Shown in pieces: positions 1 to 49,590 of a stretch of DNA of 49,590 bases (its first letter is position 1; the number at the start of each line of letters is the position of its first letter). The stretch is from an uncultured Oscillospiraceae bacterium (GTDB lineage: Bacteria > Bacillota > Clostridia > Oscillospirales > Oscillospiraceae). A program made the position numbers and the translations under genes. The stretch is from assembly GCA_947627285.1 (NCBI GenBank), contig CANQVL010000017.1, forward strand, positions 1 to 49,590, in the 5' to 3' direction. The notes below the pieces were generated by a model. It ran no database searches and was not told the DNA's origin. It saw only the letters and a list, made by a program, of their open reading frames with translations.

Positions 1-155
1 GGTGTCCAGCGGGGGAAAATCGAAATCCCCCGCTGGTCGCTTTTCTCTCCTTTGTTTCTTTCCTCTCTTTTGGCGAAACCAAAAGAGAGGAAAGAAAGCC
101 CCCCGCCATTTAATGGCGGATACATTATAAAGAGCCCAGCGGCTCAGGAGCTCCC
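1..155. repeat. Intergenic hairpin-array repeat R3, copy a
   Basis: This is a near-copy of 47825-47982. It holds three hairpins in order: a 10-bp CCAGCGGGGG/CCCCCGCTGG stem, a long stem of pyrimidine-rich and purine-rich arms meeting at TTTTGGCGAAACCAAAA, and CCGCCAT/ATGGCGG, followed by the conserved GAGCCCAGCGGCTCAGGAGC. The other copy has different bases in stems two and three, but they still pair. The conserved tail overlaps the last codons and stop of whiA. The repeat may begin before the window. Function is unknown; it could act as a 3' end or terminator for whiA. Confidence 0.75.
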
Positions 156-1049
156 GATCTTTTGAGCGATCTCAGAGATCTTCCTCAGCCTGTGGCTTAA
201 CCCGGACTTTGTGACCGGCGGCTCCGCTAAACCCGCCAGCTCCGCTATTGACAGCTCCGGGTATTCCTCCCGGAGCCGCGCCGCCTCCCGGAGCTTTTCG
301 GTGAGGTCGTCAAAAATTCCGGCGTCCCGGAGCCTTTTGATGTCCGCAAGCTGGGCGGCGCTTGCCTCCACGGTCTTGGTCACGTTTGCCGTGTCGCAGT
401 TTACCTTGCGGTTCACCTGGTTGGTCATATCCTTCTCTATCTTAGCCGACATTATCCCCATGGCGCTCACAGGCGCGCCCAGGGTGGTCAGAAGGTCCTC
501 GATGGTATCGCTTTTTTTGAAATATGTCATATAATTCCCCGCCCTGGAGGAGCTTCGCGGCTCAAAGCCCATGTCCAGGAACAGCGCCGTCAGCTCCCGG
601 CAGACCGAGTAGTGGCCGGTGACGAACTCCAGATGGTAGCCCTTTTTCGGGTCCGTGACGCTGCCGCCCGCCAAAAACGCCCCACGCAGGAAGGCCGCGC
701 GGGACTGGTCGTCCTCCAGAAGCCCCAGGTTCACGTGGTGGGTCAAAAGCCCACGGGGGGAGTAGCCCAGAAGGTCAATTATCCTCGCCATGCTCTCCGG
801 CGAGGTTATGGCAAAGGTCCGCTTGCCGCTCTCGCCCTTTTCGGGGAGCTCGTCAAAGGCTATCCCCGCCCCGCGCTTAAAAAGCCGGGGGAGCCGGGCG
901 GCAAAGGCGTCGGAGCCGGTGACGATGCGCGCCTCGTCCCTGGCAAAGCGGTTGCAGAACTCCAGCACTCCGTAGCACTCCGGCAGGGCCGTGCGGGAGC
1001 TTATCTCCGCCCTGCAAAGCTCGGCCTTCACGTCTGAGGAAAAGGACAC
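144..1049 (-). CDS. whiA: WhiA, LAGLIDADG-like DNA-binding protein
   Basis: This is a WhiA-family DNA-binding protein of about 301 residues. It has an N-terminal LAGLIDADG homing-endonuclease-like fold without nuclease function and a C-terminal helix-turn-helix ending in the family motif GLSHRLRKI. In Firmicutes WhiA binds DNA and affects cell division and chromosome segregation. I chose the GTG at 1049 because AGGGGGTGA lies just upstream and the protein then begins SFSSDVKAEL, as relatives do; a TTG at 1070 is the longer option. It is the last gene of hprK-murB-rapZ-whiA, 34 nt after rapZ. The final codons lie inside repeat R3, which supplies the stop. Confidence 0.95.
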   Translation of the reverse strand: MSFSSDVKAELCRAEISSRTALPECYGVLEFCNRFARDEARIVTGSDAFAARLPRLFKRGAGIAFDELPEKGESGKRTFAITSPESMARIIDLLGYSPRGLLTHHVNLGLLEDDQSRAAFLRGAFLAGGSVTDPKKGYHLEFVTGHYSVCRELTALFLDMGFEPRSSSRAGNYMTYFKKSDTIEDLLTTLGAPVSAMGIMSAKIEKDMTNQVNRKVNCDTANVTKTVEASAAQLADIKRLRDAGIFDDLTEKLREAARLREEYPELSIAELAGLAEPPVTKSGLSHRLRKISEIAQKIGSS

Positions 1050-1083
1050 GCCGTCACCCCCTTTTGTCAAAATTATTTCCCGC

Positions 1084-1941
1084 TCAATTTCTGTCTATGT
1101 CCCTGTGTATGCACTCCGTCTCATGTCCCCTTTGGGACAGGTAGCGGGCGACGGCCTCGGTCACCGCCACGGAGCGGTGGTGTCCGCCGGTACAGCCGAT
1201 GCACACGGTCAAATTCATCTTCCCCTCCTCCTCGTAGTTGGGGAGCAGGAATTCTATCATATCCTCAAGCTTCTCCAAAAACTGCTTGGATACGTCGTTG
1301 CTGAAGACGTAGTCGCTGACCTCCTCGTCAAGGCCCGTCTTGTTGGTGAGCTCCGGCACGTAAAAGGGATTGGGCAAAAACCGCACGTCAAAAACCAGGT
1401 CCGCCTCTATGGGTATGCCGTACTTGAAGCCGAAGGACATCACCGAGACCCTGAGCGTCTGCTTGGAGCCGTTCCCGAAGAGCCGGAAAAGCGTCCTCTG
1501 GAGCCTTCCCAGGGTGAGGCCGGTGGTGTTTATCACGTAGTCCGCCCTGCGGCGCACGGGCTCCAGCATCTCCATCTCCCGCCGCACGGCGGCTTCAAGT
1601 CCGCCCGCCTCCCCGTCCAGCGGGTGGCGGCGGCGTGTCTCCTTGTAGCGCTTCACGATGGTCTCGATGTTGGCGTCAACGTAGAGTATCTTGTACTCGA
1701 ACCCCTTTTGGCTCATGGCGTCCAGCGCCGCGAAGAGCTGGTCGAAGCCGTCGCGGGAGCGTATGTCCGAAACCAGCGCCACGCGCTCATAGCGCCCCTT
1801 GGTGGCGGCGCACAGCTCGGCGAAAAGCGGCATCAGCGCCGCCGGCATATTGTCAACGCAGTAGAAGTCCAGGTCCTCCAGCGCCGCCGCCACGCGGCTC
1901 TTTCCCGCGCCGGAAAGCCCCGAGATCATCAGCATTTCCAT
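1084..1941 (-). CDS. rapZ: RapZ (YvcJ) nucleotide-binding protein
   Basis: This is a P-loop protein of 285 residues. It has Walker A GLSGAGKS at residues 8-15, the family sequence LDFYCVDNMP just after it, and the C-terminal CTGGHHRSV motif. In enteric bacteria RapZ is an RNA adaptor controlling glmS through small RNAs. In Firmicutes YvcJ hydrolyses nucleotides and its role is less settled. The start is the ATG at 1941 with GGGAGATG upstream. It sits 46 nt after murB and before whiA, the standard Firmicutes order, so the family call is secure while the precise role is inferred. Confidence 0.95.
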   Translation of the reverse strand: MEMLMISGLSGAGKSRVAAALEDLDFYCVDNMPAALMPLFAELCAATKGRYERVALVSDIRSRDGFDQLFAALDAMSQKGFEYKILYVDANIETIVKRYKETRRRHPLDGEAGGLEAAVRREMEMLEPVRRRADYVINTTGLTLGRLQRTLFRLFGNGSKQTLRVSVMSFGFKYGIPIEADLVFDVRFLPNPFYVPELTNKTGLDEEVSDYVFSNDVSKQFLEKLEDMIEFLLPNYEEEGKMNLTVCIGCTGGHHRSVAVTEAVARYLSQRGHETECIHRDIDRN

Positions 1942-1987
1942 AAAATTTCATCTCCCGTCGGCGCAAAGCCCTTATCTAATCTGTTAT

Positions 1988-2896
1988 TTAATCTATTATC
2001 CTTACCTCGGGCTCCAGCTCCACGCCGTATTTTTCAAAAACCCCGGCCTTCACCCGCTCCATGAGCGTTACAACGTCCTCAAAGGTGGCGCCGCCCAGGT
2101 TTATTATGAACCCGGCGTGCTTTTCCGAGACCTGCGCCATGCCCACCGTTAGCCCCTTGAGCCCCGCGCCGTCGATCATGGCGGCGGCGTAGCCCTCCTT
2201 CGGGCGCTTGAAGGCGCTGCCGGCGGAGGGGTAGTTGAGCGGCTGCTTTTCCCTTCTCCGGGCGGCAAGGTCGTCCATTTTCGCCCGTATCTCCTTGGGG
2301 TCCCCCGGGCGGAGGCGCAGGGTGGCGGAAAGTATGGCGTCGCCGGTGTCCGTGAACCGGCTGCGGCGGTAGTCAAAGCCGCAGTCCCGGTTGGCGACGG
2401 TGCGGAGGGCGCCGCCCCCGTCGAGGTACGTCACCGCCTCCACCACGTCCCGCAGCTCCCCGCCGTATGCCCCGGCGTTCATGTATATCCCACCGCCCAG
2501 GGAGCCGGGTATCCCGTGGGCAAACTCAAGGCCGGTGAGGGATTCCGACAGGGCGAAGCTCCCCAGCCTCGAGAGGAGCACCCCCGCGCCGGAGATGATG
2601 CTGTCGCCGTTGGCTCTCAATGTGTCCAGCCGCGCCGTGGAGAGGACTACAAGGCGGTGGGGCTTATCCGAAAAGAGCAGATTCGAGCCGTTTCCCGTGA
2701 TGAGATAGGCAAGCTCCAGCCGCTTTGCCTCTCTCACCGCCCAGACGAACGCCTCAATGCTCTTGGGCTCGGCGTACAGGCTCACCGTGCCGCCTATCCG
2801 GAAGGTGGTGTGCCGCGACATGGGCTCGCCGAAAAAAATCCCCGTGCCGGGAAAGCCGGAGTTCAGCTCCCTGGCAAACAAGTCGATCTGATCCAT
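1988..2896 (-). CDS. murB: UDP-N-acetylenolpyruvoylglucosamine reductase
   Basis: MurB reduces UDP-GlcNAc-enolpyruvate to UDP-MurNAc with NADPH and FAD, the second committed step of peptidoglycan precursor synthesis in the cytosol. The 302-residue protein has the FAD-binding GNGSNLLFS (68-76) and GIPGSLGGGIYMNAGAYGG (129-147). The NYPSAGSAFK stretch (221-230) carries the catalytic Ser, and the C-terminal EPEVRI carries the acid residue. Its ATG shares one base with the hprK stop (TGATG), so translation is probably coupled. The length is normal for the shorter Firmicutes type. Confidence 0.97.
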   Translation of the reverse strand: MDQIDLFARELNSGFPGTGIFFGEPMSRHTTFRIGGTVSLYAEPKSIEAFVWAVREAKRLELAYLITGNGSNLLFSDKPHRLVVLSTARLDTLRANGDSIISGAGVLLSRLGSFALSESLTGLEFAHGIPGSLGGGIYMNAGAYGGELRDVVEAVTYLDGGGALRTVANRDCGFDYRRSRFTDTGDAILSATLRLRPGDPKEIRAKMDDLAARRREKQPLNYPSAGSAFKRPKEGYAAAMIDGAGLKGLTVGMAQVSEKHAGFIINLGGATFEDVVTLMERVKAGVFEKYGVELEPEVRIID

Positions 2897-3837
2897 CAGT
2901 TGCTCTCCAGACTGTCAAAATAGTCGTCCAGCTGCTCGGCAAAGTCCTTGCCGGAGTTGAGGCCCATGCGCTTCTGGCGGTTGTTCATGGCGGCGACCTC
3001 GATTATCACCGCCAGGTTCCTGCCGGGGCGGATCGGCACCACGATATACGGCACCTTGACGCCCAGTATGTCCATCTCCTCCGTTTCGGAGCCCATGCGG
3101 TCGTAGGAGTTCTCCGCGTTCCAGTTCTCCAGCTTCACCACCAGGTCCACCTTCTCGCTCCACTTCACGGCGCCGTTGCCGAATATGCGCCGCACGTCCA
3201 CCACGCCTATGCCGCGAAGCTCGATGTAGTTGCGTATGAGGTCAGGCGCCGTGCCGGTGAGGGTGGTGGAGTTCACCTTTTTGATGATGACGGCGTCGTC
3301 GGATATGAGGTGGTGACCGCGCTTTATGAGCTCGATCGCCGTCTCGCTCTTGCCCATGCCGGACTCGCCCAGTATAAGCACGCCCTCGGAGTAAACCTCC
3401 ATAAACACCCCGTGGCGCATTATCTGCGGGGCAAGGGCGTTGTTGAGCTTTGTGGTGAGCTCGATTATGAGCTCCGACGTCTCCCTGTGGGACTTGAGTA
3501 TGGTGGTGTCATATTCCCTGGCGGAATCCAGCGTCCCCTCGGGGATGTTCACGTCGTGGGCGATGATTATCGCCGGCACGCCCGTCTCCATGAGCCTTCC
3601 CAGCTTCGCCCGCTTCTCCTCCTCGGAGAACTGCTGGAGATACGCGTCCTCGTTGAGGCCCACGATCTGAAGCCGCTCCGTGGCGAAGTTGGTGAAAAAG
3701 CCCGTGAGCTGGAGCCCCGGACGGTTGATGACGGCGGTGGTTATGAGCTTTTTGTCATAATCCGTGGAGGCGTTCAGAACCTCCAGCCCCACCTGCTCCA
3801 CCAGAGCCTTCAATGGCATTCCGTGTTGAGTTTCCAT
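2896..3837 (-). CDS. hprK: HPr kinase/phosphorylase
   Basis: HprK phosphorylates and dephosphorylates Ser46 of HPr and so couples glycolytic state to carbon catabolite control in Firmicutes. The 313-residue protein has Walker A GESGMGKS (157-164), the capping and catalytic region RGHHLISDDAV (173-183) and the family signature GIGVVDVRRIFG (209-220). It is first in a four-gene minus-strand operon with murB, rapZ and whiA. Its promoter lies in the 190-nt gap shared with divergent rpmB. Confidence 0.97.
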   Translation of the reverse strand: METQHGMPLKALVEQVGLEVLNASTDYDKKLITTAVINRPGLQLTGFFTNFATERLQIVGLNEDAYLQQFSEEEKRAKLGRLMETGVPAIIIAHDVNIPEGTLDSAREYDTTILKSHRETSELIIELTTKLNNALAPQIMRHGVFMEVYSEGVLILGESGMGKSETAIELIKRGHHLISDDAVIIKKVNSTTLTGTAPDLIRNYIELRGIGVVDVRRIFGNGAVKWSEKVDLVVKLENWNAENSYDRMGSETEEMDILGVKVPYIVVPIRPGRNLAVIIEVAAMNNRQKRMGLNSGKDFAEQLDDYFDSLESN

Positions 3838-3915
3838 AGCCTGGTCCCCCTCTTAGAATCAAGTTTTAAGTAAAAAGCCGTTTTGACGGTCACGCGGGCA
3901 AAACGTACCCATCTA

Positions 3916-3944
3916 ATTTTATACAAAAATCGCTGTTTTGGCAA
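3916..3944 (-). promoter_or_regulatory. hprK operon promoter
   Basis: On the minus strand there is TTGCCA (3939-3944), a 17-bp spacer and TAAAAT (3916-3921), about 80 nt before the hprK ATG. Confidence 0.7.
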
Positions 3945-3990
3945 GAGCTTTGAGGCAATTAAAAAATATATTCTTTGTCGAAAATTTTTC

Positions 3991-4019
3991 TTGCATTTTG
4001 GAAAAGTATCTGCTATTAT
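3991..4019 (+). promoter_or_regulatory. rpmB promoter
   Basis: TTGCAT (3991-3996), a 17-bp spacer and TATTAT (4014-4019) lie about 36 nt before the rpmB ATG. The spacing is ideal for sigma-A. Confidence 0.75.
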
Positions 4020-4055
4020 ATATAGGCTATGAAAAATTGCAAGGAGGTGCAGCAG

Positions 4056-4244
4056 ATGGCAAAGTGCGAATTTTGCGGCAAGGGCGTCTCATTTGGTATT
4101 CAGGTGAGCCACTCCCACAGAAGATCCAACCGTACCTGGAAACCGAATGTCAAACGTGTCAAGGCCGTGATCGACGGCTCCCCCCGCCACGTTTACGTCT
4201 GTACCCGATGCCTGCGCAGCGGCAAGGTCACACGCGCAGTATAA
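4056..4244 (+). CDS. rpmB: 50S ribosomal protein L28
   Basis: This is L28 of the large ribosomal subunit, 62 residues. Two cysteine pairs, CEFC near the N-terminus and CTRC near the C-terminus, mark the zinc-binding form. The ATG at 4056 is chosen over the in-frame ATG at 4029 because AAGGAGGTG ends 6 nt before it and the protein then begins MAKCEFCGK as in the family. It is monocistronic, with its own promoter and a perfect terminator at 4251-4293. Confidence 0.97.
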   Translation: MAKCEFCGKGVSFGIQVSHSHRRSNRTWKPNVKRVKAVIDGSPRHVYVCTRCLRSGKVTRAV

Positions 4245-4250
4245 TTCCGA

Positions 4251-4293
4251 CAACAAAAAAATCTCCGTCCGGTGGACGGAGATTTTTTTGTTG
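4251..4293. terminator. Bidirectional terminator after rpmB; hairpin A of repeat E1
   Basis: A perfect 20-bp stem has a GGT loop with A-rich and T-rich outer arms, so it can terminate on both strands between convergent rpmB and the gene at 4495. It also occupies the first-hairpin position of repeat element E1. Confidence 0.9.
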
Positions 4294-4446
4294 CCGGAAG
4301 GGGGAACGTGCGGAAAAAGCCCGTGAATTCTGCGGAATTCACGGGCTTTTTCCTGCTGTTTTGCTGCGCGCACGCCCCATAGGGGCGCACACTTGCAAAA
4401 CATAAGGTGATTTTTCCGACGCGCATGTCGTCGGAAAAATATTTGA
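4251..4446 (+). repeat. Repeat element E, copy 1
   Basis: This copy runs in A-to-D order on the plus strand. Hairpin A is the rpmB terminator. Then come GGGGAACGTGCG, hairpin B (perfect 19-bp stem 4312-4330/4335-4353, loop TGCG), and hairpin C with outer stem GTTTTGC/GCAAAAC around TGCGCGC, an inner CGCCCC/GGGGCG hairpin and CACACTTGC. Last are ATAAGGTGA and hairpin D (TTTTTCCGACG/CGTCGGAAAAA). A decayed piece may continue to about 4490. It lies between two convergent genes. Confidence 0.8.
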
Positions 4447-4494
4447 ATTTGGGGGATTCACTTTATGTCGGGGGAAAAAATTTAAATTTGGGAG

Positions 4495-5703
4495 TCAATT
4501 GGCTGGTTTGCCGTTTCCGGTGGGGTCTAGGAGGACGGAGTAGTCGCGGATGCAGATCACTATGTCGGGGGCGTACTCACGGATGTACTCGCCCAGCGTT
4601 TTATCATTGTAATACCGCAGGTCCAGAGAGCGCATCTCGTTGAAGCTCTGATAGGCGATGCACTCCACGGCGTTGGTGAAGCTGTCGCCGTATATGAGCA
4701 CGTTGGGAAGCCAGTCCCGGTCCGTGTCGATTACCGTCTCCGGAATGTCGCCGCCCATATAAAATTCATACGTCAGCCACTCCCCCGGGTCTGCCGGCAT
4801 AGCGTAGAGGAAGCTCTCCGTCTCCTGCCCCCGGTCCCGACGGCTGAAGGGGACGTCCAGCTCCGAGGTCATGTACGAAAGCCTTTCCCCGTCGCTCCAC
4901 AGGTTCATGAGCTTTCTCGACCTGGATCCGATAAAGAGGTTGGGAAGCTCGGTGAATGTGACCTCCGACTCCTCCGGCACCGGCATTTGAAGTCCCGTGT
5001 CCGCCATCACCCGCTCCATTATGGCCCGGTAAGCGGCAAACGCCCCCTTGAGCGTGTAGTGGTGGTCAACGGTGGAACCGAACTTCTCCGGCGAGCCAAG
5101 CCCGGCGAACACGTCGCCTATGTCCATATGCCTGACCCCAGCCATATCCAGCGATTCCTCCAGCAGGAGCCGGGACTTAGCGATATACTCTGAATTGTTG
5201 TTCAGATACCAGGGGTATCTGTCCTCAAAATACGTGTACTGACCGGGCACCGCCACAAGGTAGTACGCCGCCCCCACGCTGTCGCAGGCGTCCTTCACCG
5301 ACGACAGATTTTCCGTCATGACGGAGACTGCCTGTGGCAGTTCGTCCATGCTGTACATATCGTAGTCCAGATACGGGAGGAGTATGTCGTCCTGTACCAC
5401 AATATCGTTGACCACGGGCAGGCGCAGGAGCTTGAGGTCGATGAAGGCGTTCGCCTTCAAAAGCGTGTTCCGCCCTGGCGCGTGGTCGGCAAGGTAACTG
5501 TCAAGCTTGCGGAAATACTCGCCGGATTCGGCGCTTTCCACCGTGAGGACCGGCTTTTCCGCCAGGTTCCTGTTCTCAAAGAAGGAAAACGTCTCCCTCT
5601 GCCTCAGGAGCCCCGCGAAAAACAGCACAGCCAAAAATACCGCGAAGGCCGCGATCACGGCGCGATCCGCCGCCCCGGTCCTTTTCCTTTTATTGTCGTC
5701 CAT
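4495..5703 (-). CDS. DHHW-family protein (AlgX/AlgJ-like)
   Basis: This is a membrane-anchored extracytoplasmic protein of 402 residues, with one N-terminal membrane segment at about residues 14-33. It has the family motif DHHYTLKG (213-220) and a GDSFTN block (339-344). These match the Ser-His-Asp acetylesterase-like fold of AlgJ/AlgX and clostridial DHHW proteins. Such proteins work with an MBOAT partner to O-acetylate an exported polysaccharide, and the MBOAT gene is only 14 nt upstream. I chose the ATG at 5703 (GGGGGGCGGAGAA before it) over a longer ORF start that would overlap the MBOAT gene. The polymer modified is unknown. Confidence 0.85.
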   Translation of the reverse strand: MDDNKRKRTGAADRAVIAAFAVFLAVLFFAGLLRQRETFSFFENRNLAEKPVLTVESAESGEYFRKLDSYLADHAPGRNTLLKANAFIDLKLLRLPVVNDIVVQDDILLPYLDYDMYSMDELPQAVSVMTENLSSVKDACDSVGAAYYLVAVPGQYTYFEDRYPWYLNNNSEYIAKSRLLLEESLDMAGVRHMDIGDVFAGLGSPEKFGSTVDHHYTLKGAFAAYRAIMERVMADTGLQMPVPEESEVTFTELPNLFIGSRSRKLMNLWSDGERLSYMTSELDVPFSRRDRGQETESFLYAMPADPGEWLTYEFYMGGDIPETVIDTDRDWLPNVLIYGDSFTNAVECIAYQSFNEMRSLDLRYYNDKTLGEYIREYAPDIVICIRDYSVLLDPTGNGKPAN

Positions 5704-5717
5704 TTCTCCGCCCCCCC

Positions 5718-7127
5718 TCAAAACTGGAAGTAGATGAACGGGTTGAAGCTGCCCGTGGCGAGCTTCATGTAGGACAGCGCCAGCACGCACAGCGCAAGTC
5801 CCGCCGGGGCAAGCTCAAGCAAAAATGCGCGCAGGCCGCCGCTTGTCCGCCTCTCCACCGCGCCGCGAAGGAGATCCTTCAGCGGAAGGGCGGCGACGGA
5901 CCCGAGGATGAGCTGGGGCATATATTCAAGGAGCGTATATACCCCCTCGCCCGCGCCCACGCGGTTCGCCCCGAAAAGGGCGGCGATGTACCTTCCCGCG
6001 GCGGTCACTGAGGGGGCGCGGAAGATTATCCACCCCACCATGACCGCCGCCATAGCGTATATGTGCCGGAGCGCTGAGGGAAGACGCTCCAGCGCCCTTC
6101 CCCAGACGTACCTCTCCCCCGCCAGGAGCAGCAGGAACCAGGCGCCCCAGAGCACAAAGGTCCAGTTTGCCCCGTGCCAGAGCCCCGTAAGCAGCCAAAC
6201 GGCGGCGAGATTCAGAAAATTCCTCACCCTCCCGCGCCGGCTCCCGCCCAGGGGTATGTAGACATAGTCCCGGAACCAGGTGGACAGGGAGATGTGCCAC
6301 CTTCTCCAGAACTCCGTCACGGATTTGGATACGTATGGGTAGTTGAAATTCTCCGGGAACTCAAAGCCGAAGATCCGCCCCAGACCTATCGCCATGTCGG
6401 AGTAGGCGGAGAAGTCAAAGTATATCTGCCCGGTGTACGCAACAATCCCCAGCAGGGCCTGAAGCGCGCCCAGCGTCTCCGGCGCGTGTCCGAAGGCGGC
6501 GTCCGCCGCCTCGCCCAGGGCGTTGGCAAGAAGCATCTTCTTCCCCAGACCGAAGCAGAACCTGACGGCTCCCGAGGCGAATTTCGCCGCCGTCTCGCTC
6601 CTGCCGCGAATATCCGACGCAACGGTGGAATACCTGACGATGGGCCCCGCCACCAGCTGCGGGAACAGCGCCACGTACAGCGCCACGTCAAGTGGGTTTT
6701 TCTGCGCCGGGGAGCTGCCCCTGTACACGTCTATCACATACGACAGCCCCTGGAAGGTGTAAAATGAGATCCCTATGGGCAGTACGATCTCAGGGACCGG
6801 AAGGTGGAGCCCAAGGGCGTTGAGCTGACTTACCGCAAAGCCGAAATACTTAAAGTATCCCAGGAGCCCCAGCCCCGAAACGCACGCCAGGACCACCGCG
6901 CCCCTTCTGACCCACGCCCTCTTTGAAAGCCCCGCCGCCAGCCCGCAGACGTAATTCACCGCCACGCTCGCCAGCAGCAGCGCCAGGTACTCAGGTCCTC
7001 CCCAGCCATAAAATATGAGGCTGAACACCAGAAGCACCGGGTTCCTCAGATCCCTCCTGACGGCGAAATACACAAGCAGCAGCGCCGGCAGGAAGTACAC
7101 GAGAAACGTCACGCTGGAAAAAACCAT
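5718..7127 (-). CDS. MBOAT-family O-acyltransferase (AlgI/DltB-like)
   Basis: This is a polytopic membrane O-acyltransferase of 469 residues. It has FPQLVAGPIVR (155-165), FWRRWHISLSTWFRDYVYIP (273-292) and the catalytic-His block GLWHGANW (316-323), which are diagnostic of the AlgI-type MBOAT family. It would move an acyl group, usually acetyl, across the membrane onto a surface polymer, with the DHHW protein encoded next. No dltA, dltC or dltD is nearby, so D-alanylation is less likely than acetylation. It begins 20 nt after der and shares its strand. Confidence 0.92.
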   Translation of the reverse strand: MVFSSVTFLVYFLPALLLVYFAVRRDLRNPVLLVFSLIFYGWGGPEYLALLLASVAVNYVCGLAAGLSKRAWVRRGAVVLACVSGLGLLGYFKYFGFAVSQLNALGLHLPVPEIVLPIGISFYTFQGLSYVIDVYRGSSPAQKNPLDVALYVALFPQLVAGPIVRYSTVASDIRGRSETAAKFASGAVRFCFGLGKKMLLANALGEAADAAFGHAPETLGALQALLGIVAYTGQIYFDFSAYSDMAIGLGRIFGFEFPENFNYPYVSKSVTEFWRRWHISLSTWFRDYVYIPLGGSRRGRVRNFLNLAAVWLLTGLWHGANWTFVLWGAWFLLLLAGERYVWGRALERLPSALRHIYAMAAVMVGWIIFRAPSVTAAGRYIAALFGANRVGAGEGVYTLLEYMPQLILGSVAALPLKDLLRGAVERRTSGGLRAFLLELAPAGLALCVLALSYMKLATGSFNPFIYFQF

Positions 7128-7147
7128 ATCTTACCCTCTCCCGGACC

Positions 7148-8473
7148 CTATTCCTCCCGCTCGCCGCGCTCACGTATCACAAGCCGTATGGGTGTGCCGG
7201 TGAGGGTGAAGGCAGCGCGGAGCTGATTTTCGATGTAGCGCTGATAGGAGAAGTGGAAAAGCTCGGAGTCGTTGCAGAAGAGCACGAACGTGGGGGGCTT
7301 TACGGATACCTGGGTCATGTAGAATATCTTCAGCCTCCTGCCCTTGTCCGTGGGCGGCTGGACCCGCGCCTGGGCGTCCGCCAGGACGTTATTCAGAACG
7401 CCCGTGGTTATGCGCATGTTCGCCTGCTCGTTGACGGTGTTGGCAAGCTCAAATATTTTGTCCACCCTCTGCCCCGTGAGGGCGGAGACGAAAAGTATCG
7501 GCGCGTAGGGCATGAAGCTGAGGTCCCGCCGTATGTCGGCGCGGAGCCTGTCCATGGTCTTCCCGTCCTTCTCCACCAGGTCCCACTTGTTCACAAGTAT
7601 GACGGACGCCCTGCCCGCCTCGTGCGCCATACCCGCCACCTTTGTGTCCTGCTCGGTGACGCCGTCCCGGGCGTCGATCATTATGAGGCACACGTCGGCG
7701 CGCTCGATGGCAAGCTGGGCGCGCATGACGGAGAATTTCTCCACCCTGTCCTCCACCCTGGACTTCCGGCGTATACCGGCGGTGTCGATGAGCACGTACC
7801 TGCCGAACTCATTTTCAAAGGGCGTGTCCACGGCGTCCCTGGTGGTGCCGGCGACGTCGGATACGATCACCCGCTCCTCACCCAGTATCTTATTTACGAT
7901 GGAGGACTTGCCCACGTTTGGCTTTCCTATGAACGCAAGCTTTATGGCTCCGGCGTCCTCCTCCCCCGCCTCCTCCGGCGGGAAGTGCTTCAGACACTCG
8001 TCCAGCACGTCCCCGGTCCCGTGACCGTGGACCGCCGAAAGAGCTATGGGGTCGCCCAGACCCAGGGAGTAAAACTCGTATATCTCCGGGTCCACGGGGC
8101 CCACGGAGTCCATCTTGTTCACCGCCAGCACCACGGGCTTGCCGCTGCGCTGGAGCATATCCGCCACCTCCTGGTCGGCGGCGGTGACCCCGCTGCGGAT
8201 GTCGCAGACGAAGATTATGACGGTTGCCGAGTCAATGGCGATCATCGCCTGCTCCCGCATGAAGGTCAGTATCTCGCTGTCCGTGGAGGGCTCGATGCCG
8301 CCGGTGTCCACGATGTCAAAGCTCCTGCCCGCCCACTCGCAGGAGGCGTAGAGCCTGTCGCGGGTGACGCCGGGGGTGTCCTCCACGATGGAGAGGCGCT
8401 GACCGGCAAGGCGGTTGAACAAAAGGCTCTTGCCCACGTTGGGCCTTCCGACGATAGCAACTAACGGTCTCAT
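7148..8473 (-). CDS. der: Ribosome biogenesis GTPase Der (EngA)
   Basis: Der is an essential GTPase of 50S subunit assembly with two tandem G domains. The 441-residue protein has P-loops GRPNVGKS (9-16) and GKPNVGKS (183-190), DTPG and DTAG G3 motifs, NKMD and NKWD G4 motifs, and a C-terminal KH-like domain. The first P-loop is followed by Leu where Thr is usual (GKSLLF). AAGGAG lies just before the ATG. Downstream is the MBOAT pair rather than the more usual plsY. Confidence 0.97.
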   Translation of the reverse strand: MRPLVAIVGRPNVGKSLLFNRLAGQRLSIVEDTPGVTRDRLYASCEWAGRSFDIVDTGGIEPSTDSEILTFMREQAMIAIDSATVIIFVCDIRSGVTAADQEVADMLQRSGKPVVLAVNKMDSVGPVDPEIYEFYSLGLGDPIALSAVHGHGTGDVLDECLKHFPPEEAGEEDAGAIKLAFIGKPNVGKSSIVNKILGEERVIVSDVAGTTRDAVDTPFENEFGRYVLIDTAGIRRKSRVEDRVEKFSVMRAQLAIERADVCLIMIDARDGVTEQDTKVAGMAHEAGRASVILVNKWDLVEKDGKTMDRLRADIRRDLSFMPYAPILFVSALTGQRVDKIFELANTVNEQANMRITTGVLNNVLADAQARVQPPTDKGRRLKIFYMTQVSVKPPTFVLFCNDSELFHFSYQRYIENQLRAAFTLTGTPIRLVIRERGEREE

Positions 8474-8488
8474 TTCATTCTCCTTTTA

Positions 8489-9796
8489 TCACGACAGGAA
8501 CGCTTCCAAAAGCGGGCCGCCGCCGTTTTCAATGGGTGTCACGGGGACGCCGAGCTTAAGCGAAGCGTCCTCCACCGTCACATCGTCAAGGAATACCCTC
8601 TCCCCGTCCCTGAGCATACGGTTTGTGATATATACCCCCTCGCCCAGGTCCTTCCCCTTCAGTTGGGCTATGAGGTCTCCGCCTGTTATGAGCCCCGCCA
8701 CGTCCACGGCGCTGCCAAAGAAGTCGTTGACAATGGGTATTATATCCACGTTTACGTTGGGATATTTGGCTCGCGCCATATCCCGAAGCTTCGTCAGCGT
8801 TTTCGCCGCCGACACGCCGGTGGCGATCACCGCGCGCGTGCCCCGCGCCGGACCCTCGGAGCGCGCCAGCGCCTCCTCAAAGTCGGTGTACAGCAGCCGC
8901 AGGAGCCCCACGCCGTTTTCCAGCTGCGGGTAACCCTCGTAAAATTCCTCCGGCGGTACGGGGAGCCCCGCCTTCAGGTACATCTCGTCCGAGCAGAAAA
9001 ATATCCTGCTCCCATGGCGCCTCAGGCACCTCTCCGAGTATTTTTCCACCTGCTCCACGGTCTTTTTCGCAAGCTCCCCGTCAAAGGGTGTCAGCGGGTA
9101 AAGACCTTCCCGGTATTTCGTCAGCCCCACGGGTATGACGGACACGCTTTTCACGCTGGGCGAAAGCCGCGCCAGCCGGCGCATGGTCCTTGTGAGCTCC
9201 CGCCCGTCGTTGAGGCCGGGACAGCAGACGATCTGGCAGTTGAGCTCTATCCCCGACCGGGCGAAGCTTTTGAGTATCTCTATCCCCCGCCCCGCGTTTT
9301 TGTTGCCCAGCATGAGACAACGCAGCTTGGGGTCCATGGTGTGTACGGAGACGTTTATGGGGGAGATGCGCAGGTCGATGACCCTTTGCGCCTCCCGCTC
9401 GCTCATGTTGGTGAGCGTGAGGTACGAGCCCGTCAGAAAGCTGAGCCTCACGTCGTCATCCTTGAAATACAGGCTCTCCCTCATGCCCTTTGGCATCTGG
9501 TCCACGAAGCAGAAGACGCAGTTGTTGGCGCAGGAGCGCATACCGTCCATGAGGTAATCCTCAAAGTCGAGCCCCGCGTCCTCCCCCGCCTCCTTCTCCA
9601 GCGTCACGGCGTATTTTTCCCCGTCCCGCTCCAGCTCAAAGAGGCTCTCCTCGTCGTAGGCGTAGTACATATAGTCCAGCACGTCCGTGACCCGCCGCCC
9701 GTCGATGGAGAGAAGCTTGTCGCCGGGGCGCACCCCCGCCCTCTCCGCCGGCGAGCCGGACCGGACAGACTTTATCCTGTTTCGTTCGCCGGACAT
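8489..9796 (-). CDS. PDZ and radical-SAM-like DUF512 protein
   Basis: This 435-residue protein has an N-terminal PDZ domain (GSPAERAGVRPGDKLLSIDG, 14-33) followed by a radical-SAM-type cysteine set C89-x3-C93-x2-C96. It ends in the DUF512 region and matches the family next to der in many clostridia. The reaction is unknown; a 4Fe-4S cluster and SAM chemistry are likely from the motif. The start is the ATG at 9796 with GGAGG 7 nt before it. It is 15 nt upstream of der, probably cotranscribed. Confidence 0.9.
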   Translation of the reverse strand: MSGERNRIKSVRSGSPAERAGVRPGDKLLSIDGRRVTDVLDYMYYAYDEESLFELERDGEKYAVTLEKEAGEDAGLDFEDYLMDGMRSCANNCVFCFVDQMPKGMRESLYFKDDDVRLSFLTGSYLTLTNMSEREAQRVIDLRISPINVSVHTMDPKLRCLMLGNKNAGRGIEILKSFARSGIELNCQIVCCPGLNDGRELTRTMRRLARLSPSVKSVSVIPVGLTKYREGLYPLTPFDGELAKKTVEQVEKYSERCLRRHGSRIFFCSDEMYLKAGLPVPPEEFYEGYPQLENGVGLLRLLYTDFEEALARSEGPARGTRAVIATGVSAAKTLTKLRDMARAKYPNVNVDIIPIVNDFFGSAVDVAGLITGGDLIAQLKGKDLGEGVYITNRMLRDGERVFLDDVTVEDASLKLGVPVTPIENGGGPLLEAFLS

Positions 9797-9832
9797 ACGC
9801 GCACCTCCGCTCCGGAAAATTCGAGGACCCGT

Positions 9833-10051
9833 TCATTTTAAACCCGTGTAAAGAAACAGGATCAGCAGCACCGAGACCCCCACGGCCAGGACCACGCCGG
9901 CCGCTCTCGTGCGTTTCAGGTACGTCTCCGAGGGGTCGGTCCTCTCGTTGTGCTTCCAGCTCTGGGTCATGGTGTAGTATTCCTCCGGCTTGAAGATCAT
10001 CACAAGGCCAAGGATAATGCACAGGACAGCAACAATGACGAACAATATCAC
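9833..10051 (-). CDS. Small two-TM protein (DUF6199-like)
   Basis: This is a 72-residue membrane protein with two hydrophobic segments, about residues 2-20 and 50-68. The intervening loop is KPEEYYTMTQSWKHN. The layout resembles small DUF6199-type proteins, but function is unknown. The start is GTG at 10051 with AAAGGAGG upstream. It follows the rpmF terminator and precedes the DUF512 gene by 36 nt. Confidence 0.75.
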   Translation of the reverse strand: MILFVIVAVLCIILGLVMIFKPEEYYTMTQSWKHNERTDPSETYLKRTRAAGVVLAVGVSVLLILFLYTGLK

Positions 10052-10072
10052 GGAAAACGGCCTCCTTTATCG

Positions 10073-10102
10073 AAAAAGCGGCGGGTGTGCCCCGCCGTTT
10101 TT
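10073..10102 (-). terminator. Terminator after rpmF
   Basis: Read on the minus strand, A-rich bases lead into an ACGGCGGG/CCCGCCG stem with a short loop and then TTTTT. It separates DUF177-rpmF from the downstream DUF6199-like gene. Confidence 0.8.
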
Positions 10103-10114
10103 CCAAACTCGCTA

Positions 10115-10297
10115 TTACTCGTCCACAGAAATGACTTCACGACCATTGTATGTGCCGCAGTGCTTGCAGGCTCTGTGGGGCAGATGAAGCTCGCCGCACT
10201 TGGGGCAAGCCACGAGCGCGGGAACGCTGAGCTTCCAGTTGGAGCCGCGCCTCCTGTCTCTCCTCGCCTTTGAAACCTTCCCCTTCGGTACCGCCAT
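10115..10297 (-). CDS. rpmF: 50S ribosomal protein L32
   Basis: This is L32 of the large ribosomal subunit, 60 residues. It begins [17 protein letters not shown] and has a four-cysteine zinc ribbon (CPKC and CKHC). ACAGGAGGTG precedes the ATG. It lies 21 nt after the DUF177 gene, a conserved pairing across bacteria, and a terminator follows. Confidence 0.97.
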
Positions 10298-10318
10298 AAT
10301 GACACCTCCTGTAAAAAA

Positions 10319-10816
10319 TCATTCCTTCTCCAGAAGCTGCCCTAAGGTGAGCATTCTGGGGTCCGGCTCCTCCCTGCATTCGCAGGGGCCTTCGTTTAGA
10401 TCCTTGCCGCACTTGGGGCAAAGGCCCTTGCAGTCCTCACTGCAAAGTATCCTCTGCTCAAAATTCAGGATAAGCGCGTCCCTGGCTATCTCCTCCATAT
10501 CGGCCTTGCCGTCATTGAGGAGGTAGTAGTCCCCGTTATCCTCATCCTCCAGCTCCTCGGCGAGGTATGCGGCCGCCTCGATCCGAAGATGCCTTGGAAA
10601 CTCCTTGAGACACCGGGCGCATTGGCAGTAAAGCCCCGCCTCGATGACCGCGCTCACGGTAAGGAGCCCCGCGTGGTTCTCCACGGCTCCCCTGACGGTG
10701 ACGGGCGTGGTGTAGCTCAAAACGCCCTCAAAGTCAAGTCCGTCCGTGTCAAGCTCAAAATCGAACCCGACCCTTCCCGCGTCCTGGGCGATAAGCTCCC
10801 GTAAATCAAGCTCCAC
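10319..10816 (-). CDS. DUF177 (YceD) family protein
   Basis: This is a YceD/DUF177 protein of about 165 residues. It has the conserved central CARCLKEF and a C-terminal cysteine cluster (CSEDCKGLCPKCGKDL) that probably binds zinc. The family is linked to 23S rRNA and large-subunit maturation and is almost always next to rpmF. I chose the GTG at 10816 because AAGGAG lies 8 nt before it and the product then starts ELDLREL; the open frame continues to 10876 but would run through the -10 region. Confidence 0.92.
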   Translation of the reverse strand: MELDLRELIAQDAGRVGFDFELDTDGLDFEGVLSYTTPVTVRGAVENHAGLLTVSAVIEAGLYCQCARCLKEFPRHLRIEAAAYLAEELEDEDNGDYYLLNDGKADMEEIARDALILNFEQRILCSEDCKGLCPKCGKDLNEGPCECREEPDPRMLTLGQLLEKE

Positions 10817-10847
10817 TCGCCTCACTCCTTCCAAGTCGCGCTTGGAT

Positions 10848-10876
10848 ATTATAATTGAAACAGCGCCCCTTGTCAA
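10848..10876 (-). promoter_or_regulatory. Consensus promoter for DUF177-rpmF
   Basis: On the minus strand there is TTGACA (10871-10876), a 17-bp spacer and TATAAT (10848-10853). Both hexamers are perfect, fitting strong ribosomal-protein expression. Confidence 0.9.
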
Positions 10877-10943
10877 GAGTTTTTTCTAAATCCGGCGATA
10901 TTTTTCCTCTTTTTTCTCCCGCGCGATTTTTTCACAAAATCAA

Positions 10944-10972
10944 TTGCATACTCCCGGAAAATATGCTAACAT
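10944..10972 (+). promoter_or_regulatory. Promoter of the DUF362 gene
   Basis: TTGCAT (10944-10949), a 17-bp spacer and TAACAT (10967-10972) lie 43 nt before the ATG. The -10 is only moderate. Confidence 0.55.
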
Positions 10973-11015
10973 ATACATATACCTATTATTTATCAAATTC
11001 ACAGGAGGCGCCGTT

Positions 11016-11903
11016 ATGGGCAAGGCAAAGGTTTATTTCACAAAAAGGATCTCCCCGGATACAGTGGTGGAGATGTACGAAAGGCTGGGGGTCGCGCTTC
11101 CCGGCAAGGTGGCGGTGAAGGTCCACTCCGGCGAGGAGGGCAACCAGAACTACCTGCACCCGGAGTTCATGCGCCCCATGGTTGAGCACGTCCACGGCAC
11201 CGTCGTCGAGTGCAACACCGCCTACGACGGCGAGCGCAACACCTCCGAAAAGCACCTGAGGCTCCTGGCGGGCCACGGCTGGAGCAAGTATTTCAACGTG
11301 GATCTCATGGACGAGACGGGTCCCGACGCCGTCCTGCCCATTCCCGGCGGCAAGCGCCTCAAGAGGGACGTGGTGGGCAAAAACCTTCTGAATTACGACT
11401 CACTCCTGGTCCTCTCCCACTTCAAGGGCCACCCCATGGGCGGCTACGGCGGGGCGCTGAAGCAGCTGTCCATCGGCTGCGCCTCCAGCGCGGGAAAGGC
11501 GCTCATCCACTCCGCCGGCGCCGTCAGCGACCAGGAGACCTGCTGGAACAAGCACGCCTCCAAGGACGCCTTCTGCGAGGCGATGGCTGACGCGGCAATG
11601 GCTGTCCACCGGCATTTCAACAGCAACGCCGCCTACGTGTCCATGATGTGCAACCTCTCCGTGGACTGCGACTGCTGCTCCGTCGCCGAGGACCCCTGCA
11701 TGGCGGACATCGGCACCCTCTCCTCCCTGGACGCCGTCGCCCTGGACAAGGCCTGCATGGACCTCATCTACGCCGCCAAGGACGACCCCGGTCAGAAGCA
11801 CTTCATAGAGCGCGTCGAATCCCGCCACGGCACCCACACCATCGACGCCGCCGCAGCCCTTGGCTTCGGCACCAAGGACTACGACCTGATAATAGTTGAC
11901 TAA
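11016..11903 (+). CDS. DUF362 domain protein
   Basis: This 295-residue cytosolic protein belongs to the DUF362 family, often annotated as iron-sulfur related. Visible blocks are VKVHSGEEGNQNYLHP, a central SHFKGHPMGGYGGALKQLSIG and a cysteine cluster DCDCCSVAEDPC near residue 220. It has no separate C-terminal ferredoxin domain, unlike longer relatives. The ATG at 11016 has AGGAGGCG before it; the longer open frame starts inside the promoter. It is monocistronic. The substrate is unknown. Confidence 0.85.
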   Translation: MGKAKVYFTKRISPDTVVEMYERLGVALPGKVAVKVHSGEEGNQNYLHPEFMRPMVEHVHGTVVECNTAYDGERNTSEKHLRLLAGHGWSKYFNVDLMDETGPDAVLPIPGGKRLKRDVVGKNLLNYDSLLVLSHFKGHPMGGYGGALKQLSIGCASSAGKALIHSAGAVSDQETCWNKHASKDAFCEAMADAAMAVHRHFNSNAAYVSMMCNLSVDCDCCSVAEDPCMADIGTLSSLDAVALDKACMDLIYAAKDDPGQKHFIERVESRHGTHTIDAAAALGFGTKDYDLIIVD

Positions 11904-11916
11904 CCAAATCCTCAAC

Positions 11917-11948
11917 CGAAAGCGGCCTCCCGCCCGCTTTCGTTTTTT
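11917..11948 (+). terminator. Terminator after the DUF362 gene
   Basis: CGAAAGCGG/CCGCTTTCG stem followed by TTTTTT, 14 nt after the stop. Confidence 0.9.
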
Positions 11949-11958
11949 CTATCCCCAA

Positions 11959-12149
11959 TCAAATATTTTTTCGACGGCATGTACGTCGAAAAAATCACCT
12001 TATGTCGCGCAAGTGTGTCGCCTACGGCGACGCGCGCAGCACGACGGCAGGAAAAAATATGTGAATTCCGCAGAATTCACATATTTTTTCTGAACGTTCC
12101 CCCTTTTTTGTCTAAGGAAGGGCACCGCCCTTCCTTAGACAAAAATTTT
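11959..12149 (-). repeat. Repeat element E, copy 2
   Basis: This copy is on the minus strand: hairpin A (GTCTAAGGAAGGGC/GCCCTTCCTTAGAC) touches the 3' end of ppaC and serves as its terminator. Then come hairpin B with loop TGCG, hairpin C with outer stem GTCGTGC/GCGCGAC (one mismatch) and inner GTCGCC/GGCGAC, and hairpin D TTTTTTCGACG/CGTCGAAAAAA. It fills the gap between convergent genes. Confidence 0.8.
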
Positions 12150-13759
12150 TACCCCCACAGCGCCGACAGCATGGGGACCACCTGTTTTTTCCGGCTCATG
12201 ACCCCCGGCAAAAAAGCCTCGGAGTCTGAAAGCTCCACGTTGAACGCCTGGGTGAAGGTGTCCTCACCGCCGAGGCACAGTATCTTGCTCCCCTCGATGA
12301 GCACGTCGGTGAGCATGAGCATCATCATGCTGTACCCGTTTTTCTCCTTGACCTCCCGCATGACCTGAAGAAATTCCTCCTTGCGCTTCATGTGCCGCGC
12401 CGAGTCCATGCAGGTTATCTGGCTTATCCCAAAGGCGTGACCGGCTATGTGGAACTCCTTGAAGTCCGTGAATATCATGTCCCGCACCGGCTTGTCCTCC
12501 GGCGCGGAGGCGGAGAAAATGAACTGCCCCAGCTCCGTAAGGTCCACGTCGGCGATGCTTGCCAGCCTCTCCGCCATTGTCCTGTCCCGCTTTGTGGCTG
12601 TGGGCGACTTGAACATCACGGTGTCGGAGATTATCGCCGCCGCCATGAGCCCCGCCAGCTTCTTTGAGGGCATGAGCCCCCGCTCCTGGTACATCCCCGC
12701 CACGATGGTGCAGGTGGAGCCCACCGGCTCGTTGCGAAAGTATATGGGGTTCTGGGTCTGTATGTCCGCCAAACGGTGATGGTCGATTATCGCCAGCACC
12801 TCCGTCTCGTCAAGTCCGGGGACCGACTGGGACAGCTCGTTGTGGTCCACCAGCACCACCTTTTTCCTTCTGGGCCTTATGAGGTGGAAGCGCGACAGCG
12901 TCCCCACCACCCTGTCGTTCCCGTCAAGGATGGGGTAGCTGCGGTATCTGCTGCGCAGCACAACCTCCTTCACGTCGTCTATGTAGTCGGTTAGGTGGAA
13001 CGCCTCTATGCTCCTGTTGGCGGTAAGCCTCTCCACGGGTATCGCCTGGAATATGCGCCTCACGGCGCGCAGGCTGTCAAAGGGCGTGGAGATCACCGTG
13101 GTGCTCCCCGCCTCCAGGTCCTCCGGAAGCTGGGCGCGGCAAATTATGACGCACCGCACCCCCGCCTTCACCGCCTCCCGCAGTATCTCCGGCTGGTTGC
13201 CGCAGACGAGCACCGTGTCGGGGGACTTGAAGAGCGGCACGTCCGCGCCCAAAGGCAGCGCAGGCACCACCTCGCCGCTGACGGTGTTGGAGATAAGCGG
13301 CCCCTCGCTGAGTATCTGCCCCTCCAGAACGGAGAGTATGTTGAAAAGCGGCACGTCCCTGAGCGTCGGGTCCTCGATGGTGGCGATGTCGTAGGCGGCG
13401 ATGTCCCCGGCGGTCATCATTCCCGCCAAACGCCCCTCGTCGTCGGTTATGGGTATGGCGGAGATGTGCTTGTCCTCCTCCATGGCCGACCACACCCGGT
13501 TCACCGTCACCGCCTTGTTGAGTATGGGCGGCACGTCAAAATCCAGGTCCTGAACCTGTGTGCGCAGGTCCTTTACGTAAAGGGGCGGCTCAAAGCCGAA
13601 GCGCCCCAATATCTTCTGCGTCTCGTCGGAGAGGTGCCCCAGCCTCGCGGCGATGTAACCCCTCTCCCCCGTGGCGCTCTGGAGCGCCGCGTAGCCCAGC
13701 GCCGCCACTATGGAGTCCGTGTCAGGGTTTTTGTGCCCCGTAACGTATATCCGCTCCAA
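12149..13759 (-). CDS. ppaC: Manganese-dependent pyrophosphatase with CBS/DRTGG insert
   Basis: This is a family II inorganic pyrophosphatase of about 536 residues, cleaving PPi in the cytosol. It has an N-terminal DHH domain (GHKNPDTDS, 8-16; metal ligands), then a CBS pair split by a DRTGG domain, then the DHH remainder with DHNELSQS and DHHRLADI and the DHHA2 domain. This is the regulated clostridial form, with CBS domains that bind adenine nucleotides. I place the start at TTG 13759 (GGGAG upstream), since a longer open frame to 13813 runs into the likely -10 TATAGT. It is divergent from recQ. Confidence 0.93.
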   Translation of the reverse strand: MERIYVTGHKNPDTDSIVAALGYAALQSATGERGYIAARLGHLSDETQKILGRFGFEPPLYVKDLRTQVQDLDFDVPPILNKAVTVNRVWSAMEEDKHISAIPITDDEGRLAGMMTAGDIAAYDIATIEDPTLRDVPLFNILSVLEGQILSEGPLISNTVSGEVVPALPLGADVPLFKSPDTVLVCGNQPEILREAVKAGVRCVIICRAQLPEDLEAGSTTVISTPFDSLRAVRRIFQAIPVERLTANRSIEAFHLTDYIDDVKEVVLRSRYRSYPILDGNDRVVGTLSRFHLIRPRRKKVVLVDHNELSQSVPGLDETEVLAIIDHHRLADIQTQNPIYFRNEPVGSTCTIVAGMYQERGLMPSKKLAGLMAAAIISDTVMFKSPTATKRDRTMAERLASIADVDLTELGQFIFSASAPEDKPVRDMIFTDFKEFHIAGHAFGISQITCMDSARHMKRKEEFLQVMREVKEKNGYSMMMLMLTDVLIEGSKILCLGGEDTFTQAFNVELSDSEAFLPGVMSRKKQVVPMLSALWG

Positions 13760-13840
13760 AATATCACGCTCCCGTCGTTGTGATATACTATAATCGGTGA
13801 TAAAAGAATACACTAAAAAGCCCGAAAAGAAAACCCCATA

Positions 13841-13869
13841 TTGAAAATTTTCCGCCCGTGGAGTAAAAT
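13841..13869 (+). promoter_or_regulatory. recQ promoter
   Basis: TTGAAA (13841-13846), a 17-bp spacer and TAAAAT (13864-13869) lie 30 nt before the recQ ATG. Confidence 0.75.
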
Positions 13870-13899
13870 AGCATTGATTTTTGTCAAAGGGTATATGCT

Positions 13900-15762
13900 A
13901 TGGAACTAAAATACGAGCTTCTTGGAAAATACTACGGCTACTCCGCCTTCCGTGAGGGGCAGGAGGCGCTGGTGGACGCCATCATGTCCGGGCGGGACGT
14001 GTTCGGAGTTATGCCCACCGGCGGCGGAAAGAGCCTGTGCTACCAGCTCCCGTCCCTCATGCTCCCCGGCGTCACCCTGGTCGTCTCGCCCCTCATCTCC
14101 CTTATGAAGGACCAGGTGATGGCGCTGGACTCCATGGGCGTCCCGGCGGCGTACATAAACTCCTCCCAGACAGCGGAGGAACAGCGCTCCGTCTACACCC
14201 GTCTGCGCGCCGGCGTACTGCGCCTTGTTTACGTCGCCCCGGAGCGGCTGGAGACCCCCGGCTTTCTGTCGGCGGCGAGGGAGACGGACATCAGCCTTCT
14301 CGCCGTGGACGAGGCGCACTGCATATCCCAGTGGGGGCAGGACTTCCGCCCCAGCTACCTGCACATACCCGCCTTTATAAACGCCCTGCCCGCCCGCCCC
14401 ACTCTGGCGGCGTTCACAGCCACCGCCACGCCCGGCGTCCGTCAGGACGTGGAGCGGCTCCTCGGTCTGCGCTCGCCCCTTCGGGTGGTCACGGGCTTTG
14501 ACCGCCCCAATCTGCGCTTTGAGGTCCTCAGGCCGCGCAACCGCTTTAAGTGCCTGGAGAGCCTTCTCTCCGCCCGGAGGGACAAAAGCGGCATAGTCTA
14601 CTGCGCCACGCGCAAAAACGTGGAGCTTGTGTGCGAGCGCCTTCGGGAGGCCGGCTTTGCCGCGACACGCTACCACGCGGGGCTTGAGGAGATAGAGCGC
14701 CGCCGGAACCAGGAGGACTTCATCTACGACCGCCGCACCGTCATGGTCGCCACCAACGCCTTCGGAATGGGCATAGACAAGTCAAACGTCAGCTTCGTCA
14801 TCCACTACAACATGCCAAAATCCCTGGAGGCATACTACCAGGAGGCGGGTCGCGCCGGACGCGACGGCTCCCCCGCCGACTGCGTGCTCCTCTACTCCCC
14901 CGCCGATGTGTACACAGCCCGTTTCCTCATCGAAAGCTCCAACGAGAACCCCGACCTCTCCCCGGAGGAGCGCCGCGCCCTGGCGGAGCAGGACCTTCTC
15001 AGGCTTGAAAAAATGGTGGGCTACTGCGAGACAAAGGACTGCTACCGGGGCTATATCCTGGAATACTTCGGTCAACCCCACAAAAGCTCCTGCGGCAGCT
15101 GCGGGAACTGCTCAGCGGAATATGAGTCCGTGGACGCCACGCGCGAGGCGCAGATGGTCCTCTCCTGTGTCATACGCGCCAGAGACGCCCTGGGCTACTA
15201 CCTGGGGCAGTCGGTGATAACCCGCGTCCTCATGGGCACCAGGGACAAGCGCGTCATTGGGCTGGGGCTGGACAGGCTCTCCACCTTCGGGCTGTTGAAG
15301 GGCAGGGACCGGGTATTTGTACAGGCGCTTTTTGACGAGCTCATATCCGGCGGCTATCTTACGGTTCGCCCGGAGCACAAGACCCTGGAGCCCACCCCGA
15401 AGGCGCGGGAGGTCCTTTTCCACGGCGGGACGGTCGCGGTGCGGACGCGCCTCTCGACTGTCGCTCCCAAGGCGGAGCGCGCCGGAGCGAAGCCCTCTCA
15501 AAACAGGAAAAACGCGCGTACCGACGGTTTTGACGAGGCGGACAACGACCTTTTGGACGCTTTGAAGGCCCTGCGCCTCTCCATAGCCCGGGAGGACGGC
15601 GTCCCCGCTTACGTGGTCTTCTCCAACGCCACCCTCATCGAGATCGCCCGCCGCCGCCCGAAAACCGTAGACGATTTTCTCTCCATCCCCGGCGTCGGCA
15701 CAGTGAAGGCAAGCCGTTACGGAAGGCTGTTCCTGGACACGGTGTCCCAATATCCCGGGTGA
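13900..15762 (+). CDS. recQ: ATP-dependent DNA helicase RecQ
   Basis: RecQ is a 3'-5' helicase of recombination and replication-fork repair. The 620-residue protein has Walker A PTGGGKS (39-45), DEAH (137-140) with the aromatic-rich loop QWGQDFR, helicase C-terminal motifs FGMGIDKSNV and QEAGRAGRDG, and a four-cysteine zinc site ending CGSCGNC. The RQC winged helix and a C-terminal HRDC domain complete the standard long form. It is followed directly by a 20-bp tandem repeat that begins at the stop codon. Confidence 0.97.
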   Translation: MELKYELLGKYYGYSAFREGQEALVDAIMSGRDVFGVMPTGGGKSLCYQLPSLMLPGVTLVVSPLISLMKDQVMALDSMGVPAAYINSSQTAEEQRSVYTRLRAGVLRLVYVAPERLETPGFLSAARETDISLLAVDEAHCISQWGQDFRPSYLHIPAFINALPARPTLAAFTATATPGVRQDVERLLGLRSPLRVVTGFDRPNLRFEVLRPRNRFKCLESLLSARRDKSGIVYCATRKNVELVCERLREAGFAATRYHAGLEEIERRRNQEDFIYDRRTVMVATNAFGMGIDKSNVSFVIHYNMPKSLEAYYQEAGRAGRDGSPADCVLLYSPADVYTARFLIESSNENPDLSPEERRALAEQDLLRLEKMVGYCETKDCYRGYILEYFGQPHKSSCGSCGNCSAEYESVDATREAQMVLSCVIRARDALGYYLGQSVITRVLMGTRDKRVIGLGLDRLSTFGLLKGRDRVFVQALFDELISGGYLTVRPEHKTLEPTPKAREVLFHGGTVAVRTRLSTVAPKAERAGAKPSQNRKNARTDGFDEADNDLLDALKALRLSIAREDGVPAYVVFSNATLIEIARRRPKTVDDFLSIPGVGTVKASRYGRLFLDTVSQYPG

Positions 15763-15804
15763 TTGGGAATTTACGCAATTGATTGGGAATTTACGCAATT
15801 GATT
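15761..15804. repeat. 20-bp tandem duplication after recQ
   Basis: GATTGGGAATTTACGCAATT occurs at 15761-15780 and exactly again at 15781-15800, followed by a third GATT. It begins inside the recQ stop codon and ends just before the next promoter. It may be replication slippage. Confidence 0.95.
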
Positions 15805-15809
15805 CGGTG

Positions 15810-15838
15810 TTGACATATGTTTTTGTTTGTGTTATATT
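15810..15838 (+). promoter_or_regulatory. Promoter of the ECF S-component gene
   Basis: TTGACA (15810-15815), a 17-bp spacer and TATATT (15833-15838). A transcript from here carries a leader of about 97 nt. Confidence 0.85.
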
Positions 15839-15844
15839 GAACTA

Positions 15845-15941
15845 AAGTCTCCGCACAAGCGGGGAGGAAAAAATATCTGTGACAAGGGTATCGGCTCTCC
15901 ACAAGGGGGGTCCGGTGCCCTTTTGGTTTGGAGGTAATTTT
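15845..15941 (+). promoter_or_regulatory. Structured leader before the ECF S-component gene
   Basis: Two hairpins both have an ACAA loop. The first is CTCCGC/GCGGGG (15849-15864). The second is a 17-bp stem made of AAGGGTATCGG plus CTCTCC pairing, with G-U wobbles, to GGGGGG and CCGGTGCCCTT (15884-15922). TTTTGGTTTGG and the Shine-Dalgarno GGAGG follow at once. This may be a ligand-sensing or attenuating leader; it does not fit any riboswitch consensus I know. Confidence 0.5.
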
Positions 15942-16484
15942 ATGACTGTAGAAAAGGGCGGAAGTAAGGTTTTGAGAAGGCTTGTATACTCCGCGATGTG
16001 CCTTGCGCTGGCGCTGGTACTGCCGTTTTTGACCGGGCAGGTGCCGCAGATAGGCTCCATGCTGTGCCCCATGCACCTGCCGGTGCTGCTTTGCGGGTTC
16101 CTGTGCGGCTGGCCCTGGGGCCTGGCGGTGGGGATCATAGCGCCGCTTCTGCGGACGCTCATATTCCATATGCCCCCGCCCGTGACGGCGGCGGCGATGG
16201 CGTTTGAGCTGGGTACATACGGGGCGGTCACCGGCATACTCTACCGGGTACTGCCGAGAAAGCCCTGGAGCACGTATGTGGCGCTTATCTGCGCCATGGT
16301 CGTGGGAAGGCTCGTTTGGGGCGCGGCGGACTACGTGATTTTGGGCTTTACTGGCTCGACGCTGACGCCCGCGGCATTTCTCGCCGGGGCTGTGACCAAC
16401 GCGGTGCCGGGGATAATATTGCAGATAGTCCTTGTTCCGCTCATAGTTATGGCGCTGGAAAGGGCAAAGCTTACGGCGAACTGA
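15942..16484 (+). CDS. ECF transporter S component
   Basis: This is a 180-residue membrane protein with about five or six hydrophobic segments. The sequences MHLPVLLCGFLCGWPWGLAVG and MAFELGTYGAVTG are typical of substrate-binding S components of energy-coupling-factor importers. It would bind one vitamin or similar micronutrient and share an EcfA/A'/T module encoded elsewhere. The ATG at 15942 is chosen over the upstream frame because TTTGGAGG precedes it. The substrate cannot be told from sequence alone. Confidence 0.85.
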   Translation: MTVEKGGSKVLRRLVYSAMCLALALVLPFLTGQVPQIGSMLCPMHLPVLLCGFLCGWPWGLAVGIIAPLLRTLIFHMPPPVTAAAMAFELGTYGAVTGILYRVLPRKPWSTYVALICAMVVGRLVWGAADYVILGFTGSTLTPAAFLAGAVTNAVPGIILQIVLVPLIVMALERAKLTAN

Positions 16485-16542
16485 TTCGTTCAAGCGACAA
16501 ATTTTTCGCGCCGCGGAAAATAAACTTCATGCAGTTTAAAGC

Positions 16543-16571
16543 TTGGCATCTTGCGGCCTCGGGACTATAAT
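16543..16571 (+). promoter_or_regulatory. Promoter of the first MATE gene
   Basis: TTGGCA (16543-16548), a 17-bp spacer and a perfect TATAAT (16566-16571). Confidence 0.85.
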
Positions 16572-16616
16572 GTGTCAAATCAAAATTCGACGGAAGGAAG
16601 AATCCTGATTTGACAC
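16572..16616. promoter_or_regulatory. 11-bp inverted repeat spanning RBS and start of the MATE gene
   Basis: GTGTCAAATCA (16572-16582) is perfectly inverted at 16606-16616 (TGATTTGACAC). The loop carries the Shine-Dalgarno GGAAGGAAG and the right arm carries the TTG start. The left arm begins one base after the -10. It could be a repressor operator or an RNA hairpin limiting initiation. Confidence 0.65.
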
Positions 16617-18010
16617 GCGACCTTACGAGCGGCAATCCCATGAAGCTGATACTTGGCTTTGCCGTGCCCACGCTTTTTGGGCTTTTGTTCCAGCAGATGT
16701 ACAACATGGTGGACACCATGATAGTCGGCAAGCTCCTGGGCGCCGGCGCTTTGGCGGCTGTGGGGGCGACGGGCTCCATCAACTTTCTTATAATCGGCTT
16801 CTGCGTCGGCGTGTGCGGCGGCTTTGCCATTCCCGTGGCGCAGATGACGGGCGCGGGGGACAGCGGAAAAATGCGCCGGTACGTCTTTAACGCCTCCGTG
16901 CTCTCCGCCGTTTTCGCCGCGGTGATGACCGTCGCCACGGGGCTTTTGTGCCGGAGGATACTCACGGCGATGGACACGCCGGAGGACATTTTCGATATGT
17001 CCTACAGCTACATTTTCATCATCTTCATGGGCATACCCGTGACGTATCTCTATAACCTCCTGGCGGGCGTGATCCGCTCCCTTGGCGACAGCAGGACGCC
17101 TGTATACTTCCTGGCGCTGTCGTCGGTGATAAACATCGTTCTGGACTTGACGCTCATACTTTACGCCGGTCTCGGCGTGGCGGGCGCCGCCATCGCCACG
17201 GTGGTGTCTCAGGCCATCTCGGGCGCTGCGTGCCTGGTCTATGTCTATTTCCGCTACCCGGTGCTCAGGCTCTCAAAGGCCGAGAGAAGGCTGGACGCGC
17301 GGCTTTGCGGGGACCTTATGATGATGGGCGTACCCATGGGTCTTCAATACTCCGTCACAGCCATAGGGTCCATAGTGCTCCAGTCGGCGGTGAACAGGCT
17401 GGGGAGCCTGTACGTCGCCGCCGTGACCACGGGCTCAAAGGTCTCACAGCTCCTGTGCTGTCCCTTTGACGCCATGGGCGGGGCTATGGCAACCTACTGC
17501 GGGCAGAACGCCGGCGCGGGAAAGCTTGACAGGCTTGGAAAGGGCGTGCGGGACTGCTCCGTTCTGGGCTTTGCCTACTCCCTTGCCGCCTACGGCGCTA
17601 TGCTCATTTTCGCGCCCTCCTGCGCCATGTGGTTCATCGACTCCAAGGAGGTGCAGGTGGAGCTTCTGGTGGAGCTCTCCTGCCGGTTCATCAGGGCGAA
17701 CACGCTTTTCTACTTCCCCCTGGCGCTGGTGAACATCGTGCGGTTCGCCATTCAGGGCATGGGCTTCGGGACGCTGGCGATACTCTCCGGCGTCTTTGAA
17801 ATGGCGGCGCGGTACGTTTTCGGGCGCTGGTTCGTCCCCGCCCTGGGCTTTGACGCCGCCTGCTACGCCTCCCCCGCCGCGTGGATAGCGGCTGATATGT
17901 TCCTGATCCCCGCCTGCGTCATGTGCATACGGCGGCTGAGAAGGAACCGCGGCGAGATGACCCGCCGCCCCCGCTCAGGTCTACGCCGTCTGCGGCGCAG
18001 TCACACTTAA
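16610..18010 (+). CDS. MATE-family multidrug exporter
   Basis: This is a 12-TM cation-coupled exporter of 466 residues from the MATE family. It has the two-fold repeat of six segments, the N-terminal sequence PTLFGLLFQQMYNMVDTMIV and the matching block in the second half. It begins at TTG 16610 with GGAAGGAAG upstream. It has its own promoter with an inverted repeat and its own terminator, so it is a single-gene unit. The substrate is unknown. Confidence 0.93.
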   Translation: MTRDLTSGNPMKLILGFAVPTLFGLLFQQMYNMVDTMIVGKLLGAGALAAVGATGSINFLIIGFCVGVCGGFAIPVAQMTGAGDSGKMRRYVFNASVLSAVFAAVMTVATGLLCRRILTAMDTPEDIFDMSYSYIFIIFMGIPVTYLYNLLAGVIRSLGDSRTPVYFLALSSVINIVLDLTLILYAGLGVAGAAIATVVSQAISGAACLVYVYFRYPVLRLSKAERRLDARLCGDLMMMGVPMGLQYSVTAIGSIVLQSAVNRLGSLYVAAVTTGSKVSQLLCCPFDAMGGAMATYCGQNAGAGKLDRLGKGVRDCSVLGFAYSLAAYGAMLIFAPSCAMWFIDSKEVQVELLVELSCRFIRANTLFYFPLALVNIVRFAIQGMGFGTLAILSGVFEMAARYVFGRWFVPALGFDAACYASPAAWIAADMFLIPACVMCIRRLRRNRGEMTRRPRSGLRRLRRSHT

Positions 18011-18036
18011 GAAAGCCAATTTTGAGTATGCTTCCC

Positions 18037-18070
18037 ACACCCAGCGTATTTTACGTTGGGTGTAATTTTT
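18037..18070 (+). terminator. Terminator after the MATE gene
   Basis: ACACCCAGCGT/ACGTTGGGTGT, 11 bp with one G-U, then AATTTTTTT. An outer AAAGCCAAT/ATTGGCTTT pair (18012-18020/18073-18081) encloses it. Confidence 0.9.
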
Positions 18071-18119
18071 TTATTGGCTTTGACAAGCAAAAATGCCTGA
18101 CTTTTGGGGCTACGATGGC

Positions 18120-18148
18120 ATTATACCACGGAGCTAAGTAAAAGTCAA
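18120..18148 (-). promoter_or_regulatory. Orphan minus-strand consensus promoter
   Basis: On the minus strand there is TTGACT (18143-18148), a 17-bp spacer and TATAAT (18120-18125). No ORF follows; the transcript would cross the nested hairpin at 18012-18081 and run antisense into the end of the MATE gene. It could define a small RNA. Confidence 0.6.
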
Positions 18149-18201
18149 GCATTATTTTAGTATTTTTAATTATTCCGCAAGATTTGCAATGTTTTTTTGC
18201 G

Positions 18202-18345
18202 TCATTTGCGGCTGTCATGCCCCTTGGAGCACTTGGAGCAGTCGCCGCAGCAGGAGCCGGATCTCTTCCGGCGGCGGTTGAGCCAAAGCGCCAGGACGAG
18301 GAGCGCCAGGAGCAGGACGATGATGATTATGTCAACCGGTTTCAT
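18202..18345 (-). CDS. FeoB-associated Cys-rich membrane protein
   Basis: This 47-residue protein has one N-terminal membrane segment (about 5-22), a basic stretch NRRRKR and a cysteine-rich tail CCGDCSKC. This is the small partner commonly encoded just after feoB in clostridia. It may help iron delivery or FeoB assembly; the role is not established. It begins 9 nt after feoB with GAGGTGAC upstream. It was found by reading the minus strand directly. Confidence 0.9.
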   Translation of the reverse strand: MKPVDIIIIVLLLALLVLALWLNRRRKRSGSCCGDCSKCSKGHDSRK

Positions 18346-18354
18346 TTTGTCACC

Positions 18355-20721
18355 TCACAGGACAAGGATAAGGATACCGCGCACCAGAAGCGCCATCAGC
18401 CAGGCTATTACGCACTGCCAGACGACCACGCCCGCCGCCCAGCGACCGCCCAGCTCCCGCTTTATGGAGGCTATCGCGGCGACGCAGGGGGTGTAGAGGA
18501 GGGAGAATACAAGAAGCGCGCCGGCGGAGACGGTGTCCATGACAGCCGCCACGCCGCCCTGCCCCGCGAACAGGACCTCAAGGACCGTCACGACGCTCTC
18601 CTTTGCCATAAAGCCGCTGATGAGGGAGGTGCATATGCGCCAGTCGCCCAGTCCCAGGGGTCTGAATACGGGGGCTATGAGCCCCGCCAGCGCCGCCATA
18701 ATGCTGTCCTTGGAGTCGGACACCAGGTTGAAGTGGAGGTCAAAGCTCTGGAGGAACCAGACGACCACGGTGGCGATGAGTATGACGGAGAACGCCTTTT
18801 GCAGAAAGTCCTTGGCCTTCTCCCACATGAGCTGAGCGGTACTGCGGGCGCTGGGCATACGGTAATTGGGAAGCTCCATGACGAAGGGCACCGCCTCGCC
18901 GCGAAAGAGGAATTTTTTATAGAGGAACGCCACCAAAATGCCGGTGAGGATACCCAGGAGGTATATTCCCGTCATCACGAGCCCGCCCTTTCCGGGGAAA
19001 AAGGCGCTGACGAAAAAGCCGTAAATGGGCAGCTTCGCCGTACAGCTCATGAAGGGGGTGAGGAGTATGGTCATGCGGCGGTCGCGCTTGCTGGGGAGGG
19101 TGCGTGTCGCCATAACAGCCGGGACAGTACAGCCGAAGCCTATGAGCATCGGGACTATGCTCCGACCGGAGAGGCCGATCTTTCTGAGGAGCTTATCCAT
19201 GAAAAACGCCACGCGCGCGATGTAGCCCGAGTCCTCCAAAAGGGAGAGGAAGAAGAACATCACCACGACTATTGGGAGGAAGCTCAGCACCGAGCCCACG
19301 CCCTCGAATATGCCGCCCACCACCAAATCGTGGAGCACTGGGTTGACGCCGGCGGAGGTCATGGCGGAGTCCACAAGGCGGGTGAGCGCCTCTATGCCCG
19401 TCTCCAGAAGCTCCTGGAGCCAGGCGCCTATCACGTTGAAGGTGAGGTAGAACACCAGCGCCATTATGAGGACGAACACGGGGATCGCCGTATATTTGCC
19501 GGTGAGTATTTTGTCCAGCTTCTCGCTTCTTATGTGCTCCCGGCTCTCACGGGGCTTTTTCACGCACTGGCGGCACACGTCGTTGATGAAGTTGAAGCGC
19601 ATATCGGCGATGGCGGCGCTTCGGTCAAGGCCGCGCTCCGTCTCCATCTGGAGGGTTATGTGCTCCAGAAGCTCCCGCTCGTTCTCATCCAGGGCGAGCC
19701 CGTCGATTATGAGGCTGTCGCCCTCTATCGCCTTTGCCGCGCCGAAACGGGCGGGGATGCCGGATTTTTCCGCGTGGTCCTCGATGAGGTGGACCACCGC
19801 GTGCAGGCACCTGTGGACCGCGCCGCCGAAGGCGTCCTTGGCGCAGAAGTCCACACGCTCCGGCTTCTCCTGGTACTTTGCCACGTGCAGGGCGTGGGTT
19901 ATAAGCTCCTCAAGGCCCATGTTCTTTGCAGCCGAGATGGGCACCACCGGCACGCCCAGCCGCGCCTCCATGGCGTTCACGTCGATGGAGCCGCCGTTGC
20001 CGGTGAGCTCGTCCATCATGTTGAGCGCCACCACCATGGGGCGGTCCATCTCCAAAAGCTGCATGGTGAGGTACAGGTTGCGCTCGATATTTGTGGCGTC
20101 TACTATGTTGATTATGGCGTCGGGCTTCTCCTCCAGCACGAAATTCCGGCTGACTATCTCCTCGCTGGAGTAGGGGGACATGGAGTATATCCCGGGAAGG
20201 TCGGTAATTAAGGTCTTGGGGTGACCGAGTATGGCCCCGTCCTTCCTGTCCACGGTGACGCCGGGGAAGTTGCCCACGTGCTGGTTCGCGCCGGTGAGCC
20301 TGTTGAAGAGCGTGGTCTTGCCGCAGTTCTGGTTGCCCACCAGGGCGAAGGTGAGGACGTGGCTGTCGGGCAGGGGGTGCTCCGTGGATTTTTCGTGGTG
20401 GACGCCGGGCTCGCCGAAGTACGGGTGCGCCACGGGGCGGCGCTTTGCCGCCTTCTCTGGCTCGGAGCTGTCGGGGACAGCCCTCTCCACCTCTATCCGC
20501 GCCGCGTCGTCAATGCGCAGAGTCAGCTCGTAGCCGTGAATCCTCAGCTCCACCGGGTCGCCCATGGGGGCGTACTTCACCACGGTGACATACGCTCCGG
20601 GGATGACGCCCATATCGAGGAAGTGCTGTCTCAGCGCTCCCTCGCCGCCCACCGTTGTGATGAGCCCGCTCTCCCCTATCTTAAGGTCGTTGACAGTCGT
20701 ATGTATTCCCCCCGTTTTCAA
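18355..20721 (-). CDS. feoB: Ferrous iron transporter FeoB with fused FeoA domain
   Basis: This is a 788-residue Fe(II) importer. A FeoA-like SH3 domain (about 10-80) is fused in front. A His-containing linker leads to the G domain (G1 GNQNCGKT, 129-136; DLPG G3). The membrane part has two Gate-type repeats, with GFGCTVPAVMATRTL in the first. It takes up ferrous iron under reducing conditions. The first usable start is TTG at 20721, which lies only about 3 nt after the predicted transcription start and has no normal ribosome-binding site. A small Cys-rich partner follows. Confidence 0.95.
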   Translation of the reverse strand: MKTGGIHTTVNDLKIGESGLITTVGGEGALRQHFLDMGVIPGAYVTVVKYAPMGDPVELRIHGYELTLRIDDAARIEVERAVPDSSEPEKAAKRRPVAHPYFGEPGVHHEKSTEHPLPDSHVLTFALVGNQNCGKTTLFNRLTGANQHVGNFPGVTVDRKDGAILGHPKTLITDLPGIYSMSPYSSEEIVSRNFVLEEKPDAIINIVDATNIERNLYLTMQLLEMDRPMVVALNMMDELTGNGGSIDVNAMEARLGVPVVPISAAKNMGLEELITHALHVAKYQEKPERVDFCAKDAFGGAVHRCLHAVVHLIEDHAEKSGIPARFGAAKAIEGDSLIIDGLALDENERELLEHITLQMETERGLDRSAAIADMRFNFINDVCRQCVKKPRESREHIRSEKLDKILTGKYTAIPVFVLIMALVFYLTFNVIGAWLQELLETGIEALTRLVDSAMTSAGVNPVLHDLVVGGIFEGVGSVLSFLPIVVVMFFFLSLLEDSGYIARVAFFMDKLLRKIGLSGRSIVPMLIGFGCTVPAVMATRTLPSKRDRRMTILLTPFMSCTAKLPIYGFFVSAFFPGKGGLVMTGIYLLGILTGILVAFLYKKFLFRGEAVPFVMELPNYRMPSARSTAQLMWEKAKDFLQKAFSVILIATVVVWFLQSFDLHFNLVSDSKDSIMAALAGLIAPVFRPLGLGDWRICTSLISGFMAKESVVTVLEVLFAGQGGVAAVMDTVSAGALLVFSLLYTPCVAAIASIKRELGGRWAAGVVVWQCVIAWLMALLVRGILILVL

Positions 20722-20730
20722 CTGGAATAC

Positions 20731-20758
20731 AGTATATACCCCTGAGCGAAATTGTCAA
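20731..20758 (-). promoter_or_regulatory. feo operon promoter
   Basis: On the minus strand there is TTGACA (20753-20758), a 16-bp spacer and TATACT (20731-20736). It leaves almost no leader before the TTG start. No clear Fur box was identified by eye. Confidence 0.6.
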
Positions 20759-20773
20759 CAAGCAGACTGACAT

Positions 20774-20810
20774 AAAAATCGGAGCGCCCAACAGCGGGGC
20801 GCTCCGATTT
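20774..20810 (-). terminator. Terminator of the sigma-factor operon
   Basis: AAATCGGAGCGCCC/GGGCGCTCCGATTT stem with a 7-nt loop, followed on the minus strand by TTTTATG. It is 8 nt after the small secreted peptide gene. Confidence 0.9.
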
Positions 20811-20817
20811 GTCAAAT

Positions 20818-20964
20818 TCAGAGGCTTTCGATTATCGCATTGTCGTTGAAGCTTCGGTCCGGGGTCCTGCCGGTGTCGGCGTCGGCGTAAGCGCAGGCGC
20901 ACAGGACGGCGGCGAGGAGGAGGACCGCGCAGTATACGGCGACTATTGCCCTTTTCACTCTCAT
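20818..20964 (-). CDS. Small predicted secreted peptide
   Basis: This 48-residue product has basic residues near the N-terminus (MRVKR), a hydrophobic segment at about 6-24 and a plausible signal-peptidase site after CACAYA. A mature peptide of about 21 residues rich in Asp and Asn would remain. Its ATG overlaps the stop of the upstream gene by 4 nt (ATGA), so it is likely the third cistron of a sigma-factor operon. It is not a family I recognise. Confidence 0.65.
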   Translation of the reverse strand: MRVKRAIVAVYCAVLLLAAVLCACAYADADTGRTPDRSFNDNAIIESL

Positions 20965-23267
20965 TCCGCCCCCTTTATAAGTCCCGCCCTCTCTAAAAGG
21001 GAGGTGTCCCAGTCCGCGACTCTCTCCAGGTGCTCTCCCGGCTCGGCGTAGCTGTCGTCGGGTCCCAGCTCTCTCTGGGAGAGGTTCGTCCCGGTTATTT
21101 TTTCGCCGTCCCAGGCTATGGCGTCTATGAGCTCTATGCCCATCTGCCCGGTGAGCCTTATGAGCCTGCCGTCGCTGACGTAGAGGACCGCGTGGCCCAT
21201 GTAGAAGGAGCCCAGCTTTTTAAGCTCCCCGCTGTCCATGCTCCACACCCCCGCCTCCGCGTCAGCCTCACAGGTGCCGTATTCGGCTATGAGCTCGGGG
21301 GTCCCGTCGCCGGTGAGGTCAAGGAGCCCGTAGGTCAGGTAGTAGGGCTCATAGCTGCCCACGCAGAGGTACTTCAAAACGCCCTCGTAGTTCCCCTGGG
21401 CCTCGGAGCCGCCGGGAAGCGGCTGATAGTAGGCACCCTGCTCGTAGGTGCGGGAGGTCATGAGCCGGAGCATACCGTTACTGTCGGGCACGTAGAAGTC
21501 GCGGACGTACTCGTCGGGACCGGATCTGTACTCGGCGACTATCTGACCGTTCTCCTCATCCACCATGGCGCCCTGGAGGGTTATGGCGTATTTGAAGGCT
21601 CCTGCCTCCGGGTCCCAGAAGAAGTAATAATAGGGTATGGTGTTGTTGCAGGTCCAGCCGAAGACGCCGATGTCGGGGTATCCGTCAAAGTTCATGTCCC
21701 TGACGGAGACGCAGTCCTTCACCGTCCAGCAGTCGGTGTAGCCCTCGCCCAGGTCGGCGGAGGATACAAAGTCCGGCACCGTCCCGTAAAGGTCGATTAC
21801 CTCAAAGGGCTTGCCCCTTTTGCCGCCGTTGGCGGTGAGGTCATAGAGCCTCAGCTCCCTGACGCCGCACCGGTCGGAATCCTTGACCATTTTGCCTACC
21901 GCGTCCAGCTCCAGCCTGCGCGCCTCCGGCTCGTCGGGGAAGTACATCTCTATCCCCTGTGTCTCAAGAACAACGTCGTCCTCCGAAGCGCCCGTACCCT
22001 CGCGCTGAGCTTTGGCATATGTCCTGACGGCGCGCACGTCAAGCCTTGAGTTGTCAAGGTCGTTCCTTATGCCCTCGCACAGGTCCCACGCCATCTCAAA
22101 TTCGCCGCCGCCCAGGGCCTTGAATATGCGCACGTCCCTGTAAGGCTCCCCGGCGGCGTTCACGTAGTCCAAAAGCACCAGGACGTCCACGCGCTCATCG
22201 CCGCACAGGTCCTCAAAGCTCACGGCGGCGACGTCACGGAGGTCCGAGGATTGGTACTTGGGCGGAAATTCGTAGTCAGAGGTCTTCCGGTCCTTTGAGA
22301 GGAAAAAGCGCACGTCGCCGAAGCCCTCCGTGGGGCGGTAGGTTATGAAGCCGGTTTTGCCCCAGCCGTCAAGGGTCACATCGAAGGACTGCTCCTCCCA
22401 TATGTACTCCGGGTCCAGCTCCACGCCGGCGCCGAATACTGTCTCCTCCGGCTCCTCGGGAAATTCCGGAACCGCCACGCGGGAGAGGACCTCCCAGTTC
22501 ATGGACTTTGCCAGCTCCTCCAGATGTTCGCCTGTTATGGGGCCGCCGAAGGTGGGGTCGGCGACCATGCCTGAGAGGACGTTGGCGGCGAAGAAGCTGT
22601 CGCCCAAATCGGCGATTATCAGCGACCTGTCGCCGCTTCCCAGGACGATGCCTACGTCCTGCCCGCCTATCTTCAGATCCCACTCCTCGAAATCCTCGCC
22701 GAGGGCGCCGGCGCTGAGGGAAACCTCGGTGAGGCTCCCCTTGACGGCGCGGTAGAGCTGGTAGCTCACCACGGTCCCGTCGGAGGCGGTGAACTCCTGG
22801 TCCGCGCTGAAGGTGCCGTCCTCATATAGGACAAACGCCCAGCGGGTGCTCCGCCCGTCCGTGAGCTCCCCGCCCAGGAGCTCCTTCATGCCGTCGTACT
22901 CGTACACCTCGCACCGCTCCGGCACGGTGAGGCCGTGCCTCTCCGCCGCCTCCTCCAGCGTAAGCCCCTCGAAGAGGTAGTCGCGGAGCGCCTGCCCCTC
23001 CGGGGAGTCGGCAAAGCCCTGCATGGAGATGACGGAGTCCTCGCCGTTCTCTCCGGGGACCGTCACGGAGCTCGCACCGAAAAAGCCCGTCGCCGCCGCG
23101 GTGACGCCGAATGCCGCCAGGACCGCCACGACCGCGGCTATCACTACGACCTTGGTTATCGCCACAGGTTTTTTTGTCTTCATTTTTTCAAAGTCCTCCA
23201 TGTTGAAAACGTAGGAGGAGCGGACATGGGAAAACGTCTCCTGATAAAAATTGCTCTTCTTATCCAT
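20961..23267 (-). CDS. Membrane-anchored FG-GAP-like protein, possible anti-sigma partner
   Basis: This is a 768-residue protein. A short cytosolic N-terminus (about 35 residues) ends before one membrane segment at about 38-60 (ITKVVVIAAVVAVLAAFGV), and the rest is predicted to be outside. The outer part has several Asp-rich FG-GAP/VCBS-type calcium-loop motifs: DLTGDGTPELIAEYG, DMNFDGYPDIGVF and a degenerate LCGDERVDVLVL. It starts at ATG 23267, sharing one base with the sigma-factor stop. Position and topology suggest an anti-sigma or sensor role, but no standard anti-sigma domain was recognised. Confidence 0.7.
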   Translation of the reverse strand: MDKKSNFYQETFSHVRSSYVFNMEDFEKMKTKKPVAITKVVVIAAVVAVLAAFGVTAAATGFFGASSVTVPGENGEDSVISMQGFADSPEGQALRDYLFEGLTLEEAAERHGLTVPERCEVYEYDGMKELLGGELTDGRSTRWAFVLYEDGTFSADQEFTASDGTVVSYQLYRAVKGSLTEVSLSAGALGEDFEEWDLKIGGQDVGIVLGSGDRSLIIADLGDSFFAANVLSGMVADPTFGGPITGEHLEELAKSMNWEVLSRVAVPEFPEEPEETVFGAGVELDPEYIWEEQSFDVTLDGWGKTGFITYRPTEGFGDVRFFLSKDRKTSDYEFPPKYQSSDLRDVAAVSFEDLCGDERVDVLVLLDYVNAAGEPYRDVRIFKALGGGEFEMAWDLCEGIRNDLDNSRLDVRAVRTYAKAQREGTGASEDDVVLETQGIEMYFPDEPEARRLELDAVGKMVKDSDRCGVRELRLYDLTANGGKRGKPFEVIDLYGTVPDFVSSADLGEGYTDCWTVKDCVSVRDMNFDGYPDIGVFGWTCNNTIPYYYFFWDPEAGAFKYAITLQGAMVDEENGQIVAEYRSGPDEYVRDFYVPDSNGMLRLMTSRTYEQGAYYQPLPGGSEAQGNYEGVLKYLCVGSYEPYYLTYGLLDLTGDGTPELIAEYGTCEADAEAGVWSMDSGELKKLGSFYMGHAVLYVSDGRLIRLTGQMGIELIDAIAWDGEKITGTNLSQRELGPDDSYAEPGEHLERVADWDTSLLERAGLIKGAE

Positions 23268-23743
23268 CACACTCTCTCCTCCATAAGCTCAGATTTGAGC
23301 ATCGCCCGCGCCCTCTGGAGCCTTGTGGTCACGGCGGACTCGGAAAGCTCCATCACGCGCGCCATCTCTTTCACGGAATATTCCTCGTAGTAGAAGAGGT
23401 ACAGCGGGACCCTGTACTTTTCGGGCAGGGACATGACCGCGGTGAAGAGCTCCAGCTGCTCCTCCGCCTCAAAGGGTACGGAGAGCGCCAGCTCCTCCGG
23501 CGGCGTGGGCACGCGCCTTTTTGACGCCCGCGCCAGGTTCTTGCAGTAGTTGAGCGTGACCCTGATCATCCAGCGCTTCACGTGCTCCTCGCCCTCAAAG
23601 CGCTCCCTTGACAGGTAGAGCCTCATGAGCACCTCCTGCACCGCGTCCTCGGCGTCCTGGGCGCTGCCCATGAAGTTCAGCGCCACCCGGTACACCGTGT
23701 CCTTATATTTTTCGGCGTAAAAGCCAAATACCTCTGCGTTCAT
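23267..23743 (-). CDS. ECF-type RNA polymerase sigma factor
   Basis: This 158-residue sigma factor has only regions 2 and 4. Region 2 is seen in AEDAVQEVLMRLYLS and the -10-binding helix KRWMIRVTLNYCKN; region 4 in LPEKYRVPLYLFYYEEYS and a helix-turn-helix MELSESAVTTRLQRARAM. It would direct transcription in response to an envelope or outside signal. It is translationally coupled to the large membrane protein downstream, the usual arrangement for a sigma/anti-sigma pair. No self-regulated promoter was identified upstream. Confidence 0.93.
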   Translation of the reverse strand: MNAEVFGFYAEKYKDTVYRVALNFMGSAQDAEDAVQEVLMRLYLSRERFEGEEHVKRWMIRVTLNYCKNLARASKRRVPTPPEELALSVPFEAEEQLELFTAVMSLPEKYRVPLYLFYYEEYSVKEMARVMELSESAVTTRLQRARAMLKSELMEERV

Positions 23744-23849
23744 TCCCTCACTGTCCTTTGAAAGCTTTCACTTATAAGACACCTCAATGTCGCATTTTGT
23801 CACATGATTTTCAAAAAAAATTTCTGCCCCCGTAGTTGGGGGCAGAGGG

Positions 23850-24182
23850 TCATAGACCGTATTTTAGCTTTCGTTTGAGAGCTTCTCTGTAAACCTCGGA
23901 ATCCTCACGCATGCCAACGACGATAACCGTCATCTCTGACCCGACGCGAACGACCTTGTAAACCACACGGACGCCGCAGGACCTCAGCTTGATTTTGCAC
24001 AGTCCCGCAAGCTCAATGTCACCCTTATTCTCCAACGGCTTGCCGTAGCCGCCCTCGTAGTCGGGGAGCGGGTTCTCCAGTACCCGCTCAATGGTCTTGG
24101 TAACCCTGTTCCTTACGCCCTTGTCAAGCTTTTTAAGGTCGCTGACAGCTTCAGGAAGGTAACTGAGCGTCCATTTACTCAA
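23850..24182 (-). CDS. RelE/ParE-family toxin
   Basis: This is a 110-residue RelE/ParE-superfamily toxin, recognised from LSYLPEAVSDLKKLDKGVRN, KLRSCGVRVVYKV and the C-terminal REDSEVYREALKR. Family members cleave mRNA on the ribosome or poison gyrase; this one cannot be placed with certainty. It starts at TTG 24182, overlapping the antitoxin end by 8 nt, with GGAGGAAG upstream. Confidence 0.85.
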   Translation of the reverse strand: MSKWTLSYLPEAVSDLKKLDKGVRNRVTKTIERVLENPLPDYEGGYGKPLENKGDIELAGLCKIKLRSCGVRVVYKVVRVGSEMTVIVVGMREDSEVYREALKRKLKYGL

Positions 24183-24492
24183 TTTCGTCTTCCTCCGCCG
24201 CGTCGATTTCCTCTTGGGTGATACCCAGGTCCGCCATCACCTGTTCCCAGGGTATGGGCTTGCCGCCTGCGCTCAGGCGCTTTATTGCCAGGGCGTAGTC
24301 CTTCATGTCCTCAAGCCTGTCAATGAGCTCCTCGTAATACTCCGGGGACATGAGCACACATTCGGGCTCGTTGTGCTTCAATACTATCTTGGGACCCGTG
24401 CGCTTGACGGATTCAAATATGGCGCCCGCCATTCCGCGGTTGAAGTCGGAGACGGACACGATGCTGTTCATGGCGGCGGATATGGCATCCAT
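24175..24492 (-). CDS. Phd/YefM-type antitoxin
   Basis: This is a 105-residue antitoxin. Its N-terminal Phd/YefM DNA-binding fold includes VSVSDFNRGMAGAIFESV and VLKHNEPECVLMSPEYYEEL. An acidic C-terminal tail (EIDAAEEDEIE) probably wraps the toxin. It starts at ATG 24492 with AGGAGGTGAA just before; a GTG at 24501 falls within that ribosome-binding site. It is first in the pair and likely represses the strong promoter upstream. Confidence 0.87.
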   Translation of the reverse strand: MDAISAAMNSIVSVSDFNRGMAGAIFESVKRTGPKIVLKHNEPECVLMSPEYYEELIDRLEDMKDYALAIKRLSAGGKPIPWEQVMADLGITQEEIDAAEEDEIE

Positions 24493-24519
24493 GATATTCA
24501 CCTCCTGTTTGACAATTTC

Positions 24520-24548
24520 ATTATATGTTTATGCATTAAAAATGTCAA
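24520..24548 (-). promoter_or_regulatory. Toxin-antitoxin promoter
   Basis: On the minus strand TTGACA (24543-24548), a 17-bp spacer and TATAAT (24520-24525) are all perfect. A second TTGACA on the plus strand at 24509-24514 makes a loose inverted repeat around the promoter, a plausible antitoxin operator. Confidence 0.85.
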
Positions 24549-24575
24549 TATATTTATTTATTTTTTTGATGATGT

Positions 24576-24761
24576 TTATTCCGCTTTTTTGTCTACTCTT
24601 TTTATGCCCTTTTCGGCTTTGGAGCGGGGGAGCATTATTTCGCGGTTGCAGCCGAGGCAGCGGAGCTTGAAGTCGGCGCCTATGCGGGTGACCTGCCATT
24701 GGGCGCTGCCGCAGGGGTGGGGCTTTTTCATGGTGACGGTGTCGCCGACGTTAATGTCCAT
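24576..24761 (-). CDS. DUF951 family protein
   Basis: This 61-residue protein has the family pattern KKPHPCG, GADFKLRCLGC and MLPRSK. The three cysteines and the His may hold a metal. Function is unknown; the family is widespread in Firmicutes. It overlaps the end of rarA by 11 nt, so it is cotranscribed with it. Confidence 0.9.
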   Translation of the reverse strand: MDINVGDTVTMKKPHPCGSAQWQVTRIGADFKLRCLGCNREIMLPRSKAEKGIKRVDKKAE

Positions 24762-26031
24762 CCCGCTCCCCCTTTATCAGCTCCCAGTATTTTTTCGCCG
24801 CCTGCTCGGTCTTGTTGTCGCCGTACTCGTAGTAGACGGCGTCCTTCAGGCTGTCCGGGAGGTACTGCTGCTTTACCCAGTGACCGGGGAAGCTGTGGGG
24901 GTAGAGGTAGCCCTGCTCCCGCTCAAAGCCCGTGCCGTCGGCGTGGACGTTCTGGAGCTGGCGGGGTATGGGGCCCGCTTTGCCCGCCTCCACGTCGGCG
25001 AACGCCCGGTCTATCGCCTCCACAACGGAGTTGGATTTTGGCGCGGTGGCGAGGAGTATGACCGCCTGGGCGAGGGGGAGCTTCGCCTCCGGCATTCCCA
25101 GCTGGAGGGCGGAGTCCACGCAGGCCTTGACTATGGCGGCGGCCTGGGGGTAGGCCATTCCTATGTCCTCTGAGGCGGAGCACAGGATTCTCCTGCACGC
25201 TCCCGCCATATCTCCGGCGGCGAGGGCGCGGGCGAGGTAGTGGAGGGCGGCGTCGGGGTCCGAGCCGCGCAGGGATTTCATGAGGGCGGAGACTGAGTCA
25301 AAGTGCTGGTCGCCGTCCCGGTCGTAGCGCATGGAGTTTTTCTGGGCGGCAATTTTGGCGTCCTCCATGGTTATTTTGAGCTTCCCGTCCTCGCCTCTGG
25401 CGGCGGCGGTAAAGAGGAGCTCCACGGCGTTTACGCTCTTGCGCACGTCCCCTCCCGAGGAGGCGGCGATGTGCTCCAAAACGCCCTCCTCGATGTCCGC
25501 CTCGCCGAAGCGCTCGCGGGCTATCCCAGCCGCCCTTTTTACGGCGCGGAGCACGTCCTCGCTTGTCAGCTCCTTGAACTCAAATACCGTGGAGCGGGAG
25601 AGGACCGCGTTGTACACGTAAAAATACGGGTTCTCCGTGGTGGAGGCTATGAGCGTTATCTTCCCGTTTTCTATGAACTCCAAAAGGGACTGCTGCTGTT
25701 TTTTGTTGAAATACTGTATCTCGTCCAAATACAGCAAAACGCCGTTGGGGGTGAGGAAGGTGTCAAGCTGGGAGATTATCTCCTTGATGTCCGCAAGGGA
25801 CGCGGTGGTGGCGTTGAGGCGGCGCAGCTCACGGTTCGTCTCCTTCGCGATTATGTTGGCGACCGTGGTCTTCCCGGAGCCAGAGGGACCGTAGAAGATC
25901 ATGTTGGGTATACTGCCGCTTTTGATTATCCGCCGCAAAAGTCCGTTTTCCCCCAATATGTGCCGCTGTCCGTAGACCTCGTCCAGCGTTTGGGGGCGTA
26001 TCTCGTCCGCCAGGGGCCGTGAATTGCTCAT
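24751..26031 (-). CDS. rarA: Replication-associated recombination ATPase RarA (MgsA)
   Basis: This is a 426-residue clamp-loader-like AAA+ ATPase acting at stalled replication forks. It has Walker A GPSGSGKT (48-55), Walker B LYLDEIQYFN (100-109), an arginine-finger region and the C-terminal tetramerisation domain. It shares a 4-nt ATGA overlap with the exonuclease gene upstream and overlaps DUF951 downstream. This tight three-gene unit suggests a shared DNA-repair role. Confidence 0.95.
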   Translation of the reverse strand: MSNSRPLADEIRPQTLDEVYGQRHILGENGLLRRIIKSGSIPNMIFYGPSGSGKTTVANIIAKETNRELRRLNATTASLADIKEIISQLDTFLTPNGVLLYLDEIQYFNKKQQQSLLEFIENGKITLIASTTENPYFYVYNAVLSRSTVFEFKELTSEDVLRAVKRAAGIARERFGEADIEEGVLEHIAASSGGDVRKSVNAVELLFTAAARGEDGKLKITMEDAKIAAQKNSMRYDRDGDQHFDSVSALMKSLRGSDPDAALHYLARALAAGDMAGACRRILCSASEDIGMAYPQAAAIVKACVDSALQLGMPEAKLPLAQAVILLATAPKSNSVVEAIDRAFADVEAGKAGPIPRQLQNVHADGTGFEREQGYLYPHSFPGHWVKQQYLPDSLKDAVYYEYGDNKTEQAAKKYWELIKGERDGH

Positions 26032-26594
26032 GGGACCGCTCCTCCCTCCGCCTCCTTTTTGGGAAGCATACAGTAAAATCTTTTAAACTCGCCTATGTCC
26101 GTTCCCCTCGCCAGCTCGTCTATAAACAGAAGCGCCGCGGCGCGGGAGTCGCTGCCAGCCCTGTGGTGGTCCAGGTCGATTCCCAGGTAGTCGCACAGAA
26201 CGTTCAGGTTGTTGCGGGGAAGCCCGTAACAGCGGCGGGCGATCTGACAGGTGCATATGTAGGGCGAAAATTTGCGCCAGGTGAGCCCGTAATGGGCAAG
26301 GCAGGAGCGGAGCACGCCCATGTCAAAGGGGGCGTTGTGGGCGACGGGTATGCCGCTGCTGAATACCGGCTCCAGCTCGCGCCAGACCTCGGGGAACGTG
26401 GGCGCCTCGCCTGCCGCCTCGGGGGTTATGCCGGTGAGGTTGATGTTAAATTTGCTGAAAAAGGTCTCCGGGTTTATGAGCGTGTCATATTCCCAGGTTA
26501 TCCCTCCGTTTTCCACCACGGCGACGCCAATGGCGCTCATTCTGTCGTTTTTGAAATTTGGCGTCTCCACGTCGAACACTATGAACCTGTCCAC
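26028..26594 (-). CDS. DEDDh 3'-5' exonuclease (DnaQ-like)
   Basis: This 188-residue exonuclease has FDVET (D8, E10), HNAPFDMGVL (D91) and DHHRAGSDS (H144, D149), a complete DEDDh active site. It resembles the PolC/DnaQ proofreading domain but stands alone. It starts at GTG 26594 behind AGGGGGTGA. It is first in an operon with rarA and DUF951 and divergent from nth. Confidence 0.92.
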   Translation of the reverse strand: MDRFIVFDVETPNFKNDRMSAIGVAVVENGGITWEYDTLINPETFFSKFNINLTGITPEAAGEAPTFPEVWRELEPVFSSGIPVAHNAPFDMGVLRSCLAHYGLTWRKFSPYICTCQIARRCYGLPRNNLNVLCDYLGIDLDHHRAGSDSRAAALLFIDELARGTDIGEFKRFYCMLPKKEAEGGAVP

Positions 26595-26621
26595 GCCGTC
26601 ACCCCCTGTGTCTTTTTTTAG

Positions 26622-26673
26622 ATTATATCACTCCGGCGGCGCGCTTGCAAGGACAGAGTTGACGTGTTATAAT
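26622..26673. promoter_or_regulatory. Back-to-back promoters sharing one -35 hexamer
   Basis: TTGCAA at 26645-26650 is its own reverse complement. On the plus strand it is 17 bp from TATAAT (26668-26673), serving nth. On the minus strand it is 17 bp from TATAAT (26622-26627), serving the exonuclease operon. Only one polymerase could bind at a time. Confidence 0.75.
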
Positions 26674-26709
26674 CTTTATAGTCGATATTATTGCGGGGAG
26701 GTCGCGCTT

Positions 26710-27360
26710 ATGGACAGGGCTGTATCGGACGAGATAGTGGCGAGGCTTGAGAGGGAGTATCCGCTGGCGGAGTGTACGCTGGACTACGACGACGCCTACC
26801 ACCTGCTTGTGAGTGTGAGGCTGGCGGCGCAGTGTACAGACGCGCGGGTAAATCAGGTGACGCCGGCGCTTTTTGAGAGGTTCCCCACCGTTCACGACAT
26901 GGCGGAGGCGGACATTTCTGAGGTGGAGGAGTACATACGCTCCTGCGGCTTCCACCACAGCAAGGCGCGGGACATAGTGGGCGCGGCGATAATGATAGAG
27001 ACTCAGTTCGGAGGGCGCGTGCCGGACAGCATGGAGGACCTGCTGAAGCTCCCCGGGGTGGGGCGGAAAAGCGCGAACCTCATTCTCGGCGACGTTTTCC
27101 ACGCGCCGGGGGCGGTGGTTGTGGACACCCACTGCATAAGGATAACGAACCTTTTGGGGTACGCGGACACAAAGGACCCGCAAAAAATCGAGCCCATACT
27201 CCGTGAGCTCCTGCCGCCGGACAAGTCCAACGACTTCTGCCACCGCCTGGTCCTCCACGGCAGGGCGGTATGCGTGGCAAGGCGCCCCCAATGCGAAAAA
27301 TGCGTCCTCGCGGACCTGTGCCGGTATGCGAACGGTCAAAGCAAGGAGGCGGCGGTATGA
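26710..27360 (+). CDS. nth: Endonuclease III
   Basis: This is a 216-residue DNA glycosylase/AP lyase that removes oxidised pyrimidines. It has the helix-hairpin-helix LPGVGRKSAN with catalytic Lys120, Asp139 in VVDTH, and the 4Fe-4S ligands C188, C195, C198 and C204 in the standard C-x6-C-x2-C-x5-C spacing. GGGGAGG precedes the ATG. Its stop overlaps the start of the SLH gene by 4 nt. Confidence 0.97.
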   Translation: MDRAVSDEIVARLEREYPLAECTLDYDDAYHLLVSVRLAAQCTDARVNQVTPALFERFPTVHDMAEADISEVEEYIRSCGFHHSKARDIVGAAIMIETQFGGRVPDSMEDLLKLPGVGRKSANLILGDVFHAPGAVVVDTHCIRITNLLGYADTKDPQKIEPILRELLPPDKSNDFCHRLVLHGRAVCVARRPQCEKCVLADLCRYANGQSKEAAV

Positions 27361-28562
27361 AAAAGCGGTTTTTCGCGTTTCTTTTGGCTGTGGCGGCGCT
27401 TCTCTCCGTCACGGGCAACGCCGGGGCGTCCGTTGACGGCCTGCGGCTTGTGTGCCGCCTGCGGGGGGTGTCCTATGAGAGCATAGACGACGCGCTGTCG
27501 TTATATGAGGAGGGGGACATTCTGGAGCTTCTGGTGGAGCTGCACGAGTGCTGTCAATTGGGGGTATATGACGGCGAGATACGCGTCCGGGGCGTTAACG
27601 GCGTCCGGGTGTACGACGACCTCTTTTACGTGGCAAATCACAGTGTGCTGGAGCACCGGGTGGAGGGGGACGTACACATCTTCAAATGCGTTGACCTCAC
27701 CCCCGACCCCTCCTGGCCTGAGGTGATGATAGAGGCCGGGACCGTGCCCTACGGCAGCGTGTGGACCTCCGGCTGTTGGCCCGGGGAGACGGCAAGGGTA
27801 CAGGTGTCCCCGTACCCGGAATGTGAGGTGGTGTCACTCACGGTGCTGGACAGCCGGTACAACGAGATCCCCTCCCGGCGCGTCGAGGGGTCCGACTACG
27901 GAACGGACGTTTACTACGAATTTGTCCTCCCTGCGGAGGATCTGCCCGTAAAGCTCTTCGCCGCCATAAGGCCCACAGGCGAGACGGACGGGGACTGCCC
28001 CGGCAGGTCCTTTACCGACATGAGTGAGGACGCCTGGTATCACATGGCGGTGGACGAGCTGGTGAGGCGGAATATCCTCAGCGGCAAGCCGGGCAGCGCC
28101 GTCGATCCCTACGGGACGCTGAGCCGCGCCGAGGCGGTTACTCTCCTCTACCGGCTCATGGGCTCCCCAGCCGTCGCCTGCTCCCCCGTCTACTCGGACG
28201 TACCGGAGGGAGAGTGGTACGCCGGTCCCGTTATGTGGGCAACGGAAGAGGGCATCGTCAGCGGCGTTGGCGGCGGCCTCTTCGCCCCTGGCGACACGCT
28301 GACCTGGGAACAGCTATGGGTCATGCTATTGCACCTGTCCGGCGACAGGGCGACGGCCTCATGGGGACTGGACACACTGCTCGCCCTGGAGTCCGGGGAG
28401 CTGCATGAGTTCGCCGCCGACGGCTTCACCTGGGCGCGTTCCATAGGCCTGCAAAACTCCTCCCCCGTCCACGGTCTTGCCGTCCCCACCCGCGCCGAGG
28501 CATTTGTAACGGTCTACCTTTATTTAAAACGCAAGCCGCCTGAAGGGCGGCTTGCGTTTTAG
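27357..28562 (+). CDS. Secreted SLH-domain surface protein
   Basis: This 401-residue protein has a signal peptide (MKKRFFAFLLAVAALLSVTG, cleaved near residue 25). An N-terminal region of about 190 residues matches no domain I know. Two clear SLH repeats follow, from FTDMSEDAWY (about 218) and YSDVPEGEWY (about 278), plus a degenerate third near 340-395. SLH repeats bind secondary cell-wall polymers, so it should sit on the surface. It is coupled by ATGA to nth, with which no functional link is obvious. The last codons form half of a terminator hairpin. Confidence 0.85.
   Translation: MKKRFFAFLLAVAALLSVTGNAGASVDGLRLVCRLRGVSYESIDDALSLYEEGDILELLVELHECCQLGVYDGEIRVRGVNGVRVYDDLFYVANHSVLEHRVEGDVHIFKCVDLTPDPSWPEVMIEAGTVPYGSVWTSGCWPGETARVQVSPYPECEVVSLTVLDSRYNEIPSRRVEGSDYGTDVYYEFVLPAEDLPVKLFAAIRPTGETDGDCPGRSFTDMSEDAWYHMAVDELVRRNILSGKPGSAVDPYGTLSRAEAVTLLYRLMGSPAVACSPVYSDVPEGEWYAGPVMWATEEGIVSGVGGGLFAPGDTLTWEQLWVMLLHLSGDRATASWGLDTLLALESGELHEFAADGFTWARSIGLQNSSPVHGLAVPTRAEAFVTVYLYLKRKPPEGRLAF
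28526..28560 (+). terminator. Terminator built into the end of the SLH gene
   Basis: AAAACGCAAGCCGCC/GGCGGCTTGCGTTTT, a perfect 15-bp stem, ends two bases before the end of the stop codon. A close relative lies at 28765-28798. Confidence 0.85.
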
Positions 28563-28746
28563 CTTGTCAAAAAAGGGCTGTGCCCTTTTTTGACAAAGGG
28601 GATACGTTCAGAAAATTTCCGTGAATTTTGCGAAATTCACGGAAATTTTCCTGCCGTCGCGCTGCGCGCACCGCCAAAGGCGGCACACTTGCGCGACATA
28701 AGGTAATTTTTCCGACGTACACGCCGCCGGAAAAATATTTGATCTT
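28563..28746 (+). repeat. Repeat element E, copy 3
   Basis: Plus orientation, starting at the SLH stop. Hairpin A is TTGTCAAAAAAGGGC/GCCCTTTTTTGACAA; hairpin B has loop TGCG; hairpin C has outer stem GTCGCGC/GCGCGAC and inner CCGCC/GGCGG; hairpin D is TTTTTCCG/CGGAAAAA. The copy is flanked by two near-identical terminator hairpins (28526-28560, 28765-28798). Confidence 0.8.
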
Positions 28747-28764
28747 GAGTTTTTTGACAGTCTC

Positions 28765-28798
28765 AAACGTAAGCCGCCCGAGGGACGGCTTGCGTTTT
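28765..28798 (-). terminator. Terminator after rqcH
   Basis: Imperfect AAACGTAAGCCGCC/GACGGCTTGCGTTT stem, 26 nt past the rqcH stop on the minus strand. It resembles the SLH-gene terminator on the other side of repeat E3. Confidence 0.65.
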
Positions 28799-28823
28799 AA
28801 GGGACCGGGAGGTTCGGCCTTAT

Positions 28824-30536
28824 TTATTTGATTTTCAGCTTCTCCACGAGGGCTTCGTCGGGGATTGCCATTATTGTGCGGTAGGTGTGGTAGATCACTG
28901 TACCGGGGCGGCTGTTGGGGGGCTTTTTTATTTGGCGGATCTGGGTCACGTCCACGGGCACCTTGGCGGAGGCGCGGCCCTTGGAGTACCAGGCGGCGAT
29001 GGACGCCGCCTCCTCCACCGTCCGGGGGTCGGGCTCGGCGCCCTCGCAGGCTATGACCACGTGCGAGCCGTGCATACCCGAGGCGTGGAGCCATAAATCG
29101 GTCTTGGCGCTCTCCTTCAGCGTGAGCGCGTCGTTTTGCGTGTTGTTCCGCCCCGCCCTTATGATAAATCCCGCGCCGGACCTGAACGTCATGGGGCGCG
29201 AGGGGCGGCGCTTCACCCTTTTCGCCTGCTTGGGCGCCCTGAGGTAGCCCGCGTCCTCCAGCTCGGAGCGTATCTCCGCCAGGTCCTCCTCGGTCTCGGC
29301 GAGCTCCAGCTCCTCGATCACGCTTTCAAGGTAGGAAAGCTCGCTCTCGCCGGAGGCTATGCGCTCCGTGAGGTGGGCGGCGGCGCTCTTCGCCCGGTTG
29401 TAGTCCTTATAATACTTAGCGGCGTTCTGCTGGGGCGTCTTCATGGGGTCCAGGGGTATTTTCCTTATCCCGCCGCTTTCCGAGTAAAAGTCCTCCGCCG
29501 CCAGCTCCCGCTGGCCCTTTTTCATGGCGTAGATGTTGGCGGTGATGATGTCCCCGCACTCCCGCAGTCTGTCCCGGTCCTCAGTCTCCAAAAGCTCCTG
29601 CCTCTGGGCGGCGAGCCTTCTTTCCACACGGTTCTTGGCGTTCACCGCCGTCCTTCTCAGCTCCCCGGACCTCTGGCGTCTGCGCTCCATGGCGTCGCGC
29701 CCGGCGTAAAAGGCGTCCAGGAGCTCAGAATATGAGTCCGCCCTTTGGAGGGCGTACTCCTTCCCGTACTGTAAAATGGGTATATAGGAGAAGTCAAAGG
29801 GCCTGCCCTGGGGGTCCAGGAGAAGATATGGCTCGCCCCCGCTCAGAACGGCGTCACGCAGGGCGGAAAGCTCCCTCGCCGCGTCTCCCCCGCCCGCTCT
29901 GAAGGCCGTCTCCCGCGCAACCGGCGGGGATATGCCCAAAAAGGTCTCAAGGACGCACCTGTCCAGGGGCTTGCCCTGGGGAAAGCCGGCGGCGATTTGG
30001 GCTATTTCCCCGTCGTCAAGCTCCAAAAGCTCCCGCTTGTCCTGCATGGGCGGGAGGCGGTAGCGCATACCGGGCTGAAGCGCCCGCCTGTCCTCGGCGG
30101 AGCCCGAGCGGCAGAGGCAGTCGGTGATTATCCCCTCCCCGTCGGTGAGTATGAGATTCGCGGCGTGACCGATGAGCTCCGCCACAAGCCCCCGCTCCTC
30201 CCCCTCCCCGAACATACCGGGGGCGGCGAGGCGCATGACCAGCACCCTGTCCGTGGCGGGCACGGTGAGATCGAGTATCCTCGCCCCGGTCAGGTGCTTG
30301 CGCAGGAGCATACAGAACATGGGCGGCTCCCTGGGCTTTTCAAACCCGGCGGCGGTGAAGTGTATCCTGGGCGCGCCGGAGGAGCCGCCGATCATCAGGT
30401 CGCGCCTCGCCTCGCCCTTCACCGTCAGCACCACCGTGCCCCGGGCGGGCTGTTGTATCTTCTCAATCCTCGCGCCAACGAGCCCGTCTCTCAGCTCGAC
30501 GGCGAGGCACCTTAAAAAAAGCGCGTCAAAGCCCAT
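28824..30536 (-). CDS. rqcH: RqcH (NFACT/FbpA-like) ribosome quality-control factor
   Basis: This 570-residue NFACT protein binds stalled 50S subunits and recruits tRNA-Ala for C-terminal alanine tailing. The N-terminal NFACT-N domain (MGFDALFLRCLAVEL onward), helix-hairpin-helix region, long coiled coil (about 280-430) and C-terminal NFACT-R domain (LHASGMHGSHVVI) are all present. It starts at ATG 30536 with GGAGGGGTG, 3 nt after mrnC. Older names call the family fibronectin-binding protein, but the domain layout supports RqcH. Confidence 0.95.
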   Translation of the reverse strand: MGFDALFLRCLAVELRDGLVGARIEKIQQPARGTVVLTVKGEARRDLMIGGSSGAPRIHFTAAGFEKPREPPMFCMLLRKHLTGARILDLTVPATDRVLVMRLAAPGMFGEGEERGLVAELIGHAANLILTDGEGIITDCLCRSGSAEDRRALQPGMRYRLPPMQDKRELLELDDGEIAQIAAGFPQGKPLDRCVLETFLGISPPVARETAFRAGGGDAARELSALRDAVLSGGEPYLLLDPQGRPFDFSYIPILQYGKEYALQRADSYSELLDAFYAGRDAMERRRQRSGELRRTAVNAKNRVERRLAAQRQELLETEDRDRLRECGDIITANIYAMKKGQRELAAEDFYSESGGIRKIPLDPMKTPQQNAAKYYKDYNRAKSAAAHLTERIASGESELSYLESVIEELELAETEEDLAEIRSELEDAGYLRAPKQAKRVKRRPSRPMTFRSGAGFIIRAGRNNTQNDALTLKESAKTDLWLHASGMHGSHVVIACEGAEPDPRTVEEAASIAAWYSKGRASAKVPVDVTQIRQIKKPPNSRPGTVIYHTYRTIMAIPDEALVEKLKIK

Positions 30537-30539
30537 GGC

Positions 30540-30938
30540 TCACCCCTCCAGGGCGGCGGTAAAGAGCTCGTTGAGCCTGTCGCGCCTGCCCTTAATATAG
30601 AGATACCCAAAAAGCGCCTCCAGCGCCGTCGCCGTGTGGTACGCCGAAACCGTTGCCCCGCGGGGGACGGAGTGGACCTTGGCGTTCCTGCCGCGTTTGA
30701 ATACCTCCCGCTCCTCTTCCGTGAGGAGCGGCGTTATTTTTTCCGCCGCCGCTGCCTGGGCATTGGCGGATACCAGCGCCACAGTCGCCCTGTGGAGCGA
30801 GCCGCCGGTCGCCTTGCCCTTTGATACAAGGTACGTGCGCGCCATAAGCTCAAATACCGCGTCCCCCAAATGCGCCAGCGCCAGGGAGGAGAGATTCCCA
30901 AGCTGTGTGCCGCTCAGCGGGACCGAGAAGCAGTCCAT
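30540..30938 (-). CDS. mrnC: Mini-ribonuclease 3
   Basis: This is a 132-residue RNase III catalytic domain without a double-stranded RNA-binding domain, the Firmicutes enzyme that matures 23S rRNA. Visible signatures are LALAHLGDAVFELMAR and a C-terminal ATALEALFGYLY. The start is the ATG at 30938 after GGATTGGTG; a GTG at 30947 is possible. It is 3 nt before rqcH, so both genes concern the large ribosomal subunit. Confidence 0.95.
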   Translation of the reverse strand: MDCFSVPLSGTQLGNLSSLALAHLGDAVFELMARTYLVSKGKATGGSLHRATVALVSANAQAAAAEKITPLLTEEEREVFKRGRNAKVHSVPRGATVSAYHTATALEALFGYLYIKGRRDRLNELFTAALEG

Positions 30939-30974
30939 AGTCACCAATCCTTTTCACGAATTCTTCCGGTAGCA

Positions 30975-31003
30975 ATATTAACATATTCTTTTCAGGATTT
31001 CCA
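30975..31003 (-). promoter_or_regulatory. Possible mrnC promoter
   Basis: On the minus strand there is TGGAAA (30998-31003), a 17-bp spacer and TAATAT (30975-30980). The match is moderate. Confidence 0.45.
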
Positions 31004-31025
31004 CTGTTTCTATCCTCTTTTACCA

Positions 31026-31054
31026 TTGACTGAGGAATTTAACTGTCATATAAT
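31026..31054 (+). promoter_or_regulatory. Promoter of the marR-ABC operon
   Basis: TTGACT (31026-31031), a 17-bp spacer and TATAAT (31049-31054). Confidence 0.85.
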
Positions 31055-31132
31055 TATGACGCTTGCGACGTTTATGACCGACAGGAGGCGATAATAACGG
31101 AAAAGGAACAGTACGACAGGATCGGCACGAAG

Positions 31133-31561
31133 GTGAAAATCATATCCAACAGCTTCCGCCGGATAGCCGACGAGTCCACCCACGAGCTGGGGATCACGGG
31201 GATGCAGTCGTTTTTGCTGGGGTATCTCTACTGCCACAGGGACGAGCCGCCCTGCCAGCACGACATCGAGGTGCGCTTCAACATAAAGCACCCCACCGCC
31301 ACGGGACTGCTGGAGAGGCTGGCGGAGCGAGACCTTGTGGGCTTTGAGCAGGACGGGACGGACCGCCGGCGCAAGCGCATAATCCTCACGGAGAAGGGCG
31401 CGCGGGCGGCGGAGAGTACAAAATCACGGCTCGACGAGCTGGACGAGGGGCTCACCCGGGGCTTTACGCCGGAGGAGCTCGCCGCGCTCCACGCGCTTTT
31501 GGACCGGGTCGTGGAAAACGCCAAATCGGGCGGCAGGGGCCGCCGTCAGGAAGGAGAATGA
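31133..31561 (+). CDS. MarR-family transcriptional regulator
   Basis: This winged-helix regulator has 142 residues from the GTG at 31133. DIEVRFNIKHPTATGLLERL is the recognition-helix region and GTDRRRKRIILTEKG is the wing. It is first in an operon with a heterodimeric ABC exporter and likely controls it. The open frame continues upstream to an ATA at 31094 with AGGAGG 5 nt before it, which would add TEKEQYDRIGTK and complete helix 1; no ATG, GTG or TTG is found there. The true start is therefore uncertain. Confidence 0.88.
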   Translation: MKIISNSFRRIADESTHELGITGMQSFLLGYLYCHRDEPPCQHDIEVRFNIKHPTATGLLERLAERDLVGFEQDGTDRRRKRIILTEKGARAAESTKSRLDELDEGLTRGFTPEELAALHALLDRVVENAKSGGRGRRQEGE

Positions 31562-31565
31562 AGCT

Positions 31566-33311
31566 TTGATAAAGAGACTTTCCCGCTGTGTTCGGGAATA
31601 CACCGTTGCGGCGGTGCTGGCGCCCGTCACCATGATAGGCGAGGTGGCAATGGAGGTCACCATACCCAAGGTGATGGCGGCGCTCTATGACTACGGCGTC
31701 CAGCTGGGGGATATGCACGTGGTCCTCATACGCTCGCTGGAGCTGGTGCTGTGCGCCCTGTGCTCCCTGGCCTTCGGCGTGGCCTCCGCCGCCTTCGCAA
31801 CAAAGGCGGGCACGGGCTTTGCCAAAAATCTGCGGCACGATATGTACTACCGCGTGCAGGATTTCAGCTTTTCCAACATCGACAAATTTTCAACGGCATC
31901 TATTGTCACGCGCCTCACCTCGGACGTGGCGAATCTCCAGATGACCTTCCAGATGATGATACGCATGGCGATAAGGGCGCCGATGACCATGATTTTGGCG
32001 TTTGTCTCCGCCATGACAATATCCGTGAAGCTGTCACTGGTGTACTGCGTGGCGATGCCAATACTCATTGTGGTCCTTATTTGCCTTGTGCCGCTGGTCC
32101 ACAGCATCTTCGACCGGGTGTTCCGCACCTACGACAAGCTCAACAACGTGGTGCAGGAGAACGTCCACGGCATCCGTGTCGTCAAGAGCTTCGTCCGGGA
32201 GGACCGGGAGACGGAGAAGTTCACCACCATCTCCGCCTCCATCTACAAGGACTTCTGCAAGGCTGAGAAAATACTGGCGCTCAACAACCCGGTCATGCAG
32301 ACCTGCGTCTACGGGTGCATACTGGCGATAAGCTGGTTCGGCGCGAAGATGGTCATAGCCTCCGGCAACAACCCGGAGGTTGGCCTCTCCACCGGTGACC
32401 TCAGCTCCATGTTCACCTACACCACCCAGGTCCTCTCCTCCCTCATGATGTTGTCCATGGTCTACGTCATGATGATCATGTCCCGCGCCCCACTGCGGCG
32501 TACATATGAGGTCCTCACCGAGGAGCCGGACCTTGTAAGTCCCCCGGACGCGGTGACGGAGGTCCCCGACGGCTCCATCGACTTTGACGGCGTCAGCTTC
32601 AAATACTCCGCCAAGGCAAAGAATATGGCGCTGAAGGACGTGGACCTCCACATCCCCGCGGGGGCGACGGTGGGGATTTTGGGCGGCACAGGCTCCTCAA
32701 AATCCACTCTCGTCCAGCTCATACCCCGGCTCTACGACGTCACCGAGGGCGAGCTGAAGGTCGGCGGCATCGACGTGCGCAGCTACGACCTCCGGGCGCT
32801 CCGGGACAGCGTGGCAATGGTCCTGCAGAAAAACGAGCTCTTCTCCGGCACCATCAAGGAGAACCTGCGCTGGGGCGACCCCGACGCCACGGACGAGGAG
32901 CTTGTCCACGCCTGCCGTCTCGCCTGCGCCGACGATTTCATCCAGAGCTTCCCCGACGGCTACGACACCCACATCGAGCAGGGCGGCACCAACGTCTCTG
33001 GCGGGCAGAAGCAGAGGCTGTGCATAGCCAGGGCGCTTTTGAAAAAGCCCAAGATACTTATTCTTGACGACTCCACCTCCGCCGTGGACACCAAGACCGA
33101 CGCCATGATAAGAAAGGCCTTTGCCGAGGAGATCCCCGGCACCACAAAGCTCATCATCGCCCAGCGCGTTGCCTCCGTCCAGGACGCGGACATCATTATC
33201 ATCATGGACGGCGGCGCCATCGCCGCCATGGGCACCCATGAGGAGCTTTTGAAGACCTCCACCATATATCAGGAGGTCTATTATTCCCAGGTGAAAGGAG
33301 ATGCGGACTGA
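31566..33311 (+). CDS. ABC exporter, subunit A with degenerate catalytic site
   Basis: This half-transporter of 581 residues has six membrane segments and one nucleotide-binding domain. Walker A is GGTGSSKST (about 371-379), the signature is VSGGQ (about 476) and Walker B is LILDDSTSAVD (about 498), with Asp in place of the catalytic Glu. Its own signature is intact. This fits the degenerate half of a heterodimeric exporter. It starts at TTG 31566 with GGAGAA upstream, 4 nt after marR, and its stop shares a base with the next start (TGATG). The substrate is unknown. Confidence 0.93.
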   Translation: MIKRLSRCVREYTVAAVLAPVTMIGEVAMEVTIPKVMAALYDYGVQLGDMHVVLIRSLELVLCALCSLAFGVASAAFATKAGTGFAKNLRHDMYYRVQDFSFSNIDKFSTASIVTRLTSDVANLQMTFQMMIRMAIRAPMTMILAFVSAMTISVKLSLVYCVAMPILIVVLICLVPLVHSIFDRVFRTYDKLNNVVQENVHGIRVVKSFVREDRETEKFTTISASIYKDFCKAEKILALNNPVMQTCVYGCILAISWFGAKMVIASGNNPEVGLSTGDLSSMFTYTTQVLSSLMMLSMVYVMMIMSRAPLRRTYEVLTEEPDLVSPPDAVTEVPDGSIDFDGVSFKYSAKAKNMALKDVDLHIPAGATVGILGGTGSSKSTLVQLIPRLYDVTEGELKVGGIDVRSYDLRALRDSVAMVLQKNELFSGTIKENLRWGDPDATDEELVHACRLACADDFIQSFPDGYDTHIEQGGTNVSGGQKQRLCIARALLKKPKILILDDSTSAVDTKTDAMIRKAFAEEIPGTTKLIIAQRVASVQDADIIIIMDGGAIAAMGTHEELLKTSTIYQEVYYSQVKGDAD

Positions 33312-35209
33312 TGCCCCCTGTGAGAATGAGAGGCAACGGTCGAAAGGCCCGCAGCCCCAAGAAGACGCTTTTGCGGCTTTTGGGTTACATGAAGAAGTAC
33401 ATACCCATCCTCGTCATCGTCCTTGTCTGCATCACCGTCACCGCCTACGCCCAGACCCGCAGCTCCACGGTCCTGGGGGATCTGGTGGACGGCTACCTGC
33501 TGCCCATGGTGGAGTCGGGGAACGCCGACTTCCACGCCATCGCCATCTTCCTTGTGAAGATCGCCGCCACCTTGGTGGTGGGCATCTTCTGCGCGTGGCT
33601 CTATAACTTCCTGATGGTCTCCGTTGCCCAGGGCACGCAGAAGGTCATAAGGGACGAGATGTTCACCAAGATGCAAAAGCTGCCGCTTCGGTATTTTGAC
33701 CAGAACACCGCCGGCAACATCATGTCCCGCTACACCAGCGACATCGACACCCTGCGGCAGATGGTGTCCCAGTCCATACCCCAGTGCGCCTCCTCCATCA
33801 TCACCCTAATCGTGGTGACGGTGAAGCTTATCACCACCTCCTGGGTCCTGTGCATCGTCATGGTGTTCACCGTATTCGCCATCGTCATGGTGACAAAGTT
33901 CGTGGTGGGACGCTCCGGGAAATACTTTTTGGAGCAGCAGCAGGCGTTGGGCCGCGTCAACGGCTACGTGGAGGAGCTCATCAACGGTCAGCGGGTGGTG
34001 AAGGTCTTTAATCACGAGGACACCTGCAAGCGTGAATTCGACGAGCTCAACGACGAGCTCTGCCGCAACGCCTACACCGCCGGCGCCTACGCCAACGCCA
34101 TGGGCCCCATCAACAACAACTTGGGCTACGTCCAGTACGCCATCCTCGCCGTGGTGGGCGGCCTTCTGGCGGTGGCCTCCGGCGGGAAGCTTTTGGGACT
34201 GGGGGCGCTCATGAACTTCATGATCCTCTCCCGCACCTTCAATATGCCCATCGCGCAGATCTCCAACCAGTTAAACGCCATCGTCCTGTCCCTCGCCGGC
34301 GCCGAGCGCATCTTTGACCTGATGGACGAAAAGCCCGAGGTGGACGACGGCTACGTCACGCTGGTGAACGCCGAAATCGACCCTGACGGAACCGTCCACG
34401 AGAGCGAAAAGCGCACAGGCCGCTGGGCGTGGAAGCACCCCCATCAGGCGGACGGAACGGTCACCTACACCGAGCTGCGCGGAGACATAACCATGGACAG
34501 CGTGGACTTCAGCTACGTGCCGGATAAGCAGATACTCTACGACATATCCCTCTACGCAAAGCCGGGCCAGAAGCTGGCGTTCGTGGGAGCCACCGGCGCC
34601 GGTAAGACCACCATCACCAACCTCATAAACCGCTTTTACGACATCGAGGACGGGAAGATACGCTACGACGGCATAAACATCAACAAGATCAAAAAGGCGG
34701 ACCTGCGCCGCTCCCTGGGCATAGTGCTCCAGGACGTGAACCTGTTCACCGGCACCGTCATGGATAACATACGCTACGGAAAGCTGGACGCCACCGACGA
34801 GGAGTGCATCGAGGCGGCGAAGCTCGCCAACGCCCACGACTTCATAACCCGCCTGCCGGAGGGCTACGACACCATGCTCACCAACAACGGCGCGCGCCTT
34901 TCTCAGGGGCAGAGGCAGCTCATATCCATCGCCCGCGCCGCCGTCGCCGACCCGCCGGTGATGATCCTGGACGAGGCCACCAGCTCCATCGACACCCGCA
35001 CAGAGGCGCTGGTGCAAAGGGGCATGGACCGCCTCATGGAGGGCAGGACAGTGTTCGTCATCGCCCACCGCCTCTCCACCGTCATGAACTCCGACGCCAT
35101 CATGGTCCTGGACCACGGACACATCATCGAACGCGGCACCCACGAACAGCTCATAGCCCAAAAGGGCACGTACTATCAGCTGTATACGGGGGCGTTCGAG
35201 CTGGAGTGA
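33311..35209 (+). CDS. ABC exporter, subunit B with intact Walker B
   Basis: This is the partner half-transporter, 632 residues. Walker A is GATGAGKTT (about 426), the signature is LSQGQ (about 530, not LSGGQ) and Walker B is MILDEATSSID (about 551) with the catalytic Glu. Its altered signature would face subunit A's altered Walker B, making one inactive site and one active site. A loop of about 40 residues before the nucleotide-binding domain (near 345-395) is typical of this subfamily. It is translationally coupled to subunit A. Confidence 0.93.
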   Translation: MPPVRMRGNGRKARSPKKTLLRLLGYMKKYIPILVIVLVCITVTAYAQTRSSTVLGDLVDGYLLPMVESGNADFHAIAIFLVKIAATLVVGIFCAWLYNFLMVSVAQGTQKVIRDEMFTKMQKLPLRYFDQNTAGNIMSRYTSDIDTLRQMVSQSIPQCASSIITLIVVTVKLITTSWVLCIVMVFTVFAIVMVTKFVVGRSGKYFLEQQQALGRVNGYVEELINGQRVVKVFNHEDTCKREFDELNDELCRNAYTAGAYANAMGPINNNLGYVQYAILAVVGGLLAVASGGKLLGLGALMNFMILSRTFNMPIAQISNQLNAIVLSLAGAERIFDLMDEKPEVDDGYVTLVNAEIDPDGTVHESEKRTGRWAWKHPHQADGTVTYTELRGDITMDSVDFSYVPDKQILYDISLYAKPGQKLAFVGATGAGKTTITNLINRFYDIEDGKIRYDGININKIKKADLRRSLGIVLQDVNLFTGTVMDNIRYGKLDATDEECIEAAKLANAHDFITRLPEGYDTMLTNNGARLSQGQRQLISIARAAVADPPVMILDEATSSIDTRTEALVQRGMDRLMEGRTVFVIAHRLSTVMNSDAIMVLDHGHIIERGTHEQLIAQKGTYYQLYTGAFELE

Positions 35210-35212
35210 GCT

Positions 35213-35451
35213 GGCTTTGAAGCCCCGCTTTGCGGGGCTTCAAATGCCAATAGGAGACGTGCGAAAAAATTTCTGGAAATGTCTGCGGACATTTCCAGAA
35301 ATTTTTTCTGCTGTTTTGCTGCGCGCGCCGCCGTAAGCGGCACACTTGCAAAACATAAGGTGATTTTTCCGACGTACATGCCGCCGGAAAAATATTGAAT
35401 TTTAAGTTTTTTGTAATTTGTCCGACGCGCATGTCGTCGGAAAAATATTTT
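35213..35451 (+). repeat. Repeat element E, copy 4, with extra D hairpin
   Basis: Plus orientation, against the ABC operon 3' end. Hairpin A is TTGAAGCCCC/GGGGCTTCAA and doubles as the operon terminator; hairpin B has a long stem with loop TGCG; hairpin C has outer stem GTTTTGC/GCAAAAC and inner GCCGC/GCGGC; hairpin D is TTTTTCCG/CGGAAAAA. A second D-type hairpin at 35419-35449 matches copy 1's D and looks like the remnant of another element. Confidence 0.8.
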
Positions 35452-35496
35452 ATTGGGGGGTTGCGGGGTGGATAGGTTGTGGCAGAATGGGGGTAT

Positions 35497-36048
35497 TTAG
35501 GCGAAAAGTTTGCCTTCTAAGAGGTTTCGGGTCAGGGAGCTTAGGGTGTCTACGGTCAGGCCGCGGTCTTGGGTGAGCCACATGTAGAGGAGCTCGTAGG
35601 TGACGCCGGCGAGGCTTGCTTTTATGTACGGGAGCTGCCAGTCCTCACAGGTAAAGAGGTCGTTGAGTATATCCGTGTCCTCGATGAAGAAGGACCTGTT
35701 GCAGTCCTGGAAGAGATACCCCAGGTTGTGCTTATATAGGAGCGTCAGAAAGTCCCGGCTGTCGCCCCAGAAGAGGAAGTAGTCTATCATCAGGTTTTCC
35801 GCCACGGGCCGCACCGCCGTTATCTTGTCCAGATAGCGCATGAAAAGACCGTGGAGGAGGTAAACCAGGATGTCCTCCTTCCTCTCAAAATTCGTGTAAA
35901 ACGTCTGTCTGGACAGCCCCGCCCGCTCGGTTATGTCGGAGATGGTTATGTCCTTGAAGCTTTTGTACATCATCAGCTTCAAAAGCGTCTCCGAAAGCGC
36001 GTTTTTCGACCTCACCGCCATGGGATTTTCGTGTACCCTGGTCAGCAT
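35497..36048 (-). CDS. TetR-family transcriptional regulator
   Basis: This 183-residue regulator has an N-terminal helix-turn-helix (TISDITERAGLSRQTFYTNF, about 35-54) and an unrelated ligand domain with TetR_C-type sequence. AAAGGAGC precedes the ATG. The promoter carries the palindrome TTACAATTGTAA over its -10, so autorepression is likely. It points toward the ABC exporter operon and away from the permease genes; either could be a target. Confidence 0.9.
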   Translation of the reverse strand: MLTRVHENPMAVRSKNALSETLLKLMMYKSFKDITISDITERAGLSRQTFYTNFERKEDILVYLLHGLFMRYLDKITAVRPVAENLMIDYFLFWGDSRDFLTLLYKHNLGYLFQDCNRSFFIEDTDILNDLFTCEDWQLPYIKASLAGVTYELLYMWLTQDRGLTVDTLSSLTRNLLEGKLFA

Positions 36049-36086
36049 TTCCTCAGCTCCTTTGTTATTTCACCGTCAGATTTCTT

Positions 36087-36120
36087 TTACAATTGTAATA
36101 GCTTTTACACTTTATGTCAA
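36087..36120 (-). promoter_or_regulatory. tetR promoter and palindromic operator
   Basis: On the minus strand there is TTGACA (36115-36120), a 17-bp spacer and TACAAT (36092-36097). The perfect 12-bp palindrome TTACAATTGTAA (36087-36098) covers the -10, a classic autorepressor site. Confidence 0.75.
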
Positions 36121-36121
36121 G

Positions 36122-36472
36122 CTACTTTACAAATAACATTTTAACACCGACGGCCACGCAGAATATGCCGAAAACGCGGCGCAGAAGCGATTGATCAACG
36201 CAGGTCGCCGCGACAGACGTCAAAACGGAGCAGACTATCCCCGCCGGAGCCGCCCAGAGGACGGCGCTTTTCTCCACCAGCCCATTTTTCCAATGTGACG
36301 CCAGCGCCGCGCCGGAGGTGGGCAAAAAATACGCAAGGTTTATCCCCTGGGCCGCCGCCTGCTCCAGCCCCGACACCTGCGTCATCCATATGAGCAGCAG
36401 CGAGCCGCCGCCGATACCGAAGCCCGACAGCACCCCGCAGACGAGCCCCGCCGCAAGGTCAAGGAGGTTCAT
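36122..36472 (-). CDS. Half-size TSUP (TauE/SafE) permease, second subunit
   Basis: This 116-residue membrane protein has about four hydrophobic segments and the TSUP half-motif GFGIGGGSLLLIWM near the N-terminus. Full TSUP transporters are about 250 residues with two such halves, so this is one half. Its start overlaps the first half's stop by 4 nt. Both halves are 116 residues with matching N-terminal glycine motifs, so they probably assemble as a heterodimer. The family moves sulfite, sulfonates or related anions; the substrate here is unknown. Confidence 0.85.
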   Translation of the reverse strand: MNLLDLAAGLVCGVLSGFGIGGGSLLLIWMTQVSGLEQAAAQGINLAYFLPTSGAALASHWKNGLVEKSAVLWAAPAGIVCSVLTSVAATCVDQSLLRRVFGIFCVAVGVKMLFVK

Positions 36473-36819
36473 CCCAGCACGCTCCTGACTCCGCCGAAGA
36501 TTATGAGCAGGGCAAAAGCCCTTATGAGGAGCTTTGGCGGCAGTCTCTTGAAGCTCGCTCCCGAAATTATCCCTCCCGCCAGCCCTCCGATGAGGAAGGG
36601 CGCGGCGGCGCGCAGGTCAATGCCGGACCTGAAATAGTAGACCGCCGCGGAGACAGCGCACAGCGGTAGCATCACCGCCACGGAGGTGGCAAGCGCCTTT
36701 TTGTCCTCAAGCCCTATCCACCCCCGCAGAAGGGGCACCAGCGCCATTCCGCCTCCGCCTCCGAAAAAGCCGTTGAGAAGTCCCGACACCGCCCCCGCCG
36801 CCAGGAGCTTCGCCTTCAT
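36469..36819 (-). CDS. Half-size TSUP (TauE/SafE) permease, first subunit
   Basis: This 116-residue membrane protein has the TSUP motif GFFGGGGGMALVPLL and about four hydrophobic segments. The ATG at 36819 overlaps the upstream gene's stop (ATGA); a longer frame starts at 36837. It is coupled to the second half-permease by another ATGA overlap. Both frames look intact, so this is a split transporter rather than a broken one. Confidence 0.85.
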   Translation of the reverse strand: MKAKLLAAGAVSGLLNGFFGGGGGMALVPLLRGWIGLEDKKALATSVAVMLPLCAVSAAVYYFRSGIDLRAAAPFLIGGLAGGIISGASFKRLPPKLLIRAFALLIIFGGVRSVLG

Positions 36820-37895
36820 TTTTCCGCCTGTTTCCAAAGCTTAACATATCCTTTCGTATTCATACGGTTCAGAACCATAAGCGCGAAGGGAAACACCACC
36901 ATACCCGTGACGCCCGTGAGCTTAAAGCCCGTGTACATCGCCAGAAGCGCCGCCGCGGGAGCGACGCCGAACCTGTCGCCGATGAGCTTGGGCTCAAGGC
37001 AGGAGTGGACCACGGTCACCACGGCGTAGGTTATGAGAAGCCCCCAGCCCCTTTTTGACGCGCCGGAGATGAGGCACACCGCCGCCCAGGGCAGGAGCAC
37101 CGCCCCGGAGCCGAACACCGGCAGGGCGTCGATAAGGGCGGTCGCCAGCGCTATCACAGCGCCGTAATTTACGCCCATGACCGTGAACGCCGCCGTCAGC
37201 TCGGCAAAGGTTATGCCCAGCAGCGCCGCCTCGGCGCGGAGCCACTTGCCCAGGCTGTCGATAAGGTCCTCCTTTATGCTCCGCGCCGTCTCCCGGGCAC
37301 TGTCGGGTATCTGCCGCACCAGGAACGCCTTGACGGAGCCGAAGCCGGAGCTTATGAAAAAGGAGCCTATCACATATGTCGCCACCCCCAGGACCGTCCC
37401 CGGCGCCCCCGCCGCCGCGTCCCGGAGCTTTTGAAGCGCCCACTCCGAAAGCGCCGCCGGTATCTGCGCCGCCTTTTCCGATATGGCGGCGGAGGCGTCC
37501 TTGATGTACCCCCGCGTCCCCTCCGGCATTGCCTCAACGAACCTGGAAAGCGCCAGCTCCACACGCTCAAACACCTGCGGGAGCCCCTCCGCGAGCCTGG
37601 GAAGCTCCTCCAAAAGCCCCACCGCCTCGTCCAGGAGCCTCACCACCACCAGGAGGAAAAACCCCAGCACCGACGCCAAAATCACCAGCACGCACAGCGC
37701 CGACGCCACCGCGCGCCGGAGATGGCACCTCTCCGAGAGGAATTCCGCCACCGGCTCGCACACCGCCGCCGTGAGGAAGGCGAGGATAAAGGGGATAAGG
37801 CACGGCAGGAAAAACCTTACGAAAAGCCACCCGACAGCCGCCGCGCCGATGGCCCAGAGGACCTTCACCCACCAGGGACGGACGCGCTTTTCCAC
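36816..37895 (-). CDS. AI-2E family (YtvI-like) membrane protein
   Basis: This 359-residue protein of the AI-2E/PerM superfamily has about seven or eight membrane segments, an amphipathic middle region (about 85-150) and the C-terminal block VHSCLEPKLIGDRFG that marks the family. Members are proposed to export small molecules or ions; the YtvI branch accompanies sporulation in some clostridia. It starts at GTG 37895 behind GGGGAGAGG and leads a three-gene unit with the two half-TSUP permeases. Confidence 0.9.
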   Translation of the reverse strand: MEKRVRPWWVKVLWAIGAAAVGWLFVRFFLPCLIPFILAFLTAAVCEPVAEFLSERCHLRRAVASALCVLVILASVLGFFLLVVVRLLDEAVGLLEELPRLAEGLPQVFERVELALSRFVEAMPEGTRGYIKDASAAISEKAAQIPAALSEWALQKLRDAAAGAPGTVLGVATYVIGSFFISSGFGSVKAFLVRQIPDSARETARSIKEDLIDSLGKWLRAEAALLGITFAELTAAFTVMGVNYGAVIALATALIDALPVFGSGAVLLPWAAVCLISGASKRGWGLLITYAVVTVVHSCLEPKLIGDRFGVAPAAALLAMYTGFKLTGVTGMVVFPFALMVLNRMNTKGYVKLWKQAEK

Positions 37896-37982
37896 CCTCT
37901 CCCCTCCCCCTTTTTTGTTGGAATTGACGTATTTTGCCCGTGATTTGAGGAAAAATTTCGCTTTTGCAGGGTAAATAATCTG

Positions 37983-38011
37983 TTGCGTTGGAAATTAGTC
38001 TGTGTTATATT
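37983..38011 (+). promoter_or_regulatory. hom promoter
   Basis: TTGCGT (37983-37988), a 17-bp spacer and TATATT (38006-38011), giving a leader of about 67 nt. No T-box or riboswitch was seen in it. Confidence 0.65.
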
Positions 38012-38084
38012 ATTATAAGTGTGACCCTTGACTATTTTTACTACCCGGACCGGGAATATATTCACTGTGAAAAGAGGAAGCGAC

Positions 38085-39305
38085 ATGGTAAATATCGCCA
38101 TACTTGGTTTCGGAACAGTGGGCTCCGGCGTGGCGGAGGTCATGGAGGAGAACGCCCAGAGCATCTCCCACAACGCCGCCGAGGACATAAGAGTAAAATA
38201 CATCGTTGACATCCGCGACCTCTCCGGCTCCCCCTTCGCGGACAAGCTGACGCGGGACTTCTCCGTGGTGGAAAACGACCCGGAGGTGCGGGTGGTGGTT
38301 GAGACCATCGGCGGCGTGAACGCGGCATACGAGTACACAAGGCGGGCGCTTCTGGCGGGAAAGAGCGTCGTCACCTCCAACAAGGAGCTTGTGGCGACAA
38401 GGGGACATGAGCTTCTGGAGATAGCAAAGCGCAAAAACGTAAACTACCTCTTTGAGGCCAGCGTGGGAGGCGGCATACCCATAATCCGCCCCATAACCCA
38501 GTGCCTCACCGCCAACGAGCTTGACGAGATCTACGGCATACTCAACGGCACCACCAACTATATCCTCACCCGCATGATAACCGACGGCGCCCCCTTCGCC
38601 GAGATTTTAAAGGACGCCCAGCGTTTGGGCTACGCCGAGGCCGACCCCACCGCCGACGTGGAGGGGCTTGACGCGGCGAGGAAAATATGTATCCTCGCCG
38701 ACCTGTGCTTCGGCAAAAGCGTGGACCCGGAGAGCATTTCCGTGGAGGGCATCTCCGGCGTGACGCTGGAGGACATCGAGTACGCCCGCCGCCTTGGGTG
38801 CAAGCTCAAGCTCCTGGGCAGAGCCTACCGCCTCCCCGACGGGCACATCACCGCTTACGTGGCGCCTCACCTCATATCCAAAACCAGCCTTCTCTCCAAC
38901 GTGGACGGGGTGATGAACGGCATAGTGGTCCACGGCAACGCCCTGGGCGAGTGTATGTTCTACGGCGCGGGCGCGGGAAAGAGGCCCACCGCCAGCGCTG
39001 TTGTGGCGGACGTTATAGACGCTGTCAAGCACATGAAGGCGCGAAAATACATCGGCTGGGAGGAATCAGAGCCCGGCTGGGTGGTGAACGCCGAGGACGT
39101 GAAGACCCGCTGGTACATTCGCACCGGCTCAGGGCTTGAGCAGATAGGCCGCGCCTTCGGGGACGTGCGCCTCATAAGCTACCCCGGCGATTACCCCGGC
39201 GCCGGCCCCGGCGAATACGCCTTCGCCACCCCCGAGCTAACCGGCCGCGAGCTCGCCTCCAAAACCTCCACCATGGAAATCAGGAGCCGCTTCCGCATCC
39301 TCTGA
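38085..39305 (+). CDS. hom: Homoserine dehydrogenase
   Basis: This enzyme reduces aspartate semialdehyde to homoserine, the branch to threonine and methionine. The 406-residue protein has the NAD(P)-binding GFGTVGSGVAEV near the N-terminus, the catalytic-domain block NGTTNYILTRM and GYAEADPTADVEG, and an ACT-like C-terminal tail that is weak in sequence. The ATG at 38085 (GAGGAAG before it) replaces a longer frame that would lack a ribosome-binding site. It is followed by repeat E5 and lysC. Confidence 0.96.
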   Translation: MVNIAILGFGTVGSGVAEVMEENAQSISHNAAEDIRVKYIVDIRDLSGSPFADKLTRDFSVVENDPEVRVVVETIGGVNAAYEYTRRALLAGKSVVTSNKELVATRGHELLEIAKRKNVNYLFEASVGGGIPIIRPITQCLTANELDEIYGILNGTTNYILTRMITDGAPFAEILKDAQRLGYAEADPTADVEGLDAARKICILADLCFGKSVDPESISVEGISGVTLEDIEYARRLGCKLKLLGRAYRLPDGHITAYVAPHLISKTSLLSNVDGVMNGIVVHGNALGECMFYGAGAGKRPTASAVVADVIDAVKHMKARKYIGWEESEPGWVVNAEDVKTRWYIRTGSGLEQIGRAFGDVRLISYPGDYPGAGPGEYAFATPELTGRELASKTSTMEIRSRFRIL

Positions 39306-39337
39306 CATATAATGTACCGTAAACCTCAATCCCAATA

Positions 39338-39528
39338 ATCAAATATTTTTTCGACGGAATGTACGTCGAAAAAATCACCTTGTGTCGCGCAAGTGTGTGA
39401 CCCTTTTTGGGTCACGCGCGCCGCGCGACAGCAGGAAAAAATTTATGAATTTCGCAAAATTCATAAATTTTTTCCGCACGCATCCCATTGTTAAAAAAGG
39501 GCAAAGCCCTTTTTTAACAAATTTAATT
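39338..39528 (-). repeat. Repeat element E, copy 5
   Basis: Minus orientation, between hom and lysC. Hairpin A (TTGTTAAAAAAGGGC/GCCCTTTTTTAACAA) is next to lysC; hairpin B has loop TGCG; hairpin C has a perfect outer GTCGCGC/GCGCGAC stem and inner GTGACCC/GGGTCAC; hairpin D TTTTTTCGAC/GTCGAAAAAA is next to hom. It is the one copy between two co-directional plus-strand genes, and it runs opposite to them. Confidence 0.8.
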
Positions 39529-39541
39529 AAGGAGGCCACTT

Positions 39542-40750
39542 ATGGCACTCATTGTTCAAAAGTTCGGCGGAAGCTCCGTTGCCGACGTGGAAAAGGTGCG
39601 GAGAGTCGCCGGAATAATCTCGGAGACTTACAACGCCGGCAACGACGTAATCGTCGTCCTCTCCGCCCAGGGCAAGACCACCGACGGGCTCATCGCCAAG
39701 GCCCTTGAGTACAACCCCCGCCCCTCAAAGCGGGAGATGGATATGCTCCTCAGCACCGGCGAACAGCAGTCCGTAGCCCTGTGCGCCATGATGCTCAACG
39801 GTATGGGCATACCCGCCGTATCCCTCACCGGCTGGCAGGTGGATTTCAAGACAAACACCAACTACTCCAACGCCGCCATCAAATCCGTTGGAAGCGAGCG
39901 TATCCGCAAGGAGCTGGACGCCAGAAGGGTCGTCCTGGTCACGGGCTTCCAGGGGATAAACAAGTATGACGACATCACCACCCTGGGGCGCGGCGGGTCC
40001 GACACCTCCGCCGTGGCTATCGCGGCGGCGATGCACGCGGACCTGTGCCAGATCTACACCGACGTGGACGGCGTCTACACCGCCGACCCCAACAAGGTCC
40101 GCGGCGCCAAGAAGCTGGACGAGATAACCTTCGACGAGATGCTGGAGCTTGCCAGCATGGGCGCGAAGGTGCTCCACAACCGCTCCGTTGAGATGGCGAA
40201 GCGCTACAACGTGGACTTGGAGGTCCTTTCAAGCTACGAGAGAAAACCCGGTACTAAAGTCAGGGAGGTAAAAAAATTGGAACAGGTAGAAGTCAGCGGA
40301 GTGGCAAAGGACGTGAACGTCGCCCGCTTCACATTGGTGAGCATAAAGGACGAGCCCGGCATCGCCTTCAAGATATTCCGGGTCCTGGCAAACGAGAAGA
40401 TAAACGTGGACATCATAATCCAGTCCCTGGGGCGCGACGGCAACCAGGACGTGACCTTCACCGTCACCCGCGCCGACGCCGAGGCCGCCAAGGAGGCGCT
40501 TGAGGCAAACGCCGGGATTTTGGGCTACAAGGCCCTGGATTTGGACACCCACGTGGCGAAGATCTCCATCGTGGGCGCCGGTATGCTCATGACCAGCGGC
40601 GTCGCCGTCAAGATGTTCGACGCCCTCTCCAGGAAAAAGATAAACATCAAGATGATCTCCACCAGCGAGATCAAGGTCTCCGTCCTCGTTGACGAGGACG
40701 ACGCGGACAAGGCTGTCCAGGCCGTCCACGACAAGTTCTTCGGCGACTGA
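39542..40750 (+). CDS. lysC: Aspartate kinase, alpha subunit
   Basis: Aspartokinase phosphorylates aspartate, the first step of lysine, threonine and methionine synthesis. The 402-residue protein has KFGGSSV at residues 7-13, the kinase block GRGGSDTSAVAIAAAM and two C-terminal ACT domains for amino-acid feedback. AAGGAGG precedes the ATG. An in-frame internal start at 40277 would give a beta subunit, as in Bacillus. No lysine riboswitch was seen upstream; the gap holds only repeat E5. Confidence 0.96.
   Translation: MALIVQKFGGSSVADVEKVRRVAGIISETYNAGNDVIVVLSAQGKTTDGLIAKALEYNPRPSKREMDMLLSTGEQQSVALCAMMLNGMGIPAVSLTGWQVDFKTNTNYSNAAIKSVGSERIRKELDARRVVLVTGFQGINKYDDITTLGRGGSDTSAVAIAAAMHADLCQIYTDVDGVYTADPNKVRGAKKLDEITFDEMLELASMGAKVLHNRSVEMAKRYNVDLEVLSSYERKPGTKVREVKKLEQVEVSGVAKDVNVARFTLVSIKDEPGIAFKIFRVLANEKINVDIIIQSLGRDGNQDVTFTVTRADAEAAKEALEANAGILGYKALDLDTHVAKISIVGAGMLMTSGVAVKMFDALSRKKINIKMISTSEIKVSVLVDEDDADKAVQAVHDKFFGD
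40277..40750 (+). CDS. Aspartate kinase beta subunit from internal start (predicted)
   Basis: Inside lysC, AGGGAGGT (40262-40269) sits 7 nt before an in-frame TTG at 40277, codon 246. The product would be 157 residues, just the ACT region. Bacillus subtilis lysC makes a beta subunit in the same way from codon 247, giving an alpha2-beta2 enzyme. The ribosome-binding site is seen; its use is inferred. Confidence 0.55.
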   Translation: MEQVEVSGVAKDVNVARFTLVSIKDEPGIAFKIFRVLANEKINVDIIIQSLGRDGNQDVTFTVTRADAEAAKEALEANAGILGYKALDLDTHVAKISIVGAGMLMTSGVAVKMFDALSRKKINIKMISTSEIKVSVLVDEDDADKAVQAVHDKFFGD

Positions 40751-40801
40751 TCCGTCATTTTCGCACCTTACCTACAGCACAATTTTTGTGCGATTTGCCC
40801 T

Positions 40802-40830
40802 TTGACACCACGCTGCGCGTGGGGTAAAAT
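40802..40830 (+). promoter_or_regulatory. Promoter of the second MATE gene with palindromic spacer
   Basis: TTGACA (40802-40807), a 17-bp spacer and TAAAAT (40825-40830). The spacer starts with the perfect inverted repeat CCACGC-TGC-GCGTGG (40808-40822), a likely repressor operator. Confidence 0.8.
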
Positions 40831-40840
40831 AATGATTGAA

Positions 40841-40892
40841 CGCGCGGCATCTGATGCGTAAGTCCAGCTCAGAAGCCGCGCGCTATTTTTTT
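40841..40892 (+). terminator. Leader terminator or attenuator before the second MATE gene
   Basis: CGCGCGGC/GCCGCGCG (40841-40848/40875-40882) closes a 26-nt loop and is followed by CTA and seven T. It lies after the promoter and 20 nt before the ATG, so transcripts must pass it. It could also end lysC transcription. No known riboswitch was matched. Confidence 0.65.
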
Positions 40893-40911
40893 GTCTTGAA
40901 AGGAATATGAT

Positions 40912-42336
40912 ATGGAATCGACCGCAAAATCAAACCATCTTGTCACGGAGCCCGTGGGCAGGCTCATGGGGCGGTACGCCGTCCCCTGCACGGTGTCCCT
41001 CTTAGTGGGCGCGCTCTACAACATAGTTGACCAGATCTTCATCGCCAACGCCCCGTATCTGGGCTCCTACGGCAACGCCGCCAACACCGTGGTTTTCCCC
41101 CTCACCGTAATCGCCCTCGCCTTTGCCGTGATGGTTGGCGACGGCTGCTGTGCCTTTGTGAGCCTGAGCCTGGGGCAGGGAAAACCGGAGAACGCCAAAA
41201 GGAGCGTGGGCGGCTCCGTTCTCATGCTCACCCTGGGCTCACTTGTCCTCTGCGCCCTGTACCTGCTGCTGGCAGAGCCCCTGGTCACCGTCTTTGGCGG
41301 CACGGTCAACGCCGAGACCTTCCGTTACTCCCGGGAATACTTCTTCTGGATCAGCCTGGGTATCCCGTTTTATGTTTTCGGGCAGGGCATGAACCCCATC
41401 ATAAGGGCAGACGGCTCGCCCAAATTCGCCATGCTCTCCACCCTCTCCGGCGCGGGCCTCAACATCGTTTTGGACCCGATCCTGATCTTCGCCGCCAAAT
41501 GGGGCATGACCGGCGCCGCCGTCGCCACGGTGCTGGGCCAGGCGGTAACGGCGGGGCTCTCCCTCCTGTATCTCCTTCGTATGCGCCTTGTTAAGCCCTC
41601 CCTCCGCGACCTTATCCCCGATAAGCGTATCTCCCTTCGCACCCTGGCGCTGGGCATGACCAGCTTCCTCTCCCAGATCTCCCTTGTGGCGGCGATGGCG
41701 GCGATAAACAACATGATCCGCAAATACGGCGCCCTGGACCCCGTATTCGGTCAGGAGCAGTATGCCCAGATCCCCATGGCGGTGGTGGGTATCGTCATGA
41801 AGTTTTTCCAGATCGTCATCTCCGTGGTGGTGGGAATGGCGGCTGGCTGTATCCCCATCGCCGGCTATAACATGGGCGCCGGAGAACGCGGGCGCGTGAA
41901 AAAGCTTTTCGTCAGCCTCCTTGTTGCCGAAACAGCCGTGGGACTTGCCGCCCTCGCCGTTGCGGAGCTCTTTCCCCGCGCCCTCATCAACATCTTCGGC
42001 GCCGCCAACGAAAGCTCCCACTACACCCTCTTCGCCCTCCGCGCCTTCCGGATATATCTTTGCATGGTGGTATTTGCCTGCGTCAACAAGGCGTGCTTCA
42101 TCTTCCTCCAGGCCATGGGCAAGGCGGCGGCGTCCACAGCCCTCTCCATGGTGCGGGAGATAGTCTTCGGCGTGGGCTTCGCCCTGCTCCTCCCCCTTCG
42201 CTTCGGGCTTGACGGCGTACTCTGGTCCATGCCCGTCTCGGACCTCCTCACCTTTCTCATCTCCGCCGTCCTCATCGCCCGCACCCTCCGCGAGCTCACC
42301 CCCGCCCCCTCTCCCCTTCCCTCCAAAACCGCGTAA
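40912..42336 (+). CDS. MATE-family multidrug exporter (second)
   Basis: This is a 474-residue 12-TM MATE exporter. It shows the N-terminal VGALYNIVDQIFIANAP and the paired block GAGLNIVLDPILIF in the first half, with the repeat in the second half. It is only distantly similar to the exporter at 16610. It is a single-gene unit behind its own promoter, operator-like palindrome and leader hairpin. The start is ATG 40912 with AAAGGAA upstream. The substrate is unknown. Confidence 0.93.
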   Translation: MESTAKSNHLVTEPVGRLMGRYAVPCTVSLLVGALYNIVDQIFIANAPYLGSYGNAANTVVFPLTVIALAFAVMVGDGCCAFVSLSLGQGKPENAKRSVGGSVLMLTLGSLVLCALYLLLAEPLVTVFGGTVNAETFRYSREYFFWISLGIPFYVFGQGMNPIIRADGSPKFAMLSTLSGAGLNIVLDPILIFAAKWGMTGAAVATVLGQAVTAGLSLLYLLRMRLVKPSLRDLIPDKRISLRTLALGMTSFLSQISLVAAMAAINNMIRKYGALDPVFGQEQYAQIPMAVVGIVMKFFQIVISVVVGMAAGCIPIAGYNMGAGERGRVKKLFVSLLVAETAVGLAALAVAELFPRALINIFGAANESSHYTLFALRAFRIYLCMVVFACVNKACFIFLQAMGKAAASTALSMVREIVFGVGFALLLPLRFGLDGVLWSMPVSDLLTFLISAVLIARTLRELTPAPSPLPSKTA

Positions 42337-42340
42337 AAAT

Positions 42341-42383
42341 GCCTCCGCCGCACCGCCAAACCTGTGCGCCGGGGGCATTATTT
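42341..42383. terminator. Terminator between convergent genes
   Basis: AATGCCTCCGCCGCAC pairs imperfectly with GTGCGCCGGGGGCATT, followed by ATTTTG. It lies between the MATE gene and the flavin reductase gene. Confidence 0.65.
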
Positions 42384-42404
42384 TGACCTGAAAAAGGCTT
42401 TACC

Positions 42405-43055
42405 TCAATACTCCGCGTAATCTCTCAGCTTTTTGACTATCCCCACGTAATCGTGGACGGTGCCGCCGAAGCTCTCCGGGTCCACGGGGTGATGGATGTT
42501 GTAAAGTATCCCCGTCTCCCCCGTCCTGCCCAGGTCGTTTTCGTCCAGGCGCCTTTCATCAATGTGGACGTTGACTATCTCAAGGCACGCCAAAACGTAG
42601 TCGTCCCCGGGCGCTATCTCCTTCTCCCACCTGTGCCGGCACTCCAGGTTCATAAAGCATTCGTCGATGAGAGGCGCGTTCACCTTATCCGCCCTTACCG
42701 GCGTCAGACCGGCGGCTTTGATCTCATCCGTATCAAAGCCGTTGTTTTTTACGGTGGACATACACCTGTCGTACAGCTCCGCGGACATGAAATTGATGAC
42801 AGCGTCGCCGTTTTCATGGAGCGTACCGTATAGGTGCCCGTATTTGCTGACGGCGGAGACGATCGCAAAATACCCGTTTTTCCCGCCGGTAAAGGTCGTC
42901 CAGGACTGCATACACGCGTTTGACAGACCGTTGCTTTTGTACGAGGTCATTATATACAGCGGCGACGGGACGGATACGACAAATTCCATCCAATTGAACC
43001 CGTACAGCTCCATGTCCCTCATCGTCTCCGGCAGAGCGCCGTAGGTCCTTTTCAT
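42405..43055 (-). CDS. Flavin reductase-like FMN-binding protein
   Basis: This 216-residue protein resembles the flavin-reductase-like split-barrel family. It has the N-terminal VSVPSPLYIMTSYKSNGLSNACMQSW (FMN-site region) and a conserved NFMSAELYDRC. Such proteins bind FMN and reduce it with NAD(P)H or act as small flavoproteins. It begins 3 nt after the ppk1 stop, so it is the second cistron with ppk1, with no obvious metabolic link. Confidence 0.8.
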   Translation of the reverse strand: MKRTYGALPETMRDMELYGFNWMEFVVSVPSPLYIMTSYKSNGLSNACMQSWTTFTGGKNGYFAIVSAVSKYGHLYGTLHENGDAVINFMSAELYDRCMSTVKNNGFDTDEIKAAGLTPVRADKVNAPLIDECFMNLECRHRWEKEIAPGDDYVLACLEIVNVHIDERRLDENDLGRTGETGILYNIHHPVDPESFGGTVHDYVGIVKKLRDYAEY

Positions 43056-43058
43056 TTT

Positions 43059-45353
43059 TTAATTCCTCCCCAGGAGCCTTGCCAGGAGCCTCCTGACCTT
43101 CCCCGGCTCGGGCTTGGGGAGCTCCACCGTCACCCTCGGTATGACCTTCAGCGTCTCCGGCGCGTCCTCCCCGCGCGTCTCCTCCGGGACGGCGGGGCCC
43201 GCCGGTGTCTCCGCCTCCGCCGGGGCGTCCTGCGCGCTTTCCGTCCGCGCATCCTCCGGCTCGCCGCCCATTCTCCACTCCCCGGCGTAAGCCTGCTCGT
43301 AGAACAGCTCCTGGGAGTTGAGCTCCGTCTCCCCCTGGTTTACATAATTATACTTCCCCTGAGCGTCCTCCCGCCTGAGCTTCACGTTGTCCAGAAGCTG
43401 CGTCTCAAACATTTTTACGATGTGTCCGGCTATCGCCCGGTCGTAAACGGGAGCCGCCACCTCCACGCGCCTTTGGGTGTTGCGCGTCATGAAGTCGGCT
43501 GAGGATATGTACACCCTCCTGCGCTCCCCCATTCCGATTATGTAAACCCGCGAGTGCTCCAGGAACCTGCCCACAACGGAGTATACGTTTATGTTGTCCG
43601 TAGCGCCCGGTATCCCCGGCACAAGACAGCATATTCCCCTGACGATAAGGTCAATTTTGACCCCCGCCCTGCCTGCCTCCGCCAGCTTTTCGATGAGCCC
43701 CTTGTCCGTGAGCCCGTTGAGCTTGAAGCCCAGGTACGAGGGGAGCCCCTCCCGCGCCTTTTCGATCTCGCCGTCTATCATCTCAAGTATGCGGCCGCGA
43801 AGGCACGCCGGAGCCACCAGCAGGAATTTGGTGTCCTCCACTATCTCCCCCATGGAGAGGCAGTTGAACACCCTCGCCGCCTCCTCGCCTATCTCGCGGT
43901 TCGCGGTCATAAGGGCGTAGTCGGTGTAGAGCCTCACGGTGTCCTCGTTGTAGTTGCCCGTGCCGATCTGGGTGATGTACTCAATCTCCCCCTCATGGCG
44001 GCGGGTTATAAGCAGAAGCTTTGAGTGGACCTTCATTCTGTCAAGGCCGTAGATCACCCTGCACCCCGCCTGCTCCAGAACGCGGGACCAGCCGATGTTG
44101 TTCTCCTCGTCGAACCTGGCGCGAAGCTCCACCAGCACCACGACCTCCTTGCCGTTCTCGGCGGCGTCGCACAGCGCCTCAACTATCTTGCTGTTGTGGG
44201 CGACGCGGTAGAGGGTCATCTTTATAGACACCACCTCCGGGTCCTGCCCCGCCTCGTTGAGGAGCCTCTGGAATGGTCGTATGGACTCGTAGGGGTAGGA
44301 CAGCAGCACGTCCCGCTCCCTTATCTGCGGCGCCATGGGGCGTCCCGCGTCGATATTCACGCTGTTTTGCGGCACGAGGCGCTTATAGAAAAGCTCCGTC
44401 TTGTCCCTGAGCACGTCCCGCAAAAAGCCCATAAAGGTGAGGTCCAGCGGTATCCCGCTCTGGAACATGTGCCTTTTGGAAAGCCCCAGGTACTCCCTGA
44501 GCGCCGAGCGCACGTCGTCGTCAAGCCGCCCGTTGTAGTCGAGGCGCACCGGCTCCCGGCGCGTCCTGCTGCGGACAAGCTTCTCCATGGTCTTGCGGTA
44601 GTCCTCGGCTGACTGGAAATCCGCCTCCGCGCCTGTGTCCTCCACGTCTATGTCCGCGTTGCGCACAAGCCTGATGAGCACCGAGCTCTCCACCCGGTAG
44701 CGGTCAAATACCCTGGGCAGGAAGTGCCTGATGAGGTCCTCCATCAAAACGAACCTCAACCCCTCCCCGGGAAGCGGCACAAGCCTCCTCAGCCCCCCGT
44801 CGCCGCAGGGGACGATCCCCAGGCGCGGGCTCCCGCTCTTTGTGGTGAGCTTCGCCACGGCGTAGGTGGTCTTGTTCTTCAAAAACGGGAAGGGCTGCTT
44901 GCGCCCGATTATCTGCGGCGACAGCACCGGCAGCACGTCCGAGACAAAATACTTCTCCAGATACGCCTGGGCCTTGTCCTGGAGGCTGACGAACCGCACA
45001 AGCTCCACCCCGTAGTCGTGAAGGCTCACGAAAAGGTCACGGAAAATGGCGTCGCGCTTTTCCAGCAGCTCCCCCGTGCGGCTGAGGACGGACTTTATCT
45101 GCTGCGCCGAGGTGAGCCCCAGCTTGTCGTCGGTCACACCGTCCTTGAGCGTGTCCACCAGCGTCCCCACCCGGACCATGTAAAACTCGTCCAGGTTCGA
45201 CTGGAAGATGGAGAGGAAATTGAGCCTCTCCCCCAGGGGGTTGCGGGCGTCCCGCGCCTCCTCCAGCACCCTCTCGTTGAAGGACAGCCAGGAGAGCTCC
45301 CTGTTCTCAAAATACCCCGGCTCCTCCGCCGTATTTATGTTTTTCTCGTCCAT
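43059..45353 (-). CDS. ppk1: Polyphosphate kinase 1 with C-terminal extension
   Basis: Ppk1 makes and degrades polyphosphate using ATP. The 764-residue protein has the N-terminal ENRELSWLSFNERVLEEA, the catalytic His in KVHSKLLLI (about 441), and the IGTGNYNE block, all standard. A tail of about 75 residues after the last domain is unusual: an acidic, Ala/Pro/Glu-rich linker ends in the basic GKVRRLLARLLGRN. The start is ATG 45353 with GATGAGG before it; an ATG at 45362 is possible. The flavin reductase gene follows 3 nt after the stop. Confidence 0.95.
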   Translation of the reverse strand: MDEKNINTAEEPGYFENRELSWLSFNERVLEEARDARNPLGERLNFLSIFQSNLDEFYMVRVGTLVDTLKDGVTDDKLGLTSAQQIKSVLSRTGELLEKRDAIFRDLFVSLHDYGVELVRFVSLQDKAQAYLEKYFVSDVLPVLSPQIIGRKQPFPFLKNKTTYAVAKLTTKSGSPRLGIVPCGDGGLRRLVPLPGEGLRFVLMEDLIRHFLPRVFDRYRVESSVLIRLVRNADIDVEDTGAEADFQSAEDYRKTMEKLVRSRTRREPVRLDYNGRLDDDVRSALREYLGLSKRHMFQSGIPLDLTFMGFLRDVLRDKTELFYKRLVPQNSVNIDAGRPMAPQIRERDVLLSYPYESIRPFQRLLNEAGQDPEVVSIKMTLYRVAHNSKIVEALCDAAENGKEVVVLVELRARFDEENNIGWSRVLEQAGCRVIYGLDRMKVHSKLLLITRRHEGEIEYITQIGTGNYNEDTVRLYTDYALMTANREIGEEAARVFNCLSMGEIVEDTKFLLVAPACLRGRILEMIDGEIEKAREGLPSYLGFKLNGLTDKGLIEKLAEAGRAGVKIDLIVRGICCLVPGIPGATDNINVYSVVGRFLEHSRVYIIGMGERRRVYISSADFMTRNTQRRVEVAAPVYDRAIAGHIVKMFETQLLDNVKLRREDAQGKYNYVNQGETELNSQELFYEQAYAGEWRMGGEPEDARTESAQDAPAEAETPAGPAVPEETRGEDAPETLKVIPRVTVELPKPEPGKVRRLLARLLGRN

Positions 45354-45392
45354 ATGCCTCATCCCACTTTACAAAAAATAACGGATAGCCCC

Positions 45393-45421
45393 ATTATACT
45401 CCCCGCGCCGCCTTTTTTCCA
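45393..45421 (-). promoter_or_regulatory. ppk1 promoter
   Basis: A perfect TATAAT on the minus strand (45393-45398) lies 17 bp from a weak TGGAAA (45416-45421), so an activator might assist. Confidence 0.55.
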
Positions 45422-45475
45422 CCCCTAAATGACGCCTCGGGAAATTTTTTCCGCGTAAAAATCCGTTCCGCCGCC

Positions 45476-46300
45476 TCAAAGCGCCTCCAGAACAGTTATC
45501 CTCCCGTCCTCCACGGGCAAATTATCCCTGTTCAGCTGTCCCAAACGGCAGGTCTTGCGCGCGCCGTGGTAGTCACTGCCGGCGGACACGTAGAGCCCCC
45601 GCTCCCGCGCAAGCCTTTCAAGGAACAGGCACCTCTCCGGGCTGTACGCCGAGTACCAGCACTCCAGCCCGCCGATCCCGGCGTCCCGAAGCTCCCGTAA
45701 AAGCGTGAAAAGCTCCTCCTCGCCAAGCTCCCGCTTCCCCGTCTCCCCAAAGGGGTGCGCCCACACCGCCACGCCCCCGGAGGCCGTGACAGCCTCTACT
45801 GCGTCGCGCGCCTCAAGCCTGTCGTTTGGCGTTTTACAGCCGTCAAGTATGCCCCGTATCGCCCCGCTCAGACTGCCGGCATACCCGTGCTTCACCAAAA
45901 GCTCCCCCAAATGCGGCTTTCCCGCGCCCGGGAGCCTCCTCAGCGCCTCCAGCTCCTCCGCCGGGAGCGCATATCCCCCCGCCGCGAGAAAAGCTATCCT
46001 CGCCTCCAGCTTCTCCCGCCTCAGCGCCGACGCCTTCTCAAGAAGCGCCGCCATCTTCGGGGCAAGGGGATCAATGCCCAGCCCCAATATGTGGCACTTC
46101 CCCGCGGCGGTCCGCGAGCTCAGCTCCACTCCCGCCACGACCTTTATCCCCCGCGTCCCCCGGAGCCGCCCCGCCCCGGAGACGTTGTCGTGGTCCGTCA
46201 AAGCCAGCACCCCGACTCCCTCCCCGCGCGCCCTTTCCGCCACCTCCTCCGGCGACTCCGTCCCATCAGAAAAATTCGAGTGTGTATGCAAATCGACCAT
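45476..46300 (-). CDS. PHP-domain phosphoesterase (RNase AM/YciV-like)
   Basis: This 274-residue PHP protein has metal-binding motifs DLHTHSNFSDG (3-13), LTDHDN (about 36) and the C-terminal GSDYHG. This type includes 3',5'-nucleotide phosphatases and the 5'-3' exonuclease RNase AM of E. coli. The insert between the first and last motifs matches this family rather than PolX or histidinol phosphatase. It is a single gene on the minus strand after repeat E6. Confidence 0.9.
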   Translation of the reverse strand: MVDLHTHSNFSDGTESPEEVAERARGEGVGVLALTDHDNVSGAGRLRGTRGIKVVAGVELSSRTAAGKCHILGLGIDPLAPKMAALLEKASALRREKLEARIAFLAAGGYALPAEELEALRRLPGAGKPHLGELLVKHGYAGSLSGAIRGILDGCKTPNDRLEARDAVEAVTASGGVAVWAHPFGETGKRELGEEELFTLLRELRDAGIGGLECWYSAYSPERCLFLERLARERGLYVSAGSDYHGARKTCRLGQLNRDNLPVEDGRITVLEAL

Positions 46301-46381
46301 AAAACCCTCCCGACAAAAATTCGGTTACCCGCGAAAATCCGGCGCGGCAAGAAGCCGCGCCGGATCAGTCATAAAACTCAA

Positions 46382-46560
46382 ATCAAATATTTTTCCGGCG
46401 ACATGCGCGTCGGAAAAATCACCTTATGTCGCGCAAGTGTATGACCTTTGGTCATGCGCGCCGCGCGACGGCAGGTGAAATTTTCTGAATTCCGCAGAAT
46501 TCAGAAAATTTCACCGCACGTTCCCCTTGGCATTTGAAGCCCGTAAGGGCTTCAAAGCCA
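46382..46560 (-). repeat. Repeat element E, copy 6
   Basis: Minus orientation, against the 3' end of the SDR gene. Hairpin A (TTGAAGCCC/GGGCTTCAA) serves as its terminator; hairpin B has loop TGCG; hairpin C has outer GTCGCGC/GCGCGAC and inner ATGACC/GGTCAT; hairpin D is TTTTTCCG/CGGAAAAA. Hairpin A closely resembles that of copy 4, including the flanking TTGGCA and GCCAG bases. Confidence 0.8.
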
Positions 46561-46563
46561 GTT

Positions 46564-47364
46564 TTATTCGTTCCCCGGCTGCTTGCCGATGTAAGCCAAA
46601 ATGCCGCCGTCAACGTAGAGGATGTGCCCGTTTACGAAGTCGGAGGCGGGAGACGCCAGGAACACCGCCGGGCCCGCCAGGTCCTCGGCCTCGCCCCAGC
46701 GGTTGGCGGGAGTCTTGGCGCGGATGAACTGGTCAAAGGGGTGCATGGACCCGTCCGCCTGCGGCTCACGCAGCGGCGCGGTCTGGGGAGTGGCTATGTA
46801 GCCGGGCCCAATGCCGTTGCACTGTATGTTGTACTGGCCGTACTCCGAGGCGATGTTCTTTGTGAGCATCTTGAGGCCGCCCTTGGCAGCCGCGTAAGCG
46901 GAGACAGTCTCGCGTCCCAGCTCGCTCATCATGGAGCAGATGTTGATGATCTTGCCGCCGCCCTGCTCGATCATATCGGGAATGACGGCCTTGGACATGA
47001 TGAACGGCCCGTTGAGGTCGATGTCCACCACCTTGCGGAACTGGGCGGCGGTCATGTCGCACATGGGTATGCGCATGATGATGCCGGCGTTGTTCACAAG
47101 GATGTTGATGTGCCCGACCTCCTCGGTGACCTTCTTCACAAGCTCAGCGACAGCCGCCTCGTCAGTGACGTCGGCAACATACCCGTGAGCCTCGATCCCC
47201 GCCTCCTTGTAGGCGGCGATCCCCTTGTCGACCAGCTCCTGCTTGATGTCGTTAAAGACAATGGTGGCGCCGGCAGAGGCCATTCCCTTGGCAATGGCAA
47301 ACCCGATCCCATAAGAAGCACCGGTGATCAGGGCAACCTTACCCTTCAAGCTGAAATCAACCAT
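46564..47364 (-). CDS. SDR-family dehydrogenase (gluconate 5-dehydrogenase-like)
   Basis: This is a 266-residue short-chain dehydrogenase. The NAD(P) motif is TGASYGIG (14-21), then NNAG (91-94), catalytic Ser144, Tyr157 and Lys161, and the C-terminal VNGHILYVDGG. The sequence is closest to gluconate 5-dehydrogenase/IdnO-type enzymes that interconvert gluconate and 5-ketogluconate or act on uronate products. No sugar-acid pathway partner is nearby, so the substrate is only a guess. GGGAGGG precedes the ATG. Confidence 0.88.
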   Translation of the reverse strand: MVDFSLKGKVALITGASYGIGFAIAKGMASAGATIVFNDIKQELVDKGIAAYKEAGIEAHGYVADVTDEAAVAELVKKVTEEVGHINILVNNAGIIMRIPMCDMTAAQFRKVVDIDLNGPFIMSKAVIPDMIEQGGGKIINICSMMSELGRETVSAYAAAKGGLKMLTKNIASEYGQYNIQCNGIGPGYIATPQTAPLREPQADGSMHPFDQFIRAKTPANRWGEAEDLAGPAVFLASPASDFVNGHILYVDGGILAYIGKQPGNE

Positions 47365-47396
47365 AGTAAACCCTCCCGTATTTTCGTTAGTTTTGC

Positions 47397-47450
47397 GGAA
47401 TCATTCCCCGCATAGTGATATAATTATAGCACATATAACCAAATTGTCAA
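47397..47450 (-). promoter_or_regulatory. Promoter of the SDR gene with palindrome
   Basis: On the minus strand there is TTGACA (47445-47450), a 16-bp spacer and TATAAT (47423-47428). The odd palindrome GGAATCATTCC (47397-47407) lies just downstream and may be an operator. Confidence 0.75.
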
Positions 47451-47451
47451 G

Positions 47452-47583
47452 CTTTCAAAAAAGGACTGCGCCCTTTTTTGAAGGGATAACATGCGAAAAA
47501 ATGATTCGGAAATATCAAAATGATTCGGAAATATCTGCGGACATTTCCGAATCATTTTCCCTGCTGTTTTACTGCGCGCACTC
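47452..47583 (+). repeat. Repeat element E, copy 7, truncated
   Basis: Hairpin A (TCAAAAAAGG/CCCTTTTTTGA) and hairpin B with loop TGCG are present, then the copy breaks inside hairpin C after CTGCGCGCA and joins other repeats. A 17-bp piece of B's left arm is duplicated (AATGATTCGGAAATATC at about 47500 and 47519). It lies upstream of the SDR gene and points away from it. Confidence 0.75.
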
Positions 47584-47816
47584 GTCGTCGCGAAAGCCGC
47601 TTAACCTCGCCGCCTCGTCCTCGCTGGCGTCACTTAACCTCAGGCTCCCGTTGGTCGCCCTCAGGCGTTGACGCCGCTCGTCCTCTCCCCAACAGGCTTT
47701 CGCCTGCCGGGGTCCCCCGATGGCAGGGCTCAGGCGCGGATTTCGCTCCTCCTTTCCCCACCGAACTTCGTTCGGCGGGGTCCCCAGGGTCCAGGGCCCG
47801 AGGGCCCTGGTCGTTT
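47584..47816. repeat. Repeat family F2, copies a and b, plus GC hairpin
   Basis: Two units share TCAGGCG...CGCTCCTCCTCTCCCC followed by a hairpin and GGGGTCCCC. Copy a is about 47660-47717, with stem CAGGC/GCCTG; copy b is 47728-47786, with stem CCGAAC/GTTCGG. A CCAGGGCCC/GGGCCCTGG hairpin follows at about 47791-47810. The start (TCGTCGTCGCGAAAGCCGC) resembles 49205 onward. No gene is seen here. Confidence 0.7.
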
Positions 47817-47824
47817 TTAAAAGG

Positions 47825-47982
47825 GGTGTCCAGCGGGGGAAAATCGAAATCCCCCGCTGGTCGCTTTTCTCCTCTTTGCTTCTTTCTCCTCTTTTGGCGA
47901 AACCAAAAGAGGAGAAAGAAGATTCCCCCGCGCCCCTATGGGCGCGGTTCTGAAAGGAGCCCAGCGGCTCAGGAGCCCCCGC
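47825..47982. repeat. Intergenic hairpin-array repeat R3, copy b
   Basis: This is the second copy of the repeat at 1-155. Hairpin one is almost identical. The second stem is shorter (CTTCTTTCTCCTC with its complement) but fully paired. The third is CCGCGCCC/GGGCGCGG instead of CCGCCAT/ATGGCGG. The GAGCCCAGCGGCTCAGGAGC tail is conserved. It follows the 3' end of the phage-like gene at 48010. Confidence 0.75.
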
Positions 47983-48009
47983 GCGGTCCCGAGAGGCAGT
48001 GCATTTCAA

Positions 48010-48417
48010 TCACCACCTCCCAAATCCACCGTGCTCTATGCCCCCGTAGATATCCGAAATCTCCTCCCCCTCCGCGCTTGCGCGCCGGGAGAAAAATATG
48101 TTCCGCACCTCCTCATACCTCTGCTGAAAAAAGCTTGCCGCGGGCGGATTTTCGTCCACGAGCAGATTCGCCGCAAGTCCGTAGTGCATCGCTCCCAGCG
48201 CGTATGTATCCTCGATCCCAAGCACCGGATCGTCCATATCCTCCACCGCCACAAATCCCCCGGTCCTCCCGTCCAGTATCCTGTACTCCGAGATCATCAT
48301 GTTCACGACCCCCGGCGTCCTGCTCGCGTACTCTCCCGTGTCCCTCGGGCTCCCGTCTCCGTCCAACTCGTCCATGAGCCCCATCGCCGCAGTGTAAATT
48401 TCCCTTACCGTCTTCAT
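48010..48417 (-). CDS. Phage-like structural protein (hypothetical)
   Basis: This 135-residue protein begins MKTVREIYTAAMGLMDELD and continues through a RTPGVVNMMISEYR stretch. Both resemble a small protein of clostridial prophage head or connector regions, from memory of such families. AGGAGG precedes the ATG. No other capsid or tail gene lies beside it except the small membrane protein upstream, so it is probably a phage relic. The function is not certain. Confidence 0.6.
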   Translation of the reverse strand: MKTVREIYTAAMGLMDELDGDGSPRDTGEYASRTPGVVNMMISEYRILDGRTGGFVAVEDMDDPVLGIEDTYALGAMHYGLAANLLVDENPPAASFFQQRYEEVRNIFFSRRASAEGEEISDIYGGIEHGGFGRW

Positions 48418-48491
48418 TTTTTACCTCCTGAAATCACAATTTCTTTTTCTCTGCAAAATCCTCATTTCCGCGAGGACTCCATTTTTATGTA

Positions 48492-48719
48492 TCATCCGTC
48501 CGCCCTTCTCTCCAAATCCTCGATCCTGTGGTTCACCACCTTTATTTGCTCCTCAATCACCGGCATACGCTCGGCGAAATGGTTGTGCTTGTCCACCTTC
48601 GCCTCCAGCTGCTGGAGCCGGTAGGCGATCAGCGCCCCGGTCTTCCGGTTCGACACCAGCACCCCCAAAAAAGCCAGCCCCCCGGTGATGAGCGCCACCA
48701 CTATGCTTGTCCAGTCCAT
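48492..48719 (-). CDS. Small membrane protein with coiled coil, phage-like
   Basis: This 75-residue protein has one N-terminal membrane segment (about 5-22, IVVALITGGLAFLGVLVS) followed by a charged heptad-like region to the end (LQQLEAKVDKHNHFAE onward). This layout is common in small prophage lysis-cassette proteins, but no family assignment is secure. AGGAG precedes the ATG. It is 74 nt upstream of the other phage-like gene. Confidence 0.6.
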   Translation of the reverse strand: MDWTSIVVALITGGLAFLGVLVSNRKTGALIAYRLQQLEAKVDKHNHFAERMPVIEEQIKVVNHRIEDLERRADG

Positions 48720-48773
48720 AAAATCACTCCTTAAAATAAATTCCCGCCGTCCGTAAAGACAGCGGGAAAGGTA

Positions 48774-48802
48774 TTGACATTTCGTGACCCTGACCGTATA
48801 AT
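48774..48802 (+). promoter_or_regulatory. Promoter of the predicted antisense RNA
   Basis: TTGACA (48774-48779), a 17-bp spacer and TATAAT (48797-48802), both perfect. No ORF with a ribosome-binding site follows on this strand. Confidence 0.9.
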
Positions 48803-48808
48803 AATGGG

Positions 48809-48922
48809 TGGAGACCGTTTAAGCGGTGCCGTTACATCGAGCTTATTTTACCATGAGTCCGGGGTTGCAGCCCCAAACCCACAGAGTGAGCCGTCTGTTC
48901 CAGCAGACGGCTCACTTCTTTT
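48809..48922 (+). ncRNA. Predicted antisense RNA (type I antitoxin candidate)
   Basis: The RNA would be about 115 nt, from a consensus promoter to a strong terminator. It carries an ACCG/CGGT hairpin, a GGGG-TTGCAG-CCCC hairpin and the terminator GTGAGCCGTCTG/CAGACGGCTCAC (48886-48915) followed by TTCTTTTT. The terminator overlaps the stop codon of the minus-strand hydrophobic peptide, so the RNA is antisense to the end of that mRNA. This is the layout of type I antitoxins such as RatA. It is predicted from sequence only. Confidence 0.55.
48886..48922 (+). terminator. Terminator at the convergent RNA ends
   Basis: Perfect 12-bp stem with TTCCAG loop followed by TTCTTTTT on the plus strand; the minus side has only a weak T run. 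Confidence 0.85.
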
Positions 48923-49004
48923 TCCTGTCGTGCAGATACAGCACTAAGGAGATCATACTTGCAAGCGAGCCAATAAGGCCCACAAGGCTAAGCACAGTCG
49001 TCAA
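48912..49004 (-). CDS. Small hydrophobic peptide, type I toxin candidate
   Basis: A 30-residue peptide has a single membrane-spanning hydrophobic segment (TTVLSLVGLIGSLASMISLV) and ends in the charged tail HDRKKK. Size and layout match Fst/TxpA-type membrane toxins. The start is unclear: TTG at 49004 is the first standard start codon in frame, 14 nt after GGGAGG; the frame is open further upstream (VHITL before the TTG). GGGAGG is paired in a CTCCC-GAA-GGGAG hairpin that would hide it. It may be decayed. Confidence 0.5.
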   Translation of the reverse strand: MTTVLSLVGLIGSLASMISLVLYLHDRKKK

Positions 49005-49161
49005 AGTGATATGTACCAGCCTCCCTTCGGGAGTATTTCCCGCGAGAGCTGCCACACGCCTCCATTCCGCTCACGCGGGATGTCAGGCACCGCCTTTTAC
49101 CGTTTCCACGGTTGTCTCCAGATCGGGTACTCCCGATCCTCCCCCTTTCGGGGAAGCCCAT
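49005..49161 (-). promoter_or_regulatory. Structured 5' leader of the peptide mRNA
   Basis: The leader of about 155 nt has several stems: CTTCCCC/GGGGGAGG, ATCGGGAGTACCCGAT, ACCGTGGAAACGGT and the Shine-Dalgarno-hiding CTCCC-GAA-GGGAG. Long folded leaders are usual for type I toxin mRNAs. Part of it (GGAGACAACCGTGGAAACGGT onward) resembles the 5' part of the antisense RNA. Confidence 0.5.
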
Positions 49162-49167
49162 GCCGCT

Positions 49168-49196
49168 ATTATACGGCGTGGGTCTTATTTTGTCAA
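49168..49196 (-). promoter_or_regulatory. Promoter of the peptide mRNA
   Basis: On the minus strand there is TTGACA (49191-49196), a 17-bp spacer and TATAAT (49168-49173), both perfect. Confidence 0.9.
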
Positions 49197-49204
49197 TCTG
49201 CTGT

Positions 49205-49452
49205 CTTCGTCGTCGCACGAGCCGCTTAACCTCGCCCCGAGGCAGACGCCAGGGGCGACTGCCTCAGGGCTCAGGCGCAGGCTCGGCTCCTCCTCTCCCC
49301 ACGCAATCATGATTGCGTGGGGGCCCCAATTTTGCGGAACACGCTTTACTTCCCCTCAGCCCAGACGCCAAAGGCGTTTGGGCTGAGGCTCAGGCGCTGT
49401 GTTCGCTCCTCCTCTCCCCACACGAACTAAAGTTCGTGTGGCGACCCCCTAT
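49205..49452. repeat. Repeat family F2, copies c and d
   Basis: Each unit has a first hairpin around GACGCC...GGCG (GAGGCAG/CTGCCTC in c; CAGCCCA/TGGGCTG in d), then GCTCAGGCGC and CGCTCCTCCTCTCCCCA (GGCTCC in c), then a second hairpin. In c this is the perfect 26-bp palindrome at 49297-49322; in d it is CCACACGAACT/AGTTCGTGTGG at 49418-49441. Stems vary but remain paired. No gene is seen in this stretch. Confidence 0.75.
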
Positions 49453-49526
49453 TTTCAACTTGACCCGCTGCGGTCACCACCCCAACAATCCCGTCATTCT
49501 CCAGAAAACCGTCCACGGCAACAGCA

Positions 49527-49590
49527 TTTACTTTTCTGGACCTTTATGCTATTATGTCAACTGAGGTGAAGGATGACATGGAAAAGCTCA
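49527..49590 (+). promoter_or_regulatory. Promoter and start of a gene running out of the window
   Basis: TTTACT (49527-49532), a 17-bp spacer and TATTAT (49550-49555) are followed by GAGGTGAAGG and an ATG at 49578 (MEKL, then the window ends). The product cannot be identified from four codons. Confidence 0.5.

Follow-up and report, generated by a model that had tools for sequence, protein, structure and literature searches.

A family-wide miniature inverted-repeat element with IS1182-type ends that probably carries a conserved folded RNA

Overview

The repeated element of about 200 nt studied here in a 49,590-nt stretch of an Oscillospiraceae genome (the window, C17) is, judging by its sequence features, a miniature inverted-repeat transposable element (MITE) with IS1182-type ends and a family-wide distribution. 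It contains a conserved secondary structure, which is formed by the complement of the strand drawn in the initial annotation. Our preferred reading, to which we assign a probability of roughly 0.6, is that the element harbors a folded RNA of about 130 nt that has been conserved. The earlier view of an unrecognised structured element was correct, but it is not a stand-alone RNA gene, since its terminal inverted repeats and duplicated target hairpins point to a mobile element.

Copies of the element in the window

Seven copies of one plan had been described for the window. Six of them are present at their assigned positions with the hairpins A to D as described, are essentially complete, and are matched at full length by model R1 at 4307, 11960, 28605, 35258, 39340 and 46384. 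All strands given here are those of the folded (RNA-like) strand. Copy 1 (4243..4455, core 4307-4445), copy 3 (28562..28764, core 28605-28741) and copy 4 (35206..35412, core 35258-35398) have it on the minus strand, copy 2 (11950..12152, core 11960-12096), copy 5 (39330..39520, core 39340-39480) and copy 6 (46372..46560, core 46384-46520) on the plus strand. Copy 5 is located upstream of an aspartate kinase gene. The seventh copy (47450..47581, minus strand) is truncated inside hairpin C: after hairpins A, B and the opening bases of C, its sequence gives way to a different dispersed repeat. A complete hairpin C and hairpin D are absent, and no R1 match is listed at 47450-47581.

The TGCG loop of hairpin B is indeed common to all seven copies, and the outer C stems agree with the earlier description, the mismatch in copy 2 being T.G. 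The strings TGCGCGC and CACACTT had been regarded as conserved and unpaired. They are conserved with slight variation, as copies 5 and 6 have GGCGCGC instead of TGCGCGC and variants of the conserved string are found in copy 3 (ATAAGGTAA), copy 5 (ACAAGGTGA) and copy 6 (TACACTTGC), but they are not unpaired, since they form a G.U-rich helix on the opposite, folded strand. The core pattern occurs four times in the window and not once in 100 dinucleotide shuffles of it.

A conserved fold on one strand

Read along the folded strand, the 5'-end is followed by a mini hairpin CUC(RCM)GAG, by E and by hairpins D, C, B (present in this genus) and A, after which comes the 3'-end; E is missing from the copies of the genus. 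Hairpin A is found at the 3' end of the folded strand, the position of a terminator. The expected covariation above chance was found: in 16 copies of the genus, 14 of 42 pairs are doubly changed (7.0 +/- 1.6 in shuffles), and in the family-wide comparison 24 of 38 (12.8 +/- 1.9), values reached in 0 of 500 shuffles each. In a tree-aware test, for which we used our own script imitating R-scape, 9591 column pairs were compared and 9 of them reached E<0.05; 8 of these 9 lie within the fold, in E, D and the outer stem of C.

The strand tests and the tree-aware covariation support a fold on the strand opposite to that of the initial annotation. On the annotated strand itself, A.C combinations outnumber G.T by 7:1, 30:0 and 16:2, and outside hairpin A this wobble asymmetry is one-sided. 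RNAalifold favors the folded strand (-47.1 versus -32.6 kcal/mol), which is the more stable one in 47/52 family copies and 129/130 genus copies, compared to 47/98 controls. Covariation and strand asymmetry together support the earlier proposal of selection on structure, namely that of a single folded strand, for which RNA is the most likely candidate.

Hairpin B, which had been put forward as the leading case of covariation, does not fit into this picture. Its G.T and A.C counts (27 versus 34) are without strand asymmetry, and at the orthologous sites of a sister species its two arms have been exchanged in full. Hairpin B therefore speaks for exchange at the DNA level, and we do not use it as evidence for an RNA. 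The arms of hairpin A are also replaced at orthologous sites. In appearance, hairpin A is a bidirectional terminator. A terminator-like hairpin follows the motif on its 3' side within 90 nt in 27/51 family copies (control: 6/51); the rule used did not detect one in the other 24/51. Hairpin D has a T run on its 5' and an A run on its 3' side and is thus not a terminator on either strand. The arms of D are similar to the ends of the element, with their order inverted. Moreover, forms of the element consisting of A and D only exist, for instance at the orthologous site of copy 6 in a sister species, which suggests that C and E are dispensable for insertion.

Ends, target duplications and relation to IS1182

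The element is short, dispersed and multi-copy, and has neither a transposase nor a conserved ORF. Intact copies possess terminal inverted repeats of the form CAGNNTGTC(A/G)AAAAA; in many copies the ends are decayed. The target-site duplication is of an unusual kind, as it comprises a whole terminator hairpin. Such duplications of the host terminator hairpin on both sides were found for 8/61 genus copies (one artefact having been dropped), 18/49 family copies and 11/30 copies of Vescimonas fastidiosa; most copies show no recognisable duplication. Copy 3, which is complete (left end GCTTGTCAAAAAAG, right end GTTTTTTGACAGTCTC), illustrates this, since the flank test (L029) revealed a duplicated 35-bp target, the host terminator hairpin, at 28527..28561 and 28765..28799, with 89% identity between the two. 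Directly after copy 4 there is a second hairpin-D unit (35413..35460, minus strand), which shares 88% identity with its counterpart in copy 1 and is probably a remnant of an older copy; the site of copy 4 in the sister species has a single D. Empty orthologous sites were detected for copy 5 in four genomes and for copy 2 in one, these sites being too diverged to place the exact edges.

Full IS1182-family elements of the same genus (L092, L093, L095-L097, L099) have similar ends (CAGNNTGTC.AMAAA) and the same kind of duplication, and it is this likeness of ends and targets that suggests the link to IS1182. None of the 30 IS loci examined contains the fold inside the IS. R1 matches occur at two of these loci, a full copy of the element directly beside the IS (L101) and a weak match at the right IS junction (L095), so the idea of IS1182 elements carrying the fold was abandoned. 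The draft genome G005, with 48 strict copies of the element, gave no IS1182 match. A REP/BIME element is unlikely in view of the IS1182-type ends, and a group II intron, considered for the GTGCG start, was set aside because the element of about 200 nt has terminal inverted repeats.

Distribution and genomic context

Copies of the element also lie outside the window. The core pattern occurs 50 times in the genome (reversed pattern: 0), and a hand count of R1 matches gave at least 92 strong copies. Model matches were obtained in 103/200 genomes and 68/106 genera of the family. In a class-wide sample, 2/291 genomes had a match, namely this genome and one of the same family. Vescimonas fastidiosa, a cultured species from the human gut, has 34 matches on one replicon, NZ_AP023416.1 of strain MM35. 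A plasmid search revealed one record with matches, again from Vescimonas fastidiosa (17 places), and a phage search one weak match. The claim that the element is unrecognised also holds: Rfam gave no match at the gathering score in the window, and the eight low-scoring matches at 12 loci are at chance level, none reaching the gathering score of its own family. Among the papers listed in literature searches, no such element turned up, but it might sit unnamed among the 3161 candidate RNAs of the supplement to PMC8040213.

The proposed orientation of hairpin A towards gene 3' ends turned out to be a moderate preference, observed in this genome for 29 of the 39 copies whose hairpin-A side has a called gene (based on crude ORFs), and in Vescimonas fastidiosa for 22/32 copies. 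In 13 of the 19 tandem gene pairs of the latter, the folded strand lies antisense to each of the two genes and is therefore not simply a 3' UTR; the gene orientation in both genomes does not support reading it as just a neighboring gene's 3' UTR.

Alternative explanations

As far as sequence allows a judgment, the conserved fold most likely acts as RNA of the folded strand. It is rather unlikely that the fold of this same mobile element works as single-stranded or cruciform DNA, for instance as an internal transposase site, and that the wobble asymmetry arose because G.T is better tolerated than A.C in DNA. Integron attC sites do work through one folded strand. A DNA function would agree with the mobility of the element and its targeting of DNA hairpins, with the resemblance between the D arms and the element ends, and with the fact that no conserved promoter was recognised by eye; G.T wobble in single-stranded DNA could also give part of the strand signal. 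However, the conserved U.G/G.U pairs (51/51 and 45/51), the C-G to U.G switches (28 versus 23) and the purine-purine bases in the loop (A..G 29, G..A 21, G..G 2; n=52) are typical of RNA. The A+D-only forms can be cited on both sides, as they fit a DNA element but suggest insertion without a need for C and E.

It is improbable that the element is only a mobile bidirectional terminator whose remaining conservation reflects shared ancestry. The appearance of hairpin A and the location of copies at gene ends would suit this, but hairpin D is no terminator on either strand, the tree-aware covariation sits in E, D and the outer C stem, and the wobble asymmetry is one-sided outside A. Even less probable is the upkeep of palindromes by DNA repair or gene conversion without structural selection, which would account for the wobble counts of hairpin B and the replaced arms of A and B but leaves the asymmetry between strands in C, D and E, which already holds in the larger samples, the conserved non-palindromic U.G helices and the family-wide covariation with conserved loops unexplained. 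There is hardly any chance that the RTG found conserved in the folded strand's D loop is the start of a small protein. The first 15 or so codons are alike because the nucleotides are conserved; beyond them the frames diverge, stops occur as early as codon 8, and the median open length is 57 codons, against 45 and 40.5 in the other two frames (48 copies); this ORF was rejected.

Proposed mechanism and significance

Under our preferred reading of a MITE carrying a folded RNA, an IS1182-family transposase would move the element in trans. It would join the element to an extruded terminator hairpin at the hairpin's 5' feet, and repair would then copy this hairpin, as in pathway b of the IS1272 model. 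The folded strand would function as an RNA whose intrinsic terminator is hairpin A. Since hairpin A looks bidirectional, a gene that had its terminator disrupted by the insertion would regain termination, so that insertions would be harmless and copies could accumulate at gene ends. The C-D-E fold might be a protein- or RNA-binding module, and the arms of B and A turn over, either because copies exchange them or because hairpins are hit by insertions again and again. More tentatively, and with some doubt, one could regard the element as a mobile RNA gene: a MITE of the IS1182 type that lands in transcription terminators, brings its own terminator along and thereby spreads a structured RNA, trans-acting or protein-binding, family-wide. 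If so, a function of the C-D-E RNA, either for the element or for the host, would have kept it over family-level divergence.

Roughly every second genome sampled from this family of gut bacteria contains this unannotated structured element, and a single genome often has tens of copies, so operon and terminator annotation should take it into account. If it is an RNA, there is good support for regarding it as a conserved RNA fold that is spread by a mobile element. The duplicated terminator hairpins provide evidence from nature for the pathway of stem-loop duplication that has been put forward for transposition of the IS1182 type.

Comparison with known systems

ERIC, NEMIS/Correia and QMITE are small, non-coding, dispersed intergenic repeats with terminal inverted repeats and stable hairpins. 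They are bacterial MITEs with stem-loop transcripts (review: PMC10969869), and in the above traits they resemble the present element. The latter differs, with sequences compared via Rfam, by its family-wide range, its tree-aware covariation, its one-strand wobble and the duplicated terminator hairpins. BOX elements are composed of modular hairpin blocks. Like the present element, the Streptococcus pneumoniae repeats SPRITE and BOX are mobile repeats with terminator-like hairpins or such blocks, but they belong to another lineage, and the passages of PMC10969869 that name them report no conserved C-D-E fold.

In its ends and stem-loop targets, the element resembles the IS1182-family insertion sequences. 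According to PMC5678879, the IS1182 family, including IS1272, targets stem-loops that are often located just downstream of genes; IS1272 itself replaces its target hairpin without duplication, and a stem-loop duplication pathway has been proposed for IS1182-type transposition. In contrast to these elements, the one described here is only about 200 nt long, lacks a transposase and possesses a conserved internal fold that is missing from the IS1182 elements examined.

Results

Judged from its sequence, the repeat of about 200 nt with hairpins A, B, C and D is a miniature transposon. The termini of intact copies are CAGNNTGTC(A/G)AAAAA and the inverted repeat of that sequence. In many, each flank carries a copy of the same palindrome of 20-40 bp, which resembles the terminator of the host gene; for copy 3 (28562..28764, minus strand) this palindrome lies at 28527-28561 and 28765-28799. 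When the left and right flanks of one copy were compared and scored against mismatched copies, the 99th percentile was reached by 8/61 copies of the genus (9/62 before exclusion of L032, a slicing artefact), by 11/30 copies of Vescimonas fastidiosa (L403 weakly) and by 18/49 family copies, L304 and L343 among them not being clear terminators; the family set came from 57 model matches, some of which were removed as duplicates or for short flanks. Element-free orthologous sites exist for copy 5 (39330..39520, plus strand) in four genomes and for copy 2 (11950..12152, plus strand) in one, with a divergence too high for exact edges. There are also forms with A and D only, one being the counterpart of copy 6 (46372..46560, plus strand) in the sister species G005. 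Locus L067 holds a roughly 40-nt unit in which hardly anything separates the two IS1182-type ends and which is followed by a terminator; this may be the element at its smallest or a remnant.

The initial annotation listed seven copies of one plan in the window. This applies to six of them, which are complete or nearly so, but not to copy 7 (47450-47581, minus strand), which comprises A, B and the beginning of C and is then interrupted by a different repeat. The core pattern TGCGCGC-N-CACACTTGC occurs exactly four times in the window versus never in 100 shuffles, and 50 times genome-wide versus zero for the reversed control. R1, a covariance model trained on 16 genus copies, gave at least 149 matches in this genome (E ≤ 0.001), at least 92 of them, counted by hand from the match list, reaching 75 bits or more. 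These numbers are lower bounds, because 150 candidates were scored; matches below 68 bits, which may be chance or other hairpins, were left out of the count.

The repeat that breaks copy 7 belongs to a second dispersed family (CTCGTCGTCGC..CTTAACCTCGCC..CTCAGGCG..), located at 47582-47761, 49207-49236, 49265-49302 and 49384-49421, and present as well at L020 and, in G005, within hairpin C of the elements corresponding to copies 2, 4 and 5. Palindromes within the element may serve as insertion targets. Another repeat, of 96 nt, lies at 1-96 and 47825-47920, with 93% identity between the sites and inverted repeats of its own. At L007, two hairpin-A units, nested or tandem, precede hairpin B, as if one element end had been inserted in another.

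In genome G037, the element's right end (L074) adjoins an IS1182-type transposase remnant, confirmed by a match to NF033551. Searches with NF033551 detected IS1182-family genes in 25/60 genomes including this one, 10 exceeding the curated cut-off. The IS elements L095, L096, L097 and L099 have the ends CAGNNTGTCAAAAAA, while in L093 and in L092, which comes from this genome, one end is CAGTCTGTCGACAAACC and the opposite one CAGACTGTAGACAAACACC; both groups have duplicated palindromes on their flanks. For IS1272 of the IS1182 family, PMC5678879 describes stem-loops as targets that are replaced on insertion. The element may be moved in trans by an IS1182-type transposase. A simple descent from an IS1182 parent is weakened, since the draft genome of G005 holds 48 strict copies and no IS1182 match by NF033551, and since the fold was found inside the IS at none of 30 IS loci.

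The element folds better on the strand opposite to the one first drawn, that is, with hairpin A at the 3' end. On the drawn strand, A.C versus G.T mismatches number 7 versus 1 in the outer stem of C, 30 versus 0 in D (28 of the 30 at one conserved position) and 16 versus 2 in the additional hairpin E, which means an excess of G.U on the opposite strand. This count covers 43 distinct copies, nearly all from other genera (of 63 loci, 44 yielded a parsed row and 19 were dropped for not matching the parsing pattern); the C outer stem of genus copies leans the same way (16 A.C versus 7 G.T). RNAalifold gave -47.1 kcal/mol and 34 pairs for the folded strand versus -32.6 kcal/mol and 29 pairs for the drawn one, and single-sequence folding preferred the former in 47/52 family copies and 129/130 genus copies (C-D part), with 47/98 among control windows. 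TGCGCGC and CACACTT, annotated as unpaired, in fact form a helix with conserved wobble pairs on the folded strand (U.G 51/51, G.U 45/51, C-G 28 versus U.G 23 in a model-fitted alignment). In many copies, the CTCG/CTCG apex turns into tandem G.A on this strand. The D loop of the folded strand begins and ends with A..G in 29/52, G..A in 21/52 and G..G in 2/52 copies. Most V. fastidiosa copies (L393-L422) have an A.G or G.A mismatch, its side varying between copies, at one position in the middle of the C outer stem, possibly a purine-purine pair.

Covariation exceeds chance, as had been proposed: 24/38 pairs are doubly changed versus 12.8 ± 1.9 in shuffles (0/500), and slid controls gave 7-12 such pairs. 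Here, 96.4% of cells are paired in 28 family copies aligned by sequence alone; the scored structure had itself been derived from this alignment. Since shuffles ignore relatedness, a tree-aware simulation was added, using our own script that imitates R-scape with an exponential tail fit. For this, 52 family copies aligned to the model and 29 copies from V. fastidiosa (81 rows in all, 142 columns) were realigned with MAFFT without the structure, and 100 alignments were simulated along the tree. Nine of 9591 column pairs were significant at E < 0.05, eight of them within helices E, D and C-outer with at least 95% standard pairs; the ninth, at the apex of C, sets C-G against G.A.

Hairpin B does not bear out the earlier reading of its paired changes as selection on structure, as both arms differ together and there is no strand preference, its stem cells comprising 2190 Watson-Crick, 27 G.T, 34 A.C and 25 other combinations. 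The 121 copies parsed out of 228 loose pattern matches contain 97 distinct left arms. In G000 and G005, at orthologous sites whose flanks are 94-100% identical, hairpins A and B of copies 2 and 4 (35206..35412, minus strand) differ in both arms with pairing retained; in copy 5, B is unchanged and the C outer arm is different. From these comparisons, the turnover of A and B arms resembles exchange among copies, or renewed insertion into hairpins, and not stepwise compensation. Hairpin B was not seen in the other-genus copies inspected.

As anticipated, copies extend beyond the window: the strict pattern occurs in 22 of the 60 genomes compared, which comprise this one and 59 relatives. All 22 belong to the genus of this genome; the pattern is absent from all 26 genomes of other genera in this set. 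R1 found weaker matches outside the genus in 52/120 family genomes and 49/106 genera (E ≤ 0.001). The best of these appear on inspection to be true homologues sharing hairpins C and D, most of those inspected with hairpin E followed by CTCTGCGAGGC (drawn strand). R2, a second model built from 28 other-genus copies, matched 103/200 family genomes and 68/106 genera (E ≤ 1e-5). In a class-wide sample, 2/291 genomes matched, namely this one and a second member of its family, the remaining genomes among those listed being of other families. At least 85 stretches in a named scan are titled as uncultured Oscillospiraceae, isolates 'Lapin', taken as rabbit. The cultured human gut bacterium V. fastidiosa MM35 has 34 R2 matches on a single replicon of 861 kb, of which 33 score at least 91 bits; the site of the best blastn match lacks an annotated feature in a gene table that is itself incomplete. 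NZ_AP023416.1 of V. fastidiosa (L392, L423-L429), labelled a plasmid, looks like a chromosome, because it carries rpoB, rpoC, recA, secA, tuf and many tRNA ligases. The unannotated phage record MT838551.1 has a weak element match at 2166-2247 (74%, 33% of the query).

Discussion

Ends, targets, fold and strand are, at the level of sequence comparison, the established parts of our account. Beyond these, the folded strand would work as RNA and not as DNA, with hairpin A as its putative 3' terminator. The 90 nt on the 3' side of the motif contain a terminator-like hairpin in 27/51 family copies versus 6/51 in the control. The neighbouring genes are as expected for an element of gene ends: by a crude ORF caller, gene 3' ends flank 20/41 copies in this genome on both sides, and the orientation of hairpin A toward gene 3' ends, already suspected, recurs in V. 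fastidiosa (A side 22/32 copies, other side 15/32; 2/34 matches lay outside the stretches used, and a small overlapping ORF at copy 376891 was ignored). In 13/19 tandem gene pairs of V. fastidiosa, both genes are encoded on the strand opposite to the folded one, so that a transcript of the latter would need a start of its own. This placement, together with the lack of a conserved promoter recognisable by eye, is the chief weakness of the RNA reading.

The element was rightly regarded as unrecognised, having no Rfam match at gathering score. ERIC, NEMIS and BOX are bacterial MITEs of a similar kind. That bacterial MITEs with stem-loop transcripts are already known is stated in PMC10969869. PMC8040213 catalogues 3161 candidates for structured RNAs in human microbiomes, and the element may be among them without a name. 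Compared with the known bacterial MITEs, the element is unusual in its family-wide range and tree-aware covariation, and likewise in its one-strand wobble and duplicated terminator hairpins.
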